From: Candidatus Promineifilum breve
GTDB taxonomy: Bacteria > Chloroflexota > Anaerolineae > Promineifilales > Promineifilaceae
Assembly (NCBI RefSeq): GCF_900066015.1
Contig: NZ_LN890656.1
Location: 558,001 to 622,000, forward strand
Reading direction: 5' to 3'
Length of the DNA stretch: 64,000 bases
The position numbers were made by a program, and so were the translations under genes. Shown here piece after piece: positions 1-64,000 of the stretch. Position 1 is the stretch's first letter, and every line of letters starts with the position of its first letter. The notes beneath the pieces were generated by a model. That model worked only from the letters and a program-made list of their open reading frames with translations, ran no database searches and was not told where the DNA came from.

Positions 1-2
1 CC

Positions 3-536
3 GACGGTCCGCAACGGCTGGCGGCGGGCACGGCGGAACTGATCGCCGCCGGTTGCCACGACAATCAGGCCAAGCTCCCGTGGGATCGCACCATCTGCAT
101 CCTGGAAGTGGCCCCGGCCGCGCTGCCGGCGGTCACCGTCCATCTGGCCCGCGGCTGGTCGGGCGTCGAGCCGTGGGGCGTATGGGCGCTGGGCCGCGAA
201 AGCGCCGTCGGCTGGGCGGCCACCGCCGGCCGCGAGACGCGCTTCGCCGTCGAAGCTTTCCCGTTCTGCGTGGACAACCAGCCGACGGGCCAGACGGTGG
301 AGTTCGTCGTGGACGACCGGGTCGTGGGCGATCAGGTCGTGGCCGCCCACCGCTGGGACAGTTGCGACGCGGCGCAAATCGAGGTCGTCGTGCCGGCCGA
401 ACTGGTCGCCATCGGCTGGAACGAGCTGACCTTGCGCTTCGGCCGCGCCGACCGCCCGGCCGACGTGACCGGCGGCGCCAACCCCGACGGGCGCGAATTG
501 AGCGTGGGCTTCACTCGGCTGGAGAGAATAAAATAA
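3..536 (+). CDS. C-terminal part of an unidentified protein (5' end outside window)
   Basis: The reading frame is open from the first bases of the window to the TAA at 534-536, so this is the last ~177 residues of a longer protein. The visible part has no membrane segment. It reads like an all-beta domain: alternating hydrophobic stretches such as VEFVVDDRVV and IEVVVPAEL, then NELTLRFGRA near the end. This resembles beta-sandwich tails found on some bacterial glycosyltransferases and cell-surface proteins, but I cannot name a family. The stop codon is already part of a cacggat-type repeat that follows at once. Coding status is supported by the uninterrupted frame and by GC-rich third positions. 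Confidence 0.7.
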   Translation, partial: DGPQRLAAGTAELIAAGCHDNQAKLPWDRTICILEVAPAALPAVTVHLARGWSGVEPWGVWALGRESAVGWAATAGRETRFAVEAFPFCVDNQPTGQTVEFVVDDRVVGDQVVAAHRWDSCDAAQIEVVVPAELVAIGWNELTLRFGRADRPADVTGGANPDGRELSVGFTRLERIK

Positions 537-575
537 CCACGGATTGACACGGATTTCACGGATCAACACGCCCCA
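533..575. repeat. cacggat-type intergenic repeat (family G)
   Basis: Run of near-repeats of cacggattga/cacggatttc starting with taaccacgg. The TAA at 534-536 is the stop codon of the upstream gene. Other copies lie at 31160-31256, 33366-33495, 52900-52995, 56810-57000 and 58452-58562. Confidence 0.7.
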
Positions 576-657
576 TAAAACTTGAGTACCTTACAGAATA
601 GGCTATATTCTTAAGCCCTCGGAGCGACGGCGCTCACGCTCAACGGAGGCACACGCG

Positions 658-1044
658 ATGCACCACAACTTCAAACCCGACGGCTACAACAGCGTCTCGG
701 TCTACATCATGGCCGACGACCCGCCCGCGGTCATCGACTTCCTGACGGCCGCCTTCGACGCCCAGCCGCTGCGCCAATCCCAGCGCTCCGACGGCAGCCT
801 GGCCCACGGCGAACTGCGCCTCGACGACACGATCGTCATGATCTCCGGCGCGAATCCTGACGCCCCGGCCTTCCCGACCTGGCTCCACGTCTACGTGCCC
901 GATGTCGCTGAGACCTACCGCCGCGCCCTGGCCGCCGGCGGCCGTTCCATTATGGCGCCGGTGGTGCAGGCCGGTGACAGCGACAAACGCGGCGCGGTGG
1001 CCGACCCGGCCGGCAATACGTGGTGGATATCAACCCAACAATGA
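658..1044 (+). CDS. VOC family (glyoxalase/PhnB-like) protein
   Basis: A 128-residue protein of the vicinal-oxygen-chelate fold. It has the paired beta-alpha-beta-beta-beta layout: an N-terminal module (VSVYIMADDPPAVIDFLTAAF) with a predicted short strand LRLDDTIVMI, then a C-terminal module (WLHVYVPDVAETYRRALAAG) ending in the typical DPAGNTWWIST strand. PhnB-like members of this length are common, and their substrates usually cannot be predicted. The start is supported by GGAGG ten bases upstream of the ATG. Its TGA overlaps the ATG of the next gene (ATGA), so the two are probably translated together. Family assignment is firm; the reaction is unknown. Confidence 0.88.
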   Translation: MHHNFKPDGYNSVSVYIMADDPPAVIDFLTAAFDAQPLRQSQRSDGSLAHGELRLDDTIVMISGANPDAPAFPTWLHVYVPDVAETYRRALAAGGRSIMAPVVQAGDSDKRGAVADPAGNTWWISTQQ

Positions 1045-2603
1045 CAACTTTTACCCCCGAACACGCCGCCCGCTTCGACGAACTGCAAACCAAACTGGCC
1101 CCCCTGTGGCGGCTCATCGGCCGCACCGACCCCGGCGGCGTGGTGCAGGACGAAAACACCCTCGTCGTCCTCTCTTCGCTCACCGGCGAATTCGGCGCGC
1201 CTGGCATCGTCCAGAAGGTCTACGAGGAGCGCTTCCTCTTTATGACCTTCCTGCTGCGCCAGCCCAATCTGCGGCTCATCTACCTCACCTCGCAGCCCGT
1301 CGCCCCGCTGACCATCGACTACTACCTCCACAACCTGCCCGACGTCACCGTCAGCCACGCCCGCAAGCGGCTGCATCTGCTGTCGCCGCAGGACGGCTCC
1401 AACGCCTCGCTGGTGGAGAAGGTGCTGGCCCGGCCGTGGTTCGTGCGCCTCATCCGCGACCACATCCCCAACCCCGACCGCGCCCACCTTGTGCCCTTCC
1501 TGACGACTGACCTGGAGCGCGAGCTGGCCCTGCAATTGGGCATCCCCATGTATGCCGCCGACCCGCGCCACTTCGCCCTGGGCGGCAAGAGCGGGGCGCG
1601 GCGCGTCTTCGCCGAGGAAGAATTGCGCCACCCGCCCGGCGTCGAAGACATCAGCGACGAGGCCGGCTTCGTCGCCGCCATCATCAGCCTGCGCGCCCAA
1701 CACCCGGCCATCGGGCGGGTGATCACCAAGCACAACCAGGGCGTGTCGGGCGAGGGCAACGCCGTGGTCGATCTGCGCGGCCTGCCGCCGCCCGGCAGCC
1801 CCAGCGAGGCCGCAGCCGTCACCGAACGCCTGCGAGCGATGCGCTTCGAGAACGCCAACCTGACCTACGACGCCTACATGGGCGCGATGGCCCGGCAGGG
1901 CGGCATCGTCGAGGAGATGATCGACGGCGCGGAGAAGCGCAGCCCCAGCGTGCAGATGCGCATCTCCCCCCTGGGCAAGGTCGAAATCCTCTCCACCCAC
2001 GACCAGATGCTCGGCGGCCCCAGCGGCCAGAGCTATCTGGGGGCCATCTTCCCCGCCGACCCGGCCTACAGCCGCCTGATCACCCGCGAAGCGGCCAAAG
2101 TCGGGGCGCGCTTTGTGCGCGAGGGCATCGTCGGCCGCTTCGCCCTCGACTTCCTGACCGTGAAGAAGGCGTCCGACGCGGCCGAACCCGCCGATGCGTG
2201 GGACGCCTACGCCATCGAGGTCAATCTGCGCAAGGGGGGCACGACCCACCCCTTCCTGACCCTGCAATATCTGACCGACGGCCTCTACGACGCCGAATCG
2301 GGCGAATTCACCACCGAACTGGGCGAGCGGCGCTACTACGTGGCCTCCGACCACGTGGAGTCCCACGCCTATCGTATCTTCACCCCCGACGACCTGCTCG
2401 ATCTGATCAGCCTCCACCGCCTGACCTTCGACCAGACCTGCCAGACGGGGCTGATCCTCCATATGTTCAGCGCCGTGGGCGAACTCGGCCGCCTGGGCGT
2501 CACCTGCATCCACGGCACGCCCGCCCGCGCCCGCCGCCTCTACGACGACTTCCTCGCCCTCCTCGACCGGGAAGCAGCGAAGAGGGTAGCGAGTGGCGAG
2601 TAG
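1041..2603 (+). CDS. PGM1-related ATP-grasp peptide ligase
   Basis: A 520-residue protein resembling the peptide ligase PGM1 of pheganomycin biosynthesis, an ATP-grasp carboxylate-amine ligase. Visible landmarks are an N-terminal domain with LRLIYLTSQPV, an ATP-contacting segment ITKHNQGVSGEGN near residue 230, and a metal-binding end of the ATP-grasp fold around 385-405 (FALDFLTV, AIEVNLRKGGTTHP). The start is placed at the ATG at 1041, which overlaps the stop of the VOC gene. An in-frame start at 1020 would lie inside that gene. No precursor peptide or other RiPP gene is adjacent, so the substrate is unknown. The last residues (RVASGE) and the TAG stop are encoded by a 7-base tandem repeat. 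Confidence 0.8.
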   Translation: MTTFTPEHAARFDELQTKLAPLWRLIGRTDPGGVVQDENTLVVLSSLTGEFGAPGIVQKVYEERFLFMTFLLRQPNLRLIYLTSQPVAPLTIDYYLHNLPDVTVSHARKRLHLLSPQDGSNASLVEKVLARPWFVRLIRDHIPNPDRAHLVPFLTTDLERELALQLGIPMYAADPRHFALGGKSGARRVFAEEELRHPPGVEDISDEAGFVAAIISLRAQHPAIGRVITKHNQGVSGEGNAVVDLRGLPPPGSPSEAAAVTERLRAMRFENANLTYDAYMGAMARQGGIVEEMIDGAEKRSPSVQMRISPLGKVEILSTHDQMLGGPSGQSYLGAIFPADPAYSRLITREAAKVGARFVREGIVGRFALDFLTVKKASDAAEPADAWDAYAIEVNLRKGGTTHPFLTLQYLTDGLYDAESGEFTTELGERRYYVASDHVESHAYRIFTPDDLLDLISLHRLTFDQTCQTGLILHMFSAVGELGRLGVTCIHGTPARARRLYDDFLALLDREAAKRVASGE

Positions 2604-2662
2604 CGAGTGGCGAGTAGCGAGTGGCGAGTGGCGAGTGGCGAGTGGCGAGTGGCGAGTGGCGA
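2586..2662. repeat. heptanucleotide tandem repeat, gtggcga/gtagcga, 11 units (family A)
   Basis: Eleven consecutive 7-base units, gtagcga alternating with gtggcga and then pure gtggcga. The first units lie inside the 3' end of the PGM1-type ligase gene and supply its TAG stop at 2601-2603. Related runs occur at 25189-25244, 26909-26936 and (inverse orientation) 19311-19335. Confidence 0.9.
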
Positions 2663-2666
2663 GTTA

Positions 2667-2774
2667 AGACCCTCTCCTAACCTCTCCCAAAGGGAGAGGG
2701 ATCAGAAAAGACCCTCTCCCACAGCGAGTGTTCTGGTTCCCTCTCCCCTTGGGAGAGGGTTAGGGAGAGGGTCT
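2667..2774. repeat. Inverted repeat, ccctctcc...ggagaggg (family I)
   Basis: Outer arms gaccctctcctaacctctccc and its near-complement ending at 2774 enclose inner gggagaggg/ccctctccc copies. A transcript could fold into a long hairpin. No protein is credible here. Confidence 0.75.
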
Positions 2775-2780
2775 TCTCCC

Positions 2781-2812
2781 CTGCTCCCCTGCTCCCCTGC
2801 TCCCCTGCTCCC
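2781..2812. repeat. Tandem ctgctccc repeat, 4 units (family E)
   Basis: Four perfect 8-base units followed by degenerate C-rich sequence. Similar runs occur at 19276-19304 (inverse), 26939-26975 and 38071-38102 (inverse). Confidence 0.85.
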
Positions 2813-2871
2813 CCGCCCCCCCAGCCCCCCTGCATAATGCACCAATCCCCCATTCACGCTAAACTCCCCCC

Positions 2872-5124
2872 ATGCTCCGCTTCTCCGACTTCTCCCACCT
2901 GCCGGAGATCGACGACCTCGTGCGCCGGCTGGTGGCCGAGACGGCCGGGCTGGTCGTCGTGGCCGGGCTGGATAGCCGGCCGGGCGGCGACTCCCCCGGC
3001 GACACCACCGACCCCTTCCACTTCCTACCCAGCGGCCGATCCACCATCTTCCGCGTGCTGGTCAGCGAGGCCCTCGACGCCCAACCCCGCGCCCGCTGCC
3101 TCGTCGTGGCCGCCGACCGGGGGGCCATCAACGTCGCCCGCCGCTTCCGCAACCGCATCGAACTGATCGAGGTCAAGCCGTCGTTCGGTTACGCCGAGGC
3201 CATCGCCGCCGCCCTCGCCAAGCGGCCGGACCTGCTCGTCGTCGACCGGCTGGCGGCCGACAACCTGCCGCCGCTGCTGGCCGCCGCCCGCGCCGGCGTG
3301 CGCGTCCTGTCGCAACTGGACACGCTCTACTGCGCCCAGGCCGTGGCCCGCCACCTGGGCGATCTGGGCGCGGCGGCCGATGACCTGAGCGGGTTGCATT
3401 GGGTGCTCGGCCTCCAGCGCCTGCCCACCCTCTGCCCCACCTGCAAGCGCCCGGCCGACGTGACCGCCGATCAACTGGCCCAACTCGAGGCGCTCGGCCG
3501 CCGCTACCCATCGCTGAGCGCCCACCAGGCCCCGGCCGAGGGCGGCGTCTTCTACGCCCCGGTCGGTTGCGCCGAATGCCACTTCACCGGCCGCCGGGGG
3601 GACGTGGCCGCCTTCGACTTCTTCGACGCCACCGATTCAGCCGCCGACCTCTGGACGCGCCCCAGCGCCATGCCGATGGAAGCCTACGTCTGGCTATTGG
3701 CCCAGCGCGGCCAACTGGCCCTGAGCGACGCGCTGGACTTTGCCGCCCATCAGGTGCGCCGCAGCAACAATCTGCTCCTGCACAGCGAGCGACTGCTGAC
3801 CGAGCGCAGCGCCGCCCTGGAGCGCAAAACCGTCGAACTCGACTCCGCCAACCGCCTGCTGAAGCAGCGCACCCGCGAACTGGTCTCGCTGGAGGGCATC
3901 GGCCAATCGCTCATCACCTGGAGCGACCTGCGCGAACTGGGCGACCGCGTGCTCAAGTCGGCCATGGAACTGAGCAAGGCCGACCGGGGCGTGCTCTACT
4001 ACGTGCGCTCCAGCGACTGGGGGCAAATCCTGGCCGCTCGCGGCTGGGTCGGGGCGCACGAAGGGGTAGGGCTGGCCCGCGGCCTCATCTATGAGCACCT
4101 GTCCGACCGCGAGCCGATGGTCTATCGCGACAACCCGCCGGGGCTGCAACCGCCGGCCGACAGCCCACCGTTGCGCGCCGGGCAGGCCATCCCCCTGGCC
4201 GCCCACGGCATCCCCGCCGGGCTGATGCTCATCCAGTCCACCCGCAAGAACGGGTTCTCGCCAGGCGAGGTGGCTCTGCTGCAAACACTGGCCGGCTATG
4301 CCGCCATCGCCATGCAGCGCGCCGGGCTGATCGAGCAACTACAGGGCAAGATCGAGGCCCTGGAAGCGGCCCAAGTGGAGATCGCCCAGAAGGAGCGGCT
4401 GGAGCGCGAGCTGGAACTGGCCCGGCAGGTGCAGCTGAGCATGATCCCGCGCACCTTCCCCGACGTGGGCGGCGTCACCTTCGCCGCCGCCTATGCCCCG
4501 GCGCGGCAGGTGGGCGGCGACTTCTACGACGTCATCCGCCTCGACGACGAGCGCGTGGCCCTGGTCATCGCCGACGTGGCCGACAAGGGCATGCCCGCCG
4601 CCCTCTACATGGCCCTGGCCCGCAGCCTCATCCTGGCCGAGGCCCGCCGCGCCGCCGCCCCGGCCGAGGTGCTGGGCAACGTCAACCGCCTGCTGCTGGA
4701 AGTGGGCCAGGAAAATATGTTCGTCACGGTCTTCTATGGCGTGCTCGACCGGGGGCGCGGCCATCTCACCTACGCCCGCGCCGGGCACGACCACCCGTTC
4801 CTGCTGCGCGACGGCGGGATCGCCCCGCTGCAAGGGCGCGGCATGGCCCTCGGCCTGTTCGCCGCGCCGCTATTCCACGTCAGCGAAGAGACGATGGCCC
4901 TGCGCCCCGGCGACCGGCTGGTGCTCTACACCGACGGGCTGACCGACGTGGTCGGCCCCGACGGTGAAATGCTCGGCCGCGAACGGCTGATGGCCCGGCT
5001 GCCGGCCTACGCCGGCCACGCCCCGGCCATGATGTGCCGGGCGCTGTTCGACGACCTGGCGGCTTATCGAAGGGATGAGGGGCAGTTTGATGATATGGCG
5101 GTGTTGGTGGTAGAGATGGGATAA
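2872..5124 (+). CDS. Degenerate GspE/PilB-like domain fused to GAF and SpoIIE-type PP2C phosphatase
   Basis: A 750-residue multidomain protein. Residues ~1-260 follow the C-terminal half of type II secretion/type IV pilus ATPases, ending in the tetracysteine zinc site (CPTC near 188-191, CAEC near 233-236, then FTGRRGDVAAFDFF). The ATPase chemistry is gone: the Walker A position reads GLDSRPGGDSPGDTT, Walker B reads LLVVDRLAADN without the catalytic Glu, and the LSTLHT box is LSQLDT. A coiled-coil-like segment (~300-345) leads into a GAF domain (~347-490) and a PP2C phosphatase (~525-750) with GGDFYD, IADVADKG, YTDGLTD and DDMAV, so the phosphatase should be active. Likely role: a signalling phosphatase scaffolded by a pseudo-ATPase, perhaps linked to pili. 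No clear ribosome site precedes the ATG; the upstream DNA is repeats. Confidence 0.85.
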   Translation: MLRFSDFSHLPEIDDLVRRLVAETAGLVVVAGLDSRPGGDSPGDTTDPFHFLPSGRSTIFRVLVSEALDAQPRARCLVVAADRGAINVARRFRNRIELIEVKPSFGYAEAIAAALAKRPDLLVVDRLAADNLPPLLAAARAGVRVLSQLDTLYCAQAVARHLGDLGAAADDLSGLHWVLGLQRLPTLCPTCKRPADVTADQLAQLEALGRRYPSLSAHQAPAEGGVFYAPVGCAECHFTGRRGDVAAFDFFDATDSAADLWTRPSAMPMEAYVWLLAQRGQLALSDALDFAAHQVRRSNNLLLHSERLLTERSAALERKTVELDSANRLLKQRTRELVSLEGIGQSLITWSDLRELGDRVLKSAMELSKADRGVLYYVRSSDWGQILAARGWVGAHEGVGLARGLIYEHLSDREPMVYRDNPPGLQPPADSPPLRAGQAIPLAAHGIPAGLMLIQSTRKNGFSPGEVALLQTLAGYAAIAMQRAGLIEQLQGKIEALEAAQVEIAQKERLERELELARQVQLSMIPRTFPDVGGVTFAAAYAPARQVGGDFYDVIRLDDERVALVIADVADKGMPAALYMALARSLILAEARRAAAPAEVLGNVNRLLLEVGQENMFVTVFYGVLDRGRGHLTYARAGHDHPFLLRDGGIAPLQGRGMALGLFAAPLFHVSEETMALRPGDRLVLYTDGLTDVVGPDGEMLGRERLMARLPAYAGHAPAMMCRALFDDLAAYRRDEGQFDDMAVLVVEMG

Positions 5125-5132
5125 TTGGTCGC

Positions 5133-5160
5133 TTGAATTTCGCGGGCAATGAGTTATATT
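5133..5160 (+). promoter_or_regulatory. Candidate sigma70-type promoter of the Phd/RelE pair
   Basis: TTGAAT at 5133-5138 and TATATT at 5155-5160 with a 16-base spacer, 33 bases before the antitoxin ATG. Pattern match only. Confidence 0.4.
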
Positions 5161-5193
5161 ACACTATAGAACGTACAACAGGATGTTCAATCT

Positions 5194-5454
5194 ATGGCTA
5201 CAAAGATCATGCCCATCAGCGATTTACGGCGCAATGCCGGCGAAGTGTTAAATGCCGTTCGGGAAGGCGGCGAAGTTGTCTATATCACCCAGCATGGCCG
5301 ACCGGCGGCGGTTCTGGTTGAGTATGAGCGCTACGAGGCGATGCTCGCGCAGTTGGAGGACCTGGCCGATTTGGCGGCTATCGAGGCGGCGGCCGATGAG
5401 CCGTCGCGCGACTACGCGGATTTCCTGGCCGGCCTGGTACAAAGCGAAAACTGA
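5194..5454 (+). CDS. Type II antitoxin, Phd/YefM family
   Basis: An 86-residue protein with the standard Phd/YefM N-terminal DNA-binding fold: MPISDLRRNAGEVLNAVREG, then VYITQHGRPAAVLVEYERYEAML. The acidic, helical C-terminus (LADLAAIEAAADEPSRDY) is the part that usually wraps and neutralises the toxin. It lies 2 bases before the RelE-type toxin gene, the normal antitoxin-first order. Such antitoxins normally repress their own promoter. A copy of the C-terminal segment survives as a remnant at 9047-9139. Confidence 0.9.
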   Translation: MATKIMPISDLRRNAGEVLNAVREGGEVVYITQHGRPAAVLVEYERYEAMLAQLEDLADLAAIEAAADEPSRDYADFLAGLVQSEN

Positions 5455-5456
5455 CG

Positions 5457-5714
5457 ATGTATCGCTTGCAGATCAAGCGCTCGGCCGAAGCGGATTTGCG
5501 CCGCTTGCCCGCGCCGGTATTCGCGCGGATCAATGAGCGTCTGTTAACGTTACGCGATGAGCCGCGACCACCAGGCGTGCGCAAGCTTCAAGGCCAACAG
5601 GAGGGCTGGCGAATTCGCGTCGGCGAGTATCGGGTTATTTACCTGATCGATGATTCCAACCGATTGATTACCATCGTGCGTGTTCGACACCGACGAGACG
5701 TTTATAAAACCTAG
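5457..5714 (+). CDS. Type II toxin, RelE/ParE family
   Basis: An 85-residue basic protein of the RelE/ParE superfamily: IKRSAEADLRRLP near the N-terminus, then the core RPPGVRKLQGQQEGWRIRVGEYRVIYLID and the terminal VRHRRDVYKT. Members are mostly ribosome-dependent mRNA interferases or gyrase poisons; this one has the RelE-like arginine/lysine-rich core. It is transcribed with the antitoxin directly upstream. The stop codon TAG (5712-5714) is the first triplet of a palindromic repeat, so the toxin ends exactly where the repeat begins. Confidence 0.9.
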   Translation: MYRLQIKRSAEADLRRLPAPVFARINERLLTLRDEPRPPGVRKLQGQQEGWRIRVGEYRVIYLIDDSNRLITIVRVRHRRDVYKT

Positions 5715-5746
5715 AAACCGAGTTTCTCGGCAGAAACTCGGTTTCT
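5713..5746. repeat. Palindromic repeat agaaaccgagtttct (family H)
   Basis: Perfect 15-base arms (5713-5727 and 5732-5746) around a 4-base loop. It could act as a terminator-like hairpin for the toxin-antitoxin transcript. Related copies lie at 9145-9175 (decayed), 10376-10411, 32353-32384, 32401-32433 and 47905-47940. Confidence 0.9.
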
Positions 5747-5764
5747 ATCTTAGCTGTTACATCT

Positions 5765-8700
5765 CTACTGCGCCCAGACCACCGGCACCAACGCCCTATA
5801 CCCCACAGGCGGCGGCGGGACGATTGGCCCCGGTGCGCCCCAGTTCGGTAAATAATCATCCGCCGGATGATTGGTCAGCAAGGTCTGGCCGCTGCCATCC
5901 GAGTTCATCACGTAGATCTCAGGGTTGCCGTCACGTAAACTATTGAAGGCGATCCTTGTCCCATCCGGGGCCCAGGTCGGGTAATAGTCGCTCACGCCGT
6001 TGGTGGTCAGGCGGGTCGGATTGCCGCCGTCGGCATCCATCACCATGATCTCGTAGCTGCTGTCGCGCCAACTCTCATAGGCGAGCTTCGTCCCATCGGG
6101 CGACCAGGCTGGAGAGTAATCCCCTTCCGCATAGTTAGTCAGGTTGGTCTGGCCGCTGCCGTTGGCATTCATGACGTAAATCTCATTGTTGCCGTCGCGG
6201 TCGCTATGAAAGGCGATCTTCGCCCCAACGGGCGACCAGGCCGGCCGATTGTCGGCGGCCGGGTTGTTGGTCAGGCGCGTCTGGGCGCTGCCAGCGGCGT
6301 TCATGACGTAGATCTCGGGGTTGCCGTCGCGCTCGCTGGTGAAAGCGATCTTCGACCCGTCGGGCGACCAGGTCGGATAGCTGTCGTACGCGGCATTGTT
6401 GGTCAGACGAGTCGGATTGCCGCCGTCGCCGTCCATCACGTAGATCTCCCAGTTGCCGTCGCGGTTACTCCCGAAGGCGATCTTCGTCCCGTCCGGCGAC
6501 CAGGCCGGCTGGTCATCCTCCGCGGCGTGGTTGGTCAGATTGGTCTGATTGCCGCCGTTGGCATTCATCACGTAGATCTCAGAGCTGCCGTCGCGGGTGG
6601 TGGTAAAGAGGATCGCCGACCCATCGAAGCCCCAGGCCGGCTGGCTGTCGGCCGCGCCGTTGCCGGTCAGATTGGTTTGGCCGCTGCCGTCGGCGCTCAT
6701 GACGTAGACCTCGTTGTTGCCGTCGCGGTTGCTGGTGAAGGCCAGGCGCGAGCCGTCGGACGACCACGCCGGTTCGGTGTCCATCGCCGTATTCTGGGTC
6801 ACGTCCGTCTGGTTGCCGCCGTCGGCGTCCATCACGAAGATGTCCACGTCCAGATCGCGGAAAGCCTCGAAGGCGATCTGCGTCCCGTCCGGCGACCAGG
6901 TGGGGTTGTAATCGCCCGACGCCGGGTCGTTGGTCAGATTGGTCTGGCCGCTGCCGTCGGCGTTCATGGCGTAAATCTCAAAGCCGCCGTCACGATTGCT
7001 CTGGAAAGCGATTTTGCTCCCGTCCGGCGACCAGGCCGGGTTGTGATCGCCGGCGGCGTTGTTGGTCAGGTTGGTCGGGTTGCCGCCGTCGGCATCCATG
7101 ATAAAGATCTCGTCGTTACCGGCGCGATTGCTGGTGAAGATGATCTGCGTTCCGTCCGGCGACCAGGCCGGCTGGTAGTCGAACGCGGCGTTGTTGGTGA
7201 GGCGCGTCTGGTTGCCGCCGTCGGCGTCCATCACGTAGATCTCGCCGTTGCCGTCGCGGTCGCTGGTGAAGGCGATCCGCGTCCGGTTGGGCGACCAGGC
7301 CGGCTCGGAATCGGCCGCCGGGTTGTTGGTGACGCGCTTCTGGTCGCTGCCGTCGGCGTTCATGGTGTAGATTTCCTGGTTGCCGTGGCGCTCGCTCATG
7401 AAGGCGATGCGGCCGGTGGGAGTCTGGGGCAACGGCGGCGTGTAGGGCGGGGCCTCGAAGGAGCCGGCGTCGCAGCCCGCGCCTTGCGGCCGCGGTTCGC
7501 CGCGCTGATCCAGCCCGTTGACCGGCGCGCCGGCACAGTCAGCGCCGGGAGCAATGTCCTGGGCCGGGCTGCCGGGGATGAGGGCATGGGTCTGGGTTGG
7601 CCCGCCGTTGTTGGCCAGCGTCGTATCCAGAATGGCCGCCAGGTCATAGTTGCCCGCGTCGCTGGTAGCGATCACATCCGATACGCCGGGGCTGAAGTTG
7701 GCAAACGCCTGGGCCGAGGTCAAGCCACTGTGGCCGAACACGTTGGCGGCGCCGGCGTTGACTGTGCCGCCTTCAATGCGGAGTTCACCGCCGCTATTGG
7801 TCGCGCTGTTCCCGGCGATCAGGCTGCGGGTCAACGTCACCATGTTGCCCGAGTAGCTATAGATACCGCCGCCGTTGTCGGCCGTGTTGCCGGAGAGGGT
7901 GCTATTGATGACGGTTGTCATGGCCGCGTCGTGACCGGTATCGATGCCGCCGCCATTCGCGGACGAGTTGCCGGAGAGGGTGCTGTTGACTACGGTCAAC
8001 GTGCCATTGCTATTGGCTATACCCCCGCCATAACTCGCGCCCACGTTGCCGGTAAAGGTGCTGTTGGCGATGGTCATCGTATCATAAAAGAACAGGATGC
8101 CCCCGCCACCCGTCGCCGAGTTACCGGAGAAGACGCTGTCGGTGATTGTCACCAAACCGGACCAGGAGGTAAGACCGGCCCCATAGGGGCCTTCGTTGTC
8201 AGAGAAAGTGCTGCCGTTGATAGTCGCCGTACCGTCGACGTTGTAGATCCCGCCGGCGCGGCTGTAGGCCCAGTTGCCGGTGATAGTGCTGTTGGTGACG
8301 GTCAGCGTGCCGCCATCGTTGAAGATGCCGCCGGCATCATAGCCGGCCGCGTTTCCGGAGATGGTGCTGTTGTTGACGGCCAGTATCCCGCCGTCGTTGA
8401 GGATGCCGCCGCCGGAATCCATGAAGGCGTTCTTGCCGTGCCGCACGGTCAGGTTATCGAGCGTCAGATCGCCCGCCGCGCTGATCTCCAGGACGCGGTA
8501 ATCGGCCGGCGTACAGCCGCCCGGCAACGTGACCGGGTTGCAGGTCGAGGCCTGGATGACGAAATTATCCTGCGGCAGGGCGAAGATGGTCATCTCGCTG
8601 GTGACGGCCGGCAGCTGGCTGCCCAGGGTGATCGGGCTGGTAGCGAAGGTCAGGTAAATATCGTCGGCCCCACTGCCCGCGATGCATTCGCCGGTAGTCG

Positions 8701-8905
8701 CCCCGGAAGCGGTGTCGGTGTTGGCGGCGATGATCGCCTCGCGCAGGGAGCATTGGCCGTCGTCGGCGACCGTATCGGCGTCGGTGCTGACGAACAGACC
8801 GGCCGCCCGCGCCGGTCGCGCGGTCAGGCTGAACAGGAAGATCGACAGAACGGCCAACAGGCCAAGAACGGGCATGGCTCGCTTCCACGTATTAACTTGA
8901 TCCAC
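5765..8905 (-). CDS. Secreted beta-helix plus TolB-like beta-propeller protein
   Basis: A 1046-residue exported protein. A signal peptide (basic start, hydrophobic core, cleavage near ARA-AG at ~35) is followed by a CSLREAIIAAN motif that opens right-handed parallel beta-helix proteins with polymorphic outer-membrane-like repeats. The helix region (~55-490) repeats short blocks such as NSTISGN and GGGI. After a low-complexity PPYTPPLPQTP linker come 12 PD40 repeats of about 44 residues (IAFxSxRDGNxEIYVMNADG...LTNN...PAWSPDG), enough for two six-bladed propellers. The start is a GTG with AAGGAGAT six bases upstream. No membrane anchor or sorting signal is visible. A surface adhesin or polysaccharide-binding role is plausible but unproven. 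Confidence 0.88.
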   Translation of the reverse strand: MDQVNTWKRAMPVLGLLAVLSIFLFSLTARPARAAGLFVSTDADTVADDGQCSLREAIIAANTDTASGATTGECIAGSGADDIYLTFATSPITLGSQLPAVTSEMTIFALPQDNFVIQASTCNPVTLPGGCTPADYRVLEISAAGDLTLDNLTVRHGKNAFMDSGGGILNDGGILAVNNSTISGNAAGYDAGGIFNDGGTLTVTNSTITGNWAYSRAGGIYNVDGTATINGSTFSDNEGPYGAGLTSWSGLVTITDSVFSGNSATGGGGILFFYDTMTIANSTFTGNVGASYGGGIANSNGTLTVVNSTLSGNSSANGGGIDTGHDAAMTTVINSTLSGNTADNGGGIYSYSGNMVTLTRSLIAGNSATNSGGELRIEGGTVNAGAANVFGHSGLTSAQAFANFSPGVSDVIATSDAGNYDLAAILDTTLANNGGPTQTHALIPGSPAQDIAPGADCAGAPVNGLDQRGEPRPQGAGCDAGSFEAPPYTPPLPQTPTGRIAFMSERHGNQEIYTMNADGSDQKRVTNNPAADSEPAWSPNRTRIAFTSDRDGNGEIYVMDADGGNQTRLTNNAAFDYQPAWSPDGTQIIFTSNRAGNDEIFIMDADGGNPTNLTNNAAGDHNPAWSPDGSKIAFQSNRDGGFEIYAMNADGSGQTNLTNDPASGDYNPTWSPDGTQIAFEAFRDLDVDIFVMDADGGNQTDVTQNTAMDTEPAWSSDGSRLAFTSNRDGNNEVYVMSADGSGQTNLTGNGAADSQPAWGFDGSAILFTTTRDGSSEIYVMNANGGNQTNLTNHAAEDDQPAWSPDGTKIAFGSNRDGNWEIYVMDGDGGNPTRLTNNAAYDSYPTWSPDGSKIAFTSERDGNPEIYVMNAAGSAQTRLTNNPAADNRPAWSPVGAKIAFHSDRDGNNEIYVMNANGSGQTNLTNYAEGDYSPAWSPDGTKLAYESWRDSSYEIMVMDADGGNPTRLTTNGVSDYYPTWAPDGTRIAFNSLRDGNPEIYVMNSDGSGQTLLTNHPADDYLPNWGAPGPIVPPPPVGYRALVPVVWAQ

Positions 8906-9046
8906 GACATCTCCTTATGGCTATGGGGTGTTTTTTGAGCGACAATACAAACAAGAGAGGCAGTCACTAACGACTGGTTGACGCATTGCTGTTTGTGGGA
9001 GGGAATAATAACAATGAAAAGATGGCTGTCAACAAAGGAATCGACA

Positions 9047-9139
9047 CTGGAAGACCTGGCCGATTTGGCGGCCATCGAAGCCACGGCCGATGAGCCGGTG
9101 CGCGATTATGACGATTTCCTGGCCGAGTTGCTTCTAAGC
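9047..9139 (+). pseudogene. Remnant of a Phd/YefM antitoxin (C-terminal segment)
   Basis: The frame encodes LEDLADLAAIEATADEPVRD and then DDFLAELLLS, nearly identical to the C-terminal third of the antitoxin at 5194-5454, with high DNA identity (for example gacctggccgatttggcgg in both). The N-terminal DNA-binding part is missing, and no toxin follows. Within a few bases the decayed family H palindrome begins, the element that follows the toxin in the intact locus. This suggests an old copy of the whole module that lost its toxin and antitoxin head. Confidence 0.75.
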
Positions 9140-9144
9140 AAATC

Positions 9145-9175
9145 TAGAAACCGGGTTTTTCGCTACGCAACCCGA
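9145..9175. repeat. Decayed family H palindrome
   Basis: tagaaaccgggttttt followed by gcaacccg. The right arm is truncated. It follows the antitoxin remnant and ends just before the stop of the EEP protein gene. Confidence 0.6.
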
Positions 9176-10207
9176 CTAGCGCGGCTCTTTCGCTTTTAGC
9201 ACCACCAGAACCGCGCAATGGTCAGACTGACCCTCGACGCAGTTCACCGTAGCCGCAGTCGTCGCCAGATGGGGCGAGTGAAAGACGTAATCGATACGCA
9301 CCAACGGAAATGGGAGGCGCACCCCGGCTAGACGAAAATTATTGGGAAACGTCCGGCCCAATCCGAACCCCGCTTGGCGAAAGCTGTCTTGCAGAGAAGC
9401 GGTGATTGCCGCGTAGGCGTGTGACTGGTCACTCATGTTGAAGTCGCCCAGGACAACCACCGGCTCAGCGACCCCCGCTACTTGTTGCAACATATAGGCG
9501 ACTTCGCTTTCGAGATCAGTCTCGATAATGCCGCGCGGCAGAGGGCGCGTCTCCGACCAGACGATCCCCGGTGGATAGAAGTGAATGGGAAAGATGTGCC
9601 AATCGGTACCTTTCTGATCCACAACAACGTGCAGGAAGGGGCGACCGTCGGGCGGGTAAAGCCACTGGTAACCGAGAATAGGTAACTTGCTGAAGAACCC
9701 AGTCGATGCAATAGCCGTGTCTGATATTTGATAGGGGTAGGCGGCCAGCTCAGCCGCCAACACAGCGGCCGACTGGTCTGTCATTTCCTGCACGGCAACG
9801 ATGTCGGCCTGGGCGGCGGCAATCGTTTGGGCCAATTGGTCGGGCGAGGTGAGGCTCAATCCCAAATTAAAAGTCATGGCCGAGACGGTTGGCCCCCTAC
9901 TTTTCTCAGGCAAGATGGCCGAGACCGGCGGCAGCACCGGATGAGTCACCAGAAACAGGGCAACGAGCAGGAGCAAAATCGCTATCGCCGCGCGCGTGCG
10001 CAAGAGTATCAGGCAACCCACTAGCGGAAGCGCCGCTAGATAAAGGTAGAGGTTGAACGTGCTCGCCAGAGCGACAAACGGCGAGACAGGCCGCAGAAAG
10101 TGGTTGGCAATGAGCAAGGCCGCCATTCCAATAAGATAGAGCAGCCCGGCCGCGTGGATAGCTCCCCGGAATCGGTGATTGTTTGCAAGCTTGATCATAC
10201 CGGCCAT
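9176..10207 (-). CDS. Membrane-anchored endonuclease/exonuclease/phosphatase family protein
   Basis: A 343-residue protein. Three hydrophobic segments near residues 15-36, 45-65 and 70-92 form an N-terminal membrane anchor. The rest is an EEP-fold hydrolase with the family signature residues: TFNLG (metal and Asn), AVQEM (catalytic Glu), LGDFN (Asp/Asn), RIDYVF, and the terminal SDHCAV with the general-base His. This architecture is common in bacterial outward-facing or periplasmic hydrolases of unknown substrate; DNases, phospholipases and phosphodiesterases share the fold. It stands alone between unrelated genes. Fold is certain; substrate is not. Confidence 0.87.
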   Translation of the reverse strand: MAGMIKLANNHRFRGAIHAAGLLYLIGMAALLIANHFLRPVSPFVALASTFNLYLYLAALPLVGCLILLRTRAAIAILLLLVALFLVTHPVLPPVSAILPEKSRGPTVSAMTFNLGLSLTSPDQLAQTIAAAQADIVAVQEMTDQSAAVLAAELAAYPYQISDTAIASTGFFSKLPILGYQWLYPPDGRPFLHVVVDQKGTDWHIFPIHFYPPGIVWSETRPLPRGIIETDLESEVAYMLQQVAGVAEPVVVLGDFNMSDQSHAYAAITASLQDSFRQAGFGLGRTFPNNFRLAGVRLPFPLVRIDYVFHSPHLATTAATVNCVEGQSDHCAVLVVLKAKEPR

Positions 10208-10319
10208 ACCTGTGTTCCGATCATACTGCCGAACACGTCCGTTGCCGGTCTACAATGCGCCGCTAACCCTGCTATTGGAGTACGGTAACCAAGCCTATCC
10301 CGCCCAACGCGGCATATAG

Positions 10320-10338
10320 GGCGGGATGGCATCCCGCC
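10320..10338. repeat. Palindrome ggcgggatg-g-catcccgcc
   Basis: Perfect 9-base arms around one base, followed by a partial direct copy (ggcgggataccatcac) at ~10350-10365. Short intergenic element of unknown role. Confidence 0.6.
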
Positions 10339-10375
10339 TCTTTACTCCTGGCGGGATACCATCACGTCCTAAAAC

Positions 10376-10411
10376 TAGAAACCGAGTTTTCAAGAAAAAA
10401 CTCGGTTTCTA
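10376..10411. repeat. Palindromic repeat, family H
   Basis: Arms tagaaaccgagtttt and aaaactcggtttcta with a 6-base loop. It ends 3 bases before the stop codon of the DinB gene. Confidence 0.9.
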
Positions 10412-10414
10412 CCA

Positions 10415-10960
10415 CTATTCAATAGAAATAGGCCTAACAAACTCCTGCGAAAATGCCCAGCCGCTCACATCGGGCGGCTCGAGGCCCAACTGGGTCAGGA
10501 TGACCATGATTTGGGCGCGGTGCTCCGTGGCGTGGTTGATGGCCTGGGTGAGGATCAGGCCGACCGGCGTATGCCAGCGCAAGCCGTCCCCTTCCAGGAT
10601 CACCACCTCGCCCGCCGCCGCGCCCGCGGCCACGTCCATCAGCCCCTGGCCGTTTTGTTGCGCCATCGCCCGCAAGCGGGCCACGTCCACCAGGACAGGG
10701 CCACCGGCCGACCACAACCGGGATTCTGGTTCCCGGCCGGTCAGGTCGGACAGGTATTGCTCCTCCGACCAAACGATGTGGTTGAGGGTCTTATGGATCG
10801 TGTTATACGTGCCGGGAATCGTCGCCGCCAGTTGCTCCTCGTCGAGCGCGGCGCAGGCATCGAGCAGGCGCAGGTTGGCCCACAGGTTGTGGCGGAACAG
10901 CATGACGAGCGGCGGGTCAGCCGCGGCCTGGTTTAATGGCAGGTGGGCTTGCGTGTCCAA
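10415..10960 (-). CDS. DinB family protein
   Basis: A 181-residue four-helix-bundle protein of the DinB/YfiT-like superfamily. Landmarks are FRHNLWANLRLLDAC at the N-terminus, the first metal-type His in KTLNHIVWSEEQYL, and the second in INHATEHRAQIMVILTQLG near the C-terminus. The usual His triad (H-x...H...H) is present. DinB proteins bind divalent metals and act as thiol-dependent S-transferases or damage-inducible proteins; none of these roles is shown here. The start is a TTG at 10960 with AAGGAG eight bases upstream; an ATG start would remove the first helix. Confidence 0.87.
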   Translation of the reverse strand: MDTQAHLPLNQAAADPPLVMLFRHNLWANLRLLDACAALDEEQLAATIPGTYNTIHKTLNHIVWSEEQYLSDLTGREPESRLWSAGGPVLVDVARLRAMAQQNGQGLMDVAAGAAAGEVVILEGDGLRWHTPVGLILTQAINHATEHRAQIMVILTQLGLEPPDVSGWAFSQEFVRPISIE

Positions 10961-11017
10961 TTGTTTATCTCCTTGAATTGACTTTCACGGCGCGGTGGAT
11001 GGATGCGGATACCCATG

Positions 11018-11075
11018 TAGGTGGAACTTCCAGTTCCACCCGCTGGGCGGACGTGGAGCTGGAAGCTCCACCTAC
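11018..11075. repeat. Inverted repeat gtaggtgga...tccacctac
   Basis: Nested arms: gtaggtgga (11018-11026) pairs with tccacctac (11067-11075), with inner gctggaagctcc-type palindromes. It lies between the DinB gene and the downstream end of the hydrolase gene. Confidence 0.65.
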
Positions 11076-11129
11076 GAGCCTTTTTCCGAATTTATTTGTC
11101 GAAAAGAAACAACCCGCCGCCAACGGTTC

Positions 11130-12284
11130 CTAATGCCGATTGAAAAAATCAATCGTCCGCTCCATAAACAGCCCATCGCCATCCCCCCGAAACGTATGCG
11201 GCTGCAAGTCATAGAAAAAGCACTCCGGCGCGTGGGGAATCTCCCTGGCGGCGAATAGCCCATCGAGCACCCCGCACACCTCTTCCGACCACTCCACCGG
11301 CACCACGTCGTCGGCGTAGCTGTGATGGACGGCCACGGCCGCCTCGACCCGCGCCAGATGGTGGATGGGCGAGATGGCCGCCAACATCTCCGGCGGCGCG
11401 GCCAACTCGAAGCGGGCGCGTTGGCTGCCGGCCCAACTGCGGATGCGGCCGTAGTTCCGGGCCTCGTCGCCGCTCATGGAGCCATAGAGCACGGCCGATT
11501 TCAGATACGGCTCGTTGATGACCGTGATGACCCGCAGCGCCACCCCGCCGCCCATGCTGTGACCCCACAGGTTGATGTCGTCGGCGTTGGCCCGCCGCAG
11601 TGTGCCCAGCGTGTCCTGGCTCTGCTCGCGGACGATGGCGATGAGGTTCAGCACGTCGATGGCGTAGCCGATGCGGTACGGGTCGGGGCCGCTGTCCGAG
11701 GGCGGGTAGTTGCGGAAGTTCGGGTGGATGACAAAGTACCCCGCCTCGGCCAGCGCATCGGCATAGCGGCGGGTGTAGGCCACGGTCTCGTATTCGTCGG
11801 GGTCGATGTAGCCGTGGAGCAGCAGGGCCACCGGGAAGTTGTCCCCCTCGTTGGGCACGTTCATAAAGCCGTAGATGGTCAGGCCGTCGCTGGGGTATTT
11901 GATCTCGTAGCGGGTGAAACGGTCGTTGCTCTCCAGCGTGTCGGTGATCTCCAGCAGCCCGCCGCCATACGACCGCGCGGCCAGGGCGGCGATGGTCAGG
12001 TCGGCGTATGGGTCGGGGGTCGGCGTGGGTGCAGCGGTGGGCGGCGGGGGTGTGGGCGGTGGAACCGTGGGCAGCGCGGCCGTGGCGGGGATGGTGGCTG
12101 TCGCCGCCGCGATGCTGACCGAACTGCCGGCCGGCAAGGGCGTCGGCTGACTGGTGGTTGTGGCAAGTGATGGGACGGGCGTTGGAGAGCTAACAGCCGC
12201 TGTGTTGGCGTTGGGGGATCGGCCGCAACCTAGGCTAACAAATAATAGTAATAGTATCAATAACCTCTTCACTATGCGAATCAT
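11130..12284 (-). CDS. Lipoprotein alpha/beta hydrolase
   Basis: A 384-residue lipoprotein. A signal peptide ends in LGC with the lipidated cysteine at residue 20. A Thr/Pro-rich linker (to ~95) leads to an alpha/beta-hydrolase domain of the prolyl-oligopeptidase-like type. It has the oxyanion strand VALLLHGYID, the nucleophile elbow GHSMGGG, the acid in YADDVVP and a His in QPHTF. A peptidase, esterase or deacetylase acting outside the membrane is likely; the substrate is not evident. The gene is isolated, with 314 bases of repeat-bearing DNA upstream. Confidence 0.85.
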   Translation of the reverse strand: MIRIVKRLLILLLLFVSLGCGRSPNANTAAVSSPTPVPSLATTTSQPTPLPAGSSVSIAAATATIPATAALPTVPPPTPPPPTAAPTPTPDPYADLTIAALAARSYGGGLLEITDTLESNDRFTRYEIKYPSDGLTIYGFMNVPNEGDNFPVALLLHGYIDPDEYETVAYTRRYADALAEAGYFVIHPNFRNYPPSDSGPDPYRIGYAIDVLNLIAIVREQSQDTLGTLRRANADDINLWGHSMGGGVALRVITVINEPYLKSAVLYGSMSGDEARNYGRIRSWAGSQRARFELAAPPEMLAAISPIHHLARVEAAVAVHHSYADDVVPVEWSEEVCGVLDGLFAAREIPHAPECFFYDLQPHTFRGDGDGLFMERTIDFFNRH

Positions 12285-12328
12285 ATCAATGAGAGCTGTG
12301 CGTTAACATATTAATGGACATATCGGTA

Positions 12329-12394
12329 GGGGCGAGGCAGCGGCGAAACCATTCTCGCCATGCAGAACCCACTAGTCTCGCCGCTGCCTCGCCC
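12329..12394. repeat. Inverted repeat ggggcgaggcagcggcga (family J)
   Basis: Arms of 17-18 bases at 12329-12346 and 12378-12394 around ~31 bases. The same arms, with g for a at one position, recur at 25442-25507, so this is a dispersed element. Confidence 0.8.
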
Positions 12395-12492
12395 TCTGGG
12401 CTCCGGCAACGCGTTTTAACGCGGTTTTGTGTACCAGCCGATGGATTCATCCATCGGGTGAATGCGGCCATCTATTTAGGATATTTCCCGGC

Positions 12493-12508
12493 GCGGGTTC
12501 AAACCCGC
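12493..12508. repeat. Palindrome gcgggttcaaacccgc (family K)
   Basis: A second copy of the core cgggttcaaacccg is at 33616-33629. Intergenic in both places. Confidence 0.6.
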
Positions 12509-12598
12509 CGAGCGTACGCCACATGCCGCATTAATTTGTAAATGTTCAACATCCATCGGGTGAATCCATCGTTACAAAATCAACGAATAGGTGTCTGA

Positions 12599-13366
12599 TT
12601 ATCCCCGATGATATTCCATTGGCGCAGCCAGGATCTCCAACCGCACCTCGCCCACACCTAACCGCTCAACGCGATACGCATGACCGCGACCGGCCACCTC
12701 AAGGCGCGACCCCTGCGCCACCAGCAACGTATCTTCATCGATCGCCCAGCCCTCATCCGTCAGCCCGCCGGCCACGGCCTGGATGAGGCGCGTCAATGTG
12801 CCCATTTGCCCGGCGTGAACGTCCACGGCGAACGGCACCAGCCCCGCCCCCGGCCGCACGGTCAGCGCGTCCAGCCCCTCGCCCGCGCCGGCGAAAATCA
12901 TCGGCCGGGCCGCGCCATCGCCCGTCTGCCAGCCGCCCACAATCGCCCGTGTGGCGGCGATGGCCGCGCCGGCCGACGTACCGCCATAAGCGACGCGCTG
13001 CCCGCGCACGTACTCGACCCAACTCAGGTCGGCGCACAGGGCGGCGTGATAGACCGGCGTCGCCCCGCCACACACGAAGAGACCCGCCGGCGCATAACCG
13101 GCCACCTGCGCGCCGGTCAGCGGGCGCTCCGGCCTCACCCATATAGGCTGTAACCGTTCGGCCGGAACCGCCAGGGCCAAGAAAAGTTCGCTGTAATAAT
13201 CGGTCGTTTCGCGCGCTTCTTCCGGCTCGGCCGCGGCGGCCACAATCAATAGCGGGCCATCGCCCCCGCCCAGAAAGGCCTGAGCCATGCGGCCAAAGGT
13301 GCTTTCGCGGGCTGTGGGCGCGTCGCCGCCGCCATGCAACAAAACCAATGGATACTCATTCGTCAT
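12599..13366 (-). CDS. Cyanophycinase-like serine peptidase (family S51)
   Basis: A 255-residue protein of the class I glutamine-amidotransferase-like fold. The nucleophile elbow GGTSAGA sits near residue 130, and FVCGGATPVYH, LLHGGGD and VDVHAGQMG mark the family. The Ser nucleophile in GTSAGA, rather than Cys, fits peptidase S51: cyanophycinase or dipeptidase E. Cyanophycinase cleaves cyanophycin to beta-Asp-Arg dipeptides. No signal peptide is seen, so it should act in the cytoplasm. Its start overlaps the end of the PP2C gene by 11 bases, making it the last gene of the five-gene operon. Specificity for cyanophycin is inferred from family membership and operon partners. Confidence 0.82.
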   Translation of the reverse strand: MTNEYPLVLLHGGGDAPTARESTFGRMAQAFLGGGDGPLLIVAAAAEPEEARETTDYYSELFLALAVPAERLQPIWVRPERPLTGAQVAGYAPAGLFVCGGATPVYHAALCADLSWVEYVRGQRVAYGGTSAGAAIAATRAIVGGWQTGDGAARPMIFAGAGEGLDALTVRPGAGLVPFAVDVHAGQMGTLTRLIQAVAGGLTDEGWAIDEDTLLVAQGSRLEVAGRGHAYRVERLGVGEVRLEILAAPMEYHRG

Positions 13367-15215
13367 CAGGTGTTCCGGTCTCCAACCGCCGCAACGCCAC
13401 CATCGTCATATCATCAAACGGCTCGGCCCCCGTGGTGTGGACGCGCAAGGCTTCTTCAATCGCCGCCAGCGCTTCCTCGGCCGTGGCGGCATGGCGCATA
13501 ATGTCCTCCACCCGCTCCAGCCCCAGCTCCTCGGCCGCCGGGTTGCGGGCCTCGGTCACGCCGTCGGTATAGGCCAACAGCAGTTCGCCGGGGGCCAGGG
13601 TCGCCTGCCCCAACTGGTAGGGGACGTTGGTCAGCAAGCCGATGGCCGGGCCGGTGGGCGACAGCTCGACCCGCGCCGCCCGTTCGCCGTTCTCGACCGG
13701 GCCGAAGATCTGCGGCGGGTTGTGCCCGGCGTTGACGTACCACAGGTGGCCGTCGTGGGGATCGATCACCGCCGCGAACAATGTGGCGAAGGTGTAGGTG
13801 TCGCCGTGGTTGCCGATGAGATAGGCGTTGGTGAGGCGCACGGCATTGACCAGCGCGTCCCGGTCGATGAACGGGAAGGGCGCGGTGCGGCCGAAGCCGG
13901 GCGCGGCCGGGGCCGGCTCGGCCTCGTAATAGTTCTGCTGGAACAGGGCGCGGAACAGGCTGCGAATGATCGCCATGAACAGCGCCGCCGTGACTCCCTT
14001 GCCCACCACGTCGGCGATGATCAACACCACGTAGCCGTGGGGCAGGCGGAAGGCGTCGTAGAAATCGCCGGCCACTTCCAGCGCCGGCTGGAAGCGGGCC
14101 ACCAGCTCCCAGCCGTCGGGGTTGGGCAGGCGGGCCGGCAGAAAGCTCAGTTGAATCTCGCGGCCGATCTCCAGTTCCCGCTTGTAGCGCATCAGTTGCG
14201 CCTGGGCCTCGCTCAGCAGCCGATTGTTCAGCACGACCGCCGCCTGCGAGGCCAACGACTCGGCCACCTGCTGGTGGTAGGCGTCGAAGGGCACGACCTG
14301 CTCGCTGCCCGGTTGGCGCCGGTTCGCCAGCAGCAGCGCCCCCACCACCTGCCCGTTGCGCAGCGGCACGGCCAGGATCGATTCGGGTTCATAGGCCAGG
14401 GTGCTTTCCAGTTGCGCCAGGACGCCCGACTTGAGGCGACCGATGCCGTCGCGGCTTAAATTGAGCGATTCCCCCTTGAGAGCCACGTAGACCGGCAGGC
14501 TGCCCACATTCGGCTCGCCCGCCGCGTCGGTCAGCGGCATGGCCGGGATGAGTTCCGGCGCGCCCGACCCGGCCTGATAGGTGAAATCGAGCGATTGCAC
14601 CCGCAGATAGGTGTGGTGGAGCAGGCCGTCGTCCCGCGCCAGGAACAGCGCCCCGGTGTCGGCGTTGGCGATGGCCTGGGCCTCGGCCACGATGCGGGCG
14701 ATGAGCCGGTCGAACGCCGCCTCGGCCGACAGCGCCGCCCCCAAGGGCAGGATGACCAGCCGCAGATCATCGGCGATCTTCTCGATCTCGTTGAACGCCT
14801 CCAGGGCCATGCCCGCCTGCTCCTGCAACAGCTTGCGCTGCAGGACGTTGGTCAGCCGGGCGCGCAACAGGACTTCCTCTTCGGGGTGGATGATGTAATC
14901 GGCCGCCCCCGCCTGCACACAGCGCACCAGCCGCTCCATCGGCACGCCGGGCCAGGCGGTGACGACGACCGGGATGGCGTTGAGGGTCGTGTTATGGGCG
15001 TGGTCGCGCAGGAAGGCGTACTCGTCCCGCTCGGCGGCGTCGAGATTGAGCAGCACCAGGTCGAACCCGCCCCGGGCCAGCGCGGCCAATGCCCCGGCCG
15101 GCTCGCCGGGCAGGTAGGTGGCCGCCCAATCCCAACCGCCGAACGGCCGCGTCACCCGCTCGCGGCGCTGCGCATCGTCGTCGATTACCAGGAAATGACT
15201 GTTCGCCAGTGGCAT
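13356..15215 (-). CDS. Receiver-GAF-PP2C (SpoIIE-type) phosphatase with degenerate receiver
   Basis: A 619-residue protein with three modules. The receiver (~1-130) keeps the acidic pair (LVIDDDAQ), but the phosphoacceptor position is Asn (DLVLLNLD) and the conserved Lys is His (ADYIIHPE), so phosphorylation is unlikely. A GAF domain follows (~150-340), ending in EPESILAVPLRNGQVVGALLLANR. The PP2C domain (~385-610) keeps AGDFYD, IADVVGKG, NAGHNPP, YTDGVTEARN and FDDMTMVAL, so it should dephosphorylate a protein partner, probably an anti-sigma antagonist-like protein. It lies 16 bases downstream of the RsbW-like kinase gene, and the cyanophycinase-like gene overlaps its 3' end. Confidence 0.87.
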   Translation of the reverse strand: MPLANSHFLVIDDDAQRRERVTRPFGGWDWAATYLPGEPAGALAALARGGFDLVLLNLDAAERDEYAFLRDHAHNTTLNAIPVVVTAWPGVPMERLVRCVQAGAADYIIHPEEEVLLRARLTNVLQRKLLQEQAGMALEAFNEIEKIADDLRLVILPLGAALSAEAAFDRLIARIVAEAQAIANADTGALFLARDDGLLHHTYLRVQSLDFTYQAGSGAPELIPAMPLTDAAGEPNVGSLPVYVALKGESLNLSRDGIGRLKSGVLAQLESTLAYEPESILAVPLRNGQVVGALLLANRRQPGSEQVVPFDAYHQQVAESLASQAAVVLNNRLLSEAQAQLMRYKRELEIGREIQLSFLPARLPNPDGWELVARFQPALEVAGDFYDAFRLPHGYVVLIIADVVGKGVTAALFMAIIRSLFRALFQQNYYEAEPAPAAPGFGRTAPFPFIDRDALVNAVRLTNAYLIGNHGDTYTFATLFAAVIDPHDGHLWYVNAGHNPPQIFGPVENGERAARVELSPTGPAIGLLTNVPYQLGQATLAPGELLLAYTDGVTEARNPAAEELGLERVEDIMRHAATAEEALAAIEEALRVHTTGAEPFDDMTMVALRRLETGTPDDE

Positions 15216-15231
15216 CGGGGTTTCGTCGCGC

Positions 15232-15672
15232 CTACTCGTCGTCCGGCATGGCCGGGGCCGATTCCATCATAAACGTGCTGCGATTGCGCCCGCCCTCGCT
15301 GTCATAAGCAAAGCCATCGACGCCCCACAGGGCCAGAAAGATGCCCAAGCCCCCGTCGCGCCGCTCCTCCAGGGGCCGGTCGAGGTCGGCCGGGCGCGGC
15401 GCCTGGCGCGGGTCGAACGGCCGGCCGGTGTCCTCCAGACAGAGGATCAATTGCCGCTCGGTGGTTTCGGCCCAGATGGTCAGGTCGCCGCTCAAGTGGT
15501 AATCCTCGTAGCCATGCTGGACGACGTTGGTGGCGATCTCATCGACGGCCAGCGCCAGCCGGTAGGTGGCGGCGTCGTCCAGCCCGAAGGCGGCCGCCGC
15601 CCAGACCACGTAATCGAGCACCTGGCTCAGGTTGTCGGCGTGGCCGCCCACGGTCAATGGTTCCAGATTCAT
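15232..15672 (-). CDS. RsbW-type serine/threonine kinase (anti-sigma regulatory factor)
   Basis: A 146-residue single-domain HATPase_c protein. N-box ALAVDEIATNVVQHG is near residues 43-57, the G1 motif LEDTGRPFDP near 80-88, and the terminal GGLGIF near 107. This size and layout are those of RsbW/SpoIIAB kinases, which phosphorylate STAS proteins and sequester sigma factors. The partner STAS protein is not in the window. The ATG overlaps the GlgX stop (ATGA), and the PP2C gene begins 16 bases after its own end. This is the usual genetic pairing of kinase and phosphatase in partner-switching systems. Confidence 0.85.
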   Translation of the reverse strand: MNLEPLTVGGHADNLSQVLDYVVWAAAAFGLDDAATYRLALAVDEIATNVVQHGYEDYHLSGDLTIWAETTERQLILCLEDTGRPFDPRQAPRPADLDRPLEERRDGGLGIFLALWGVDGFAYDSEGGRNRSTFMMESAPAMPDDE

Positions 15673-17789
15673 TTGCCCACCAAGATGACCACCGAGCGCG
15701 GCCCCACGGGCAGATTGCGCTGGGTGCGCAGCGGGCGCTCGTTGCCCGGATCGCAGCTATCGGCCGGGGCGGGCCGGTAGGTGTCGGCGAAGAGATGCCA
15801 GCGCCGCCCGTCGCGCAGCCGGGGCAGTTCGAAGGTGTGCGGCTCCCAGTGCATGTTCATGGCGACGTAGATGTGGTCGTCGGCCGTGCGGCCGGGCATG
15901 AGCACGGCGTGCAGGCCGCACAGCATGAAGGCCAACGTGCGGCTATTGGGCGACCAGTCCGGCCGGCCCTCCTTCACGCCGTGCCAGGTGATGTCGCGGA
16001 AGCCGCTGTCGATCATATCCCGCTCGTGCAGGTGATAGCGGCGGCGCAGGGCCGGGTGGGCCTTGCGAAAGGCCACGCAGCGCCGGAAGAAATCGAACAG
16101 CCCGGCGTGGCTCGCCAGCCGCCGCCAGTCGAGCCAGTTCAGTTCGTTGTCCTGGGCATAGGTGTTGTTGTTGCCGTATTTGGTATGGGCCATCTCGTCG
16201 CCCATCAGGATCATGGGCACGCCCTGGCAGACCATCAGCATGGCGATGGCGTTGCGCATCAGCCGCTCGCGCAGCACGTTGATGCCCACGTCGTCGGTCG
16301 CCCCTTCGTGCCCCCAGTTCCAGCTATTGTTGTCGTTGGCCCCGTCCCGGTTGTCTTCGCCGTTGGCCGTGTTATGCTTCTCAGCGTAGGACACCATGTC
16401 GTGGAGGGTGAAGCCGTCGTGGCAGGTGATGAAGTTGACCGAGGCTGTGGGGCCGCGCTCCAGATACATATGGGGCGAGCCTTTGACCATCTGGGCCATC
16501 TCCCCCACCTGTTCGGCGTCCCCCTTCAGGAAGCGACGCAGCACATCCCGATAGCGGCCGTTCCACTCCGCCCAGCGGCCATAGGCCGGGAACGAGCCGA
16601 CCTGATACAGCCCACCCGCGTCCCAGGCCTCGGCGATGAGCTTGGTGTGGCCCAGCACCGGATCGTGGGCCAATGACTCCAGCAGCGGCGGGTTCGCCAG
16701 TGGGTGGCCCTCGGCGTCGCGCCCCAGGATGGAGGCCAGGTCGAAGCGGAAGCCGTCGATGTGGTACTCCGACACCCAGTAGCGCAGCGCGTCGAGCACC
16801 AGATTGCGCACGACGGGATTGTTGCAATTGAGCGTGTTGCCCGTACCGCTGAAATTTTGGTAGCTGCCGTCGGGCCGCAGCATATAGTAGGTCTTGTTGT
16901 CCAGCCCGCGATAGGAGATGGTCGGCCCCTTCTCGTTGCCCTCGGCGGTGTGGTTGAACACCACGTCGAGGATGACCTCGATGCCGTGGCGGTGCAGCAG
17001 TTTCACCAGCGCCTTCAGTTCGTCGGCCTCCATGCCCAGATGGCCGGTGGCGGCATACGACGCCTTGGGGGCGAAGAAGCCGATGGTCGAGTAGCCCCAG
17101 AAGTTGATCAACTTCTGGCCGTTGTACGGGTTGAAGAAGTCGCTCTCGTGCTCATCGAACTCCTGGATGGGCATCAGTTCGACGGCGTTGATCCCCAGTT
17201 CCAGCAGATAGGGGATCTTTTCGCGGATGGCGGCATACGTGCCGGGGAACTTGACGCCCGATGACTGGTCGCGGGTGAAGCCGCGCACGTGCATCTCGTA
17301 GATGATCAAATCCTCGGCCGGCAGTTCCAGTTGGCGGTCGTTCTGCCAGTCGAAATCGTCAATGAGCACCCGGCCGCGAAAGGGCATGGGGTCGGCCTTG
17401 TCGAGCGCGGCGGCCCAGCGCGGCCGGCCGCCGATGGCCCGCGCGTAGGGGTCGAGCAAAATATCGTGGCGGTTGAAGCGGTGGCCGGCGTGGGGCCGAT
17501 GCGGGCCGTCCATGCGGTAGCCATATTCGATCTTCTCGTGATCCAGCCCAAAGACGACCATGGCCCAGACGTTGCCAATGCGAAAGGCGTCGGGGAACGG
17601 GATTTCGATGAAGGGCTGGGCCTCCCCCTTGTGGAACAGCACCAATGTGCAGTCAACACCATGGCGGGAGAAGACGGCGAAATTGATGCCGCCGGGGACG
17701 ATGGTCGCGCCGAACGGTTGCGGCCGCCCGGCCCGCAGCCACAGGTCGCCGTGGCGGTGAGTGGGGTAAACGTCGATCCGGTTGAACAT
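15669..17789 (-). CDS. glgX: Glycogen debranching enzyme GlgX (GH13 isoamylase type)
   Basis: A 706-residue protein. An N-terminal CBM48-like domain (GGINFAVFSRHGVDCTLVLF) precedes the catalytic barrel, with the GH13 catalytic residues seen as GFRFDLAS (nucleophile Asp near 349), LIAEAWDAGG (acid Glu near 385) and FITCHDGFTLHD (Asp near 456). VFNHTAEG and the long loop typical of GlgX/isoamylase are present. It hydrolyses alpha-1,6 branches in glycogen limit dextrins. A longer frame reaches 17858 but would overlap the upstream kinase gene; the ATG at 17789 (MFNRIDVYPTH) gives the family length. Stop and RsbW start overlap (ATGA). A glycogen enzyme in a signalling operon is unusual. Confidence 0.88.
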   Translation of the reverse strand: MFNRIDVYPTHRHGDLWLRAGRPQPFGATIVPGGINFAVFSRHGVDCTLVLFHKGEAQPFIEIPFPDAFRIGNVWAMVVFGLDHEKIEYGYRMDGPHRPHAGHRFNRHDILLDPYARAIGGRPRWAAALDKADPMPFRGRVLIDDFDWQNDRQLELPAEDLIIYEMHVRGFTRDQSSGVKFPGTYAAIREKIPYLLELGINAVELMPIQEFDEHESDFFNPYNGQKLINFWGYSTIGFFAPKASYAATGHLGMEADELKALVKLLHRHGIEVILDVVFNHTAEGNEKGPTISYRGLDNKTYYMLRPDGSYQNFSGTGNTLNCNNPVVRNLVLDALRYWVSEYHIDGFRFDLASILGRDAEGHPLANPPLLESLAHDPVLGHTKLIAEAWDAGGLYQVGSFPAYGRWAEWNGRYRDVLRRFLKGDAEQVGEMAQMVKGSPHMYLERGPTASVNFITCHDGFTLHDMVSYAEKHNTANGEDNRDGANDNNSWNWGHEGATDDVGINVLRERLMRNAIAMLMVCQGVPMILMGDEMAHTKYGNNNTYAQDNELNWLDWRRLASHAGLFDFFRRCVAFRKAHPALRRRYHLHERDMIDSGFRDITWHGVKEGRPDWSPNSRTLAFMLCGLHAVLMPGRTADDHIYVAMNMHWEPHTFELPRLRDGRRWHLFADTYRPAPADSCDPGNERPLRTQRNLPVGPRSVVILVGK

Positions 17790-17827
17790 AGCGTTGATGC
17801 CGAAATGCTGCCTACAAGTATAACCCG

Positions 17828-19237
17828 CTACTCCTCTTCCATCACTTTGGGCAGCCACACCTCGAAGCGCGTGCGGCCCGGCTCCGAATCGACGCGGATG
17901 TCCCCCTTGTGCTTGCGGGCGACGATGTTATAGCTGATGTCCAGCCCCAGCCCCGTGCCCTGGCCGATGGGCTTAGTGGTGTAGAAGGCCTCGAAGATGC
18001 GCGGCAGGGCGTCGGCGGGGATGCCGGGGCCGTTGTCCTCGATGGTGACGACGATCCACTTGCCCTCCTGCCGCGTGCGCAGGGTTATGGTTGGGTCGGG
18101 CGTGGCCGCCATGTGCAGCGCGTCGGCGGCGTTGTCGATCAGGTTCGTCCACACCTGATTCAGATCGCTGCCGTGGGCGTCGATCTCCGGCAGGTCGGGG
18201 GCATAGTCGCGCCGCACTTTGATGGTGGTCTTCAGCTTGTGGCGCAGGATGAGCAGCGTATCGTCCAATCCCTGATGGATGTTGGCCCGCACGATGGGGG
18301 CCTGGTCGAGATAGGTGTAGGACTTCAACGCCTTGACGATGGAGGTGATACGCAACGCCCCCTGCTGCAACTCGGTGAGCAGGTTGAAGATAGTGTAGTT
18401 GTTGTTGAGCCAGTCGAGGATGGTCGGCAGTTGGGCCTCGCCATAGGTCGCGGCCAGTTCGTCCAGTTGGTCGTTGGTGAAATCGAGGTTCACCAGCGTC
18501 GTGGCGCACTCCCAGGCCGAGACGACGCCGTGGTCTTCCAGCCACTCCTCCAGCTCGGCCTCGCGGTCGCTGCGGGCCAGCGCGTCCAGGGCGGGCATGC
18601 CCTTGGCCCGCTCCTGGGTCAACTTCACGTAGACCTCCAGCGTCTCCTGCTGCTCGGCCGTCAGCCCCTCGCGCACCATGCGCATGAAGGTGCGGGCCGA
18701 GTCGAAGAGGGCTGTGTTCAGATGGTCGGCGCTGCGCTGCACGGCCGCCGCCGGGTTGTTCAGTTCGTGGGCGATGCCGGCCGTGAACGTGCCCAGTTGG
18801 GCCATCTTCTCGCTCTGGCGCAGCAGGACTTGCGTGTTTTGCAGCCGCGACAGCACGATGTCGAACATCGACGCCGCCGCCGAGGGGCTGATCTGCAACA
18901 GCTTACGCAAATCCGCGCGGCCGATGCCCATCAGGTCGGTGTCGGTGCGCGCCCGCGCCGTGGCCGTGCGTGGCGTGTCGAACACCAGGGCGATCTCGCC
19001 GAACACCTCGCCCGGCCCGCGCTTGGCCAGCAAGATCTCGCGGTTCTGGCTGACCTTGACGATCTCCACCTCGCCGCCGCGAATGATGTAGGCCATGTCG
19101 CCGCTGCTGCCCTCCTCGAATAGCACCTCGCCCGCGGGCAGATGCAACTCGCGCACGATCTGGCACAGGCTTTGCAGATCGTCATCGGGCAACTCGGCGA
19201 AGAGGGGTATTTTGCGAAGAAATTCGTAGTTAGCCAT
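17828..19237 (-). CDS. Cyclic-nucleotide-binding sensor histidine kinase
   Basis: A 469-residue cytoplasmic kinase without membrane segments. Residues 1-120 form a cNMP-binding domain with the phosphate-binding cassette FGEIALVFDTPRTATARA, including the phosphate-binding Arg. The DHp helix has GIAHELNNPAAAV (phospho-His near 157). The catalytic domain (~350-467) has NLIDNAADAL, EDNGPGIP and GTGLGLDIS. Binding of cAMP or cGMP probably controls the kinase. It is first in the five-gene operon, and a class III adenylate cyclase lies at 21899-23194. No cognate response regulator with an intact aspartate is in the operon. Confidence 0.87.
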   Translation of the reverse strand: MANYEFLRKIPLFAELPDDDLQSLCQIVRELHLPAGEVLFEEGSSGDMAYIIRGGEVEIVKVSQNREILLAKRGPGEVFGEIALVFDTPRTATARARTDTDLMGIGRADLRKLLQISPSAAASMFDIVLSRLQNTQVLLRQSEKMAQLGTFTAGIAHELNNPAAAVQRSADHLNTALFDSARTFMRMVREGLTAEQQETLEVYVKLTQERAKGMPALDALARSDREAELEEWLEDHGVVSAWECATTLVNLDFTNDQLDELAATYGEAQLPTILDWLNNNYTIFNLLTELQQGALRITSIVKALKSYTYLDQAPIVRANIHQGLDDTLLILRHKLKTTIKVRRDYAPDLPEIDAHGSDLNQVWTNLIDNAADALHMAATPDPTITLRTRQEGKWIVVTIEDNGPGIPADALPRIFEAFYTTKPIGQGTGLGLDISYNIVARKHKGDIRVDSEPGRTRFEVWLPKVMEEE

Positions 19238-19241
19238 AGGT

Positions 19242-19377
19242 TAGTGGATAGTGGTCAGTGGGTAGTGGGCAGATGCAGGGGAGCAGGGGGGCAGGGGAGC
19301 AGGGGAGAAACCCGCCACTCGCTACCCGCCACTCGCCCCTCTCTTCATTCGTAATTCGTAATTCGTAATTCGTAATT
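19242..19377. repeat. Composite of four short-period repeats (families B, E, A, F)
   Basis: In order: gtggata/gtggtca/gtgggta units (7 bases, ~19243-19272), aggggagc units (8 bases, ~19276-19304), the complement of gtggcga units (~19309-19335), and ttcgtaa units (7 bases, ~19345-19377). Four repeat types are stacked in 136 bases between the kinase start and the acetyltransferase stop. No gene. Confidence 0.85.
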
Positions 19378-20391
19378 TCATATGGCCCAGGCCACGCGCG
19401 GGTCTACCTTGCGCGTCAGGCGATAGGCCACCGGGCGAAAGCCCATGCGCGGCCAGAAGCGGGCGGCCTCCACGTTGGCCGTGCGCCAGTCGGTGATGCA
19501 CAGGCCATAGCCGGCGGCGGCGGCATCGGCCAGCCCCACCCGCGTCAGAGCGCGGCCGATGCCCCGCCCGCGCGCGTCGGCCCGCGTGGCCGCCACCTCC
19601 AGCAGCACCGTCCGGTCGCTGATGGACACCATCAGATTGTCATCGGTCGGCGTGGCCGGAAAATAAGCCTGATAGCCCAGCACGCGCCCCCCTTCCGGCC
19701 CGTCGGCCACGGCCAGCCACACCCGGGCCGAGTCGTCGCTCAGCATCTCGACGAACCCCTCGCGCATGGGGCGCATGGTCTCCGGCAGCGCCGCGGCCCA
19801 CACCGGCGGCGCGACCAGGTGTTGCCGCAGGATGGGCGACATCTCATCGACCATCGCGTCGCGGTCGGCCTCGGTCGCCCGGCGAATGGTGACGCCGGAA
19901 ATGTCCACCGGATCGGGCAGCGGCCCGGCCGAGGCGCGCGCGGCGTGGGCTTGCTCGCGGCCGAAGTTGAGGCCGTACCACACATCCAGCCCGGCGGCGT
20001 CGGCGGCGGGCATCATCACGTAATGGTCGAACGCCCCCTCGGCCAACCACTCCGGCCCGGCGGCGGCATACAGCGCGGCATAGAGATCGGGCGGTGCATC
20101 CTCGGCCAGCGCGTGGCCGGCCAGATGCACCCAGACGTGCCGGCCGCGCAGCGAGTCGATCTTGACTTCGCCCAGCAGATAGCCGATGAGGCGGCCATCG
20201 CGCAGAGCCGCCACGCCGCTGGTCAGGGGTTTGTGCCACACCTCGCGGGCCGCCACCAGCGCCGGGCGCGCCTCGGCGAAGCGGGCCGGCAGCAGGGGCA
20301 TGGCCGCCCGGTCGCGGCGGTGGCGGCGGGCCAATAGCTCGGCTGCCGCCGGGAGTAAGCCCTCGTGGAAGGCAACGATCGTTTCGCTCAT
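19378..20391 (-). CDS. Tandem-domain GNAT acetyltransferase
   Basis: A 337-residue protein with two GNAT-like halves. The N-terminal half (~1-150) is degenerate, with ALRDGRLIGYLLGEVK as a beta4-beta5 like stretch. The C-terminal half (~166-325) is typical: VTIRRATEADRDAMV, VLGYQAYF, then the acetyl-CoA loop ARGRGIGRAL and NVEAARFWPRMGFRPV. Two-domain GNATs of this length are common in Actinobacteria and Chloroflexota and mostly lack assigned substrates. It begins near an AAG-rich site and lies upstream of repeat DNA. Function beyond N-acyltransfer cannot be given. Confidence 0.82.
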   Translation of the reverse strand: MSETIVAFHEGLLPAAAELLARRHRRDRAAMPLLPARFAEARPALVAAREVWHKPLTSGVAALRDGRLIGYLLGEVKIDSLRGRHVWVHLAGHALAEDAPPDLYAALYAAAGPEWLAEGAFDHYVMMPAADAAGLDVWYGLNFGREQAHAARASAGPLPDPVDISGVTIRRATEADRDAMVDEMSPILRQHLVAPPVWAAALPETMRPMREGFVEMLSDDSARVWLAVADGPEGGRVLGYQAYFPATPTDDNLMVSISDRTVLLEVAATRADARGRGIGRALTRVGLADAAAAGYGLCITDWRTANVEAARFWPRMGFRPVAYRLTRKVDPRVAWAI

Positions 20392-20463
20392 CTTACTTGG
20401 CCCGGCATCACGAAGGCGCCGGCCGAGAGAATAGCCGGCGCCGGCGGCGGTCGGACGGCCGGA

Positions 20464-20796
20464 TCATCGCCGGCGGGGGACGATGAAGTCCTCATCCACG
20501 TAGCACCACATCCACTCTTCGCCGCCCTCCATCGACATGACGACGGGGTGGCCGGCTTCCTTGGCGTGGCGCGAGGCGTGCTTGTTGGGGGAGCTATTGC
20601 AGCAACCGACGTAGCCGCAGGTCAGGCAGACGCGCAGGTGCACCCACTTGTCGCCCGTGCGCAGGCAGTCCTCGCAGCCCACGGTGTTCGGCCCGATCTC
20701 CAGCAATTGATCGACATGGATGCAGTTGGTGGGGCGCTTCAATTCGCCGGCCTTCACGCGGCGGACGGCATCGTGGACGATGGCGGCGTCGTTCAT
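20464..20796 (-). CDS. UBP-type zinc finger protein
   Basis: A 110-residue protein consisting almost entirely of a zf-UBP domain. Metal ligands are visible as NCIH, VGCEDC, RVCLTCGYVGCC, HASRHAKEAGHPV and a WCYVDEDF tail, matching the zinc-site pattern of ubiquitin C-terminal-binding fingers. In bacteria this fold occurs as single-domain proteins of unknown function; no ubiquitin-like system is seen here. GAGGAGAG six bases before the ATG supports the start. The gene is 72 bases downstream of the GNAT start on the same strand and may be in one transcript with it. Confidence 0.88.
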   Translation of the reverse strand: MNDAAIVHDAVRRVKAGELKRPTNCIHVDQLLEIGPNTVGCEDCLRTGDKWVHLRVCLTCGYVGCCNSSPNKHASRHAKEAGHPVVMSMEGGEEWMWCYVDEDFIVPRRR

Positions 20797-20908
20797 ATGC
20801 TCTCTCCTCTATTGGTAACGGGTTCGCTGTTCGACAACCGGGTGGCCTCCGGCGACAATTTCCATAATGGGACGCGATTGTATCTTTACGTCGTGGGCTG
20901 TCAAACGA

Positions 20909-21000
20909 GGTTCTAGGTTCTAGGGGCTAGGGGCTAGGGAAGAGCGCTCTTCCCTAGCCCCTAGCACCTAGCACCTAGAACCTAACCCCTAGCACCTATT
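20909..21000. repeat. Inverted 7-base-period repeat with GGGAAGAGCGCTCTTCCC core (family D)
   Basis: Units taggttc/taggggc run up to a perfect 18-base palindrome at 20937-20954, then the complementary tagcacc/tagaacc units run on. The same element, with the same 18-base core, is at 40671-40767. Confidence 0.9.
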
Positions 21001-21007
21001 AACCTTC

Positions 21008-21016
21008 TGTTATAAT
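21008..21016 (+). promoter_or_regulatory. Extended -10 promoter (TGTTATAAT)
   Basis: TG at 21008-21009 and TATAAT at 21011-21016, 30 bases before the TTG start of the membrane protein. No good -35 is seen, since the family D repeat occupies that position. Confidence 0.6.
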
Positions 21017-21046
21017 GAACGCACTCATACCCATCGGGAGATTGTC

Positions 21047-21895
21047 TTGACCAACACGACGCGAACGATTCCCCCGGCCGCGCCGGGCGACGATATGATA
21101 TTGCCCCTGACCAAGTGGCTGGCCGTGGCGGTCATCCCCTTTCTATTGGCGGCGTTCATCATCCTTTATCTGTTCCCGGCCACGACGGCCCGCTTCTTCG
21201 CCTGGGAGATCGCCTCGCCGCTGACGGCGGCGCTCATGGGCGCGGGCTATCTGGGCGGGGCCTATTTCTTCGGCCGCGTGTTGACGGCCCGGCACTGGTC
21301 CCACATCGGCGGCGGCTTCCCGCCCGTGGCCGTCTTCACCGTCGTCATGCTGGCCGCCACGCTGCTCCATTGGGACACATTCGACCCCGGCCACTGGCCG
21401 TTCCTGCTGTGGCTGGCTCTCTACATCGCCACGCCGCTGCTCGTCACCATGGCCTGGTGGCGCAACCGGCGGCGCGACCCCTTGACCCCTGAGCCGGGCG
21501 ACCCGCTGCTGCCGGCGGCGGCCGGGGTGTTATTGGCGACGGCCGGCGGGCTATTGTTGGCCGGCGCGGTCTTCTTATTCGCGCGGCCGACGGCGGCGAC
21601 CGAAGTATGGCCCTGGCCGCTGACGCCGCTGACGGCGCGGGTGGTGGCCGGGTGGCTGGCGCTGCTGGGCGCGGGGGCGTTGGCCCTGCGCGGCGAGCGG
21701 CGCTGGAGCGCCTGGCGCATTCCCCTGCAAAGCATCCTGCTGTGGCAGGCGTTGCTGGTCGTGGCCTTCGGGCTGCGCCGCGACGCCTTCGGGCCGGGCG
21801 GCGCGCTGAACTGGTTCACCCTGTTCACGGCCGCCGGCCTGCTCGTCGCGGCGGCCTTCTATCTGACGATGGAACGCCGCCGCCGGGAGACGTGA
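21047..21895 (+). CDS. Multi-pass membrane protein of unknown function
   Basis: A 282-residue protein with about seven or eight hydrophobic segments (for example LAVAVIPFLLAAFIILYLF, PLTAALMGAGYLGGAYFF, WPFLLWLALYIATPLLV, AAGVLLATAGGLLLAGAVF). No known motif or charged transport residue is evident. The start is a TTG with GGGAG six bases upstream. It is preceded by an extended -10 promoter and followed 3 bases later by the adenylate cyclase gene, so the two are very likely one operon. A role in sensing or anchoring for the cyclase is possible but not shown. Confidence 0.75.
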   Translation: MTNTTRTIPPAAPGDDMILPLTKWLAVAVIPFLLAAFIILYLFPATTARFFAWEIASPLTAALMGAGYLGGAYFFGRVLTARHWSHIGGGFPPVAVFTVVMLAATLLHWDTFDPGHWPFLLWLALYIATPLLVTMAWWRNRRRDPLTPEPGDPLLPAAAGVLLATAGGLLLAGAVFLFARPTAATEVWPWPLTPLTARVVAGWLALLGAGALALRGERRWSAWRIPLQSILLWQALLVVAFGLRRDAFGPGGALNWFTLFTAAGLLVAAAFYLTMERRRRET

Positions 21896-21898
21896 TCC

Positions 21899-23194
21899 AT
21901 GACCACCCTATCGACCCCTCTCTCCGGCTTCCAGTCCCTACGGCGGCGCATCCCGGCCGCCCTGGCCCCGCTCATCTTCGCCGCCACGCGCCCGGCCGAC
22001 AGCGACGAGGAGAAATTGCGCAAGGCGCTGCTGATGGGCGGCAGCCTGCTGATCCTGCCCGTGGCCGCGCTGTGGGCCGTGCTCTACGCCACTTTCGGCG
22101 AATGGCCGGCGGCGCTGCTCACCGCCGTCTACGCCGCCGCCGACCTGCTGGGCATGATCCACATGGCCCGCAGCGGCCGGCGCAAGCCGCTGGCCGTCAC
22201 CCAGGCCCTTTTCACCCTGCTACTGCCCTTCATCCTGACCCTGCTGCTGGGCGGTCTGGCCCAATCGAGCGCGCTCATCGTGGGGGCGCTGATGGCCCCG
22301 CTGGGGGCGCTGCTCTATTACGAACACGGCGCGGCCCTGCCCCTGTTCATCGCCTTCGCGGCCCTGGTGGCTCTCACCGGCCTGCTCGACCCAACCGTGG
22401 CGCGCCAAAACAACCTGCCGATGTGGCTCATCCTGGCCTTCTTCGTCTTCAACGTCGTCATTGTCTCCAGTCTGGCCTTCTTCCAGTTGCGGGCCTTCGT
22501 GCGCCAGCGCGACGACGCGCTGCGCCTCTTGCGCCGCGAACAGGAAAAGACCGATAGCCTGCTGTGCAACATTCTGCCCCGCGCCATCGCCGACGTGCTG
22601 AAGAACGAACCGCAGACCATCGCCGAGCGCTACGACGCCGTCAGCATCCTCTTCGCCGACGTGGTGGGCTTCACGCCGCTATCGACCACCGTGGAAGCGG
22701 CCGAGATGGTCAACCTGCTCAACGAGATCTATACCCACTTCGACAACGTGGTCGACCGCTACGGGCTGGAGAAGATTCGCACGATGGGCGACGGCTACAT
22801 GGTGGCCGCCGGTGTGCCCGCGCCCCGGCCCGACCACGCCCAGGCGCTGGCCGCGGCGGCGCTGGACATGATGGCCTTTCTCGACCACTGGAACTCGCCC
22901 CGCGCCGGCGACTTTCAGTTTCGCATGGGCATGAATTCCGGGCCGGTGCTGGCCGGGGTCATCGGCCGCAAGAAGTTCAGCTACGACGTGTGGGGCGACC
23001 CGGTCAACGTCGCCAGCCGCATGGAGTCCCACGGCGAGCCGGGCCGCATCCAGGTCAGCCGCGACACCTACGACCTGTTGCGCGACGCATTCACCTTCGA
23101 GCGGCGGGGCGAGATCGCCATCAAGGGCAAGGGGTTGATGGAGACGTACTACCTGATCGGGCGGCGGGCGGATGATGCCCCGGCTACTCGCTGA
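21899..23194 (+). CDS. Membrane-bound class III adenylate cyclase
   Basis: A 431-residue protein. About six membrane segments fill residues 45-200, then a short helix (LLRREQEKTDSLLCNILP) leads to the cyclase domain. Metal Asp is in LFADVVGF (near 252), substrate-recognition Lys is in GLEKIRTMGDGYM (near 293), and the second specificity residue is Asp in WGDPVNVASRM. The Lys/Asp pair predicts ATP rather than GTP as substrate. The product cAMP could be sensed by the cNMP-binding kinase at 17828-19237. Its 3' end overlaps the channel-like gene on the other strand by 11 bases. Confidence 0.9.
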   Translation: MTTLSTPLSGFQSLRRRIPAALAPLIFAATRPADSDEEKLRKALLMGGSLLILPVAALWAVLYATFGEWPAALLTAVYAAADLLGMIHMARSGRRKPLAVTQALFTLLLPFILTLLLGGLAQSSALIVGALMAPLGALLYYEHGAALPLFIAFAALVALTGLLDPTVARQNNLPMWLILAFFVFNVVIVSSLAFFQLRAFVRQRDDALRLLRREQEKTDSLLCNILPRAIADVLKNEPQTIAERYDAVSILFADVVGFTPLSTTVEAAEMVNLLNEIYTHFDNVVDRYGLEKIRTMGDGYMVAAGVPAPRPDHAQALAAAALDMMAFLDHWNSPRAGDFQFRMGMNSGPVLAGVIGRKKFSYDVWGDPVNVASRMESHGEPGRIQVSRDTYDLLRDAFTFERRGEIAIKGKGLMETYYLIGRRADDAPATR

Positions 23195-24293
23195 ACCAGC
23201 GGCTTTCGATCTCGCTCAGTGTGCCGTCCTGGTACATCTCCAGCAGCACTTCGTTGATCGGCTCGCGCAGCGGGCTGTTGGCCGGCAGGGCGATGCCGTA
23301 CTTCTCCGGCTTGAACACGGAGCCAACGACACCGGCCACGCCCCGCCCGGCGGTCACGGTATAGTAGCGCAGCACCGGCGCATCATAGACCACCGCGTCG
23401 GCCTCCCCGGCGGCCAACAGGGCGTAGGCTTCGTCGATCGTCGTCACGGCCACGAAGCCGATATTTTGACCGGTCAGGAAGTCGGCGGCCGTGCTGCCGT
23501 CCACGGTGACGACGCGCCGGCCGGGCAAATCTTCGGGGCCGTCGATGTCGCTCGATAGCTGCTGCACGGTCAGGGCCGAGGTGACGGTGGCCGTGAATTG
23601 GGCCACCAGCAGCAGGCCAACCAGCCAAAAGGTGATGGTCATCAGGCGGCGGGCCGGGCTGGTCGTGGGCTGGTCAGGGTATTGGCCGCCGGCGACGATG
23701 GTCAGCAGCCACCACAGCGCCTCCCACAGCCCGCGCAGATAGCCGCGCTGGAATTCGGGGTTGTGGCGGCGCTCGGTGAGGTAGATGAAATGGGCCATGA
23801 TCAGCCCGGCCAGCAGGGCCAGGACGACAAAGGCGCGCATCCCCGGCGAGCTAAACTGGGCCAGCGTCTCGCGCCACGAGAACGACGACCGCGACGGCAC
23901 GAGGATTTGCAGCCCGGCGTCGTAGAAGGGGTGGGTGAAATCGACGGCCGTCTCGCGGGCGCGGGTCATGCTGATGCCGGCGATGGCGACGTCGGCCGCG
24001 CCGTTCTCCACCGCGTCCAGGATTTCGACCACGGTTTCATAGGCCACCCATTCGTACTCATACCCCAGCCGTTGGGCGATCTCGGCCCACAGATCGACGC
24101 TGAGACCGGCCGGCTCCGGCCCATCGAGGATGACAAACGGGGCCAGCGGCTTGGTAGCGACGCGCAGCGGTTGGCCGGTCTGGGCGCGGGCCGGCGCGGC
24201 GACAAGGGCAGCGACGGCCGCCAGCAGCAGCAACAAGGCCAGCGGCGCGACACGGCGGAATAAAGGGGAGCGATGGGAAATACGGTGGTTCAT
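23184..24293 (-). CDS. Glutamate-receptor-like protein: solute-binding domain with ion-channel segment
   Basis: A 369-residue protein starting at MNHRISHR (24293). A signal peptide (cleavage near ARAQ) precedes the first solute-binding lobe (PLRVATKPLAPFVI, ADVAIAGISMTRARE). Two membrane helices (ALLAGLIMAHFIYL, FWLVGLLLVAQFTATV) flank a re-entrant pore loop, WEALWWLLTIVAGGQYPD, before the second lobe. This is the layout of prokaryotic GluR0-type channels, but the potassium filter TVGYG is replaced by IVAGGQYPD, so selectivity is unclear. The ligand is probably an amino acid. A longer frame to 24419 lacks a signal peptide and is rejected. Confidence 0.82.
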   Translation of the reverse strand: MNHRISHRSPLFRRVAPLALLLLLAAVAALVAAPARAQTGQPLRVATKPLAPFVILDGPEPAGLSVDLWAEIAQRLGYEYEWVAYETVVEILDAVENGAADVAIAGISMTRARETAVDFTHPFYDAGLQILVPSRSSFSWRETLAQFSSPGMRAFVVLALLAGLIMAHFIYLTERRHNPEFQRGYLRGLWEALWWLLTIVAGGQYPDQPTTSPARRLMTITFWLVGLLLVAQFTATVTSALTVQQLSSDIDGPEDLPGRRVVTVDGSTAADFLTGQNIGFVAVTTIDEAYALLAAGEADAVVYDAPVLRYYTVTAGRGVAGVVGSVFKPEKYGIALPANSPLREPINEVLLEMYQDGTLSEIESRWFSE

Positions 24294-24434
24294 AGAATCC
24301 GGTGGGCGTGGGGGTGTGGTTCGTGGATGATGGGGGATTATAGCATAATGTGGGGGGTGGCGGGTAGCGATCGTTTTTTTGCAAGATACCCATTTTTCCC
24401 CATACTGTATCAAACCCAAGACACGGAGGGATTT

Positions 24435-25199
24435 ATGATGAGACGCTATCTTCTATGGTCAACGGCAATGCTGGCGACGCTGTTGCTGTCGGTCTGCGGG
24501 CAGGTTGTGCCCACGACCGAACCGCCGGAGGCCACCAGCGCCCCCAGCGTCGCCACGGCGACAACCGCCCCCACCGCGCCGGCCACCGCTGAACCGGCGG
24601 CCACCACCGAACCAACGCCCCAACCCCCGGCGGCCACGCGGGTCGGCGCGGAGTACGTACTGCTGCTGCCGCGCGAGGCGGCCGTGCCCGCCGGCTGGGC
24701 CATGAACGCCGCCCCCGCCTTCGAGACGCGCCAACCGCAGCCGGGCGACACCTACCGCTTCGCCTGCCTCGACCTGCCCGCGCGGAGCATCGGCGTGGCC
24801 TCGGTCGGCTATCGCCATCTGGAGGGCCTGCCCAGCGTCTTCGTGGAGTACGTCGTCTACCCCTCAGCCGAGGACGCCGCCGCCGCGCTGGCCGACATGC
24901 AGCGGGCCACGGTCGAATGTCCCACCTTCACCATCGGCCAGGGGGACGGGGCCACAACGGCCGCCTTCGCCCCGCTGGACTTTCCGGCCTATGGCGACGC
25001 CGGTTTCGCCGCCGCCCTCAACACCACCGCGCCCGATAGCGACGAACTGCTGACCCACATGATCAAAATCCGCCACGGCCACGTCATCGCCGGCATCAGC
25101 CACGCCACCTACGCCGCCGCCGGCCCGCCCGACGCGGCCCTGAGCGAAACACTGGCCGCGCTGATTGGCGGTAATTTGGAGGGGGGGAGTGGCGAGTAG
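24435..25199 (+). CDS. Secreted Thr/Pro-rich protein of unknown function
   Basis: A 254-residue protein with a signal peptide (MMRRYLLWSTAMLATLLLSVCGQ) that may end in a weak lipobox (LSVC). A Thr/Pro/Ala-rich linker (~25-65) leads to a globular domain with YVLLLPREAAVPAGW and FVEYVVYPSAEDAAAAL. No family is recognised. GGAGGG before the ATG fixes the start. The frame ends in GGSGE with a TAG stop, both supplied by a gtggcga-type repeat, so the C-terminal tail is repeat-derived. Confidence 0.75.
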   Translation: MMRRYLLWSTAMLATLLLSVCGQVVPTTEPPEATSAPSVATATTAPTAPATAEPAATTEPTPQPPAATRVGAEYVLLLPREAAVPAGWAMNAAPAFETRQPQPGDTYRFACLDLPARSIGVASVGYRHLEGLPSVFVEYVVYPSAEDAAAALADMQRATVECPTFTIGQGDGATTAAFAPLDFPAYGDAGFAAALNTTAPDSDELLTHMIKIRHGHVIAGISHATYAAAGPPDAALSETLAALIGGNLEGGSGE

Positions 25200-25244
25200 C
25201 GAGTGGCGGGTGGCGAGTGGCGGGTGGCGAGTGGCGGGTGGCGG
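25189..25244. repeat. Heptanucleotide tandem repeat, gtggcga/gtggcgg, 8 units (family A)
   Basis: Eight 7-base units. The second unit (gtagcga) carries the TAG stop of the upstream gene at 25197-25199. Degenerate gtg/cggcggg sequence continues to ~25325. Confidence 0.9.
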
Positions 25245-25353
25245 GTGTGCGCCGGCGGGTGTTCGTCGGCGGGTGGCGTCCGGCGTGCGATTGCCGGCGG
25301 GTTCACGAGCCGGCGGGTTCTTGCGGGTTAACAAAATAATCAAGTGTCGGGTA

Positions 25354-25420
25354 GGGGTCAGGCAACCGGGAGAAACGTCGCTGGGAAACAGGCATACTCC
25401 GCTCCCGGTTGCCTGACCCC
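25354..25420. repeat. Inverted repeat ggggtcaggcaaccgggag
   Basis: Perfect 19-base arms (25354-25372 and 25402-25420) around 29 bases. Single copy in the window. Confidence 0.8.
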
Positions 25421-25441
25421 CTCTGCGGCGATGACCGAAGA

Positions 25442-25507
25442 GGGGCGAGGCGGCGGCGAGACAAGGCTATTTGCTTCCAGCTACCCCTATCGCCGCCGCC
25501 TCGCCCC
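25442..25507. repeat. Inverted repeat ggggcgaggcggcggcga (family J)
   Basis: Perfect 18-base arms, 25442-25459 and 25490-25507. Second copy of the element at 12329-12394. Confidence 0.85.
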
Positions 25508-25693
25508 TTGTATCTTGAAGGGGGAAGCGAAAGGAGGTAATGTCTGGCGAAAGGCCACGGGTAGGGTGAACCTGTCCTCGCCCCTAGGGGTAGCTACACC
25601 TGAAACGTAGATGAGGTCCCCTACCCGCAAGCCCTTCGCCAGAACGAACGGTATCGTAGGCCATTCTACCACAGAAAGAGCCTGAATGAACAA
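25487..25693 (-). pseudogene. Possible truncated RidA-family gene
   Basis: The first ~45 residues contain PFVLAKGLRVGDLIYVSG, which is close to the N-terminal hallmark of RidA/YjgF proteins (GDLxxVSG). The rest of the fold (QxxxxLxNI and the catalytic Arg region) is absent. The frame runs into repeat DNA and stops after 68 codons. If genuine, the gene was cut after its first beta-strands, perhaps with the arrival of the neighbouring transposon. The same bases form the nested palindrome at 25543-25643, so the coding reading could be coincidental. Confidence 0.4.
25543..25643. other. Nested imperfect palindrome upstream of IS110 transposase (possible structured RNA)
   Basis: Two perfect 9-base pairings are nested: tctggcgaa (25543-25551) with ttcgccaga (25635-25643), and cgggtaggg (25558-25566) with ccctacccg (25619-25627). 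They are separated by small internal loops and enclose minor hairpins (cccctagggg; ctac/gtag). It lies 118 bases before the transposase ATG, where IS110-group elements carry a guide (bridge) RNA. The element ends are not mapped, so this remains a candidate. Confidence 0.45.
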
Positions 25694-25761
25694 GGGTGTT
25701 CACCAGAAGGGCCGGGCCGGACTGTCAAGCCAATCCGAGCAAACCAACAGGAGCGTCAACC

Positions 25762-26751
25762 ATGTCAGACACCTATTCCTTTCTGGGCATCGACATCGCC
25801 AAGGCCACGTTCGAGGCCGTGTTACAGGTCGGGCCACGGCAGAACAGCCGCGGCTTTGACAACGACCCGGCCGACTTTCGAGCGCTGAGCCGCTGGCTGG
25901 ACAAAAACGGGGCCGGCCGAGTGTGGGCGGTCCAGGAGGCCACCGGGCGATACGGTGAGGCCCTGGCCCACTACCTGAGCCAACAAGGCCACGCCGTTTC
26001 GGTCGTCAATCCGGCGCGCATCAAAGCCTATGGTGCGTCCAAGCTCCGGCGGGCCAAGACCGACCGGCTGGATGCCGCCCTCATCCTGGACTTTGGCCGC
26101 ACCCAGCGCCCTGCCCTCTGGACGCCGCCCACGGCGGAACAGCAGGAGCTGTGCGCCCTCGTGCGGCGCGTGGCCGACGTGCAACACATGCATCAGCAGG
26201 AGCGCAATCGCCTGACCGCCGGTTCTCATCCGCCCATCGTTCAGGCCAGCCTGCAAGCCATCCTGGCCGTGCTCGAGGCCCAGATCGTGGCGTTGCAAAA
26301 GGCCATTGAGGCCCATCTGCAGGCCCATCCCGCTCTGCGCCACACCTGCCAACTGCTGCGTTCCATCCCCGGCATCGGTCTGTTAACCGCCGTCCGCTTG
26401 ATGGTCGAGTTGCCCAACATCCACGCCTTCGACAACCCCAGGCAACTGGTGGCCCATGCCGGCCTGGCTCCGTCCGTTTGCCAATCCGGCACATCGGTCT
26501 ATGGGCGCGGCCACACCTCCCGCAAGGGCAATGCTGTCCTGCGCGCGCAGTTGTACATGCCCGCGCTGGTTGCCCTGCGCCACAATCCTGTCATCCAGGC
26601 CATGCAGCAGCGCCTGCAGCGCGCCGGCAAACCCAAAATGGTCATCGTCGTCGCCGCCATGCGCAAGCTGCTCCATCTAGCCTTCGGCGTCCTTAAGTCC
26701 GGCCGCCCCTTTGACCCGGCTTTTGCCCTTTCGCCTGCTCTGGGTACTTGA
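25762..26751 (+). CDS. IS110-family transposase (DEDD recombinase)
   Basis: A 329-residue transposase. The N-terminal RuvC-like DEDD domain has GIDIAKATF (Asp 11), WAVQEATGRYG (Glu 59) and KTDRLDA (Asp 101, Asp 104). The C-terminal transposase_20 domain has LLRSIPGIGLLTA and the serine-bearing QSGTSVYGRGHTSRKG (near 242), followed by MRKLLHLAFGVLKSG. All catalytic residues are present, so it is probably intact. AGGAG seven bases before the ATG at 25762 supports that start over an earlier in-frame one. IS110 elements lack long terminal inverted repeats, and I could not fix the ends. Confidence 0.92.
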   Translation: MSDTYSFLGIDIAKATFEAVLQVGPRQNSRGFDNDPADFRALSRWLDKNGAGRVWAVQEATGRYGEALAHYLSQQGHAVSVVNPARIKAYGASKLRRAKTDRLDAALILDFGRTQRPALWTPPTAEQQELCALVRRVADVQHMHQQERNRLTAGSHPPIVQASLQAILAVLEAQIVALQKAIEAHLQAHPALRHTCQLLRSIPGIGLLTAVRLMVELPNIHAFDNPRQLVAHAGLAPSVCQSGTSVYGRGHTSRKGNAVLRAQLYMPALVALRHNPVIQAMQQRLQRAGKPKMVIVVAAMRKLLHLAFGVLKSGRPFDPAFALSPALGT

Positions 26752-26982
26752 CTTTTAAGACGGTATCTACACCGCATTAATTTGTTAATCTGCAAAAACC
26801 CGCCGCTGCCACACGAAACCCGGCTAAAGCCGGTTGCCGGAGGGCCGAGCCTCTTCAGTGCGTTTTTACGCACTTGGGGTGTCAGCGGTGGGTTTCAACC
26901 CACCGGGCGGGGTGGCGGGTGGCGAGGTGGCGAGTCTCCCCTGCTCCCCCGCCCCCCTGCTCCCCTGCCCCCCTGCGCTTCC
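26752..26982. repeat. Mixed short repeats downstream of the IS110 gene
   Basis: Contains cccggctaaagccgg and gtgggtttcaacccaccgg palindromes (~26820-26908), degenerate gtggcgg units (~26909-26936) and ctgctccc-like units (~26939-26975). No gene. The right end of the IS110 element should lie somewhere here. Confidence 0.65.
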
Positions 26983-28779
26983 TCACCTCAACTCCCGCAA
27001 ATTATCCCGCAACATAAACACCACCAGCAGGATCAGCGGGATGATCAGGGCGATTTGCCAGAATACGATGAACAGGATGATGGCGTTGACCACAGCCAGG
27101 GCCACCGTCAGATTGGTCAGATAGCGGTCGATCTTGCCCCGCGCCAGGGCGTCGATCACTCCAAAGGATATGGCCACGATGAGCGCCAGCAAAATCCACT
27201 GGTTGGGGCGATAGATGATCAGATAGCCGAAGGCCATCAGGGCCAGCGCGCCGCTCATGGCCGCCCATAGCTCCAGCACCCGCCGCTGCTTCACCTCGGG
27301 GGCCGGGCGATGGGCATGGCGGATGTGGGCCGTGGGCGAACCCAGGTCGCCCTGCTCCACCCGCCGCCGATAATCGACCAGCGCTGTGCGCGTCTCCGAC
27401 ATTTCCACCCGGCGCTGCACCTGGGCCTGGAAACCCGCCTGCCGCGCCTGTAGCTCCTCGGAACGCACCTCGTAGACGCCGCTGAAATGCTCGGCCGCCC
27501 GCAGCGATTCCACGTCGAGAGCCAGCACGCGCAACGCCTCGCGCTCGCGCTCCAGGTCGCCGCCGACCGTCGCCAGTTCGCTCTCGATGGCCGCCAGCCG
27601 CTCGTCGATCTCGCCCGGCAGCAGCGACGGCGGAAAGACCTTGTCCAGCCCGGCCCAGCCCAACGGGTCATACCACGATAGGCGAATGGCCCCGGAGCGG
27701 TCATATTTGGGGCCGGCCGGGGCGCGCTCGCCGCCCAGCCGGTCGCGCGTATCCAGCCCCCACAGCCCCCGGTAGCGGTCGACCCAGCCGTCGTTATCGG
27801 AGATGAGCATGGGAACCCACGACTTGGGCTTGTGGGGGCCAATGATCACCCCGTCGCCGCGGGCGTAATCGACGAACGGCACACTGAGCAGCGCCCCCAC
27901 GCCCTCGACAAACTGCTCGCTCTCTCCCTGGCCCAGCGTCTCGACCCAGAAACGGCGTAAACCGTTGAAAGCATTTTTCACCGGCGTCAGCCATTTCGGC
28001 TCGATGCCCATGACGTACTCGCCGCGCTCGAAGTAGCTGGCATGGGAACCGGCCCCGACGAAGACGACCGGGTGCTCGCCTTCCTTCACCAGATGGGGGT
28101 CGTCCCAGCGGCGGCGCAAGTCGTCGCCGGTGAAATCGTGGGAGGCGAAGGCCACCCAATGGGGCACGTACTCCCCCTCGGCCGCCTCATAGAGATAGAC
28201 AAACACCTGCTCCCAATCGGCCTCGTGGTCGTTGACGCCAAAAAAGCCGGAGCGCCAGTTGTTCATCGAATAGAAAAAGAGGTAGTGCAGGACGATCCAA
28301 TTCCCCTGGCGCACGACGCGGCCGTAATAGACGTTGCGGCCGTCGCGCTTGTCCAGTTGGCGCATACGGACTTCGGCCGCCGCCGCCGTACCGCCGGGCA
28401 CAACGCCACGCACCGCCAGCGACAGGTCGAACAGCGCGTCGCCGATGCGCGACAACAGCGGCACGCGCGCCAGCCGCCCCGGCGCGTGGAACCCCACCCG
28501 CCCCGGCCGGGTCATCCACTGCTGGTACTCCAGCGGCGACAACGGCTCCTTCACAAAGCGCAGATAGAGGACGTGACCGGCTGGAGCCTGGTCATACTCG
28601 GCCAACAGGCGGGCATCGAGCGCCCCCTCGGCCACCAGTTCGCGCGCCTTGGCCCGCTCATCGAGCTGCCACAGGCTGCAATGGCGCACGTACTCATCCA
28701 CCGCCCGTGGAAAGAACAACTCGCCCGAGGTGAAGGCCAGGATCGGTTCGTGCCGGCGCAGTAAATCGAGATCGTTCAC
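26983..28779 (-). CDS. Vps62-like domain protein with C-terminal membrane helices
   Basis: A 598-residue protein. The N-terminal two-thirds hold a domain with the Vps62/NPP1-like pattern NDHEADWEQVFVYL, HWVAFASHDF and HPVVFVGAGSHASYF. A coiled-coil-like stretch (ESELATVGGDLEREREALRVL, ~400-470) follows, then about four membrane helices (~495-590). Function is unknown; in other proteins the Vps62 domain faces secretory or surface compartments. The GTG start overlaps the stop of the upstream membrane gene (GTGA), so the pair is an operon. Confidence 0.65.
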   Translation of the reverse strand: MNDLDLLRRHEPILAFTSGELFFPRAVDEYVRHCSLWQLDERAKARELVAEGALDARLLAEYDQAPAGHVLYLRFVKEPLSPLEYQQWMTRPGRVGFHAPGRLARVPLLSRIGDALFDLSLAVRGVVPGGTAAAAEVRMRQLDKRDGRNVYYGRVVRQGNWIVLHYLFFYSMNNWRSGFFGVNDHEADWEQVFVYLYEAAEGEYVPHWVAFASHDFTGDDLRRRWDDPHLVKEGEHPVVFVGAGSHASYFERGEYVMGIEPKWLTPVKNAFNGLRRFWVETLGQGESEQFVEGVGALLSVPFVDYARGDGVIIGPHKPKSWVPMLISDNDGWVDRYRGLWGLDTRDRLGGERAPAGPKYDRSGAIRLSWYDPLGWAGLDKVFPPSLLPGEIDERLAAIESELATVGGDLEREREALRVLALDVESLRAAEHFSGVYEVRSEELQARQAGFQAQVQRRVEMSETRTALVDYRRRVEQGDLGSPTAHIRHAHRPAPEVKQRRVLELWAAMSGALALMAFGYLIIYRPNQWILLALIVAISFGVIDALARGKIDRYLTNLTVALAVVNAIILFIVFWQIALIIPLILLVVFMLRDNLRELR

Positions 28780-29252
28780 ACGCCGCCCCCGCTATTGCGC
28801 CGCGCGAAGGCCCGCTGCACGCTGTTGTCGTTCAGATAGAAAGCCACGGCCACGTTGACCAGCATCGTGACGTAATCCGGGTTGCCGTCGAAGTAGCGCA
28901 CCAGGGCGAAGGTCAGCGTCGCCCCGGTGGAGATCATCAACAGCACCCAGGCCCATCGCTGCAACAGCCACAGCCCGATGATCATCACCACCCACATGGC
29001 GACGACGATGCCGTTAATCACGGTGATGAGATTGGCATCGTTGGAGAGAAGCTCGCCCAGCGCCACCAGGCCGCTGTGCTCGCGCAGGAAATCGTCGGCC
29101 TCGGCCCAGAAGCCGACCAGATAAGCCTGGGCGCGGATGATCTCCAGCGTGGCGGCAAAGACGCCCACCATCAGCAGGATGACCAGCATATAGATGCCAA
29201 ACGGCCGTCGCGGGGCCTGGCGTAGATCGGTGGCGACTGGTGGTTCGTTCAT
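28776..29252 (-). CDS. Small membrane protein of unknown function
   Basis: A 158-residue protein from the ATG at 29252 (MNEPPVATDLRQ). Four hydrophobic helices are visible (GIYMLVILLMVGVFAATL; NLITVINGIVVAMWVVMIIGLW; WAWVLLMISTGATLTFALV; VTMLVNVAVAFYL). No family is recognised. A longer frame to 29375 has an arginine-rich, non-conserved-looking leader and is less likely. It is translationally coupled to the Vps62-like gene. Confidence 0.7.
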   Translation of the reverse strand: MNEPPVATDLRQAPRRPFGIYMLVILLMVGVFAATLEIIRAQAYLVGFWAEADDFLREHSGLVALGELLSNDANLITVINGIVVAMWVVMIIGLWLLQRWAWVLLMISTGATLTFALVRYFDGNPDYVTMLVNVAVAFYLNDNSVQRAFARRNSGGGV

Positions 29253-29582
29253 CAGGTTGCGTCGATTGTTCTCATCTCGTTCGGGCGCGATTATTCCACA
29301 ACATGGGTGGTAGGCAAACCTTATGTCTGCTCGCCGCGTGCGCCGTGTTATCCGCTCTCCGGCAACAGGTGACATTTGTCACTATGCCGATCGTTCCCTA
29401 TTGATTTATACTTAACCCATTCACACAAGCGCGACGATATGGAGGTTGGTCGCGCCTGGTAGTGCCGGTTTTTGGTTGTCCGTCAGATGCCGCCGGTCGG
29501 GTGGGCGAGTCGGCCTGGTGGTCCACATTTTCTTGCCCAGCTACGGGGCCGCTCGACCCATGATCGAGCATGGAGGAACGCT
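29253..29582. other. Divergent intergenic region with operator-like palindrome and hairpin
   Basis: No gene seen. It holds the perfect inverted repeat gtgacatttgtcac at about 29370-29383, a tatact box near 29407, and a hairpin with 7-base arms (gcgcgac 29429-29435, gtcgcgc 29449-29455). Any of these could control the secreted protein gene downstream; none is proven. Confidence 0.45.
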
Positions 29583-31148
29583 ATGTCACGAGCGCGCTTG
29601 CTCGGAATAGCCGTGGTCGTGGTCTTATTGTGCGCGGGCCTGGGCCTTTCGGCCGTCATGGCCCAGGACGAGGGGGAGGCAGCGCCGGCCGCCTCGGCGA
29701 TCGAACCCAACCGACCGGAATACGAACCGAATGACAACCTGTGGGAAGCCAATGGGGCCGAACTGGGCATGCTGTGGCATGGCGCCATTCGTCCAGCCGG
29801 TGACGTCGATTTTTATCGGGTGTACGCCGAGACGGGGATGCCCGTCAGCGTGACCATCGACATGCCGCCCGGTTCACCGCTGGCGCCGGTCGTGTCGCTT
29901 TATGACTGGAACGAGAATCTGTTGGATCAGGTAACGTGCGCCGGGCCGGGCGTCTGTATGTCCTTTGTGGCCGGCGAATCGACCGACTACTTCTTCTCGG
30001 TGAGCGATGCCAACGGGGCGGGCGGCCGGTCGTACACCTATAGCCTGCTCATCGACCTCGATGACGTCTACGAGCCGAACGACTTCAGCGAGCAGGCCGC
30101 GCTCATCGCCTACGAAGAGGAGGTGTGGGCCTTGTTCGCCCCCATCGGCGACATCGATTTCTTTTCATTCGTGGGCATGGCGGGCGACGAGCTAGGTATC
30201 TATCTGTCGAACGGTAACCTGACCCTCTACGACGCCGACGAGAACGAGATTGTCCCGCAATGGCTCGGCGACCGCCTGGTCTACTCGCTGCCGATGGACG
30301 GCGTCTACTACATTCAGGCGAGGACTGACTATTGCCACCATTGCCCCTATACCCTGTCGATTGAACCGTTCGACCGGGCGCTCTTCGTCAGCCTCGGCTC
30401 CAGCGGCGCGGTCGGTGGGGTCAGCTTCACCTCGGGCGACATCCTGCGCCATTGGCTGCGGGCCGGCACGTGGGAGATGTTCTTCGACGCTTCCGACGTG
30501 GGGCTGAAGGGCAATCTGGTGGCCTTCGACTTTGCCAATGAACCGCGCCTGGTCTATAGCCAGAAGCAGAACGTGGACGGCGTGGGGATCGTGGAGCCGA
30601 ACGACATCCTCAGCTTCTCGCCCTATAGCCTTGGCGAGGATACGGCCGGCTATCTGAACTGGTTTTTGGACGGCTCCGACGTGGGCCTGACCACCAGCGG
30701 CGAGGGCATCGATGCGCTGGGCCATCATTCCTACGCCTACAGCTTGCTGCTGAGCACCAGCGGCAAGGCGCGCGTGCCCTATGGCGCGGGCCAACTGACG
30801 GCGGGCCGGGAAGACCTGCTGAACCTTGATGTGCTCAGCACGGGGGCCAATTCCGCCGGCTTCTGGTATCCGTTCCAGGACGGCGAGTTCACGCTCGACG
30901 TGGGCGGGGCCAACCTGACCGGCCTCGATCTGGAAGGCAACGAATTTCTGTATCTGTCGTTCGACCGGACGGTGACGCTCGACGGGGTGACACTGGCCGC
31001 CGGCGACATCGCTTTGTGCCATCTGGTGTGGTACATGGCCGGTTGCGAAACCGTGGAGAAGTACTTCGACGCGTCGGATGCCGGGCTGGCCGGCTATAAG
31101 ATCGATGCGTTCGATTTGGATTACGCCTATCCGTATCCTTACCCGTAG
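29583..31148 (+). CDS. Secreted PPC-domain protein with FDGSDVGL-type repeats
   Basis: A 521-residue exported protein (signal peptide to AVMAQ). Two prepeptidase C-terminal-type beta-sandwich domains follow, marked by YEPNDN...GDVDFYRVY and YEPNDF...GDIDFFSFV. The C-terminal half contains repeated segments of a third type: ILRHWLRAGTWEMFFDASDVGL, LNWFLDGSDVGL and CHLVWYMAG...KYFDASDAGL. The same (F/L)FDxSDVGL pattern closes the giant protein at 41232-47837. No enzyme domain is present, so this is a surface or matrix protein. GGAGG before the ATG at 29583 fixes the start; an upstream in-frame start gives no signal peptide. Confidence 0.85.
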   Translation: MSRARLLGIAVVVVLLCAGLGLSAVMAQDEGEAAPAASAIEPNRPEYEPNDNLWEANGAELGMLWHGAIRPAGDVDFYRVYAETGMPVSVTIDMPPGSPLAPVVSLYDWNENLLDQVTCAGPGVCMSFVAGESTDYFFSVSDANGAGGRSYTYSLLIDLDDVYEPNDFSEQAALIAYEEEVWALFAPIGDIDFFSFVGMAGDELGIYLSNGNLTLYDADENEIVPQWLGDRLVYSLPMDGVYYIQARTDYCHHCPYTLSIEPFDRALFVSLGSSGAVGGVSFTSGDILRHWLRAGTWEMFFDASDVGLKGNLVAFDFANEPRLVYSQKQNVDGVGIVEPNDILSFSPYSLGEDTAGYLNWFLDGSDVGLTTSGEGIDALGHHSYAYSLLLSTSGKARVPYGAGQLTAGREDLLNLDVLSTGANSAGFWYPFQDGEFTLDVGGANLTGLDLEGNEFLYLSFDRTVTLDGVTLAAGDIALCHLVWYMAGCETVEKYFDASDAGLAGYKIDAFDLDYAYPYPYP

Positions 31149-31159
31149 GAAGAATGATT

Positions 31160-31256
31160 TAACCACGGATTAGGACGGATTTGACGGATAAACACGGATC
31201 GAAAGAATTCAATCCGTGTTTATCCGTCAAATCCGTGTAAATCCGTGGTTAATTTA
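31160..31256. repeat. cacggat-type repeat as inverted repeat (family G)
   Basis: aaccacggattaggacgg on the left and atccgtgtaaatccgtggtt on the right form a long stem. It sits between the ends of two convergent genes. Confidence 0.85.
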
Positions 31257-31273
31257 TTCCTCCGCCACCGCGA

Positions 31274-31612
31274 TTAGGAGCCTTTGAGTTGTTGCAGGTA
31301 GCGCCAGCTACTGATGGCCCCCATGGTGAAGGGCACGGCGAAAACCAGCAGGCACAGCCAGGCGTAGGTATCCACCGACAACTTGCCCCAGCGGTAGAGC
31401 ACAACGGCCGCTACGGCAGTCAGAATGCCCGTCAACAGCAGCCAGCGGGCCATGTGGCGGTTGATCTTGTACCACAGGGTCTCATCGGCCAGCGTACTGG
31501 GCACGCGAAAGCCATACCACGGGTTGGGGGGAACCTTGTCCAGCAACATGGGGACGGACAGAGCCGCCAACAGCAGACCGAAGATGACGTACATGTAGAG
31601 TAGCGTTTGCAT
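31274..31612 (-). CDS. SdpI family membrane protein
   Basis: A 112-residue protein with three hydrophobic segments and the SdpI/YhfL signature PPNPWYGFRVPSTLADETLWYKINR, followed by ARWLLLTGILTAV. SdpI of Bacillus is an immunity membrane protein against a peptide toxin, but most homologues have no known toxin. GGGAGAG upstream supports the start. It converges with the PPC-domain protein gene and faces the VapBC-type pair. Confidence 0.87.
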   Translation of the reverse strand: MQTLLYMYVIFGLLLAALSVPMLLDKVPPNPWYGFRVPSTLADETLWYKINRHMARWLLLTGILTAVAAVVLYRWGKLSVDTYAWLCLLVFAVPFTMGAISSWRYLQQLKGS

Positions 31613-31695
31613 AGCTTAGTGATCTCTCCCTTGACAAGACTGCCGGACAGGCTGATAATCTTACAAATATCTTACCGACTGCCGGGGCATCGCCT

Positions 31696-31959
31696 ATGGA
31701 AACTACCCGACTCTCCAGCAAAGGCCAACTCATTTTACCCAAGTGGTTGCGCGACCGCTACAACTGGCGGGAAGGCGACGAGTTCATCGTGATCGACACC
31801 GGCCACGGCGTGATGCTGGAGCCGAGCCGGCCGTTTGCGCCGGCCCGGCTGGACGAGGTGATGGCGATCATCGCCTATGACGGCCCGGCCTACACGGTAG
31901 AGGAGATGGACGAAGCCGTCGCCGCGTCGTTCAGGAAGGGGGACGATGATCGCGATTGA
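31696..31959 (+). CDS. AbrB/MazE-type antitoxin (VapB-like)
   Basis: An 87-residue protein with the SpoVT-AbrB swapped-hairpin DNA-binding fold (TTRLSSKGQLILPKWLRDRYNWREGDEFIV) and an acidic C-terminus (EEMDEAVAASFRKGDDDRD). It overlaps the PIN-domain toxin gene by 14 bases, the usual antitoxin-toxin arrangement. It should repress its own operon and neutralise the toxin. Confidence 0.9.
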   Translation: METTRLSSKGQLILPKWLRDRYNWREGDEFIVIDTGHGVMLEPSRPFAPARLDEVMAIIAYDGPAYTVEEMDEAVAASFRKGDDDRD

Positions 31960-32350
31960 TACCAACGTGATCGTCCGCCTGCTGGTGGGCGACGACCCGG
32001 CCCAGGCGGCGCGCAGCCGGCAACTTCTGGAAGATAACGAAGTCTATGTGACCGATTCGGTCTTCCTGGAGAGCTATTGGGTGATGCGCCACCGCTATCA
32101 ACTGGACGATGCCATCATCCGCGCCGGCCTGCGGGGGCTATTGGGTCTGCCGTCGGTCTACACGCGCGATGGCACAGCCATTGCCCTGGCGCTGGAATGG
32201 CACGAGCGGGGGCTGGATTTCGCCGACGCGCTGCACCTGGCCCTGGCCGCGGGCACGACCGGGTTCGCCACCTTCGATCAGCGTTTTGCCAAACGGGCCG
32301 CCGCCGCCAGCGGCCGGACGGTGACGTTGCTGACCGCACCGTCGCCATGA
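31946..32350 (+). CDS. PIN-domain ribonuclease toxin (VapC-like)
   Basis: A 134-residue PIN domain: IAIDTNVIVRLL with the first Asp, SVFLESYWVM with Glu, GLDFADALHLA with Asp, and FATFDQRF with the last Asp. The four acidic metal-binding residues of VapC ribonucleases are intact, so the toxin is probably active against a tRNA or rRNA. The ATG lies inside the antitoxin gene. The stop is 2 bases before a pair of family H palindromes. Confidence 0.92.
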   Translation: MIAIDTNVIVRLLVGDDPAQAARSRQLLEDNEVYVTDSVFLESYWVMRHRYQLDDAIIRAGLRGLLGLPSVYTRDGTAIALALEWHERGLDFADALHLALAAGTTGFATFDQRFAKRAAAASGRTVTLLTAPSP

Positions 32351-32352
32351 TC

Positions 32353-32433
32353 GAAACCGAGTTTTTTCTTGAAAACTCGGTTTCTTTCCGAGGTCATTTT
32401 AGAAACCGAGTTTTCAGGAAAAAACTCGGTTTC
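32353..32433. repeat. Two tandem family H palindromes
   Basis: Arms gaaaccgagtttt/aaaactcggtttc at 32353-32365/32372-32384 and agaaaccgagtttt/aaaactcggtttc at 32401-32414/32421-32433, between the VapC stop and the 3' end of the convergent dehydrogenase gene. Possible bidirectional terminator. Confidence 0.88.
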
Positions 32434-32437
32434 GAGA

Positions 32438-33340
32438 TCATCTCCCCTCATAATCCATAAAACCATCTCGCTGAAAGGCCGGGTCAGGATAATCATAAAA
32501 CCCCCCACCGCTCTTATGCCCCAGCCGACCGCGGTCGATATAGCCGCGCACCAGATCGGCGTTGGCCCGCGATTGGGGGTCACCCGTGGCCCCGGCCCAG
32601 AAGTCGGTGATCTTCCACACCGTATCCAGCCCCACGGCGTCAATGATGCCGAACGGGCCGATGGGCATTTTCATCACCCCCATCCAGGCCCGATCCACGT
32701 CGGCCACCTCGGCCACGCCGCCGGCCACCAGGCGCAGGGCGGCGTCGATGAGGGCGCTGAGCATGGCGTTGAAGACGTAGCCCGAACTCTCGCGCCCGGC
32801 GACGATGGGGATCTGGCCGATGCGCCGGGCAAAGGCGGTCACCGTCTCAACGACGTCGGCCGACGTGCCGGGGTGGGCCATCACGTCGGCCACGTTGGCA
32901 TCCCAGACCGGCAGGTGGAAATGGAGGGCCACCAGCCGCTCCGGCCGGCCGCTGGCGGCGGCAAACATCGACGGCAGCAGGGTCGAGGTGTTGGTGGTGA
33001 AGATGGTCTGGGGCGGGCAGAGAGTGTGCAGCGCGGCGAAGACCTGGCCCTTTAGCGCCGGGTCTTCGGGCACGGATTCGCTGACAAGATCGGCCGCGGC
33101 GGCGGCGGCGGCCAGGTCGGTCGTCGGCGTGAGGCGCTGCAGCACGGCGGCGTCGGCCCGGCCTTCGGCGATGAGGTGGCGGGCATAGCCGCCCACACGG
33201 GCCATACCGCTCTCCAGCGCCGCGGCCGAGACGTCATAGAGGTGCACATCCAGGCCATGGATGGCGCATTGCAGGGCGATCTGCCCGCCCATCGTGCCCG
33301 CGCCGACGACGAGGACGGTGCGAATGTCTTCAGCGTTCAT
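32438..33340 (-). CDS. 3-hydroxyacyl-CoA dehydrogenase (NAD-dependent)
   Basis: A 300-residue enzyme with the Rossmann start TVLVVGAGTMGGQIALQCA, the acidic end of strand beta2 (LYDVS), the catalytic region SVPEDPALKGQVF, TNTSTLLPSMFA and LHFHLPVWDANV (catalytic His), and the C-terminal helical domain with SSGYVFNAMLSALIDAALRLV. It matches single-domain FadB2/Hbd-type enzymes acting on short-chain 3-hydroxyacyl-CoA in beta-oxidation or butyrate-type pathways. No thiolase or crotonase lies nearby. The start is set at 33340; an earlier frame runs into repeat DNA. Confidence 0.9.
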   Translation of the reverse strand: MNAEDIRTVLVVGAGTMGGQIALQCAIHGLDVHLYDVSAAALESGMARVGGYARHLIAEGRADAAVLQRLTPTTDLAAAAAAADLVSESVPEDPALKGQVFAALHTLCPPQTIFTTNTSTLLPSMFAAASGRPERLVALHFHLPVWDANVADVMAHPGTSADVVETVTAFARRIGQIPIVAGRESSGYVFNAMLSALIDAALRLVAGGVAEVADVDRAWMGVMKMPIGPFGIIDAVGLDTVWKITDFWAGATGDPQSRANADLVRGYIDRGRLGHKSGGGFYDYPDPAFQRDGFMDYEGR

Positions 33341-33365
33341 GGTTGATCTCTCAGTGGTAAAGAAA

Positions 33366-33495
33366 ATGAATTCAACACGGATGGACACGGATGACACGGA
33401 TAAACACGGTGGCTTTCGGTTTTCATTGTGGTGAACAGGTGTTGTCTGAATTCAATCCGTGGCAGCCGTTGAATCCGAATCAATCCGTGATTAGC
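33366..33495. repeat. cacggat-type repeat (family G)
   Basis: Left part cacggatggacacggatgac, right part atccgtggcag...atccgtga in opposite sense, upstream of the dehydrogenase start. Confidence 0.7.
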
Positions 33496-33580
33496 TCATT
33501 GATGATGAAGCTCAGCCTCAATTATAAAGGAAATCGACGCCGCGCCAAATGGGAGAGTAGGTTGTTGCAGATTTACATAA

Positions 33581-33589
33581 TGATATAAT
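33581..33589 (+). promoter_or_regulatory. Extended -10 element (TGATATAAT)
   Basis: Perfect TATAAT at 33584-33589 with the TGn extension. Likely drives the acetyltransferase gene at 33719. Confidence 0.5.
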
Positions 33590-33718
33590 GTAGCAATCAA
33601 GGTCGCCGTCCACGCCGGGTTCAAACCCGCCGGGCTGACCCGCCGTGTGCCACAATCACCACCCTTGCGCTAAACTATACCCACCACACCAGTCACCAAA
33701 CCCACCAAGAGTGTCCCA

Positions 33719-34513
33719 TTGAATCTTCAAGAAGTGTTAGCCCTCTACGACCGCGAGCAGCGGCGCGAGATCGAATATCCCGGCATGAGCCGCCAGGTGT
33801 TGCCGCGCCTGGTGCGCTACGTGCGGCCCGCGCCGGGCATGAGTTTTGTGCTCCACAGCGATCTGGATGAGGGATCGGCCGACGCCGCCATCAACGAACA
33901 ACTGGCCTATTTCGCGGCCCTCCAGCAGCCGTTTGAGTGGAAGGTCTATGCCCACGACCGGCCGGCCGACCTGGCCCAGCGGCTGGCGGCGCGCGGCTTT
34001 GTGCTGGAGGAGCCGGACGCCATTATGGTGCTCGACGTAGCCGCCGCGCCGCCGGCGCTGCTGGCCGAACCGGCGGCCGACGTGCGCCGCCTGCGCGACC
34101 CGGCCCAACTGGCCGACGTTGTCGCCGTGCTGGAGCCGGTGTGGGGCGAGGATTTCAGTTGGGTCTACGAGCGCATGGGCGGCCACATGGCGCTGCCGGA
34201 TTATCTCAGCATCTTCGTGGCCTACGTGGTGGGGACGGCGGCCGGGGTGGGCTGGACGTATTACAACCCCGGTCATTTCGCCGGCTTATGGGGCGGCTCC
34301 ACGCTGGCGGCGTATCGCGGGCGCGGGTTGTATACGGCGTTGCTGGCGGCGCGGGTGCGCGAGGCGCGGGCGCGGGGTGTGCCCTATTTGACCATCGACG
34401 CCGGGGCCATGAGCCGGCCCATCGTCGCCCGCCACGGCTTCGAGGTCATCACCTATGCCACGGCCTGTGAATGGCGGCCGGTGGCTGTGGGTTTGGGCCA
34501 ATCAACGGCCTAG
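33719..34513 (+). CDS. GNAT acetyltransferase
   Basis: A 264-residue protein with a C-terminal GNAT core: VGTAAGVGWTYYN (beta4), GLWGGSTLAAYRGRGLYTALLAARVREAR (acetyl-CoA binding loop RGRGLY), and LTIDAGAMSRPIVARHGFEVI. The N-terminal ~110 residues are family-specific. This two-part form is common in Chloroflexota and Actinobacteria; the substrate is unknown. The start is a TTG without a strong ribosome site. The 3' end overlaps the small acidic protein gene on the other strand by 4 bases. Confidence 0.83.
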   Translation: MNLQEVLALYDREQRREIEYPGMSRQVLPRLVRYVRPAPGMSFVLHSDLDEGSADAAINEQLAYFAALQQPFEWKVYAHDRPADLAQRLAARGFVLEEPDAIMVLDVAAAPPALLAEPAADVRRLRDPAQLADVVAVLEPVWGEDFSWVYERMGGHMALPDYLSIFVAYVVGTAAGVGWTYYNPGHFAGLWGGSTLAAYRGRGLYTALLAARVREARARGVPYLTIDAGAMSRPIVARHGFEVITYATACEWRPVAVGLGQSTA

Positions 34514-34749
34514 TAGCTGAGCGCCGGGGCCATGAACAGGCTGAACAGGCCGGCGAAGGTGTCATCGTCAACCGCTTTTTCGTCGTCGGCCGCCTCGAGC
34601 GCGCCGGCATAGCCGAGTTCCTCGAACAGCGAGTCGGGTAGGGTGGGCATCTCGTCGCCATGCCACAGGCCGGGGGTGACGCGCGGCTGGGTCGGGCCGG
34701 CCGGTTGCCGCAAAGCGTGTTTCGATTCGTTGTGGAGCAATAAGTTCAT
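34510..34749 (-). CDS. Small acidic orphan protein
   Basis: A 79-residue protein not recognised by me. GGAGG six bases before the ATG is a strong ribosome site. The N-terminal part is basic to neutral (MNLLLHNESKHALRQPAG), the middle is LPDSLFEELGYAGALE, and the end is acidic then hydrophobic (DDEKAVDDDTFAGLFSLFMAPALSY). It has no cysteine, signal peptide or membrane segment. The helical, acidic middle followed by a short hydrophobic tail resembles the leader/core layout of some RiPP precursors, but no modifying enzyme is adjacent, so this is only a resemblance. Confidence 0.6.
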   Translation of the reverse strand: MNLLLHNESKHALRQPAGPTQPRVTPGLWHGDEMPTLPDSLFEELGYAGALEAADDEKAVDDDTFAGLFSLFMAPALSY

Positions 34750-35098
34750 TGTCAGCCTCCATGGCCTCTACCAGCCGCTGTGCATATAGGGATAACCGCC
34801 CGAATCGGTTCGATTCGAGTGGTTGAAAAGTAATGTCAGATTTTGGATAACGCTGTGCTTGGCCGGCCGGCCGAGCACAGTGGTTTAGATTGTTGTGAAC
34901 GGACTATCTATCGTGAGCAACGAACGGGGGCAGTATACCATAGATACAGGGGCTTCGTATGCCGCAAGGTATACGAGTTAAGAGGACTCTCAGTTGGGTA
35001 AATTGGTGGGGGAGTAGAACAGGGTCTGAGTCGTTATCGGGCTACGGAAGAACGATTGCGATTGCGATAGCGATAGCGATAGCGATGGCGATGGCGAC
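34750..35098. other. Intergenic region with palindrome and hexanucleotide repeat
   Basis: AT-richer than its surroundings. Contains the operator-like inverted repeat cgaatcggttcgattcg at 34801-34817 upstream of the small acidic gene, and seven cgatag/cgattg/cgatgg units abutting the chorismate synthase stop. An in-frame 145-codon frame across it encodes AIAIAIAM from the repeat and is not credible. Confidence 0.6.
35053..35094. repeat. Hexanucleotide tandem repeat cgatag/cgattg/cgatgg, 7 units
   Basis: Seven 6-base units (35053-35094), ending four bases before the aroC stop codon at 35099-35101. Confidence 0.9.
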
Positions 35099-36343
35099 TT
35101 ACTGCGCCGGAAACAAAGTGAAATCAGCGGTATCGACCCGGCGCGCGGCGTGGCTCAGCGCGGCGTTGAGCACCTCGATCGCCATGCGCGACTCCAGGGT
35201 GATGCCGGCCCGTATGCCGACGCAGGGGTCGTGGCGGCCTTTCTGTAATTCAAAGTCGATCTCGGTCAGATTTTTGCGCACCGATTGCTGGGGCGCGGTG
35301 ATGGAGCTGGTGGGTTTGAAGGCGACGCGGGCCAGCAGCGGGTTGCCGGTGGTGATGCCGCCGAGGAGGCCGCCGTGGCTGTTGGCGGCGTAGCCCGTGG
35401 CGCGGATGGGGTCGTTGTTGGCGCTGCCGACACGCCCGGCCACGGCCGCGCCGTCGCCGATCTCGCACGATTGCGCCGCGTGTAGCCCACCCAGGCTGCC
35501 CATCAGCCGCAGCTTCAGGCTGTTGTAGAGCGGGTCGCCGGCCAGCGCGGGCACGTTGAGGCCCACGACCTCGACCGCCGCGCCCAACGAATCGCCGGCC
35601 ACGCGCGTCTGCTTGATCAGATCGGCGGCGGCGGCGGCGAATTCGGCGTCGATGGTGGGGATGCCGATGGCCTGCCACGACGCCTCCAGCGCGGCGGCCA
35701 GCGGGGCGATCTGCTCCGGGCTGACGCGCGGCCCAAAGGTGCGCACGGCGTCGGCCAGCGTATGCTCGGCGCGCAGCGGCCCGACCTGCGCCACCGAGGA
35801 CAGGAAGACCGTGCCGAACGTGGCTTGCAGATAGAGGCGGGCCACACTGCCGCCGATGACGTCGCTGATGGTGGCGCGGTAGCTAGAACGGCCGCCGCCG
35901 CGAATATCGACCCGGCCGCCCGACTGGTGATACTTCACCAGATCGGTGTGGCCCGGCCGCACTTCGCCCGTCGGCCCGGCGAACTGGTCGTAATGGCCGG
36001 CCCGCCCGGCGGTGGAGAGCACCAGCGCGGCGATGGGTTCGCCGGTGGTGTAGCCCGCTTCGTAGCTGGCGGTCGTCTCATCGCCGGCGGCCAGCGGCGG
36101 CCCGGCGGTCAGGGCGGCGTGGTCGTCCTGGTAGAGGCCGGCGAGGAAGGTCAGGCGGTCGTCTTCGCGGCGGGGGGTGCCGTGCTTTGTGCCGCCGGGA
36201 CGGCGGCGATCCAGGTAGAGCTGCACGGCGGCGCGCTCCAGCCATAGGCCCGGCGGGCAGCCGAAGACGATGGTGACGATGCCGGGGCCGTGGGATTCGC
36301 CCGCGCCGGCCACGGCGAAGAGGGGGCCGCCTAGAATTTCCAT
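35099..36343 (-). CDS. aroC: Chorismate synthase
   Basis: A 414-residue enzyme of the shikimate pathway that converts EPSP to chorismate with reduced FMN. Signature stretches are AGESHGPGIVTIVFGCPPG, LDRRRPGG, RPGHTDLVKYH, RGGGRSSYRATI, SNNDPIRATGYAANSHGGLLGG-type sequence, LARVAFKPTSSI and KGRHDPCVGIRA. It is somewhat longer than the ~360-390 residues usual for AroC, the extra being spread in the middle, and the first residues differ from the common MAGNTFG start. No other aromatic-pathway gene is nearby. A divergent promoter for the HNH pair starts 14 bases upstream of its ATG. Confidence 0.93.
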   Translation of the reverse strand: MEILGGPLFAVAGAGESHGPGIVTIVFGCPPGLWLERAAVQLYLDRRRPGGTKHGTPRREDDRLTFLAGLYQDDHAALTAGPPLAAGDETTASYEAGYTTGEPIAALVLSTAGRAGHYDQFAGPTGEVRPGHTDLVKYHQSGGRVDIRGGGRSSYRATISDVIGGSVARLYLQATFGTVFLSSVAQVGPLRAEHTLADAVRTFGPRVSPEQIAPLAAALEASWQAIGIPTIDAEFAAAAADLIKQTRVAGDSLGAAVEVVGLNVPALAGDPLYNSLKLRLMGSLGGLHAAQSCEIGDGAAVAGRVGSANNDPIRATGYAANSHGGLLGGITTGNPLLARVAFKPTSSITAPQQSVRKNLTEIDFELQKGRHDPCVGIRAGITLESRMAIEVLNAALSHAARRVDTADFTLFPAQ

Positions 36344-36353
36344 GAGGGAATTA

Positions 36354-36362
36354 TGCTATAAT
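36354..36362 (+). promoter_or_regulatory. Extended -10 promoter (TGCTATAAT), apparently leaderless
   Basis: TATAAT at 36357-36362 ends six bases before the ATG at 36369, where transcription should start. The predicted mRNA would therefore begin at or next to the start codon. Confidence 0.6.
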
Positions 36363-36368
36363 GTGGGC

Positions 36369-36731
36369 ATGGCAACAATAACGCTTGAGGTCCCGGACGA
36401 GTTTGCTGATCAGCTAGACCAAATTACGGATCAGCTACCTGAAATGCTAGCGACTGCTGTTAATAGGCAACGGCTTAAAATGCCTTCCCATGCGTTCGTT
36501 ACAAACCCTGCATGGGTGGAAGTTATCAGGTTCTTGGCAAAGACCCCTGATGTTCAGAGTGTGTTGGAGTTTAAGCTGTCGGACGACTTGCAAGACCGGA
36601 TAGAGGATTTACTTTTTCTCGGCAACGAAGGGACACAAACCGCTCAAGAAAGGGCAGAATTGGATGGCTATATCCAGGTAATTCAATTCTTTGATTTATT
36701 GAAAGCCCAGTTACAAACCAATCTAGTATAA
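36369..36731 (+). CDS. Conserved-type protein of unknown function paired with an HNH nuclease
   Basis: A 120-residue protein beginning ATITLEVPDEFADQLDQITDQLPEML, a helical protein with a mid stretch VTNPAWVEVIRFLAKTPDVQSVLEFKLSDDLQDRIEDLLF. No domain is recognised. It has lower GC than its surroundings, as does the HNH gene 15 bases downstream, and the two form one unit under an extended -10 promoter. Pairs like this occur in filamentous cyanobacteria and Chloroflexota, which suggests transfer. A regulator or partner of the nuclease is possible but unproven. Confidence 0.75.
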   Translation: MATITLEVPDEFADQLDQITDQLPEMLATAVNRQRLKMPSHAFVTNPAWVEVIRFLAKTPDVQSVLEFKLSDDLQDRIEDLLFLGNEGTQTAQERAELDGYIQVIQFFDLLKAQLQTNLV

Positions 36732-36746
36732 ACAGGTCTTTCCGCC

Positions 36747-37166
36747 GTGGCTCGCATCAATATATCGGCTCAGTTGCGACAACGAGTGTCTGCTCGCGCT
36801 AATAATCAATGCGAATACTGTCTATTATCCGAGAGAGACTCAACAGTTAATCATACCATCGACCACATTCGGGCCTTGAAACATGGGGGGACTTCGGACG
36901 CCGACAATCTGGCTCTTGCCTGTGTTGTCTGTAACCGGAACAAGGGCAGCGATATTGCGACTATTGATCCGGAAAACAAAATACTCGTCCGCTTGTTTGA
37001 CCCACGGCGCGACATCTGGCAGGATCATTTCATGCTTGATGGGGCGAATATAGTGGGATTAACTCCATCAGGTCGAGGCACCGTCAGCATTTTACAGTTC
37101 AACGAACCTACGCGCGTGCAAGACAGAGCGTTTCTACAAGCTAAGGGGCACTTTCCAACCGACTAG
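36747..37166 (+). CDS. HNH endonuclease
   Basis: A 139-residue protein with a complete HNH site: CEYCLLSE (first zinc pair), TIDHIRALKHGGTSDADNLALACVVCNRNKGS (DH, N and the second CxxC). The downstream part (RRDIWQDHFMLDGANIVGLTPSGRGTV) is typical of a small stand-alone HNH group. The start is a GTG at 36747. Base composition is AT-richer than the neighbourhood. The last 4 bases overlap the end of the convergent LLM gene. It could be a homing or defence nuclease; no intein or intron is visible. Confidence 0.9.
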   Translation: MARINISAQLRQRVSARANNQCEYCLLSERDSTVNHTIDHIRALKHGGTSDADNLALACVVCNRNKGSDIATIDPENKILVRLFDPRRDIWQDHFMLDGANIVGLTPSGRGTVSILQFNEPTRVQDRAFLQAKGHFPTD

Positions 37167-38035
37167 CCATCGATCATAAATGCATTAGCAATTCGATGGA
37201 TGGCCATAAGGTGTTCGTCAGCCGTCTTGAACCCCACCCCCATCGTATTCAAACTGACATGCGTGGCCCCCGCGGCGCGCCACTCTTCCAGGGCGCGGCC
37301 GAGCGCGTCCAGATCGCCGTCGCCCCAATGTAGCCGGGCCTCGATGCCGACGTCAGCCCGCGTGCGGCCGTGCTCGGCCAGATAGCGGTCGAGCGTGTCC
37401 AGATGGCCGGCGGCGGCGGCGGGCGTGCGGAACATGGGCAGCCAGCCATCGCCCAGCCGGGCCACGCGCCGCAGCACGGCGTCGGCGTGGCCGCCCAGCC
37501 AGATGGGGATCGGCCGCTGGACGGGCAGCGGGTTCAGTCCGGCGTCGGGGATGTCGTGGAAGCGCCCTTTGAAGGTCACCAACTCCTGGGTGAAGAGCAG
37601 GCGCAGCACCTCGATCTGCTCCTCCTGCCGCCGGCCGCGCGTGTGGAAGTCGTAGCCGGCGGCGATGTACTCGACCTCGTTCCAGCCCGTGCCCACGCCC
37701 AGGCGGAAGCGCCCGCCGCACAATACGTCGAGCACGGCCGCCTGCTTGGCGACGAGGGTCGTCTCGCGCTGGGGCAGGATGATCACGCCGCTGATGAAGC
37801 CCAGCCGGTGGGCGGCGGCGGCCATGTAGCTGAACAGCAGGAACGGCTCGATGAACGGCGTTTGGTAGGTATAGGGGCCGCTCCAACCGCCGGGCCGGTC
37901 GGGGTTCGCGCCGAGGATGTGGTCGTAGGCCAGCACGTGGCTGTAGCCCAGCGATTCGGCCGCCTGGGCGTAGTCGCGGATGGCCGCCGGGTCGGCGGGG
38001 TATTCGGTTTGGGGGTAGACGAGGCCGATGTGCAT
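37163..38035 (-). CDS. LLM-class oxidoreductase, probably F420-dependent
   Basis: A 290-residue TIM-barrel protein of the luciferase-like monooxygenase superfamily: MHIGLVYPQTEY, AESLGYSHVLAYDHIL, LGFISGVIILPQRETTLVAKQAAVLDVLCGGRFRLGVGTGWNEVEY, and PIPIWLGGHADAVLRRVARLGDGWLP. The VGxGWNExE and GGRF patterns are those of coenzyme F420-using members (TIGR03619 type). The substrate is unknown. AAGGAAA seven bases before the ATG at 38035 supports the start; the longer frame to 38125 enters a tandem repeat. Confidence 0.87.
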   Translation of the reverse strand: MHIGLVYPQTEYPADPAAIRDYAQAAESLGYSHVLAYDHILGANPDRPGGWSGPYTYQTPFIEPFLLFSYMAAAAHRLGFISGVIILPQRETTLVAKQAAVLDVLCGGRFRLGVGTGWNEVEYIAAGYDFHTRGRRQEEQIEVLRLLFTQELVTFKGRFHDIPDAGLNPLPVQRPIPIWLGGHADAVLRRVARLGDGWLPMFRTPAAAAGHLDTLDRYLAEHGRTRADVGIEARLHWGDGDLDALGRALEEWRAAGATHVSLNTMGVGFKTADEHLMAIHRIANAFMIDG

Positions 38036-38070
38036 GGGGTGTTTCCTTTTTGAGGGGAGTATAGCAGATT

Positions 38071-38102
38071 TGCAGGGGAGCAGGGGGGCGGGGGAGCAGG
38101 GG
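38071..38102. repeat. aggggagc tandem repeat (family E, inverse)
   Basis: Units gcaggggagcagggggg upstream of the LLM gene start. Complement of the ctgctccc repeat. Confidence 0.75.
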
Positions 38103-38304
38103 TGAGGAAGGAACGTTGCCGGCATTCACTTTTACCCAAACCAGTGGTACAATTGTCGTAGAGTAGTAATAGTAGAAAGGTACTAAAGGGCAAGCGGCGG
38201 GCCAACGCTTAGGGTGGGTCTGTGCCTTGCCTGTCACTTGCCGGAGGGGATGCGGTGCTCAGCCGTGGATCGTATGGTGACACGCTTTCACCACTGCTAA
38301 TGCC

Positions 38305-39999
38305 ATGAATGCCGGCCCGTCCTTCACGCCACTCGTCTGGATTTGCCTCGGCGCGGTGCTGTTCTACGTCGTGATGGGCGTCGCCAGTTGGCGTCGCCGT
38401 CTCCTGCCCGGCGCGCGGCCGTTCGCTCTGCTTTGCCTCTTTTGCGCGCTATGGACGCTGGGCGAGGCGTTGGAGTTGCAGGCGACGGGTCTGCCGGCCA
38501 AATGGTTCTGGTTCCGCTTCCAGAATCTATGGCCGCTGCCGGCGCTCACGGCCGGGGTCTTTTTCATCCTGCAATACGCCGGTCTCGGCCGTTGGCTCAC
38601 GCGCCGGGTCGTCGTCCTGTTGTGTGTTCCCCCGCTGCTGGTGGCGCTGCTTCTCCTGACCAACGAAGCTCACCAACTGTTTTACCTGTCGCCGTCCTAC
38701 GTGGCCGACGGTCGGGCGGCGTTTGGCCCCGGCGCGACCATTTTTCTGGCCTACGCCTACCTGTCGGCGCTGGTCAATTTGCCGGTGTTGGCCTGGCTGG
38801 CGGCGCGTTCACCGGCCGACCGGCTGCCGGTGCTCCTGATCGTTGTCGGGCATCTCCTGGTGCGCATCGCCCTGGCCGCCGACCTGGCAGGCCGCAATCC
38901 CTTTGCCCCGCTCGACGCGGTGATTGTCAGCCTATTCCTGCTGGCCGTCACCTACGCGCTGGCCCTTTTCCGCTTCCGCATCTTCGACCCCGTGCGGCTG
39001 GCGCGCCGGCTGGCGATTGAGCAGATGGGCGAGGGCATGGTCGTCATCGACCCCAGCGGCCACGTCGCCGACGTGAACCCCATGGCGGCGGCCATCCTCG
39101 GTCTGACGGCGGCCACGGCCCGCGGCCAACCGGCGGCCGATCTGTTCCCGGCCGATTTTGTCCCCCTCGTCGCCGGCGCGAGCGATGCCACCGTGGGCGA
39201 TTTCAGCCTGGGCGACGACGCGCAACGGCGCTACTACGTTGCCCAGGCGTGGCCGTTGCGCGACCGGCATCATGGCCCGCTCGGCCGCCTGCTGTTGCTG
39301 CGCGACGTGACCGAACAGAAGCGCGCCGAGCAACGCCATCTGGCCCAACAGCGCGCCCTGGCGACGCTATTGGAGCGCGAGCGGCTGGCTAACGAACTCC
39401 ACGACGGCGTGGGGCAGACGCTGGCCTACGTCAGCCTCCAGGCCGAGACGACCCGCAAGCAGTTGAGCGATGGGCAACTGGCGACGGCCGATGCCCAACT
39501 GGCCCGGCTGGCCGAGGCCGCCCGCGATGCCCACCTCGACCTGCGCGAGTCGATCCTGAGCTTGAAGACCGGCCCCGGCGCCGAGCGCACCTTCATCGAA
39601 GCGCTGGAGTCCTATCTGGCCGGCTACGGCGAACTGTACGGCATCCGCGCCGCGTTGACCGTGGCCGGCGGGCTGGAGGGGGCCTTCGCGCCGGAGACGG
39701 GCGTCCAGTTGATGCGCGTCATCCAGGAGGCGCTGGCTAATGCCCACCGCCACGGCGGGGCGCGGGCCGTCTGCGTCGCTCTGGCGGGCCGGGACGGCCA
39801 GGCGCGCCTGACCATCAGCGACGACGGCCGCGGCTTCGACCCGGCCGCGCTGCCGGACGATGGTCATTACGGCCTGGCGATCATGCGCCAGCGCGTGGCC
39901 CAGATCGGCGGACGGCTGACGATCGACTCCCTACCAGGCGCGGGAACCCGCATCGTGGTCGACGCGCCCCTCATGCCCCAGCCGGAGGCCAAACCATGA
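38305..39999 (+). CDS. Membrane sensor histidine kinase, NarX/DesK type, with PAS
   Basis: A 564-residue kinase. Seven hydrophobic segments fill residues ~10-225 (histidine-kinase N-terminal 7TM type). A PAS domain (~235-340) starts IEQMGEGMVVIDPSGHVADVNPMAAAIL, then HisKA_3 with RERLANELHDGVGQTLAYVSLQ (phospho-His near 370) and a HATPase with NAHRHGGARAV, ISDDGRGFD and GLAIMRQRV. The ATG of the response regulator gene overlaps its stop (ATGA), so they are a coupled pair. The signal is unknown. Confidence 0.9.
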   Translation: MNAGPSFTPLVWICLGAVLFYVVMGVASWRRRLLPGARPFALLCLFCALWTLGEALELQATGLPAKWFWFRFQNLWPLPALTAGVFFILQYAGLGRWLTRRVVVLLCVPPLLVALLLLTNEAHQLFYLSPSYVADGRAAFGPGATIFLAYAYLSALVNLPVLAWLAARSPADRLPVLLIVVGHLLVRIALAADLAGRNPFAPLDAVIVSLFLLAVTYALALFRFRIFDPVRLARRLAIEQMGEGMVVIDPSGHVADVNPMAAAILGLTAATARGQPAADLFPADFVPLVAGASDATVGDFSLGDDAQRRYYVAQAWPLRDRHHGPLGRLLLLRDVTEQKRAEQRHLAQQRALATLLERERLANELHDGVGQTLAYVSLQAETTRKQLSDGQLATADAQLARLAEAARDAHLDLRESILSLKTGPGAERTFIEALESYLAGYGELYGIRAALTVAGGLEGAFAPETGVQLMRVIQEALANAHRHGGARAVCVALAGRDGQARLTISDDGRGFDPAALPDDGHYGLAIMRQRVAQIGGRLTIDSLPGAGTRIVVDAPLMPQPEAKP

Positions 40000-40688
40000 G
40001 AGTTCTGCTGGCCGACGACCACCGCCTGCTCCTGGAGGGGCTGGTCAATCTGCTCACTACCAACGGCATTGACGTCGCCGGCCAGGCGCACGATGGCCCG
40101 GAGGCCGTGGCGATGGCCCGCGCCCTGCGCCCCGACGTGATCCTGATGGACATCCGCATGCCCGGCGGCGACGGGCTGACGGCGACACGCCACATCCGCG
40201 CCGAATGGCCGGGGGCGCGCATCGTCATCCTGACCACCTCCACCGACGACGCCGACCTGTTCGAGGCGGTCAAGAGCGGCGCCTGCGGGTATCTATTGAA
40301 GAGTATGAGCGCCGACGACCTGATCGTCAGTCTGGACGGCGCGCTGACCGGCGTGCCGCCGTTCTCGCCCGGCCTGGCCGAAAAGCTGCTGGCCGAATTC
40401 GCCCGCCTGGCCGAGAGCACCGCCACGGGGATCGCCGGCGTCTCGCCGGCAGAGGCCACCGAGACGGTGGCGATCCAGACGATGCCGCCGGTATTGACCG
40501 AGCGCCAACGGGAAGTGCTGCAACTCGTCGCGTCCGGGCTGACCTACAAGGAAGTCGGCGCCCGCCTGCACCTCAGCCCGCGCACGGTGAAATACCACAT
40601 GGGCGAGATCATGGCCGCCCTCCACCTGGAACACCGCGCCCAGGTGCTGGCCTATGCGGGAAGAGAGGGGCTAGGTGCTAGGTTCTAG
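39996..40688 (+). CDS. NarL/FixJ-type response regulator
   Basis: A 230-residue regulator. The receiver has VLLADDHRLLLEG, phosphoacceptor Asp in PDVILMDIRMPGGDG, and Lys in CGYLLKSM. The LuxR-type helix-turn-helix is LTERQREVLQLVASGLTYKEVGARLHLSPRTVKYHMGEIMAALHL. Full-length and coupled to the kinase upstream. The last residues (EGLGARF) and the TAG stop come from the family D 7-base repeat. It may control the exoprotein genes that follow on the same strand; this is inferred only from position. Confidence 0.92.
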   Translation: MRVLLADDHRLLLEGLVNLLTTNGIDVAGQAHDGPEAVAMARALRPDVILMDIRMPGGDGLTATRHIRAEWPGARIVILTTSTDDADLFEAVKSGACGYLLKSMSADDLIVSLDGALTGVPPFSPGLAEKLLAEFARLAESTATGIAGVSPAEATETVAIQTMPPVLTERQREVLQLVASGLTYKEVGARLHLSPRTVKYHMGEIMAALHLEHRAQVLAYAGREGLGARF

Positions 40689-40767
40689 GTTCTAGGGGCT
40701 AGGTGCTAGGTGCTAGGTGCTAGGGAAGAGCGCTCTTCCCCTAGAACCTAGCACCTAGCACCTAAAA
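40671..40767. repeat. Inverted 7-base-period repeat with GGGAAGAGCGCTCTTCCC core (family D)
   Basis: taggtgc/taggttc units lead to the perfect 18-base palindrome at 40723-40740, then tagaacc/tagcacc units. Carries the stop codon of the response regulator gene at 40686-40688. Second copy of the element at 20909-21000. Confidence 0.9.
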
Positions 40768-40854
40768 CCTCTCTTCGCGGACTGTCCTTTTGCTGTCCCC
40801 GGGGCCAGTGTGGCCGCCCGCGCTTCGTGCTATGGTAAGCATGAGGCGAATGGG

Positions 40855-41235
40855 ATGAAACCGTTGCGCGTTGTCCTGTTGGGGCAGTCGGTGCTGTTGG
40901 GCAGTCTGGCGGCCGGACTGCGCCGCTTCCGCGAACTGGAAGTCCTCTGCCTGGCCGCCCCACCCCCGGAAGCTGAACCAGTGGCCGCGCTGTCGCCGGA
41001 CGTCATCCTGTTCGACGCCGCCGCGGCCGCGCCCCCCTTCGCCCTGGCCCTACTCCATTGTTGCCCCGCCTTGCGCCTCATCAGCCTCGACGCCGACCGC
41101 AACCGGGTCGTTGTCTGGTCGGGGCAACAACTCAACGATTTATCGCTCGATGATTTGGCGCGGTTGCTGGGCGACGATCAGCGCCTATTCCACCTATCTG
41201 CCGTACCGGATTCGTCCAAGGATAGAACATCATGA
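40855..41235 (+). CDS. Receiver-like small protein without the acid pocket
   Basis: A 126-residue protein with the strand pattern of a response-regulator receiver: KPLRVVLLGQSVLLGSLAAGLRRF, then LSPDVILFDAAAAAPPFALALL, then LRLISLDADRNRVVVW. The beta3 Asp is present in VILFD, but the acidic pair of beta1 is absent (VVLLGQS), so phosphorylation is doubtful. Its stop overlaps the ATG of the giant secreted protein gene (ATGA), so the two are translated together. This coupling suggests it helps control production of the exoprotein, although no direct evidence exists. The start follows GAGG by about ten bases. Confidence 0.65.
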   Translation: MKPLRVVLLGQSVLLGSLAAGLRRFRELEVLCLAAPPPEAEPVAALSPDVILFDAAAAAPPFALALLHCCPALRLISLDADRNRVVVWSGQQLNDLSLDDLARLLGDDQRLFHLSAVPDSSKDRTS

Positions 41236-44200
41236 CTCCCACCCCCACCTTTCCAGCCGGCCGCCACGGGGCGGCCCTGCGTCTCGCTTTGGCCGTCTTA
41301 TTGGCCGCCGTCCTGGCGCTGGCCCTCGGCCCCACGCCGGCCAACGCCCTGCCGAAATGGATTCGCGAATTCGTGAGCCCTACTTATGGGCCGATAGATA
41401 TGACGATGGGCCCCGACGGCAAACTGATACTGGCCTATGTCGATGCCACCATTATGGGTGAGCACTCCGGGGAGCTTAGATTTGCCGTGAGGGATGGCAG
41501 CGACTGGACGACAACCACAGTCGCCCCGGCCTCTTACTGTCCCCACCTTGACGTTATCCCGCTTTCGTTGGCCTATAACGCCAATGCCAACCTCGCCGCA
41601 ATCAGCTTCTTCGACCACTGCGAAGCGATCTATCGGGTCGCCATCGGCCTTAATCCGGTGGGGGATGTATGGGTGTGGACGTTGGAGGAGCCACCCGATT
41701 TGGAAAATGGAGACTGGGCATCGGCACCTTTTGGCAGCGACATAGCCATTGATGACCAGGGAAAGATCCATTTGGCTACCATCGATGACTTTATGGTCTA
41801 CTATCTGTGGCGCACGGAGGACGATGGCTGGGAGACGACCGGGACCCCCCTGCGGCGAGAAAACGAATGGCTGGTGCAGGACGTATCACTTGCCCTCGGG
41901 CCTGACGGCAAACCCTACATAGCCTGGGACACGGATGGGATTAACTATGCCTACCCCACCATCTTAAACAACTTCATCATCGAGCATGTTACTTCGGACG
42001 TTAGCACCGGTCTCGGCCTCTCGCTGGTCATGGACAATTCCGGCGTGCCCAGTATCGCCTTCAACAACCAAAACATGCTGAAATACGCCCGCCGCACGGA
42101 CACGGACACCTGGGAGGTCAGCATCGCCGACCCCGGCGTCTCGTGCAACGCCAGCCAATTTCCCTCGCTGGCCCTCGACGCCGCCGGCAATCCCCACATC
42201 AGCTACCACTGCCGAGCAGATTTATCTCACGGCAGCGTGCGCTATGCCTCCTGGGACGGCGCGGCCTGGCAAATTGAACACGCCAGCCCATACTACCTGG
42301 AGAACGAGTGGACATCACTGGTCCTGGATGAGGCTGATGTGCCTCACATCCTCTACACGCACTATGATGATCTGTCCTACGCCACCCGCACCGAGGTACC
42401 GCCCGAGGCGTACATCGACAATCGGCCGCCGCTGAACGACCCGCTGACCACAGCCACTTTCACTTTCCACAGCAATGACACGGCGGCCACATTTGAGTGC
42501 CGGCTCGACTCGGCCGCTGTTGCCGCCTGCGCCTCGCCCCACAGCTACAGCGGCCTGGCCGACGGCAGCCACACCTTTCAGGTGCGGGCCAGGGACGCCG
42601 CCGGCCGAGTCAGCCTGAACCCGGCTGAGTACACCTGGGCCGTCGATTCCTTCGCGCCGGCCACGACACTGACGAGCACGCCGCCCAACCCGTCGGCCAG
42701 CAAAAGCGCCGTGTTCGCCTTTAGCAGCAATGAGGCCGGGGCGACGTTCGAGTGCAAGGTCGACTCGGCTGCATTCGGCGGCTGTGGCTCGCCTAAGGGC
42801 TACAACAATCTGACCGACGGCAGCCACACCTTCGAGGTGCGGGCCAAAGACGCCGCCGGCAACGTTGACCCCACCCCGCCCAGCTACACCTGGACCATTG
42901 ATACCGTCGTGCCGAATACGACAATCGATGCCTACCCCCCCAACCCATCCACCAGCGGCAGCGCCACGTTCGCTTTCAGCAGCAACGAGGCCGGGGCCAT
43001 GTTCGCCTGCAAGCTCGATAGCGGCGACTACGCCGACTGCACGTCGCCCAAGAGCTACAGTGGCCTGGCCGACGGCAGCCACACCTTCACGGTGCGCGCC
43101 GGCGATGCCGCCGGCAACCTCGACCCCAGCCCGGCCAGCTATACCTGGATCGTCGACACCGCGCCGGAGACGACGATCACGACCAAGCCAAGTAACCCGT
43201 CCAACGACCCCACGCCTGACTTCGCCTTCACCAGCAGCGACGGCGGCTCGGCCGACGGCATCCTCTTCCACTGCCAGACGGACGCCAATGGCTGGTTCCC
43301 CTGTGGCGGCGACAGTATCACCTACCACAACCTCTTCGACGGCGACCACACCTTCTACGTCAAGGCCGAGGACACGCTGGGCAACGTCGACCCGACGCCG
43401 GCCACGTGGAGCTGGACGATAGACCTGACCGCGCCGGAGACGACGATCACCGTCAAACCGGCGGCGGCCACCAAGAGCACCAATGCCACGTTCCAGTTTA
43501 CCAGTGAGGCCGGCGCGACCTTCGAGTGCAAGCTCGACAGCGGCAGCTTCGCCGCCTGCACGTCACCCCAGAGCTACACCGGCCTCAGCGAAGCCAGCCA
43601 TACCTTCCAGGTGCGCGCCAAGGACGCGATCGGCAACGTGGGCAGCCCGGCCGGCTATACCTGGATAGTCGACACAACCCCGCCCGAGACCACCATTACC
43701 GCCCACCCCGACGCGCTGACCACCAGCGCCACGGCCACCTTTTCGTTCACCGGCGTCGGCGCGGCGTCCTTCGAGTGCAAGCTGGACTCAGGCGGCTTCG
43801 TGGCCTGCACGTCGCCCATCACCTACACCGGCCTGTACAACGGCAGCCACACGTTCCACGTGTGGGCCATCGACGCGGCCGGCAACTATGACACCAGCAC
43901 GGCCAACTACACCTGGACCGTCGATACCAACCCGCCCGAGACCAGTATCACCGGCAAGCCGGCGGCGACGACGAACAGCACGACGGCCGAGTTCACGTTC
44001 ACCAGCGTCGACGGCGCGGCCTCGTTTGAGTGCAAGCTGGACACGGCCGCCTTCGCCGTTTGCACGTCGCCCATCAGCTACACCGGCCTCGGCAACGGCA
44101 GCCACACCTTTGCCGTGCGCGCCAAAGACACCGCCGGCAACTATGACCCCAGCCCGGCCAGCTACACCTGGAGCATCGACACGGCCGCGCCGGACACGAC

Positions 44201-47200
44201 CCTGACCCAGACGCCGCCCAATCCGTCCACCAGCAGCAGCGCGACCCTGGCCTTCAGCAGCGAGACGGGCGCGACCTTCGAGTGCAAGCTCGACAGCGGC
44301 AGCTTCGCCACGTGCACCTCGCCCAAGAGCTACACCAGTCTGACTGACGGCAGCCACACGTTCAGCGCGCGGGCCAAAGACGCGGCCGGCAACGTCGATC
44401 CCAGCCCGGCCACGGTCACCTGGATCGTGGACACCACCCCGCCGCAAACCACCATCGCCTTCACCGAAGTCCTGCCCGGTTCCATCCACTTTACGGTGAA
44501 CTTCACCGAGCCGGTCGATGGCTTCGCCAAAGATGACGTGGCGCTCAGCGGCACAGCCGGGGCGACGACATCCGTCGTCACCAACCTCCACGACCGCATG
44601 GCGTTCGACCTGGCGGTCAGCGGCATGACCGGCGACGGCACGATCGTCCTCGCCATCGCCGCCGGCGCAGCCACCGACGCGGCCGGCAACGGCAATACGG
44701 CGGCCACGCTCACCTGGACAATCGACTCGACCGGCCCGGCCGTGACCATCACCGCCGCGCCGCCCGACCCGTCCGATAGCAACGCGGCCACATTCACTTT
44801 CACGAGTGAACAGGGGGCGACGTTCGAGTGTAGCCTCGACGGCGCGGACTTCGCCGCCTGCACGTCGCCCAAGAGCTACACCGGTCTGAATGACGGCAAC
44901 CACACGTTCCTGGCCTGGGCCACCGACGCCGCCGGCAACAGCGGCGACCCGGCCGGCCACACCTGGACGGTGGACACGACGCCGCCCGACACCTCCATCG
45001 ACACCTGGATCGGCGACGTTTTCACCGTCAACACCATCACCATCGAATTCAGCAGCAACGAGGCGGGCAGCACCTTCGAATGCCAACTGGACAGCGGCAG
45101 TTGGACAGACTGCACCAGCCCGATCACCTACGATAATCTGGCCGACGGCCCCCACACCTTCCAGGTGCGGGCCACCGACCCGGCCGGTAACACCGACCTC
45201 AGCCCGGCCGGAGATGATTGGACGGTACAGACGCCGGGGCCTGATACGAGCCTCGACAGCTACCCGCCCAACCCATCCAACAGCCCTACGGCTACCTTCA
45301 CCTTCAGCGGCAGCGGCGCGGCCGCCTTTGAGTGCTCGCTCGATGACGCGCCTTTTGCCGCTTGCGCCAGCCCGCACGAAGTCACTGGCCTGGCCGACGG
45401 GCCGCACTTCTTCGCCGTCCGCGCCGTGGATGACCAGGGCAAGGCCGATACCGACTACCCCATTCACTACTGGCTCGTGGACGCCACCCCGCCCACGACC
45501 ACCATCGTCTTCACCGACGTCCTGCCCGGTTCCATCCATTTTACGGTGAACTTCACCGAGCCGGTCAATGGCTTCGCCAACAATGATGTGGCGCTCAGCG
45601 GCACGGCCGGGGCGACGACGGCCAGCGTCACCAACCTCCACGACCGCATGGCGTTTGACCTGGCGGTCAGCGGCATGACCGGCGACGGCACGATCGTCCT
45701 GGCCATCGCCGCCGGCGCAGCCACCGACGCGGCCGGCAACGGCAATACGGCGGCCACGCTCACCTGGACAATCGACTCGACCGGCCCGGCCGTGACCATC
45801 ACCGCCGCGCCGCCCGACCCGTCCAACAGCAACGCGGCCACATTCACTTTCACGAGTGAACAGGGGGCGACGTTCGAGTGTAGCCTCGACGGCGCGGACT
45901 TCGCCGCCTGCACGTCGCCCAAGAGCTATAGCGGTCTGAGTGACGGCCGCCACACGTTCCTGGCCTGGGCCACCGACGCCGCCGGCAACAGCGGCGACCC
46001 GGCCGGCCACTCCTGGACAGTGGACACCACGCCGCCGGAGACGACCATCACCGGCCAGCCGCCGGCGCTAGCCACCAGCCCCACGGCCGAGTTCCGCTTC
46101 AGCAGCGAGGCCGGCGCGACGTTCGAGTGCCGGCTCGACAGCGGCGAGTTCGCCGCCTGCGCCTCGCCCAAGAGCTACAACGGTCTGAGCCAAGGCCCTC
46201 ATACCTTCGCGGTGCAGGCCAAAGATGCGGCCGGCAACACCGATCCCAGCCCGGCGACGGTCACCTGGACGGTCGATACGACGCCGCCCAACACGACCAT
46301 CGACAGCGGCCCGACGGGCACAACCGGCGATAACGACGCGCTATTTGCCTTCAGCAGCGAGCCGGGCGCGACGTTCCACTGTCGTCTCGATGGCGGCGCG
46401 ACCACGACCTGCGCCAGCCCGCAGAGCTACACCGACCTGGCCGATGGGCCACATACCTTCAGCGTCTATGCCTGTGATGTCGCCGGCAACTGCGCGGCGA
46501 CGCCGGTGACGCGGACGTGGACGATCGACACGGCGGGGCCAGGCGCCACCATCGACGCCGCCCCCGGCAGCCCGTCCAACGACAACACGCCGACGTTCGC
46601 GTTCAGCGGCAACGACGGCGCGATCGCCTTCCAGTGCCGCACGGATAGCGGCGGCTACTCGGCTTGCGTCAGCCCGATCACCCTGGGGCCGCTGGCCGAC
46701 GGCGAGCATACCTTCTACGTTCGGGGCATCGACGGCGCGGGCAACCTGGGTGCGCCCGACAGCCACACCTGGACAATCGACACCGTCGCCCCGACGGCGA
46801 CGATCACCACGGCCCCGCCCAATTCATCCGACAGCGGCGCGGCCACGTTTACCTTCAGCAGCAGCGAGAGCGGGGCGACATTCACCTGTCAGCTCGATGA
46901 CGCGCCGTGGACGCCATGCGCCGGCCAGGTGACCTACACCGGCCTGAGCCAGGGCAGCCACACCTTCCGGGTGCAGGCGACCGACGCCGCCGGCAACGTC
47001 GGCGACAGTGTGACCTACAATTGGATCATCACCTTCCCGCCACCGGACGTGAACTTGTACGTCTCCACCAATGCCGCGGGCGTGGTCGCCGGGCTGACCT
47101 ACGGCCCCGAAGACGTGTTGCGCTGGAACGGCAGCGTGTGGGCGCGGTGGTTCGACGGTTCGGCCGCCGGCCTCGCGCCGAGCGGCAAGGCCCAGCACAA

Positions 47201-47837
47201 TATCCACGCCATCTGGATCCCCAACCCAGCCGAGAACGCTCTGGTGATGTCCTTCGGCCAGAACCGCCGCCACGTGCCGGGCATCGCCCAGCCGGTGGAC
47301 GGCATGGATCTGGTGTGGTGGGATGGCGCTCACTTCACTTTCTGGTTCGACGGTTCCGACGTGGAACTGACCGACATGACGCAGGAGAAAATCGACGGCC
47401 TCCACGTGCTGCCGGGCAACCTGTCGCCCATCAACGGCGGCAACTGCCTCTACTACTTGCTGATCAGCACGCAAGGGCCGGGCAAGGTGAAAGGCCACGA
47501 CAACGCTTTCTTCAAGTTCGGCGGCGAGGACGTGCTGGGCTTCTGCGCCACCAGTCTGGGCGCCAACACCGCCGGCAAGTGGCATCTGGTGCTGGACGGC
47601 AGCGCCCAGGGCCTGCCCAAGAACGCGCTAACCAGCCTAAGCGCCAGCGCCGACGGCCGGACGCTCTACCTGACGACCAAGGGCGCGATCAACGTTGACG
47701 GCGCGACCGGCGGCCAGTCGATGATCTTCGCCTACGACATGACCAGCCAGACGTTCCGCGGGCCGCTGTTCAGCGCCCCGGCCACCGGGTTGTCGCGGCC
47801 GGTGGATGGGCTTGAGGTGGTGAGTTTGCCGGAGTAG
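41232..47837 (+). CDS. Giant secreted protein with ~18 Ig-like repeats
   Basis: A 2201-residue exported protein. A signal peptide (~1-37) precedes an N-terminal region (~40-395) of propeller-like repeats (LALGPDGKPYIAWD, LALDAAGNPHISYH). Then come 16 units of ~84 residues with the pattern ATFxFSSxxAGATFECKLDSG...TSPKSYTGLxDGSHTFxVRAKDAAGN, joined by TPPETTI-type linkers. Two units of another Ig-like type (PGSIHFTVNFTEPV) interrupt them. Each main unit keeps a Cys pair, probably a disulfide. The C-terminus (~1935-2201) has FDGSxxGL motifs shared with the protein at 29583-31148. A surface adhesin or matrix protein is likely. Its TAG stop is the first repeat unit of a 7-base family. Confidence 0.87.
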   Translation: MTPTPTFPAGRHGAALRLALAVLLAAVLALALGPTPANALPKWIREFVSPTYGPIDMTMGPDGKLILAYVDATIMGEHSGELRFAVRDGSDWTTTTVAPASYCPHLDVIPLSLAYNANANLAAISFFDHCEAIYRVAIGLNPVGDVWVWTLEEPPDLENGDWASAPFGSDIAIDDQGKIHLATIDDFMVYYLWRTEDDGWETTGTPLRRENEWLVQDVSLALGPDGKPYIAWDTDGINYAYPTILNNFIIEHVTSDVSTGLGLSLVMDNSGVPSIAFNNQNMLKYARRTDTDTWEVSIADPGVSCNASQFPSLALDAAGNPHISYHCRADLSHGSVRYASWDGAAWQIEHASPYYLENEWTSLVLDEADVPHILYTHYDDLSYATRTEVPPEAYIDNRPPLNDPLTTATFTFHSNDTAATFECRLDSAAVAACASPHSYSGLADGSHTFQVRARDAAGRVSLNPAEYTWAVDSFAPATTLTSTPPNPSASKSAVFAFSSNEAGATFECKVDSAAFGGCGSPKGYNNLTDGSHTFEVRAKDAAGNVDPTPPSYTWTIDTVVPNTTIDAYPPNPSTSGSATFAFSSNEAGAMFACKLDSGDYADCTSPKSYSGLADGSHTFTVRAGDAAGNLDPSPASYTWIVDTAPETTITTKPSNPSNDPTPDFAFTSSDGGSADGILFHCQTDANGWFPCGGDSITYHNLFDGDHTFYVKAEDTLGNVDPTPATWSWTIDLTAPETTITVKPAAATKSTNATFQFTSEAGATFECKLDSGSFAACTSPQSYTGLSEASHTFQVRAKDAIGNVGSPAGYTWIVDTTPPETTITAHPDALTTSATATFSFTGVGAASFECKLDSGGFVACTSPITYTGLYNGSHTFHVWAIDAAGNYDTSTANYTWTVDTNPPETSITGKPAATTNSTTAEFTFTSVDGAASFECKLDTAAFAVCTSPISYTGLGNGSHTFAVRAKDTAGNYDPSPASYTWSIDTAAPDTTLTQTPPNPSTSSSATLAFSSETGATFECKLDSGSFATCTSPKSYTSLTDGSHTFSARAKDAAGNVDPSPATVTWIVDTTPPQTTIAFTEVLPGSIHFTVNFTEPVDGFAKDDVALSGTAGATTSVVTNLHDRMAFDLAVSGMTGDGTIVLAIAAGAATDAAGNGNTAATLTWTIDSTGPAVTITAAPPDPSDSNAATFTFTSEQGATFECSLDGADFAACTSPKSYTGLNDGNHTFLAWATDAAGNSGDPAGHTWTVDTTPPDTSIDTWIGDVFTVNTITIEFSSNEAGSTFECQLDSGSWTDCTSPITYDNLADGPHTFQVRATDPAGNTDLSPAGDDWTVQTPGPDTSLDSYPPNPSNSPTATFTFSGSGAAAFECSLDDAPFAACASPHEVTGLADGPHFFAVRAVDDQGKADTDYPIHYWLVDATPPTTTIVFTDVLPGSIHFTVNFTEPVNGFANNDVALSGTAGATTASVTNLHDRMAFDLAVSGMTGDGTIVLAIAAGAATDAAGNGNTAATLTWTIDSTGPAVTITAAPPDPSNSNAATFTFTSEQGATFECSLDGADFAACTSPKSYSGLSDGRHTFLAWATDAAGNSGDPAGHSWTVDTTPPETTITGQPPALATSPTAEFRFSSEAGATFECRLDSGEFAACASPKSYNGLSQGPHTFAVQAKDAAGNTDPSPATVTWTVDTTPPNTTIDSGPTGTTGDNDALFAFSSEPGATFHCRLDGGATTTCASPQSYTDLADGPHTFSVYACDVAGNCAATPVTRTWTIDTAGPGATIDAAPGSPSNDNTPTFAFSGNDGAIAFQCRTDSGGYSACVSPITLGPLADGEHTFYVRGIDGAGNLGAPDSHTWTIDTVAPTATITTAPPNSSDSGAATFTFSSSESGATFTCQLDDAPWTPCAGQVTYTGLSQGSHTFRVQATDAAGNVGDSVTYNWIITFPPPDVNLYVSTNAAGVVAGLTYGPEDVLRWNGSVWARWFDGSAAGLAPSGKAQHNIHAIWIPNPAENALVMSFGQNRRHVPGIAQPVDGMDLVWWDGAHFTFWFDGSDVELTDMTQEKIDGLHVLPGNLSPINGGNCLYYLLISTQGPGKVKGHDNAFFKFGGEDVLGFCATSLGANTAGKWHLVLDGSAQGLPKNALTSLSASADGRTLYLTTKGAINVDGATGGQSMIFAYDMTSQTFRGPLFSAPATGLSRPVDGLEVVSLPE
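44471..44975. repeat. Coding duplication, copy 1 (partner at 45521)
   Basis: About 500 bases almost identical to 45521-46025, at an exact offset of 1050 bases (350 codons). Covers one PGSIHFTVNF-type unit and the Ig-like unit after it. Confidence 0.85.
45521..46025. repeat. Coding duplication, copy 2 (partner at 44471)
   Basis: Second copy of the block. Anchor strings cctgcccggt (44471/45521) and cgtgaccatc (44741/45791) keep the same 1050-base offset. Confidence 0.85.
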
Positions 47838-47890
47838 TGGATAGTGGATAGTGGATAGTGGGCAGTGGGCAGTCATGCTTCTGCCCACTG
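47835..47890. repeat. 7-base-period repeat tagtgga/cagtggg (family B)
   Basis: Its first triplet, TAG at 47835-47837, is the stop codon of the giant protein gene. The right side (tgcccactg) is complementary to cagtgggca, giving a hairpin. Confidence 0.85.
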
Positions 47891-47904
47891 CTTCCTATAA
47901 ATCC

Positions 47905-47940
47905 TAGAAACCGAGTTTTTTGGAAAAAACTCGGTTTCTA
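47905..47940. repeat. Palindromic repeat, family H
   Basis: Perfect 16-base arms (47905-47920, 47925-47940) around tgga. Confidence 0.92.
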
Positions 47941-47967
47941 CATGCAGGCCAGAGAATTACCGAGATA

Positions 47968-47976
47968 TGGTATAAT
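47968..47976 (+). promoter_or_regulatory. Extended -10 promoter (TGGTATAAT), apparently leaderless
   Basis: TATAAT ends at 47976. In-frame GTG (47983) and ATG (47986) lie 6 and 9 bases after it, so transcription should begin at the start codon. Confidence 0.6.
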
Positions 47977-47985
47977 GCCGGGGTG

Positions 47986-48696
47986 ATGATCGCCGCCGTA
48001 AACCCCACCACAACCGAACTGGAAGCGGAACTGGCCAGCCTGCTGCCCGACTGGATCGCCTTGGAGCCAGGGCGCTGGCAGCGGGTGCAGTATGCGCTGC
48101 GCCGTTTGGAGAGCACCGGGCCGGTCTTCCCGACGTTTGAATCGTTTGTGGAGTGGGTTGATGAGGACACGTCGGCCGAATGGATCGAGGGGGAAGTTTG
48201 CTTCATGAGTCCGGCATCAACCAGGCATCAGTTAATTGTCGGTCTTTTGGCGCCTCTCATGCGGGCGTTTGTCGAGTCGGGCCAATTGGGAACCGTATTG
48301 ACCGCGCCCTACAAGATGAAGATCCCCGGCTATGGGGCCGAACCGGACATTCTGTTTGTTGCCACGGCCAATGAGAGTCAGATTCGCCGGACGTACCTCG
48401 ACGGCCCGGCCGACCTGGTGGTTGAAATCATCTCCCCCGAGAGCGTCGAGCGTGACCGGATCAGGAAGTACAACGATTACGAAGCGGCCGGCGTGGGCGA
48501 GTATTGGCTGATCGACCCGGAGCGCGAGACGGCCGAAGGCTATACGCTGACGAATGGCCGCTACCAACGCATCGAACCGGCCGGGGACGCGCTGGCCTCG
48601 GCCATTTTGCCCGGCTTTGTGTTGCCGTTGGCCTGGCTGCGCCTGGGCCAACAACCCACACTCATCGAAGCGTTGCGCTCGATGGGTATCCTCTAA
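47986..48696 (+). CDS. Uma2 family (DUF820) PD-(D/E)XK nuclease-like protein
   Basis: A 236-residue protein. The Uma2 core is visible: AEWIEGEVCFMSPASTRHQLI, GAEPDILFVAT, ADLVVEIISPES and KYNDYEAAGVGEYWLIDPE, with the D...ExI pattern of a PD-(D/E)XK fold. The family is greatly expanded in cyanobacteria and Chloroflexota and its physiological role is unsettled. No ribosome site precedes the start; an extended -10 box sits just upstream, consistent with a leaderless mRNA starting at GTG 47983 or ATG 47986. Confidence 0.9.
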   Translation: MIAAVNPTTTELEAELASLLPDWIALEPGRWQRVQYALRRLESTGPVFPTFESFVEWVDEDTSAEWIEGEVCFMSPASTRHQLIVGLLAPLMRAFVESGQLGTVLTAPYKMKIPGYGAEPDILFVATANESQIRRTYLDGPADLVVEIISPESVERDRIRKYNDYEAAGVGEYWLIDPERETAEGYTLTNGRYQRIEPAGDALASAILPGFVLPLAWLRLGQQPTLIEALRSMGIL

Positions 48697-48725
48697 TCCG
48701 CATTGCCGCGACCATTCGCCCCTCA

Positions 48726-48731
48726 TATAAT
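48726..48731 (+). promoter_or_regulatory. -10 element upstream of the inositol-3-phosphate synthase gene
   Basis: Perfect TATAAT, 143 bases before the ATG. No extension and no clear -35 box. Confidence 0.4.
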
Positions 48732-48874
48732 ACAGAGGTGGGAACAGGTCGCGGGGCCGCCCCTCGGCCGCCGTCTGTCTCTGCGCCCAACCAATTGAAA
48801 TTACAATAATCGATAGAAAATCAGCGCGCGGAGGCCAGGCTTACCGGCGCGAAAATAGAACGTAGGAGTACACA

Positions 48875-50011
48875 ATGGCTAAAAATCGTAAGAAGGTGCG
48901 CGTTGCCATCATCGGCGTCGGCAACTGCGCCAACGCGCTCATCCAGGGCGTCCACTATTACAAGAACGCCGCCGACGACCAGGAGATCCCCGGCCTCATG
49001 CACGCCAGCCTGGGCGGCTACCACGTGCGCGACATCGAGTTTTCGGCCGCTTTCGACGTGGTGACGACCAAGGTCGGCCGCGACTTGAGCGAGGCGATGT
49101 GGGCCTATCCCAACGACACCATCAAGTTCGCCGACGTGCCCTATCTCAACGTGCCCGTCCATCGCGGCATGACCCATGACGGCATCGGCAAATACCTGTC
49201 GATGAAGGTGGAAAAGGCCCCCGGCCCGACCGACGACATCATCAAGATCCTGAAGGAGACCGAAACCGACGTGGTGGTCAACTTCATGCCCGTTGGTTCG
49301 GAGATGGCGACCAAGTGGTACGTGGAGCAGATCATTGAGGCCGGCTGCGGCTTCGTCAATGGTATCCCCGTCTTCATCGCCAGCTCGCCCTACTGGAGCA
49401 AGCGCTTCAGCGACGCCAAGCTGCCCATCATCGGCGACGACGTCAAGAGCCAACTGGGGGCGACCATCACCCACCGCGTGCTGACCAACGTCTTCAAGGA
49501 TCGCGGCATCCACATCGACCGCACCTACCAGCTCAACTTCGGCGGCAACATGGACTTCTACAACATGCTGGAGCGCGAGCGGCTGGAGTCGAAGAAGATC
49601 TCCAAGACCAACGCCGTCACCAGCCAGTTGCCCTATGACATGGGCGAGGACAACGTCCACGTGGGGCCGAGCGACTACGTGCCGTGGCTGACCGACCGCA
49701 AGTGGTGCCACATCCGCATGGAAGGGCGGGCCTTCGGTGACGTGCCGTTGCAACTGGAACTGAAGCTGGAAGTGTGGGATTCGCCCAACTCGGCCGGGGT
49801 CATCATCGACGCCGTGCGCTGCGCCAAGCTGGCCCTCGACCGCGGGCTGGGCGGCCCCATGACCGCGCCGTCGTCCTACTTCATGAAGTCGCCGCCGGTG
49901 CAATACACCGACGACGAAGCCCACCGCCTGGTGGAAGAGTTCATCGCCGGCAACGCGACGCCCATCGCCCCGGCCCCCGAAGCGGATGGCGAATTCGCTG
50001 CCGCGGATTAA
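48875..50011 (+). CDS. ino1: Inositol-3-phosphate synthase
   Basis: A 378-residue enzyme that converts glucose 6-phosphate to myo-inositol 3-phosphate with NAD as a cycling cofactor. The NAD-binding start is [23 protein letters not shown]. Other family stretches are [52 protein letters not shown] and [31 protein letters not shown]. Length and motifs match the prokaryotic (actinobacterial/Chloroflexota) form. TAGGAG seven bases before the ATG fixes the start. No inositol-lipid synthesis gene is adjacent. Product could feed phosphatidylinositol or osmolyte synthesis. Confidence 0.95.
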
Positions 50012-50017
50012 TCTTTA

Positions 50018-50110
50018 GTGGTCTGTGGTCCGTGGTCTGTGGTCTGTAACGCCCACAGACCACAGACCACAGACGACAGACGACAGACCACAGACCACTG
50101 ACCACTAACC
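50018..50110. repeat. 7-base-period repeat tggtctg/tggtccg as inverted repeat (family C)
   Basis: gtggtctgtggtccgtggtc on the left, gaccacagaccacagac on the right, between ino1 and the metallopeptidase gene. Begins six bases after the ino1 stop and ends 2 bases before the next ATG. Confidence 0.88.
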
Positions 50111-50111
50111 C

Positions 50112-50501
50112 ATGCTGACTGAAGAGCAATTTGAAGCGCTCATCGGCGAGGCCCTCGACGACCTGCCGCCGTTCTTCCAGGAGCAGATGGACAACCTGGT
50201 CATCCTGCTGGAGACGTGGCCGTCGCGCCACACGCTGCGGCGCATGGGGCTGCCGCCGGGCCAGACGCTGCTGGGTCTCTACTCCGGCATCCCCCTGACC
50301 GAGCGCAGCCACGCCTATAACCTCGTGCCGCCCGATACCATCACCCTCTACCAGGGGCCGATTGAGAACGCCGCCCGCGATGGGGACGAAGGCGACCATC
50401 TGGCGCGGGTGCGCGCCGAAATCCGCCATACCGTTGTCCACGAGATCGCCCACCACTTCGGCATCGACGATGACCGCCTGGTGGAATTGGGCGCATATTA
50501 A
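50112..50501 (+). CDS. Minimal zincin metallopeptidase-like protein
   Basis: A 129-residue protein of the small metallopeptidase family that ends in a zincin site: RHTVVHEIAHHFGIDDDRLVELG gives HExxH plus a downstream Asp/His-type ligand. The N-terminal half (EEQFEALIGEALDDLPPFFQEQMDNLVILLE) is the family-specific cap. No signal peptide, so it is cytoplasmic; natural substrates are unknown. The start lies directly after a repeat, without a visible ribosome site. Confidence 0.88.
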   Translation: MLTEEQFEALIGEALDDLPPFFQEQMDNLVILLETWPSRHTLRRMGLPPGQTLLGLYSGIPLTERSHAYNLVPPDTITLYQGPIENAARDGDEGDHLARVRAEIRHTVVHEIAHHFGIDDDRLVELGAY

Positions 50502-50849
50502 GTACGTCCCGCCCCCGACTTACCTCCCAAATTAAGTAGAATTATTCAAAACGAATAATACCATTACAATCTCTCTCTGAGAGCGTACTTTTAATGGCGT
50601 TATGTATTGCGGTTGTCATAAGTATCTGGTACTATAGTAGCCATTGGTATAGTCAAAATACCTATAGAAGTACCCTAATTGAATAGTGCTCGACAAGGCG
50701 TCGCGGTCGGAATCGAACGCGCATGCCGGCTCGATAACGGCTGCCGGTGATCCGTTGTACCTCTGGGTTCAACGCTCATCGCATCGCCGCATGTTGGCCG
50801 TCGGCCGCTCGTTTCATCGCGCGTCACTTTGGGAAGAGGAGCGTGGCTG
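50502..50849. other. AT-rich gene-free island
   Basis: Bases ~50515-50690 are clearly AT-richer than the rest of the window (for example ggtactatagtagcc, aaaacgaataata) and hold only short inverted repeats such as ctctctctgagag. From 50690 the composition returns to normal. No gene, tRNA or IS was recognised. It may be a relic of inserted DNA or a regulatory region for the small zinc protein. Confidence 0.5.
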
Positions 50850-51062
50850 ATGAAGACAGCAGTATCGTCTTTGGGCAAGCCAGTGGAGGCCTCTCATGTC
50901 GCGCCGTCGCAAGCGTATTGCCCCAAATGTGGGGGGGCGGTCACCTTGCGCGTGCGTCGTCTGATGGCTAACAGCGGTAATAGCTACTATTGGCGTCATC
51001 TGGACGACGATCACCCCTGTGATCGTCAGAAACCTTTCATGCGTTTGCGCCCGGCGATGTGA
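50850..51062 (+). CDS. Small C2HC-type zinc-ribbon protein
   Basis: A 70-residue protein with a compact zinc pattern: YCPKCGG, then YYWRHLDDDHPCDRQ, giving Cys-x2-Cys and a His...His-x-Cys cluster separated by a basic strand (VTLRVRRL). Not recognised as a named family. GAGGAG about nine bases before the ATG at 50850 supports the start; a TTG at 50829 is the alternative. It is a plausible real gene by its start site and metal motif, but short. Confidence 0.55.
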   Translation: MKTAVSSLGKPVEASHVAPSQAYCPKCGGAVTLRVRRLMANSGNSYYWRHLDDDHPCDRQKPFMRLRPAM

Positions 51063-51257
51063 AAATTGGGCAAAGAGTGCGTGAGTAGGTCGTAGATTCA
51101 ACAACTGAATAGTCCCGCGCCTGGCAATTCAATGTTAAAATGGGCGCAGTAGTTCGAGCAATGGCCTCTCGTCCGCCATTCGTCCCCCGCGGGCGAACGC
51201 GGGCGGGCAGGCTCAGCGCGCGAACTCCAGCCCGACATTGAATGGAGACTTCATCAC

Positions 51258-52859
51258 ATGAGCGTAGGCCAGGCAATTCTCTTTTTCGTGATCGGTGGCG
51301 CTGTCGCCTTGCTCGCGGCCGCCATCGTCGCGGCGATGGTGTCATCAGGCGTCCGCCGCGCCACGCAGCGCCAGTTTGATAACCAGTTGAAAGCCCAGAA
51401 GGACCTCAACGACGAACAGGTGCGCAGCCTGAAATGGGCGCTGCAGGAACAACAGCAGGTACAGCAGGAATCGCTGGAGCATTTCATCCAGGAGCGCGCC
51501 GCGGAACCGCCGCCGCCGGCGGTCATGACCCAGGTCATGGCCGCGCCGCCGGTCAATGACAACGGCCTGGGCGCGGATTCGGTGGCCCTGCGCGACCGGC
51601 TGATGAGCGACAAGAACGCCCACGGCGCGAATCTGCGCAAGGCCAATCTGCGCGGCCTCGACCTGTCCGGGGCCGACATGGGCGACGCCAATCTGAAGCA
51701 GGCCAATCTACAGGAAGCCAATCTGAGCGAGGCCGACCTGCGTGGGGCGCACCTGGCCGGGGCCGATCTGAAGCGGGCCACGCTGGTGCGCGCCGTGCTG
51801 ACCGGGGCCGACCTGAGCGGGGCCGACCTGAGCCATGCCGTGCTGCATGGGGCCGACCTGACCGCCGCCGATTTGAACCAGGCCGACCTGAAGGGCGCGC
51901 TCATCGATGACGAGACCCAGCTCGATGCCAAATGGCGGCTGGCCTGGGAGATCGTCAACCACGGCGCGGCCGGGCGCGACCTGAGCCGGGCCGACCTGCG
52001 CGACGTGGACCTGTGGGGCGTCGATCTGCGCGCCGCCCGCCTGTGGGAGACCGATCTCTCGGCCGCCCGCCTGACCCGCGCCGATTTGCGCCGGGCTAAG
52101 CTATGGAAGACCCACATCGACGAGCATACCCAACTCGATGACAAATGGCGTCTGACCTGGGAGATCGTCAACCAGGGCGCGGCCGGGCGCGATCTGCGCG
52201 AGATCGATCTGACCGAGTCTGACCTGAGCCGGGCCGACCTGAGCCGCGCCGGGCTGACCAAGGCCAATCTGGCCAAGGTCGATTTGAGCAACGCCGATTT
52301 GAGCGGGGCCAATCTGAGCGGGGCCAACCTCACCCGCTCCACGCTCATCGGGGCCGACGCCCGCGAGGCCAATCTGAGCGGGGCCAGCCTCAACGGGGCC
52401 GACCTGACCCGCGCCGATTTCAGCCGGGCCAAGATGAGCTGGACCGACCTGCGCAATACGGTCGTCACCGAACTGACCCAGATCGACCCCAAGTGGCGGC
52501 TGGTGTGGGAGATCGTCAATCAGGGGGCCATGCAGCGCGATCTGAGCCGGGCCGATCTGGCCGGGGCCAATCTGCGCGATGCCAATCTGAACGGGGCCGA
52601 TTTGCGCGGGGCCAAGCTGTGGCTGGCCGACCTGGCCGGGGCCGACATGCGCCGCGCCAATCTGCGCAGCACCGATTTGCGCGAATCGAATCTGGTGGGC
52701 ACGAATCTGAGCGAGACCAATCTGCAAGACACCAACCTGACCGGGGCGCGCTACGATGCCAACACGCGCTGGCCGGCCGGCTTCGATGCCGTCCTGGCCG
52801 GGGCGCTCATCCGCGGCAACCACCCGCGCGCCGAACCGCAACGCGAACTGGTCGATTAA
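51258..52859 (+). CDS. Membrane-anchored pentapeptide-repeat protein
   Basis: A 533-residue protein. One N-terminal membrane helix (AILFFVIGGAVALLAAAIVAAMV) and a coiled-coil stretch (QRQFDNQLKAQKDLNDEQVRSLK) precede a long pentapeptide-repeat beta-helix (A(D/N)LxxA units) from ~120 to ~515. Three times the helix is interrupted by the same insert, TQLDxKWRLxWEIVNxGAxxRDL, which caps and restarts it. Function of such proteins is unknown outside Qnr/MfpA; the coiled coil may anchor it to other surface or cytoskeletal parts. Confidence 0.9.
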   Translation: MSVGQAILFFVIGGAVALLAAAIVAAMVSSGVRRATQRQFDNQLKAQKDLNDEQVRSLKWALQEQQQVQQESLEHFIQERAAEPPPPAVMTQVMAAPPVNDNGLGADSVALRDRLMSDKNAHGANLRKANLRGLDLSGADMGDANLKQANLQEANLSEADLRGAHLAGADLKRATLVRAVLTGADLSGADLSHAVLHGADLTAADLNQADLKGALIDDETQLDAKWRLAWEIVNHGAAGRDLSRADLRDVDLWGVDLRAARLWETDLSAARLTRADLRRAKLWKTHIDEHTQLDDKWRLTWEIVNQGAAGRDLREIDLTESDLSRADLSRAGLTKANLAKVDLSNADLSGANLSGANLTRSTLIGADAREANLSGASLNGADLTRADFSRAKMSWTDLRNTVVTELTQIDPKWRLVWEIVNQGAMQRDLSRADLAGANLRDANLNGADLRGAKLWLADLAGADMRRANLRSTDLRESNLVGTNLSETNLQDTNLTGARYDANTRWPAGFDAVLAGALIRGNHPRAEPQRELVD

Positions 52860-52899
52860 TCGCCCGGTTCACTATTGGCCGCCGATAAAAGATAATGAT

Positions 52900-52995
52900 T
52901 TAACCACGGATTGACACGGATTGGACGGATATGACGGATAGCCCACCGACTAATCCGTGTCAATCCGTTAAATCCGTGTCAATCCGTGGTTGATT
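52900..52995. repeat. cacggat-type inverted repeat (family G)
   Basis: aaccacggattgacacgg on the left, atccgtgtcaatccgtggtt on the right. Lies between the pentapeptide protein and the SRAP gene. Confidence 0.9.
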
Positions 52996-53029
52996 ATTTC
53001 TCCGCAACGGGCGGCCCGGAGGAAACAGT

Positions 53030-53701
53030 ATGTGCGGCCGATTTGCTCTGGCAGCCACCGGGGAAGAGGTGGCCGCCCACTATCAGTTGCCCGAAGTGCC
53101 GTTCGTTGTGCCCCGCTACAACGTGGCTCCCACGCAGCCGGTGGCCGCCGTGCGGCTGAACGCCCGCGGCGAGCGCGAATTCACCTTTTTCCAGTGGGGT
53201 CTCATCCCGTCGTGGGCCAAGGAGCCGTCGATCGGCTCGAAGATGATCAACGCCCGGGCCGAGACGGCGGCCGAAAAGCCCGCCTTCCGCGCCGCCTTCA
53301 AGCGCCGCCGCTGCCTGTTGCCCATGACCGGCTTCTATGAGTGGCAGGCCACCGACGGCCGCAAGCAGCCGATGTACATCCACGGCGCGGGCGGGGGGTT
53401 GTTGTCGCTGGCCGGGTTGTGGGAAGTGTGGCAGTCGGCCGACGGCGGCCTGCTGGAGACCTGCACCATCCTGACCACCACGCCCAACGCCCTCATGGAG
53501 TCGATCCACAACCGGATGCCGGTCATCGTGGAACCGTTGGACTATGGCGCGTGGCTGGCCGCCGACACGCCGGCCGACGAACTGCACCACCTGCTGCGCC
53601 CCTACGCCGCCGAACAGTTGGCGGCCTACCCGGTCAGCACGGCCGTCAATCGGCCGCAGAATGACGCGGTTGAGTGTATTGCGCCGCTGACTGAAGAGTA
53701 G
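53030..53701 (+). CDS. SOS response-associated peptidase (SRAP, YedK/HMCES family)
   Basis: A 223-residue single-domain SRAP protein. The catalytic Cys is residue 2 (MCGRFAL). Other sites are RYNVAPTQP, FFQWGLIPSWAK, MINARAETAAEKPAF (Asn), LLPMTGFYEW (Glu) and SIHNRMPVI (His). The family forms a thiazolidine crosslink to abasic sites in single-stranded DNA, protecting them. The family G repeat lies before it. The TAG stop is also the start of a 7-base repeat (tagtggtcagtgga). Confidence 0.93.
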   Translation: MCGRFALAATGEEVAAHYQLPEVPFVVPRYNVAPTQPVAAVRLNARGEREFTFFQWGLIPSWAKEPSIGSKMINARAETAAEKPAFRAAFKRRRCLLPMTGFYEWQATDGRKQPMYIHGAGGGLLSLAGLWEVWQSADGGLLETCTILTTTPNALMESIHNRMPVIVEPLDYGAWLAADTPADELHHLLRPYAAEQLAAYPVSTAVNRPQNDAVECIAPLTEE

Positions 53702-53765
53702 TGGTCAGTGGACAGTGGGCAGTAAGGATACTGCCCACTGTCCACTGACTACTGTCCACTGCTTC
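53699..53765. repeat. 7-base-period inverted repeat tagtggtcagtgga (family B)
   Basis: Starts at the TAG stop of the SRAP gene and runs through a hairpin (gtgggcagt...actgcccac) to one base before the stop codon of the convergent LysM gene. Confidence 0.88.
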
Positions 53766-54926
53766 TTACCGAATCCGCTCCAGCTTCCAGTTATCAAGGA
53801 ACCAGCCATTATTGGCCGTCTCGAAGCGATTGCGGAAGGACGCGCCGAGGCGAACGCCGCCGGCCTGGGCCACGTTGAACTCGTAGACGCGGCTGTTGGG
53901 CTGCCCGGCCGTCACCGTCGTCCACTCCGTGCCGCCGTCGTTATGGATGACGCGCACTTCGCCGGACAGCGGGTCGGTGTTGAAATCGCGCGTGCCGCCG
54001 GGGTAGTATTGGGCCACGATGTCGGGGAAGAAGTTGAGCGTCATGCGATAGCTGCCCGGTTGCAGATAGACGTCCTGGAACAGACTGAACGACGTGGGCG
54101 CGCCGCCCTTGAAGACCTTCACCGACTTGTAGCCTTCGGGGATGAACCAGGCCCATTCCGTTTCGGGCAGTTGGTTCTTGCCCACCACGCGCACTTCGGG
54201 CCGGTTGAAGTTGCCGCCCGAACCGGGGTTCAGCGTGTTCGGCCCCTCGTCGGTCGCCAGTTGCCAGCCGGTGGGAACCTGTAGCTCATTATAGAGGTAG
54301 AAGTACCAGTCGCCCTCGAAGTTGCCGTTCTTGAACAGGTTGGTCACGTTCGGGTCGGCGGTGGGCAGGGTGGGCGGAGCGGCCGTGGCCTGCGGGGCGG
54401 TCGTGGCGCTGGTGGGCGGCGTGGTCGCGGCGGGCAGGCTGGAGGCCAGACCGCTGACGCCGGGGATGAGCAGCTCCTGCCCGGCGAAGATCAGCCCGGC
54501 GTTGGTGATGTTGTTGGCGGCCACGATGTCGGCAATCGCCACGTTATAGGCCAGCGACAGGCGGAAGAGTGAGTCGCCCTTCTGCACCGTGTGGAGCACG
54601 CCGTCTTCGACCACGATCGCGTGGGCCGGCAGCGTGGTGGGCGTGGTCGGGCTGGGGGTGGCCGTGGCCGCCGGCAGGGGCTGGCCGGTGGCCGGGCCAT
54701 CGACGCCGGGGATGATCAGTTCGTGCCCGGCGACGATCAGATTGGGGTTGACGATGTTGTTGGCCTGCACGATCGCGTCGATGGTGACGCCATATTGCAG
54801 CGAGATGCGATAGAGCGAATCGCCCGGCTGGATGACGTGGACTGTGTCGGCGCGAACGATGGCGGCGAACAGCAGCAGCATCAAGGCCAGGGTGGGAACG
54901 ATGAGAAAGCGAATTTTCAGTTTCAT
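53766..54926 (-). CDS. Secreted LysM protein with C-terminal carbohydrate-binding-like domain
   Basis: A 386-residue exported protein. A signal peptide (~1-26) is followed by two LysM domains: VHVIQPGDSLYRISLQYGVTIDAIVQANN and the second with VQKGDSLFRLSLAYNVAIADIVAANN, each ending in (H/Q)ELLIPG. Thr/Pro-rich linkers separate them. The C-terminal ~190 residues (FKNGNFEGDWYFYL ... WFLDNWKLERI) look like a carbohydrate-binding-module-type beta-sandwich. LysM binds peptidoglycan or chitin-like glycans. Its stop is reached one base after a repeat element. Confidence 0.88.
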   Translation of the reverse strand: MKLKIRFLIVPTLALMLLLFAAIVRADTVHVIQPGDSLYRISLQYGVTIDAIVQANNIVNPNLIVAGHELIIPGVDGPATGQPLPAATATPSPTTPTTLPAHAIVVEDGVLHTVQKGDSLFRLSLAYNVAIADIVAANNITNAGLIFAGQELLIPGVSGLASSLPAATTPPTSATTAPQATAAPPTLPTADPNVTNLFKNGNFEGDWYFYLYNELQVPTGWQLATDEGPNTLNPGSGGNFNRPEVRVVGKNQLPETEWAWFIPEGYKSVKVFKGGAPTSFSLFQDVYLQPGSYRMTLNFFPDIVAQYYPGGTRDFNTDPLSGEVRVIHNDGGTEWTTVTAGQPNSRVYEFNVAQAGGVRLGASFRNRFETANNGWFLDNWKLERIR

Positions 54927-55062
54927 AGATCCATTTTCCGTGTATTGTGTACGCCCAACCGGGAATACCGGGCGGAATTATCCTATGTTCGGGGTAAGCC
55001 GGCAACTGCTTCTTCTCTTGGCTCCCTCTGTGTACCTCTTATAGCAGCCAAAACCCAGCCGT

Positions 55063-55617
55063 CTACTTCTGGAACTCCTCGCGCATGACGCCCATCAACA
55101 CCAGATCGTCATACGCCCCATCGCTCCAGACGTGCTGCCGCAGCCGCCCCTCCTCGACGAAGCCACAGGCGCGATAGGCGCGGATGCCCCGCTCGTTGCG
55201 GCCGTGGACGCGCAGAAAGACCCGCCGCAGATTGAGCAGGCGAAAGGCGTGGTCGAGCACCAGGCGAATCGCCTCCCGCCCATAGCCGCGCCCCCAATAC
55301 GCCTTGTCGCCGATGGTGATACCCAGTTCGGCCGTGCGGCCAAACGGATCCACGTCGCGCACGCCGCAAAAGCCGATGATCTGCCCGTCAGCCTCGATGG
55401 CGAAGTTGACGCCGCCCTTGCCGCCGTCGCGGCCGCCGCCGGCCGTGTCGCGCTCGAAGTCGGCCACGACGCGGGCGAACGATTGCGGCCAGGGCGGGTC
55501 GCCGCCGCCGGCCAGTTCCACAGCCACGTCGTTGTTGAAGGCCAGGATGCGCGGCAGGTCATCGCGCTCGACGGCGCGCAGCGTAACACGTTCTCCCTGT
55601 AACATAATCTTAGCCAA
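55063..55617 (-). CDS. GNAT acetyltransferase, RimJ/RimL type
   Basis: A 184-residue protein: VTLRAVERDDLPRIL, IIGFCGVRDVDPFGRTAELGITI, the acetyl-CoA loop KAYWGRGYGREAIRLVLDHAF, NLRRVFLRVHGRNERGIRAYRACGFVEEGRLRQHV. This is the common RimJ/RimL-like ribosomal protein/N-terminal acetyltransferase pattern; the actual substrate is unknown. It overlaps the end of the upstream FAD oxidoreductase gene by 8 bases, so both are probably transcribed together. Confidence 0.88.
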   Translation of the reverse strand: MAKIMLQGERVTLRAVERDDLPRILAFNNDVAVELAGGGDPPWPQSFARVVADFERDTAGGGRDGGKGGVNFAIEADGQIIGFCGVRDVDPFGRTAELGITIGDKAYWGRGYGREAIRLVLDHAFRLLNLRRVFLRVHGRNERGIRAYRACGFVEEGRLRQHVWSDGAYDDLVLMGVMREEFQK

Positions 55618-56785
55618 ATGTTCCTTTCAGTGATTCGGCCGTGGGCGCGCCCCCGGCCTCGATGAGCGCCCGCGCCTCATCGACCCGATCCCAGATGTCC
55701 AGGAGCAGCACACCGCACAGGCGGCCGTCCTTCAGATAGTACAGCGCCCCCCGCTCGTTGGGCTTTTGCCAATCCTCGATGATCTCCAGCCGCGAATCGC
55801 ACAGGCCCACCGCCTCGTAGCCCAGATCGAACATATCGGAGTAGAACATGGGCAGATAGGTGTACGGCTCGCCCGCGCCGGCCATGTTGCGCCCGGCGGC
55901 GCGACCCATGGCCCGCGCCGCGTCGGCGTGCTCCACGCGGCGGCGCGCGCCCAACACGGCGTCGGGGTAGTTGGCGACGTCGCCCGCGGCGTAGATTTCC
56001 GGCCGGGCGGTCAGCAGGCGCGCATCGACGGGGATGCCGTTATCGACCGACAGGCCGATGGCCCGCGCCAGATCGACGTTGGGCACAATGCCGATGCCGG
56101 CCACCACGCGGTCGGCCGCCAGCCGCCGGCCGCTGCCGGTCAGCACCGTGGCCCCGTCGGCCCCAGTCTCGATGCCGGTGACGCTCTCGCCGTTGAGCAC
56201 CGCCACGCCCTGCTCGCGGTAGTAGTCGTTGAGATAGGCGGCCAGCCCGGCGGGGAAAACGCGGTCGCTGATGCCCGCCTCGGGGAAGATGAGCGTCACC
56301 TCGTTGCCCTGCTTGCGCAGCGCGGCGGCCACCTCCGAGCCGATGAAGCCGCCGCCGATGACCACGAAGCGCGCCCCCCCGTCGGCGTCGGCCCGCAGCG
56401 CGCGGTAGTCGTCGAGCGTGCGGTAGTAGTTCACCGCCTCGCCGCCGAAGGGCAGCCGGCGCGGCACGCCGCCAGTGGCGAGCAGCAGCCGGTCATAGGT
56501 ATGCACCTCGCCCCGGTCGTCGGTGGCGCGGCGGTTGTCGGCGTCCAACGCGACGACGCGCGTGCCGAAATGGGGCTGCACGTTGCCCGGCAGGGCCACG
56601 TAAATCTGTTCGATGGTGCGCTTGCCGTCCCACAGCTTCTTGGACAGCGGCGGCCGGTCATAGGGCGGGTCGCTCTCGGCCGAGATAAGGCCAATCGTCC
56701 CCGCCTCGTCCAGTTCGCGGATGCCGTTGGCCGCCGCCGCGCCGGTCATTCCGCCGCCGATGATCAGATAGGGGGTGTGGGGCAT
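55610..56785 (-). CDS. FAD-dependent pyridine nucleotide-disulfide-type oxidoreductase
   Basis: A 391-residue flavoprotein. FAD-binding YLIIGGGMTGAAAANGI at the N-terminus, NAD(P)-binding RFVVIGGGFIGSEVAAALRKQG near the middle, and the second FAD motif IYAAGDVANYPD. There is no CxxxxC redox-disulfide, so it is of the ferredoxin/rubredoxin-reductase or NADH-oxidase-like group. The electron partner is not in the window. It overlaps the RimL-type gene. Confidence 0.88.
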   Translation of the reverse strand: MPHTPYLIIGGGMTGAAAANGIRELDEAGTIGLISAESDPPYDRPPLSKKLWDGKRTIEQIYVALPGNVQPHFGTRVVALDADNRRATDDRGEVHTYDRLLLATGGVPRRLPFGGEAVNYYRTLDDYRALRADADGGARFVVIGGGFIGSEVAAALRKQGNEVTLIFPEAGISDRVFPAGLAAYLNDYYREQGVAVLNGESVTGIETGADGATVLTGSGRRLAADRVVAGIGIVPNVDLARAIGLSVDNGIPVDARLLTARPEIYAAGDVANYPDAVLGARRRVEHADAARAMGRAAGRNMAGAGEPYTYLPMFYSDMFDLGYEAVGLCDSRLEIIEDWQKPNERGALYYLKDGRLCGVLLLDIWDRVDEARALIEAGGAPTAESLKGTFG

Positions 56786-56809
56786 GGGCTGTTCTCCTTC
56801 ATAATTTGA

Positions 56810-57000
56810 CCACGGATACCACGGATTTTACGGATTTTCACGGATAAGAAAAAAAGATAGAACGCAGATGACGCGGATAAGAAAAAGAAATTGAACACGG
56901 ATGACGCGGATTTACGCGGATTATCGCGGATAAGAGGTAATTATCTCCTATCCGCGATAATCCGCGTCAATCCGTGTCATCCGCGTTCTATCTATTCTCC
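56810..57000. repeat. cacggat/acgcggat repeat array (family G)
   Basis: Several units (cacggataccacggatttta, gacgcggatttacgcgg) in one sense followed by their complement (atccgcgtcaatccgtg), forming a large stem upstream of the MFS gene. Confidence 0.85.
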
Positions 57001-57050
57001 GCGAAAATATGATAAAGTTCCCACCATCAATCAGGAGCAAGCCCTTATCC

Positions 57051-58454
57051 ATGACTGCCATCCGTCCCCACCACCGCCTCCTCTATTCCGCCGGCTCCCT
57101 CGGCGTCGCCCTGTCCTATCAGGCTTTCTCGGCCTACATCCAGTTCCTCTACATCGACACCCTCGGCGTGCGCGCGGCGTGGATTGGGCTTGTCTGGGCG
57201 CTCTATGGCCTGTGGAACGCGGTCAACGACCCGCTGGTGGGCTATTGGAGCGACCGCACGCGCAGCCGCTGGGGCCGCCGCGTGCCGTGGATGGCCGGCT
57301 CGCTGCTGCCGCTGCTCATCACTTTCTACCTGCTGTGGCTGCCCGGCGGCGGCACGGACTGGTCGGAGCTGAGCCTGCTGTTCTACTTCCTGTTCATCGT
57401 GCTCCTGTTCGATTTCTTCTGGTCGGTCTACGTGATGAACTGGACGGCCCTCTTCCCCGAAATGGCCCAGGGCGAGAGCCAGCGGGCGGGCGTCTCGGCC
57501 CAGCGCGAGGTGTTCTCCATCTTCGGCCTGCTGGTCGGCGTGGCCCTGCCGCCGCTGCTGGCCGGGGCGGACTGGAGCAACCGGGGCAGCATGGCCGCCC
57601 TGCTGACGGCCGTCACCTTCGTCTCCCTTCTGCTCGGCCTGCTGGGCAGCCGCGAGCGGCCGGAGTTCGCCGCCGCGCCGTCGCCCTCCTTCCGCGAATC
57701 GATCCGCCTGACACTGGGCAATCGCAACTTCATCATCTTCCTGGCCGCCAACCTGATGATCCAGTACGTCTTTCTGGCGATGGCGTCGTCGATCCCGTTC
57801 TACGCCAAGTACGTGCTGCACATCCAGGGGCCGACGACGCTGTTCGGAGTGACGTTGGACGCCGACCTGCAAAACTCGCTGTTGCTGGCCGCGGCCTTTC
57901 TGGCGGCATTGCCGGCCATGGCCGTATGGTGGGCGCTGGCCCGGCGTTATGGGGCGTGGCGGGCGCTGCGGGCGGCGGCGCTGCTGGCCGCGGCCACGGC
58001 GCTCTACTTCTTTTTCCCCCAGACCTTCGCCGCCGGCATTCTGGGCACGACCCTCTTCGGCCTCAGTCTGGCCGGGCTGCTCATGCTGACCAACCCGCTG
58101 CTGGCCGACATCACCGACGAGGACGAGGTGCTGAACGGCGCGCGGCGCGAGGGGATGTTCTTCGGCATGAACGGGCTAATCATCCGGTTGGCCTTCGTCA
58201 TCCAGGGCTTGCTGACGGCCGTGGTCTTCACCCTGACCGGCTACGTCAGCCCCAGCGCGGGCGTCCTCTTCCCGCCCCAGCCCGACACGGCCCTCTTCGG
58301 CATGCGCCTGCTGACCGGCGGCGTCCCGGCCATCGCCCTGGTCGTGGCCTTTCTATTGCTGGGCAGCTATACCCTCCACGGCGCGCGGGCCGCGCAAGTC
58401 CGGGCGCAAGCGGCGACGATGCAGGCCGATAAGCTTTCGTCGCTGGAGAATTAG
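57051..58454 (+). CDS. MFS transporter, glycoside-pentoside-hexuronide (MFS_2) type
   Basis: A 467-residue transporter from the ATG at 57051. About 11-12 hydrophobic helices. The MFS_2/GPH pattern is seen in LYSAGSLGVALSYQAFSAY, LYGLWNAVNDPLVGYWSDRTRSRWGRRVPWM and the mid-protein FLAANLMIQYVFLAMASS. Such carriers usually move sugars with sodium or protons; the substrate is unknown. The longer frame from 57009 has a weak N-terminus. It is flanked by repeats on both sides and shares no operon. Confidence 0.88.
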   Translation: MTAIRPHHRLLYSAGSLGVALSYQAFSAYIQFLYIDTLGVRAAWIGLVWALYGLWNAVNDPLVGYWSDRTRSRWGRRVPWMAGSLLPLLITFYLLWLPGGGTDWSELSLLFYFLFIVLLFDFFWSVYVMNWTALFPEMAQGESQRAGVSAQREVFSIFGLLVGVALPPLLAGADWSNRGSMAALLTAVTFVSLLLGLLGSRERPEFAAAPSPSFRESIRLTLGNRNFIIFLAANLMIQYVFLAMASSIPFYAKYVLHIQGPTTLFGVTLDADLQNSLLLAAAFLAALPAMAVWWALARRYGAWRALRAAALLAAATALYFFFPQTFAAGILGTTLFGLSLAGLLMLTNPLLADITDEDEVLNGARREGMFFGMNGLIIRLAFVIQGLLTAVVFTLTGYVSPSAGVLFPPQPDTALFGMRLLTGGVPAIALVVAFLLLGSYTLHGARAAQVRAQAATMQADKLSSLEN

Positions 58455-58562
58455 CTACGGATTTAAACGGAAGAAACGGATAAAAAATCCGTTTCTTCCG
58501 TTTAAATCCGTAGCCAAATCCTAACCGTCTTTATCCGTTTCTTCCGTCTAAATCCGTAGCCA
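58452..58562. repeat. acggat/aatccg repeat array (family G variant)
   Basis: Units gctacggatttaaacggaag and complement aatccgtttcttccgtttaa, repeated. The last copy encodes the end of the SurE gene. Confidence 0.85.
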
Positions 58563-59328
58563 AATCTTCATCCCACTTCCACCCGGCTAATTGCTCCAGC
58601 GTCCGATAGTGGGTCAAGTCGAGGCGCAGCGGCGTGATGGACACGTAGCCGTCCTGTAGCGCGCCGAAGTCCGTCCCCTCGTCGGGCACGCCGGTGGGGT
58701 AGTCGCCGCCGATCCAGTAGTAGGGCTGGCCGCGCGGGTCGCGCCGCTCGTCCAGGGCGTCGCGGTAGAGGCGCAACCCCTGGCGCGTCAGGCGCAGCCC
58801 TTTGATTTGCGCCAGCGGCAGCGGCGGCACGTTAACGTTCAGCAGCAGCTCGGCCGTCAGCCCGTTGTCGATGGCCGCGCGGACGATGCGCCGGGCGAAC
58901 TCGGCCGCCGGGGCGTAGTCCCGCTCGACCGTCTTGTCGTCGGCGGCCAGCGAGAAGGCCAGCCCCGGCACGCCGGCGATGACTGCCTCCATCGCCGCCG
59001 TCACCGTGCCGCTATAGGTCACGTCGTGGCCCAGATTGCCATAGGTGTTGATGCCCGACACGACCAGATCGACCGGCGGCACGCGCCCCAGCAGCGCCAG
59101 GGCCACGCAATCCGACGGCGCGCCGTCGCTCATCAGGGCCGGCGTGCCGTCGCTCAAAGCCGTCTCCCACACCCGCAGCGGCCGGTGGAGCGTCTTCACG
59201 TGCCCGCCGCCCGACCAGTTGTGATCGGGGGCCAGGATGGTCACGTCGCCCAGCGTCTTCATCGCCCCGGCCAACGCCAAAAGGCCCGGTGCGTGAACGC
59301 CGTCATCATTGGTAACTAGTATATGCAT
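58531..59328 (-). CDS. surE: 5'/3'-nucleotidase SurE
   Basis: A 265-residue SurE. The canonical start MHILVTNDDGVHAPGL gives the metal Asp pair. Other motifs are ILAPDHNWSGGGH, SDGAPSDCVALAL, DLVVSGINTYGNLGHDVTYSGTVTAAMEAVIAG and LLLNVNVPPL. It hydrolyses nucleoside 5'/3'-monophosphates and short polyphosphate. The last ~9 residues (ATDLDGRNG) and the stop come from the flanking repeat. It follows the RelE-type toxin gene by 11 bases, so may be cotranscribed with the toxin-antitoxin pair, which would be unusual. No Shine-Dalgarno is obvious. Confidence 0.92.
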   Translation of the reverse strand: MHILVTNDDGVHAPGLLALAGAMKTLGDVTILAPDHNWSGGGHVKTLHRPLRVWETALSDGTPALMSDGAPSDCVALALLGRVPPVDLVVSGINTYGNLGHDVTYSGTVTAAMEAVIAGVPGLAFSLAADDKTVERDYAPAAEFARRIVRAAIDNGLTAELLLNVNVPPLPLAQIKGLRLTRQGLRLYRDALDERRDPRGQPYYWIGGDYPTGVPDEGTDFGALQDGYVSITPLRLDLTHYRTLEQLAGWKWDEDLATDLDGRNG

Positions 59329-59339
59329 GGTTATGGAGG

Positions 59340-59606
59340 CTAAGGGAAATACCGATAAATGTCTTTGCGGTGTAAGAAACGGATGAAGGTCACGGTTTCA
59401 CTCGTAACCGAAACGCCGACGCGGTAATCACCCAAGCGAATGCGGTAGTAGGCACCTTTTGATTGCATTCGTTTGACGCCGGATATATCTTCTAAGGAAT
59501 CCGCGTCCTCAACGTGCGCCATCAACTCTTGTAACCTTTCGCGAATCTCTTCGCCGCGAATTTTGCGCAGGTCACGAGCGAAACTGGGTGTAAACTCTAT
59601 TTTCAA
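59340..59606 (-). CDS. RelE/ParE-type toxin
   Basis: An 88-residue protein of the RelE/ParE/HigB group: FTPSFARDLRKIRGEEIRERLQELM, GVKRMQSKGAYYRIRLGDYRVGVSV, and VTFIRFLHRKDIYRYFP. The ATG overlaps the antitoxin stop (ATGA). Predicted ribosome-dependent RNase or related toxin. Confidence 0.88.
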   Translation of the reverse strand: MKIEFTPSFARDLRKIRGEEIRERLQELMAHVEDADSLEDISGVKRMQSKGAYYRIRLGDYRVGVSVTSETVTFIRFLHRKDIYRYFP

Positions 59607-59818
59607 GCGCGCCCTGCCAGAATTGCTTCAATTTCACTTCGACTAACTCTTTCACTCGATTCGCCCTCAGCGATAGCCACCAATAACCCGGCATCCTCTA
59701 TCGCCTCTGACAAGATGTCCTGAAAAATCTCCGGCCGCTCGGCCATCAATTCAAGCATTACCTCTTTGAGCAGATCGCGCACCTTCTCTTCTTCAAGGGA
59801 AAAGGTCATCAAGGTCAT
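59603..59818 (-). CDS. Small antitoxin for the RelE-type toxin
   Basis: A 71-residue acidic, helical protein (MTLMTFSLEEEKVRDLLKEVMLELMAERPEIFQDILSEA-like). It lacks a clear DNA-binding motif and resembles the short helical antitoxins that pair with RelE/ParE toxins. Its position directly before the toxin, with a 4-base overlap, supports the role. GGAGAAAG before the ATG is a good ribosome site. Confidence 0.78.
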   Translation of the reverse strand: MTLMTFSLEEEKVRDLLKEVMLELMAERPEIFQDILSEAIEDAGLLVAIAEGESSERVSRSEIEAILAGRA

Positions 59819-59905
59819 AGCGCACTTTCTCCATCCGCTGTCTCGAACACGATTATAGCAAGCGGCCTGATTACGGCACGAATTGAGTCTTCACACCCTA
59901 CCGGC

Positions 59906-61786
59906 TCAGGTACTCACAAAATCGGCCGTTCCCGCCGCCCCACCCGGCCCCTTGCCCTTGAACTGGCTCATAAACAGCGTGTAGTAGAATCCGCCCTTGT
60001 CCATCAGTTCGTCGTGCGTGCCTGCCTCCACGATGGCCCCGCCGTTGACCACCAGGATTTTGGCCGAGTCGCGGATGGTGCTCAGGCGGTGGGCGATGAC
60101 GAAGCTCGTCCGCCCCTCCATCAGCTTGCGCAGCCCCTCCTGGATGAGCTTTTCGGTGCGGGTGTCCACGTTGCTGGTGGCCTCGTCCAGGCACAGCAGC
60201 TTGGGGTTGGCGATCATGGCCCGCGCGATGGTGATCATCTGCCGTTGCCCTTGGCTCAGATTGGCCCCGCGCTCGGTCAGCATCGTGTCATACCCTTGGC
60301 GCAGATTGACGATGAACTCGTGGGCGTTGGCCTGCCGGGCGGCGGCGATGCACTCCTCGTCCGTCGCTCCCGCGCGGGCATATTTCAGATTGTTCATCAC
60401 CGTGTCCGAGAATAGAAACGCCTCCTGCAACACCATGCCCACCTGCTCGCGCAGGCTTTCCTGGGTCAGCCGACTGATGTCCTGGCCGTCCAGCAACACC
60501 CGGCCGCTGTCCACGTCATAGTAGCGGGTGAGGATATTCATGATCGTCGATTTACCCGCGCCCGTCGGGCCGCAGATGCCGATCTTCTGGCCCGGCAAGG
60601 CCACAAACGAGTTTTGATTGAGGATCTTCTTGCCGGGGACGTAGCTGAAATCGACGTTCTGGAACTCGACACGGCCGCCCTTGAACTCGTAGGGCACGGC
60701 GTCGGGCGCGTCCCGCACCGTGGGCTGCTCGTCGATAATGGCGAAGACCCGTCTCGCCCCGGCCACGGCGTTGAGCGCCCCGGCCATCAGGTTGGCGATG
60801 CCCGATAGCGGGCTGGTCAATAACGTCACGTAGCCCAGAAAGCCGACAACCGTGCCCACCGGAATGTGGCCCTGCAACGCCTGGAGCGAGCCGAAGGTCA
60901 GCACGATCGTCATCTGCAACATGCTCATCGTCAACGTCACCGGGAACTGGAGCAACGAGACAAAGAACGCCCGCGAGGCGGTATCGTAGACATTGCTGGT
61001 CAGGGCGTCGTTGCTGTCCTCGGCCCACGCCTGCCGGCCGTTGCTGATGATCACCTTCGCGCCGCTGATCGCCTCTTCCTGGAAGCCGCTGACCGCGCCG
61101 ACCTGCTCCTGGAGCCGGGCAAAGGCCGGGCCGGAGATGCGTTGCAGGATGGCCGTAATCAACAACAGCGCCGGCACCATGAGCATCGCCATCAACGCCA
61201 GCCGCCAGTTGGTGGCGAACATGACGATGACGATCAGGACGATCTGGAACACAGACCGGATGAACGTCGCCACCACGTCCTGATAGAAACCGGCCACCAC
61301 CTCGGTATCGTTGGTGACGCGGCTCAGCAATTGGCCCAACGGTTGGCGGTCGAAGAAACCAATCGAGAGCGTCTGCAAATGATTGAACAGGTCTTGTTGC
61401 AGGGCCGACAACCCGCTCGTCGCCAGATCGGCGATGATCCGCTCGACGATGGTCTGCAACACGAAGTAGATAGCGAGGGCGATCACGGAGTAGAGCAACC
61501 AGCGGCCGAGTTCAGCCGTCGTGCCACCCGGCGCGCTGAAGGTATCGACCGCCCGGGCGTTGAAGAACGGGATCACCACGAGGGCGATCACGGCCAATAC
61601 CGTCAACCCCATCGCCAGCAGGAAGCGGCCGCGATTGCGCCCGCCGGCCATGTAGCCGACCAATCGCCACAGCACCGGAAACAGATCGTCCGGCCGGGCG
61701 TTCTTGGCCCCGATGGGTTTGGTGCGCCCCTCAATTTTGTCGCGCAGCGTCTGATAGTCATGGGTTGGTTGATCAACGATGGTCAT
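59906..61786 (-). CDS. ABC exporter subunit with canonical nucleotide site (transmembrane + NBD)
   Basis: A 626-residue half-exporter. Six membrane helices (~50-330) with TLSIGFFDRQPLGQLLSRVTNDTE, then a canonical NBD: Walker A GPTGAGKSTI, signature LSQGQRQMITIARAM, Walker B LLCLDEATSNVD and H-loop FVIAHRLST. The start overlaps the partner's stop (ATGA), GGGAGG five bases before it. With the partner it should form a heterodimeric exporter of the TM287/288-BmrCD kind, in which this subunit's Walker motifs are active. Exported substrate is unknown (lipid, peptide or drug). Confidence 0.9.
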   Translation of the reverse strand: MTIVDQPTHDYQTLRDKIEGRTKPIGAKNARPDDLFPVLWRLVGYMAGGRNRGRFLLAMGLTVLAVIALVVIPFFNARAVDTFSAPGGTTAELGRWLLYSVIALAIYFVLQTIVERIIADLATSGLSALQQDLFNHLQTLSIGFFDRQPLGQLLSRVTNDTEVVAGFYQDVVATFIRSVFQIVLIVIVMFATNWRLALMAMLMVPALLLITAILQRISGPAFARLQEQVGAVSGFQEEAISGAKVIISNGRQAWAEDSNDALTSNVYDTASRAFFVSLLQFPVTLTMSMLQMTIVLTFGSLQALQGHIPVGTVVGFLGYVTLLTSPLSGIANLMAGALNAVAGARRVFAIIDEQPTVRDAPDAVPYEFKGGRVEFQNVDFSYVPGKKILNQNSFVALPGQKIGICGPTGAGKSTIMNILTRYYDVDSGRVLLDGQDISRLTQESLREQVGMVLQEAFLFSDTVMNNLKYARAGATDEECIAAARQANAHEFIVNLRQGYDTMLTERGANLSQGQRQMITIARAMIANPKLLCLDEATSNVDTRTEKLIQEGLRKLMEGRTSFVIAHRLSTIRDSAKILVVNGGAIVEAGTHDELMDKGGFYYTLFMSQFKGKGPGGAAGTADFVST

Positions 61787-63573
61787 TGTGCCCTCCCGAC
61801 GGCCGGCGTGGACGGCAAATCGTCGATGCCGCCCAATTGTGATTCGTAGATCTCGCGATACAGCGTGTTGCCGGCCAATAGCTCCTCGTGGGTTCCCGTG
61901 GCGCTAATGGTGCCGCTCTCCATCAGGTAGATTCGGTCCAGATCGATCACCGCGCTGATGCGCTGGGCGATGTAGATGATCGTCGTCTGGGGGCTGAACG
62001 TCGGGATGGCCGCCTGGACGCGGCTCTCGGTCGCCACGTCGAGCGCGCTGGTGCTGTCGTCCAGGATGAGGATGCGCGGCTGCGGCACCAGGGTGCGGGT
62101 GATGCTCAATCGCTGGCGCTGGCCGCCGGAGAAGTTATAGCCGCGCCGGGCCACCGGCGCGTCGAACTTCTGCGGCAGATTGTCGATGAAGCCGAAGGAA
62201 TCGGCCGCCCGCGCCGCGCTGGTCAGGTGCTCCTCGTCCGCCTCCGGGTGGCCGAATTTCAGGTTGAAGCGGATGTCACCCTCGAACAGCACCGACTCCT
62301 GCAGGGCGATGCCGACGATGTCGCGCAAGTTGGTCTGCGGCAGGTCGCGCACGTCGACGCCGTCGATGGTGATCCGACCCTCATCCACGTCGTAGAAGCG
62401 CGGGATCAGATTGACCAGCGCCGTCTTGCCCGCCCCCGTCGCGCCCAGGATGCCCACCCGCTGCCCCGGCTCGATGACCAGATCGATGTTCTTCAACACC
62501 GGCGGTTCCTTCATCCCTCCGGGCGTCGAGAAGCCAAAGGAGACGTTCTCGAACGCCACGCGCCCCTTGACCGCCGCCGGATCGAGCGGCTGGGCATTCG
62601 GCCTGTCGCCGATGACCGGCACGGCGTCGTAGACTTCGAAGATACGCCGGGCCGAGGCATCGCCGCGCAACATGAAGGGGATGACAATGGCCGTCATGGC
62701 CAACGGGGCAATGGTCAGCTGCAAATATTGCATGAAGCTGATCACGTCGCCCACGGCCAGCCCGGTGCCCTCGATGACCTGCGCGCCGCCGGTGCGGAAG
62801 GTCAGGATCAGGGCCGCCTGGGTGAAGACGGTCAGGAAGACGGTCAGAATGCCGATTAAGAACTGGGCGGTGAAGGCCGGTTGGCGCATGGCCTCGGCCC
62901 GTCCGCGAAACTTCTCCGTCTCCAGTTCCTCGCGGGTGAACGCCTTGACGACGCGGATGCCCGACAGATTTTCCTGCAACGTGTTGTTCAGGTCGTCGAG
63001 CCGCCGCTGCCGCTTCATAAAGGCCGCCAGGATGCGCGGCACCAGCACGCCCACGACGCCCAACACGACCACCGTCGTCAGCAGCATGATCCAGACCAGT
63101 TGGGGCGTGTTGATGATGGCCATGACCACGGCGATCAGAATCATCGCCGGGGCGAAAAGGACCAGCAAGACGGCAAACATGACGGCATTGGCGACGGTGT
63201 TGACGTCGGCGTTCAGGCGCACCATCAAATTGCCGGTGCGAAACTGGTCGAAATTGGCGAATGAGAACGTTTGAATCTTGGCAAACAACTCGGTGCGGAT
63301 GTAGTAGGCCGTGCCCTGGGCAAAGAAGACGGCCAGGGCCGCCGTGCCGGCCAGACACAGCCCGGCCACGGCGGTCAAGACCGTCATCGTAATGCCGGTG
63401 TTGACGATGACCAGGATGTTACCGGCATAAAGCCCCTCGTTCAGGAGCTTCTGGGTCTGGGTCGCCATCAGGATGGTGCAGAGCGCGGCCACAATCAGCA
63501 AGATCTGCGAGAGGATGAGACGGCCGCGATACCCCTTGTAGATGGTAGTCAGGCGACGAAGCGATGAAAACAT
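61783..63573 (-). CDS. ABC exporter subunit with degenerate nucleotide site (transmembrane + NBD)
   Basis: A 596-residue half-exporter starting at the ATG at 63573, which has AAGGAGG seven bases upstream. Six membrane helices (~15-300) precede an NBD: Walker A GATGAGKTALVN and signature FSGGQRQRLSITR are normal, but Walker B ends in LILDDSTSALD (Asp for the catalytic Glu) and the H-loop is IYIAQRIS (Gln for His). This is the asymmetric pattern known for TM287. The two subunits are translationally coupled. A DUF4260 gene lies 39 bases upstream on the same strand. Confidence 0.9.
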   Translation of the reverse strand: MFSSLRRLTTIYKGYRGRLILSQILLIVAALCTILMATQTQKLLNEGLYAGNILVIVNTGITMTVLTAVAGLCLAGTAALAVFFAQGTAYYIRTELFAKIQTFSFANFDQFRTGNLMVRLNADVNTVANAVMFAVLLVLFAPAMILIAVVMAIINTPQLVWIMLLTTVVVLGVVGVLVPRILAAFMKRQRRLDDLNNTLQENLSGIRVVKAFTREELETEKFRGRAEAMRQPAFTAQFLIGILTVFLTVFTQAALILTFRTGGAQVIEGTGLAVGDVISFMQYLQLTIAPLAMTAIVIPFMLRGDASARRIFEVYDAVPVIGDRPNAQPLDPAAVKGRVAFENVSFGFSTPGGMKEPPVLKNIDLVIEPGQRVGILGATGAGKTALVNLIPRFYDVDEGRITIDGVDVRDLPQTNLRDIVGIALQESVLFEGDIRFNLKFGHPEADEEHLTSAARAADSFGFIDNLPQKFDAPVARRGYNFSGGQRQRLSITRTLVPQPRILILDDSTSALDVATESRVQAAIPTFSPQTTIIYIAQRISAVIDLDRIYLMESGTISATGTHEELLAGNTLYREIYESQLGGIDDLPSTPAVGRAQ

Positions 63574-63612
63574 CGTGGGCCTCCTTATGGGATGCAACGA
63601 AACGAGCTTAAC

Positions 63613-63993
63613 TTAGACGCGGTCAAAGTGAGTCTGTTTAAAGTGATCGGGATACTTCAACCCATACCCGACCATCCGATCCATGCCGATATGGGCCAGC
63701 CAGATGAGGGCCACCGGCGCAGCCCACGGCCAGCCCAACGCCCAGCCCGCCACGCCCACGAGTAGCGGCCAGACGATGATATGCGCCAGATTATAGGTTA
63801 CACTGCCCACCCGCGGCCCGAACAGATAGCCAATGGCCGACAGATCCGGGGCGAGCAAAAAGACGAGGAAGGCCCACAGCGGCAGGCCCAGGCGGAAATA
63901 AACGAACGCGGCCGTCACCAGGACAGCCGCGCCTTCCAAATGTAACAACAGGCGCGGCAGGCTCACCCGCCGCGCCTCCCTTTCAGGGGCCAT
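63613..63993 (-). CDS. DUF4260 family membrane protein
   Basis: A 126-residue protein with about three membrane helices and the DUF4260 pattern: LEGAAVLVTAAFVYFRLG, LLAPDLSAIGYLFGPRVGSVTYNLAH, and the conserved end WLAHIGMDRMVGYGLKYPDHFKQTHFDRV. Function is unknown. Length fits the family, so the ATG at 63993 is probably right, although the window ends seven bases upstream and an earlier start cannot be excluded. It may be cotranscribed with the exporter genes. Confidence 0.88.
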   Translation of the reverse strand: MAPEREARRVSLPRLLLHLEGAAVLVTAAFVYFRLGLPLWAFLVFLLAPDLSAIGYLFGPRVGSVTYNLAHIIVWPLLVGVAGWALGWPWAAPVALIWLAHIGMDRMVGYGLKYPDHFKQTHFDRV

Positions 63994-64000
63994 AAAGGTC

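Follow-up and report, generated by a model that had tools for sequence, protein, structure and literature searches.

Why should the stop codons of so many genes lie in short intergenic repeats? The question is raised by a window of 64,000 nucleotides from Candidatus Promineifilum breve, the whole stretch of DNA analysed here. A first-pass annotation had listed eight stop codons inside repeats or at their first triplet, and proposed that the repeats insert at, or spread from, gene 3' ends, perhaps at terminators, and have become part of proteins. The hairpins and arrays of the window were inventoried, a partner arm was sought for each repeat, and the stop contexts were inspected singly. Read in context, all eight stops do fall within a repeat or at the margin of one. 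Coordinates below are those of the window, with the strand where one is assigned.

Four of the eight stop repeats, at 536, 2603, 25199 and 47837, are arrays alone, in which a partner arm was not detected. The CACGGATT array (525..570, +) has the stop TAA 534-536 at its edge, followed at once by CCACGGATT, within the extended flank of repeat family D17. The GAGTGGC heptamer array at 2589..2664 (+) gives the last codons and the stop 2601-2603 of an ATP-grasp (PGM1-type) protein, and the GAGTGGC/GGGTGGC array at 25187..25247 (+) gives the stop 25197-25199; in both, the TAG lies within GAGTGGC/GAGTAGC units. The first triplet of the TAGTGGA array (47835..47872, +) is the TAG stop of gene 41232-47837. 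The other four stop repeats are long hairpin arms or plain palindromes. The first triplet of the GAAACCGAG palindrome at 5712..5747 (+) is the TAG stop of a ParE-family protein (5714). The CTAGGNN hairpin at 40660..40776 (+) gives the last codons and the TAG stop, located within the array, of gene 39996-40688, a LuxR-type response regulator by domain search. At the edge of the AGTGGNN hairpin (53700..53753) is the TAG stop of gene 53030-53701, an SRAP protein by domain search; this TAG is the first triplet of a TAGTGGTC array, and a convergent gene ends at 53766(-). The TACGGATTTAAACGG hairpin at 58447..58567 contains the stops of two convergent genes, 58454(+) and SurE, 58531(-), the latter a TAA within ACGGATAA. 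Further cases beyond the first eight were found at 58454, 31148, 19378 and 31274.

The four protein tails that had been taken for repeat DNA are indeed coded by it: VASGE in the PGM1-type protein, GSGE in 24468-25199, EGLGARF in the response regulator and ATDLDGRNG in SurE. These repeat-coded C-termini end close to where the orthologues end. The genes said to end within a few bases of a repeat (10415, 32350, 50011 and 53766) were also correct on inspection. A GAAACCGAG palindrome (10376..10411, -) lies 3 nt past the stop of 10415-10960(-), a double GAAACCGAG hairpin (32351..32435) adjoins the stop 32350(+) and is 2 nt from the end of 32438(-), and a GTGGTCT/CCACAGA hairpin (50015..50108, +) fills the space between two genes of the same strand (gap 50012-50111).

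The window holds further repeats. A GAATTAC array (19347..19377, -) adjoins the stop of 19378-20391(-), a ACACGGATT hairpin with 56-nt arms (31148..31263) lies between the convergent gene ends 31148(+) and 31274(-), another GAAACCGAG palindrome (47905..47940) is located 67 nt past the stop of 41232-47837, and a second ACACGGATT hairpin (52902..52991, +) lies within a 170-bp gap. Two hairpins occupy divergent gaps: a ACACGGATT/CGCGGATT hairpin at 56893..56988, and a CTAGGNN hairpin with the apex GGAAGAGCGCTCTTCC at 20908..20983, which is a counter-example to placement at gene ends only. This apex was considered as a widespread module and rejected, being present in only 3 of 59 genomes, the source genome included, all of the same genus. 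In total the window holds 17 non-coding hairpins with arms of 15-56 nt, six of which fold very stably (z -7.6 to -16.1), and neither Rfam families at gathering score nor tRNAs were found in it.

The repeats take three forms: hairpins with array arms, plain palindromes (GAAACCGAG, GTAGGGCGGG) and lone arrays. The units are degenerate and 7-10 nt long (AGTGGNN, CTAGGNN, GAATNAN, GAGTGGC, GCAGGGGN, CACAGATTN, ACACGGATTN and others), and some, such as GAATTAC and CACAGATT, have no GGG. By eye, GTAG stands at one end of palindromes such as GTAGGGCGGG and GTAGGTGGAAC and is absent from most array families. A 25% sample of the genome (1.264 Mb) was searched for hairpins, and its counts cover hairpins alone, not lone arrays. 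In this sample the array families have mean arm lengths of 24-42 nt, and AGTGGNN forms 25 hairpins, with 505 overlapping pattern matches genome-wide; the GAAACCGAG palindrome pattern occurs at 78 places genome-wide. Family assignment used hand-written patterns, which left 42 of 278 hairpins without a family and visibly misplaced some others. In all eight families tested, the two arms of a hairpin match each other better than they match the arms of other members, a comparison biased by the way in which hairpins are detected.

We consider it rather probable that these repeats are REP-like dispersed elements, many of them with arms built of arrays, and that they insert or persist past stop codons. 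The elements would be added to intergenic space, at least partly within the genus, in some cases at junctions only a few bases long. They would be seated preferentially within 20 nt downstream of stops. Where an arm reaches the last codons, a TAG of the element may serve as the stop, with the arm coding for the C-terminal tail.

The same gene ends in relatives are consistent with such additions. One junction of 99 bp in the source genome measures 6 bp in G002, with proteins 95 and 97% identical, and the 170-bp gap mentioned above corresponds to 46 bp in G002, 47 bp in G004 and 35 bp in G005. Of 24 pairs in which the source genome has a repeat and the relative lacks one, seven show a gap of -4 to 28 bp in the relative. 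Occupied and unoccupied orthologous sites, as an insertion element would leave, exist; gain as the direction of change, like movement as elements, is our reading of a comparison unrooted by an outgroup. Target-site duplications were not resolved by eye at the compared junctions, where relatives are too diverged between genes. Sharing of a tail with orthologues by descent, which would tell against the annotation's proposal, holds in part at one gene end: an array of related but different units stands at the common site in the G002 response regulator. Such an array is absent from a second G002 copy and from the genes compared in G005 and G007.

At the SurE gene end, four different repeat families are found in G000, G002, G003 and G004, and a repeat is absent in a fifth species, G007. 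Of 20 gene ends occupied here, 6 also carry a hairpin or array in a relative, often of another family, compared with 1 of 43 unoccupied here (p 0.003); for gaps of at least 40 bp the figures are 6/16 and 1/23. This co-occupancy is only suggestive, because without four anchor loci that were chosen for their repeats in the source genome it becomes 2/16 against 1/43 (p 0.18). It is possible, if doubtful, that gene ends in this genus serve as seats, keeping their position and hairpin architecture as unrelated families are exchanged. The long hairpin rather than its sequence would then be kept, and a copying process would write matching arms of the genome's active unit.

The placement of hairpins across the genome bears on whether gene ends are preferred at all. 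The sample contains 321 hairpins, 279 of them centred in gene gaps of at least 20 bp; dinucleotide-shuffled gaps gave none of score >=14 in three replicates. Placement was assessed on the gap hairpins, leaving out 34 whose centres fall in coding sequence, 8 at other places and, in most of these statistics, also hairpin L084 (score 188), which gives n=278. The interval -30..10 nt around gene 3' ends holds 116 hairpin edges, against 72.5 for uniform placement; around gene 5' ends the same interval holds 11, against 50.1. Uniform placement within gaps was rejected as the sole null, being too weak because many gaps are nearly filled by hairpins. When start-proximal places are excluded and 30 nt of overlap is allowed, 114.6 are expected and the overall excess disappears. 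The claim of a preference therefore rests on long same-strand gaps. In same-strand gaps >250 bp, 21 of 77 hairpins start 0-20 nt past the stop against 3.9 expected, or 15 of 48 against 2.7 where the upstream gene scores at least 100. A stop-proximal excess was absent from convergent gaps >150 bp (4 against 4.2 expected, 16 hairpins) and from G003 (3 against 3.1, nine hairpins). Of the 42 genes whose stop overlaps a hairpin, 28 end in TAG, compared with 210 of 656 (p 1.3e-5).

Neutral accumulation, in which elements or slipping arrays land anywhere, gene ends are not preferred and survivors lie past stops because selection clears genes and promoters, would account for the fit of the start-excluded null and for the similar densities beyond 50 nt of starts (1.75, 1.42 and 1.46 per kb in tandem, convergent and divergent gaps). 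However, the long-gap peak and the distribution of five pooled array families (2 copies divergent, 54 tandem, 14 convergent) argue against it, and we regard it as unlikely. The proposed insertion at gene 3' ends finds support in the long-gap peak, the TAG excess, the repeat-coded C-termini and the tighter junctions of relatives, but not as the sole target, since 41 of 126 divergent gaps hold hairpins.

That the repeats are transcription terminators, each gene end needing a hairpin and the array hairpins being locally amplified bidirectional terminators, appears quite unlikely. The stop-proximal placement, the stability of the hairpins and the co-occupancy in relatives would suit this explanation. 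However, the U-tract of intrinsic terminators is absent, with T at 0.27-0.39 for each of the eight positions nearest the hairpin on either side, pooled over 278 hairpins. Terminator-like confinement to gene 3' ends fails, 50 of 278 hairpins being in divergent gaps, and hairpins occupy two junctions within what is probably a carbamoyltransferase/carbamate kinase operon. Rho is present, on which ground its loss was rejected as the cause of gene-end hairpins, and the density of hairpins is seven- to eightfold lower in two sampled relatives. The suggestion that the repeat sites are terminators was thus not borne out; a consensus terminator scan of window 9001-29000 was uninformative (18 found, 13.2 in shuffles). 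It is very improbable that the arrays arise in situ at small palindromes by replication slippage and hairpin-templated copying, with no outside insertion: arms match within a hairpin and the response regulator of this genome and that of G002 carry related but different units at a common site, but the units recur at many separate sites (AGTGGNN above), which suggests copying between sites.

As for what might move the dispersed elements, there are three Y1_Tnp matches (L229, L230 and the weak L231), and no mobilising enzyme clearly tied to the array families was found among them. L229, the best match, is flanked by other palindromes, and L230 has a hairpin on neither side. An array hairpin, of the ACGGATT type, stands only beside the weakest match, on one side, with a GTAG-type palindrome on the other; spread of the array families by a RAYT was set aside as lacking clear support. 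By analogy with REPs, a hairpin beside the stop may be useful or tolerated, as an exonuclease barrier or through an effect on ribosomes. Its arms may be renewed against one another through copying.

Close precedents exist for gene-end repeat hairpins. As described in PMC4692102, Xanthomonas GGGAATC and Nostoc GGGGAYT are degenerate 7-nt intergenic G-rich repeats with a strong bias to stop codons, overlaps included; convergent inverted pairs number 70 and 75 in two Xanthomonas genomes, with 7-9% between divergent genes. AGTGGNN, CTAGGNN and GAGTGGC are likewise degenerate 7-nt tandem units near stops with inverted pairs. However, that account describes one heptamer family per genome, whereas the present genome combines many families, with units of 7, 8 and about 10 nt and many of them in hairpin pairs, and different families stand at one gene end across species. 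GTAG REPs, as described in PMC3733652, are palindromes near gene 3' ends, most of them within 20 bp in convergent gaps, whose ends often give a TAG stop, and they are reported in Chloroflexi. The present repeats resemble them as high-copy intergenic palindromic hairpins (279/321 in gaps) close to gene 3' ends that supply TAG stops, but REPs measure 20-40 bp with stems mostly of 6-9 bp, shorter than the array arms here, for which the transposase link has no clear support. The P6b stem of the Nostoc trnL intron consists of heptamers of one of two classes, with repeated class swaps at a fixed site (PMC4476775). It shares the heptamer stem and replacement in place, but is one structured-RNA intron locus and not a set of protein-gene ends. 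Beggiatoaceae TAACTGA heptamers are intergenic, carry stops in all frames and sometimes overlap ORF ends; unlike the present repeats they are, according to PMC4679880, direct repeats that for the most part immediately precede start codons, apart from a single inverted case. A description of array-armed hairpins at Chloroflexota gene ends was not found in the literature searched, which excluded most subscription papers.

Short-repeat elements thus appear to have been added at many gene ends of this organism, rewriting stop codons and C-termini. The family differences between sister species at one gene end give grounds, open to test, for selection that acts on the shape of the hairpin and not on its sequence, or for a novel copying process.

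The genome that holds the window (C2:558001-622000) comprises 5.03 Mb in three contigs, and one protein finds its closest counterparts in Ardenticatenia and Anaerolineae assemblies (Chloroflexota). The first-pass annotation placed eight stop codons of the window inside repeats or at their edges and named four C-terminal tails as repeat-coded; reading the sequence in context bore out all eight stops and all four tails. At least four further gene ends (58454, 31148, 19378 and 31274, the last at 10 nt) touch such repeats or lie close to them. At stops 5714, 40688, 53701 and 58531 (4/8) the repeats are arms of hairpins. A partner arm was sought and not detected at 536, 2603, 25199 and 47837, where the repeats are arrays (4/8). 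Non-coding parts of the window contain 17 hairpins, whose arms measure 15-56 nt, among them those at 53700-53753 (25-nt arms), 40660-40776 (39 nt) and 31148-31263 (56 nt). RNA folding of six example hairpins gave -23 to -80 kcal/mol, with z-scores of -7.6 to -16.1.

Placement was assessed in a sample of 1.264 Mb (25% of the genome) made up of the window and 60 stretches of 20 kb each. A home-made gene finder called 940 genes in this sample and missed some, such as the ParE gene at 5457-5714. Only hairpins of score ≥14 were counted, lone arrays being left out. There were 321 hairpins, with 279 centred in gaps of at least 20 bp, 34 in coding sequence and 8 elsewhere; three replicates of shuffled gaps gave none at this threshold. 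One row of score 188 was removed from the 279, leaving 278 for later counts. An inverted repeat of score 188 at 7498-7917 of stretch L084 overlaps two convergent predicted genes by 180 nt each; it may have arisen by inverted duplication or mark the ends of a transposon.

Many arms consist of successive degenerate units, each 7, 8 or about 10 nt long, and some families are plain palindromes without arrays; the pattern GAAACCGAGTTT-N(4-14)-AAACTCGGTTTC occurs at 78 places in the genome. Purines outnumber pyrimidines in the 5' arm of 136 of the 146 array-family hairpins sampled and are outnumbered in 9. The CACAGATT-like family nevertheless has less G than C in this arm (15/18). In 8/8 array families tested, an arm resembles its partner in the hairpin more closely than it does the arms of other copies (p 0.02 to 4e-9), a comparison biased by the preference of hairpin detection for matching arms.

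With uniform placement within gaps as the null, hairpin edges fall within -30 to 10 nt of gene 3' ends 116 times (72.5 expected) and near 5' ends 11 times (50.1 expected). A null excluding start-proximal positions and allowing 30 nt of overlap gives 114.6 against the 116 near 3' ends, so the uniform-placement contrast alone is no proof of attraction to stops. Same-strand gaps above 250 bp are a cleaner test. Among their 77 hairpins, 21 start 0-20 nt past the stop, where the density at 21-160 nt predicts 3.9 (Poisson 1e-9). A further 4 lie at 21-40 nt, 7 at 41-80, 15 at 81-160 and 29 farther away, and the remaining one overlaps the stop. With an upstream gene score of at least 100, the count at 0-20 nt is 15/48 (2.7 expected). 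Convergent gaps overall have an excess near gene ends (44 vs 33.4 expected, p 0.0035, 50 hairpins), and those above 150 bp have none (4 vs 4.2 expected, 16 hairpins). The proposal that the repeats insert at or spread from gene 3' ends is supported in part, by the density peak in long same-strand gaps. Gene ends are not the only sites: hairpins occupy 41/126 divergent gaps, beside 48/99 convergent and 149/476 tandem ones.

The families differ in their siting. Five array families (CTAGGNN, GAATNAN, CACAGATT-like, GCAGGGGN and GAGTGGC-like) have 54 copies between tandem genes, 14 between convergent genes and 2 between divergent genes when taken together; ACACAGAG and the palindromes GGGCGAGG and GGTCAGGCAACC are mostly distant from gene ends. 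The palindromes GGGCGAGGCRGCGGCGA and GGGGTCAGGCAACCGGGAG (window 12330-12394 and 25354-25508) recur as near neighbours in long gaps of stretches L081, L090, L091 and L084, away from gene ends, and look like a separate composite element. The best Y1_Tnp (RAYT-like) gene, L229:1170-1973, has CGTGGGATNAATCCCACG palindromes on both flanks and AACCGGCTGAAGCCGGTT on one; it is likely a REPtron that serves non-array families.

The 42 stops overlapped by hairpins are TAG in 28 cases, TAA in 5 and TGA in 9, while TAG accounts for 210/656 genes without an adjacent hairpin (Fisher 1.3e-5). This excess indicates that stops are indeed supplied by the repeats. A plausible reason is that the outer end of several families carries TAG (CTAGG, TAGTGG, TAGAAACCGAG).

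Stretches of six same-genus genomes yielded 91 orthologue pairs for a comparison of gene ends; in 88 of them the downstream DNA was long enough. The junction between two genes named carbamoyltransferase-like by eye measures 99 bp with a hairpin here and 6 bp in G002, whose flanking proteins are 95 and 97% identical. A second junction, of 170 bp here, is shorter in G002 (46 bp), G004 (47 bp) and G005 (35 bp). Of the 24 pairs in which this genome has a repeat and the relative lacks one, 7 have a gap of -4 to 28 bp in the relative. The direction of change at these junctions is inferred from same-genus genomes.

Different families can occupy the same gene end. SurE ends in a ACGGATTTAAACGG array here and in other families in three relatives, CAGTAGGT (G003), GGGATAG (G002) and GAATGAC (G004), and the C-terminal tail that the repeat encodes differs in each case; the G007 match has no repeat there. 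The SRAP gene ends in AGTGGNN here and CACAGATT in G005, with no repeat in G004 and, in G002, none that passes the threshold. For the PGM1-type gene the terminal array is GAGTGGC here; G003 and G005 have other arrays at this place and G007 has none. The carbamoyltransferase/carbamate kinase junction carries CTAGGNN here and a different hairpin in G002. When the pairs are collapsed to 63 gaps of this genome, a relative has a hairpin or array in 6/20 gaps occupied here and 1/43 empty here (p 0.003); the values are 2/16 and 1/43 (p 0.18) without the four anchor loci, and 6/16 and 1/23 (p 0.013) when the gap must measure 40 bp or more in each of the two genomes. The G005 contig with SurE (L121, G005:C162) stops at the SurE 3' end, as if the assembly had broken at a repeat, and draft relatives may under-count hairpins. 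The four window genes compared were not truncated, because their C-termini end near the same place as those of the orthologues.

In two relatives searched by the same method, hairpins number 10 in G003 (same genus; 274,538 bp) and 12 in G013 (same family; 399,546 bp). Their density is thus seven to eight times lower than in this genome; both assemblies are fragmented, and the breaks may fall at such repeats. G013 shows gene-end bias (7 vs 4.0 expected, p 0.018, 11 hairpins) and G003 shows none (3 vs 3.1 expected, 9 hairpins). Three successive AGTGGNN units give 505 overlapping matches in this genome and occur in 29/59 genomes, and the apex GGAAGAGCGCTCTTCC occurs in 3/59, each a member of this genus. 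Both counts include the present genome. The active repeat units seem to differ between genomes. The backwards-read control pattern GGTGANNGGTGANNGGTGA has no match in this genome and is abundant in G011, G020 and G058 (206, 287 and 111 matches, both strands).

Two kinds of stop-associated repeat are close precedents: the heptamers of Xanthomonas and Nostoc, which lie close to stops or overlap them and in Xanthomonas also form inverted pairs (PMC4692102), and GTAG REPs, which provide TAG stops (PMC3733652). At one site in the Nostoc trnL stem, one heptamer class replaced another (PMC4476775). The literature searched contained no match for so many coexisting array-armed families, and no case of sister species that bear different repeat families at the end of the same protein-coding gene.

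Termination is disfavoured as the main role of the repeats, because no U-tract was found beside the sampled hairpins, copies also lie in divergent gaps and at two junctions of a probable operon, and Rho is present in the genome. The best-supported account is intergenic addition, in which REP-like elements, many as hairpins, would have been added between genes, most densely directly 3' of stops. In E. coli, REPs that lie no more than 15 nt from a stop are reported to act in mRNA 3'-end stability or ribosome stalling (PMC12306157). By analogy, the hairpins described here may stabilise the mRNA 3' end or stall ribosomes.

Follow-up and report, generated by a model that had tools for sequence, protein, structure and literature searches.

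A predicted dead GspE/PilB-type ATPase domain joined to GAF and PP2C phosphatase domains in Candidatus Promineifilum breve

The window analyzed here is a stretch of 64,000 nucleotides from Candidatus Promineifilum breve (contig NZ_LN890656.1, positions 558,001 to 622,000). Close to its start lies a gene whose product was described in a first-pass annotation as a dead GspE/PilB-type ATPase module fused to a GAF domain and an intact PP2C domain, a description that was confirmed by Pfam, AlphaFold2 (AF2) and motif alignment. The same fusion was found in other genomes, with at least 22 homologous genes in all, and the full-length homologues share the pseudo-T2SSE/GAF/PP2C architecture. The features considered below, in coordinates of the window, are as follows.

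2872 to 5124, plus strand: pseudo-T2SSE/GAF/PP2C fusion gene, 750 amino acids plus stop, uninterrupted frame
2872 to 3738, plus strand: GspE/PilB-type ATPase C-terminal domain (CTD), complete, catalytically dead as judged from its motifs, residues 1-289 (Pfam, hhalign, AF2 with Foldseek and VIA)
2968 to 3030, plus strand: insertion that splits the P-loop, residues 33-53 (21 residues, against 3 in PilB; disorder predicted at 37-48)
3031 to 3039, plus strand: Walker A relic S54-G55-R56 (GSGK to PSGR)
3232 to 3249, plus strand: Walker B relic LLVVDR, residues 121-126 (atypical Gly to Asp, catalytic Glu to Arg)
3307 to 3324, plus strand: HIS-box relic LSQLDT, residues 146-151 (His to Asp)
3433 to 3579, plus strand: tetracysteine zinc-site candidate C188, C191, C233, C236
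3739 to 3915, plus strand: 59-residue signaling helix, residues 290-348, heptad periodic (AF2; 3.5-residue periodicity)
3925 to 4317, plus strand: GAF domain, residues 352-482 (Pfam PF13185/PF01590)
4261 to 4443, plus strand: 61-residue helix, residues 464-524, joint between GAF and phosphatase (AF2)
4459 to 5121, plus strand: SpoIIE/PP2C (PPM) phosphatase domain, catalytic Asp residues intact
13356 to 15215, minus strand: second PP2C protein, with a degenerate REC domain plus GAF and SpoIIE, syntenic in the genus
15232 to 15672, minus strand: RsbW-like HATPase_c_2 serine-kinase candidate adjoining the second PP2C gene, syntenic in the genus

The family is sparse, yet its members come from several classes of the phylum. 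Fusion matches were detected in 8 of 59 genomes of close relatives, and the fusion is kept in 4 of the 8 genomes of the host genus. In the class sample, the N-terminal profile matched 20 of 396 genomes (~5%), a count that includes one ordinary PilT-like protein (G104) and a few contig-edge fragments. Two further carriers (G415 and G694) belong to other classes of the phylum; the remaining phylum matches, whose alignments covered the Walker B-zinc region, came from ordinary proteins of the PilB/GspE type. GAF and SpoIIE domains were present in all 19 full-length members scanned, and one output type was seen. The family tree contained few firmly supported deep branches, and family f1 was not clearly monophyletic; transfer and loss are therefore indistinguishable.

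Among the proteins seen in the searches, none with the T2SSE-GAF-PP2C architecture had an intact P-loop. Candidates for such an intact-ATPase fusion, L064 (PilT-like, GSGR) and L090/L091 (GspE, GMGKT), proved to be ordinary full-length motors. The L064 protein (1012-2160) is PilT-like and carries GPTGSGRSTT, in which the Walker A Lys is Arg; it is otherwise an intact motor without zinc cysteines. One profile scan of contigs from other phyla returned ordinary PP2C, PilB or multicysteine matches only, and a plasmid search for the fusion returned one ordinary GspE.

The relationship of the N-terminal module to secretion ATPases was evident at the level of sequence. PF00437 (T2SSE) matched the fusion protein with 38.9 bits against a Pfam cut-off of 24.9, over the Walker B-to-zinc part only, and 15 of 18 family members matched it singly. 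A PDB sequence search with the fusion protein led to PilB/GspE chains, and the family profile matched PDB GspE with an E value of 3e-15. Alignment by hhalign of the family (18 homologues) with 11 genuine PilB/GspE sequences gave a probability of 99.1 and an E value of 3.9e-19. This profile-profile alignment began where the RecA-like domain does, crossed the P-loop and reached the zinc site, and the merged alignment extended to the natural PilB C terminus.

The predicted structure agreed with the T2SSE fold. An AF2 model of residues 1-347, built with 18 homologues as input, reached a pLDDT of 86.4 and a pTM of 0.82, and the top Foldseek ranks were occupied by PilB/GspE-type ATPases only (E about 1e-19). 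PilB/EpsE structures matched the model with Z scores of about 25-26: comparison by VIA gave Z 26.6 over 256 aligned residues with Thermus thermophilus PilF (5oiu), the PilB homologue, and Z 25.5 over 247 residues with Vibrio cholerae EpsE. The aligned span covered model residue 1 to about 295, and residue 1 aligned with residue 294 of Geobacter sulfurreducens PilB, which lies in the N2D-CTD linker. Because the span and the chain start fall there, the modeled module is exactly the GspE/PilB CTD (RecA-like plus zinc). Like GspE/PilB proteins, including PilF and EpsE, it shows the whole CTD fold, which begins at the N2D-CTD linker, ends at the C terminus and includes the tetracysteine CM subdomain. 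In contrast to GspE/PilB, the fusion protein contains neither N1D nor N2D by VIA and the merged alignment, and its CTD is joined to GAF-PP2C. In PilB, R271 and R286 come from the N2D, which also makes the main contact between subunits (PMC5424180). The earlier assignment of a T2SSE-type module to the N terminus was thereby upheld in homology and fold and revised in extent: only the CTD is present, and it ends not at residue ~260 but at about 289, at the natural PilB C terminus. The tetracysteine metal-binding motif of the GspE/PilB type, a putative zinc site, was found in 21 of 21 homologues; the loop between its cysteine pairs is strongly shortened in one lineage, where all four cysteines are still invariant.

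The active site was compared in 21 fusion homologues aligned against 10 PilB/GspE proteins. The Walker A Lys was replaced by Arg in 20 homologues and by His in 1, so that none of them carries GxxGxGK[ST], and 13-21 residues separated the first Gly from the Ser where PilB has 3 (10-18 extra). Walker A had been annotated as lost; this holds for its Lys, but G32 and S54-G55 persist in the window protein as remnants of the split P-loop. Loss of the catalytic Glu after Walker B and the change of LSTLHT to LSQLDT had been read correctly. The catalytic Glu occurred in 0 of 21 homologues, being replaced by Arg, Gln, Lys, Thr, Asn or His (Arg126 in the window protein), and the HIS-box His likewise in 0 of 21, with Asp, Asn or Glu instead. 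All three of these residues are present in GspE/PilB and missing from the fusion. The ASP-box Glu was kept in 14 of 21 homologues and lost in the window protein. Conserved throughout were the first P-loop Gly, the second Gly, the QRL Arg and the four zinc cysteines. In 20 of 21 homologues, an acidic residue stood at the canonical Walker B position. On the evidence of these motifs, the N-terminal domain is catalytically dead in all 21 homologues aligned. Since one consistent set of inactivating changes is shared by all of them, the family ancestor was probably dead already.

Near-invariant, family-specific residues were found at the former active site: D34, R56, Q148, T151 and an acid or amide at position 150. 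This pattern looks like rebuilding and not random decay. It is quite possible, if still tentative as a prediction, that a new ligand-binding pocket has been built out of the dead ATP site. The residues concerned (D34, S54-G55-R56, the acid at 125, Q148, the acid or amide at 150, and T151) sit where the P-loop, Walker B and HIS box used to be.

Two other roles for the domain were weighed against the rebuilt pocket. In one, the domain would bind nucleotide without hydrolysis and serve as an ATP/ADP energy-state sensor, as might be suggested by the retained P-loop residues G32, S54 and G55, the ASP-box Glu of two-thirds of the homologues and the nearly constant Walker B acid. This is unlikely given the universal loss of the Walker A Lys, the 13-21 residues that replace 3 in the P-loop, the lost ASP-box Glu of the window protein and the absent N2D arginine fingers. 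In the other, the tetracysteine site and not the dead pocket would do the work, as a zinc-stabilized dimerization module or a redox module. The invariance of the four cysteines despite the strong loop shrinkage in one lineage agrees with such a role, as does the finding that zinc coordination is essential in EpsE (PMC5061722). Yet D34, R56, Q148 and the acid at 150 near the dead pocket are also near-invariant, and because a pure zinc scaffold would not need them, we consider this role improbable as well.

Sensing of, or docking to, pilus ATPases had been put forward as a function of the fusion. In this reading the pseudo-ATPase would dock to or insert in the machinery of pili or type II secretion (PilC/GspF, genuine PilB hexamers) and couple its state to dephosphorylation. 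The PilB/GspE fold speaks for it, and carriers outside the host genus had a T2SSE ATPase in 16 of 16 genomes and the T2SSF platform protein in 15 of 15 tested. The former count is uninformative, however, because T2SSE ATPases occur anyway in about 86% of the relatives sampled outside the genus. Within the host genus, a genuine T2SSE ATPase was found in 0 of 8 genomes and T2SSF in 0 of 8, while the fusion gene is kept in half of them. In the host genome itself (99.96% complete, 3 contigs), nothing besides the fusion matched T2SSE above the Pfam cut-off. Genuine T2SSE matches of other relatives reach about 200 bits, too high a score for the absence from the genus to be a sensitivity miss. The missing N2D also argues against docking. 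The PilB pore loop 1 residues D398 and E400 mark the region expected to meet PilC, and the equivalent positions were variable and not conserved in the fusion family. Proximity to pilus genes was not observed either, as there were none among the neighbors identified at 20 fusion loci. The docking proposal was accordingly abandoned as a leading explanation and is now considered very unlikely, though in carriers outside the genus docking may still occur.

The host genus (G000-G007) appears to be without any T2SSE/T2SSF machine, unlike most relatives, which suggests, from gene content, that pili and type II secretion were lost across the genus. A T2SSE domain match is no evidence for pili or type II secretion; the sole match above the cut-off in the host genome is the fusion.

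Selection on the domain was estimated as dN/dS by the Nei-Gojobori method in three close homologue pairs. Values for the pseudo-ATPase domain were 0.21, 0.20 and 0.17, and those for the PP2C domain were 0.08, 0.09 and 0.12. More distant pairs within the host genus gave higher, less reliable values for the pseudo-ATPase (0.42-0.44). By these substitution ratios, the pseudo-ATPase domain is under purifying selection, constrained yet evolving faster than PP2C, as expected for an input domain. A pseudogene or decay of the fusion was ruled out by dN/dS, and the idea that the domain is a decaying gene-fusion remnant with no function of its own, which the lost catalytic motifs might suggest, has next to no standing and is already refuted by the substitution ratios of about 0.2 in close pairs, the invariant family-specific residues and the identical architecture across several classes.

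Downstream of the CTD, the full-length AF2 model (pLDDT 85; pTM 0.45, with domain placement uncertain) placed in order the helix 290-348, the GAF domain, the helix 464-524 and PP2C. Heptad periodicity was significant in the first helix (p=0.003), and none of significance was found in the second. The GAF domain matched PF13185 (47.2 bits) and PF01590 (38.6 bits), both above Pfam cut-offs. PF07228 (SpoIIE/PP2C) matched residues 558-748 with 166 bits against a cut-off of 25 and was above the cut-off in 19 of 19 scanned full-length members. The metal-coordinating phosphatase residues D550, D568, D688, D740 and D741 were invariant in 19 homologues. Control of a phosphoprotein by the phosphatase, also proposed at first pass, is most likely correct, as predicted from the intact PP2C domain.

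PP2C/RsbU-type phosphatases have exchangeable inputs, among them PAS, GAF, REC, HAMP and RsbU-N, and GAF input is known in the PPM phosphatase RsbZ. As in phosphatases of the RsbU/RsbP/RsbZ/SpoIIE type, the fusion has a C-terminal PF07228 domain with all catalytic Asp residues and a putatively sensory N terminus connected via a predicted long helix; it differs from them in its T2SSE-type pseudo-ATPase input. RsbT switches on RsbU by imposing order on its linkers, which form a short coiled coil that makes the phosphatase domains dimerize, and a comparable linker mechanism has been proposed for PPM phosphatases with PAS, GAF, REC/RR and HAMP inputs (PMC12143880, Baral et al.). We propose by analogy that the helix-GAF-helix-PP2C layout has the right parts for an RsbU-like coiled-coil-linker mechanism. 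The fusion is, on balance, predicted to be a cytoplasmic RsbU/RsbP/SpoIIE-like partner-switching phosphatase with the pseudo-ATPase as its input domain. It would form a dimer. The pseudo-ATPase would respond to a partner protein, to a ligand in the rebuilt pocket where ATP once bound, or through its zinc site, and the GAF domain would take in a signal as well. Both domains would change the linker geometry, and the helices would relay the signal to the switch helices of PP2C. Once active, the phosphatase would dephosphorylate a STAS-type anti-sigma antagonist that carries phosphate on Ser/Thr, counteract an RsbW-like HATPase kinase and so alter gene expression. The protein would neither hydrolyze ATP nor need a pilus.

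Candidates for such partners are encoded in the host genome, which contains 9 STAS matches (5 of them in short proteins), RsbW-like HATPases, about 8 SpoIIE phosphatases and two clear STAS-HATPase-SpoIIE clusters. Given this set, it is plausible that the phosphatase has partner-switching partners in the host. The gene order in the genus is histidine kinase, glycogen debranching enzyme, RsbW-like HATPase, REC-GAF-PP2C, alpha/beta hydrolase, fusion (convergent) and ATP-grasp. The synteny with the RsbW-like HATPase and the second PP2C gene may be chance colocation, and the RsbW-like gene may belong to the other phosphatase, since it has its own PP2C beside it. In an all-against-all comparison of open reading frames at 20 loci, no common neighbor was found except within taxa. 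An operon partner outside the genus was rejected, as only taxon-specific synteny with housekeeping genes was seen (transketolase-like E1, thiolase, PEP-utilizing/PTS enzyme, URO-D). Because no neighbor is conserved outside the genus, the partner-switching link is suggested by domain type and genus-level synteny.

RsbP is controlled by RsbQ, an alpha/beta hydrolase. An RsbQ-like role for the alpha/beta hydrolase of the genus was considered and dropped; its start, LLLLFVSLGCG, resembles that of a secreted lipoprotein, so a cytoplasmic location is not expected.

At loci L068 and L070, which represent two other species of the genus, the alpha/beta hydrolase and fusion genes adjoin directly; in the window, genes at 5194-10960 intervene. 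These are a toxin-antitoxin-like pair, a repeat-rich exported TolB-like protein, an endonuclease/exonuclease/phosphatase family protein and a DinB-like protein. The pair, directly downstream of the fusion (5194-5714), resembles Phd/RelB antitoxin and RelE toxin genes by eye and is not at this place in L068/L070. Coding tandem repeats of 132 bp (11.6 copies, 5871-7408) lie in the open reading frame at 5765-8905 on the minus strand, whose product is beta-propeller-like with DG(N/D)xEIYVM repeats. On the other side, the ATP-grasp protein (1020-2603; Pfam ATP-grasp_IQCH match) is conserved beside the fusion in the genus. Short tandem repeats upstream of the fusion, at 2589-2664 and 2776-2833, consist of GCGAGTG (10.9 copies), CTCCCCTG (7 copies) and related units, and similar units recur near 19.3 kb (19275-19377).

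FimX and the PATAN response regulators resemble the fusion in being signaling proteins linked to pilus ATPases. However, they bind or regulate intact PilB, whereas the fusion holds the ATPase fold itself, in a genus without PilB. No description of a T2SSE-type pseudo-ATPase, GAF and PP2C architecture was found in the open-access literature searched. If the proposed reading is true, a pilus or secretion motor domain turned pseudoenzyme would be an input of different origin for PP2C/RsbU-type phosphatases. If the pocket has been rebuilt, the ATPase domain of a secretion motor would act as a one-component sensory input still used after its host lost pili. The fusion appears to be a machine part turned signal sensor and kept under selection in a pilus-less genus, and with the pilus motor missing from that genus, the fusion makes a natural test case for what a pseudo-ATPase does after the loss of its parent machine.
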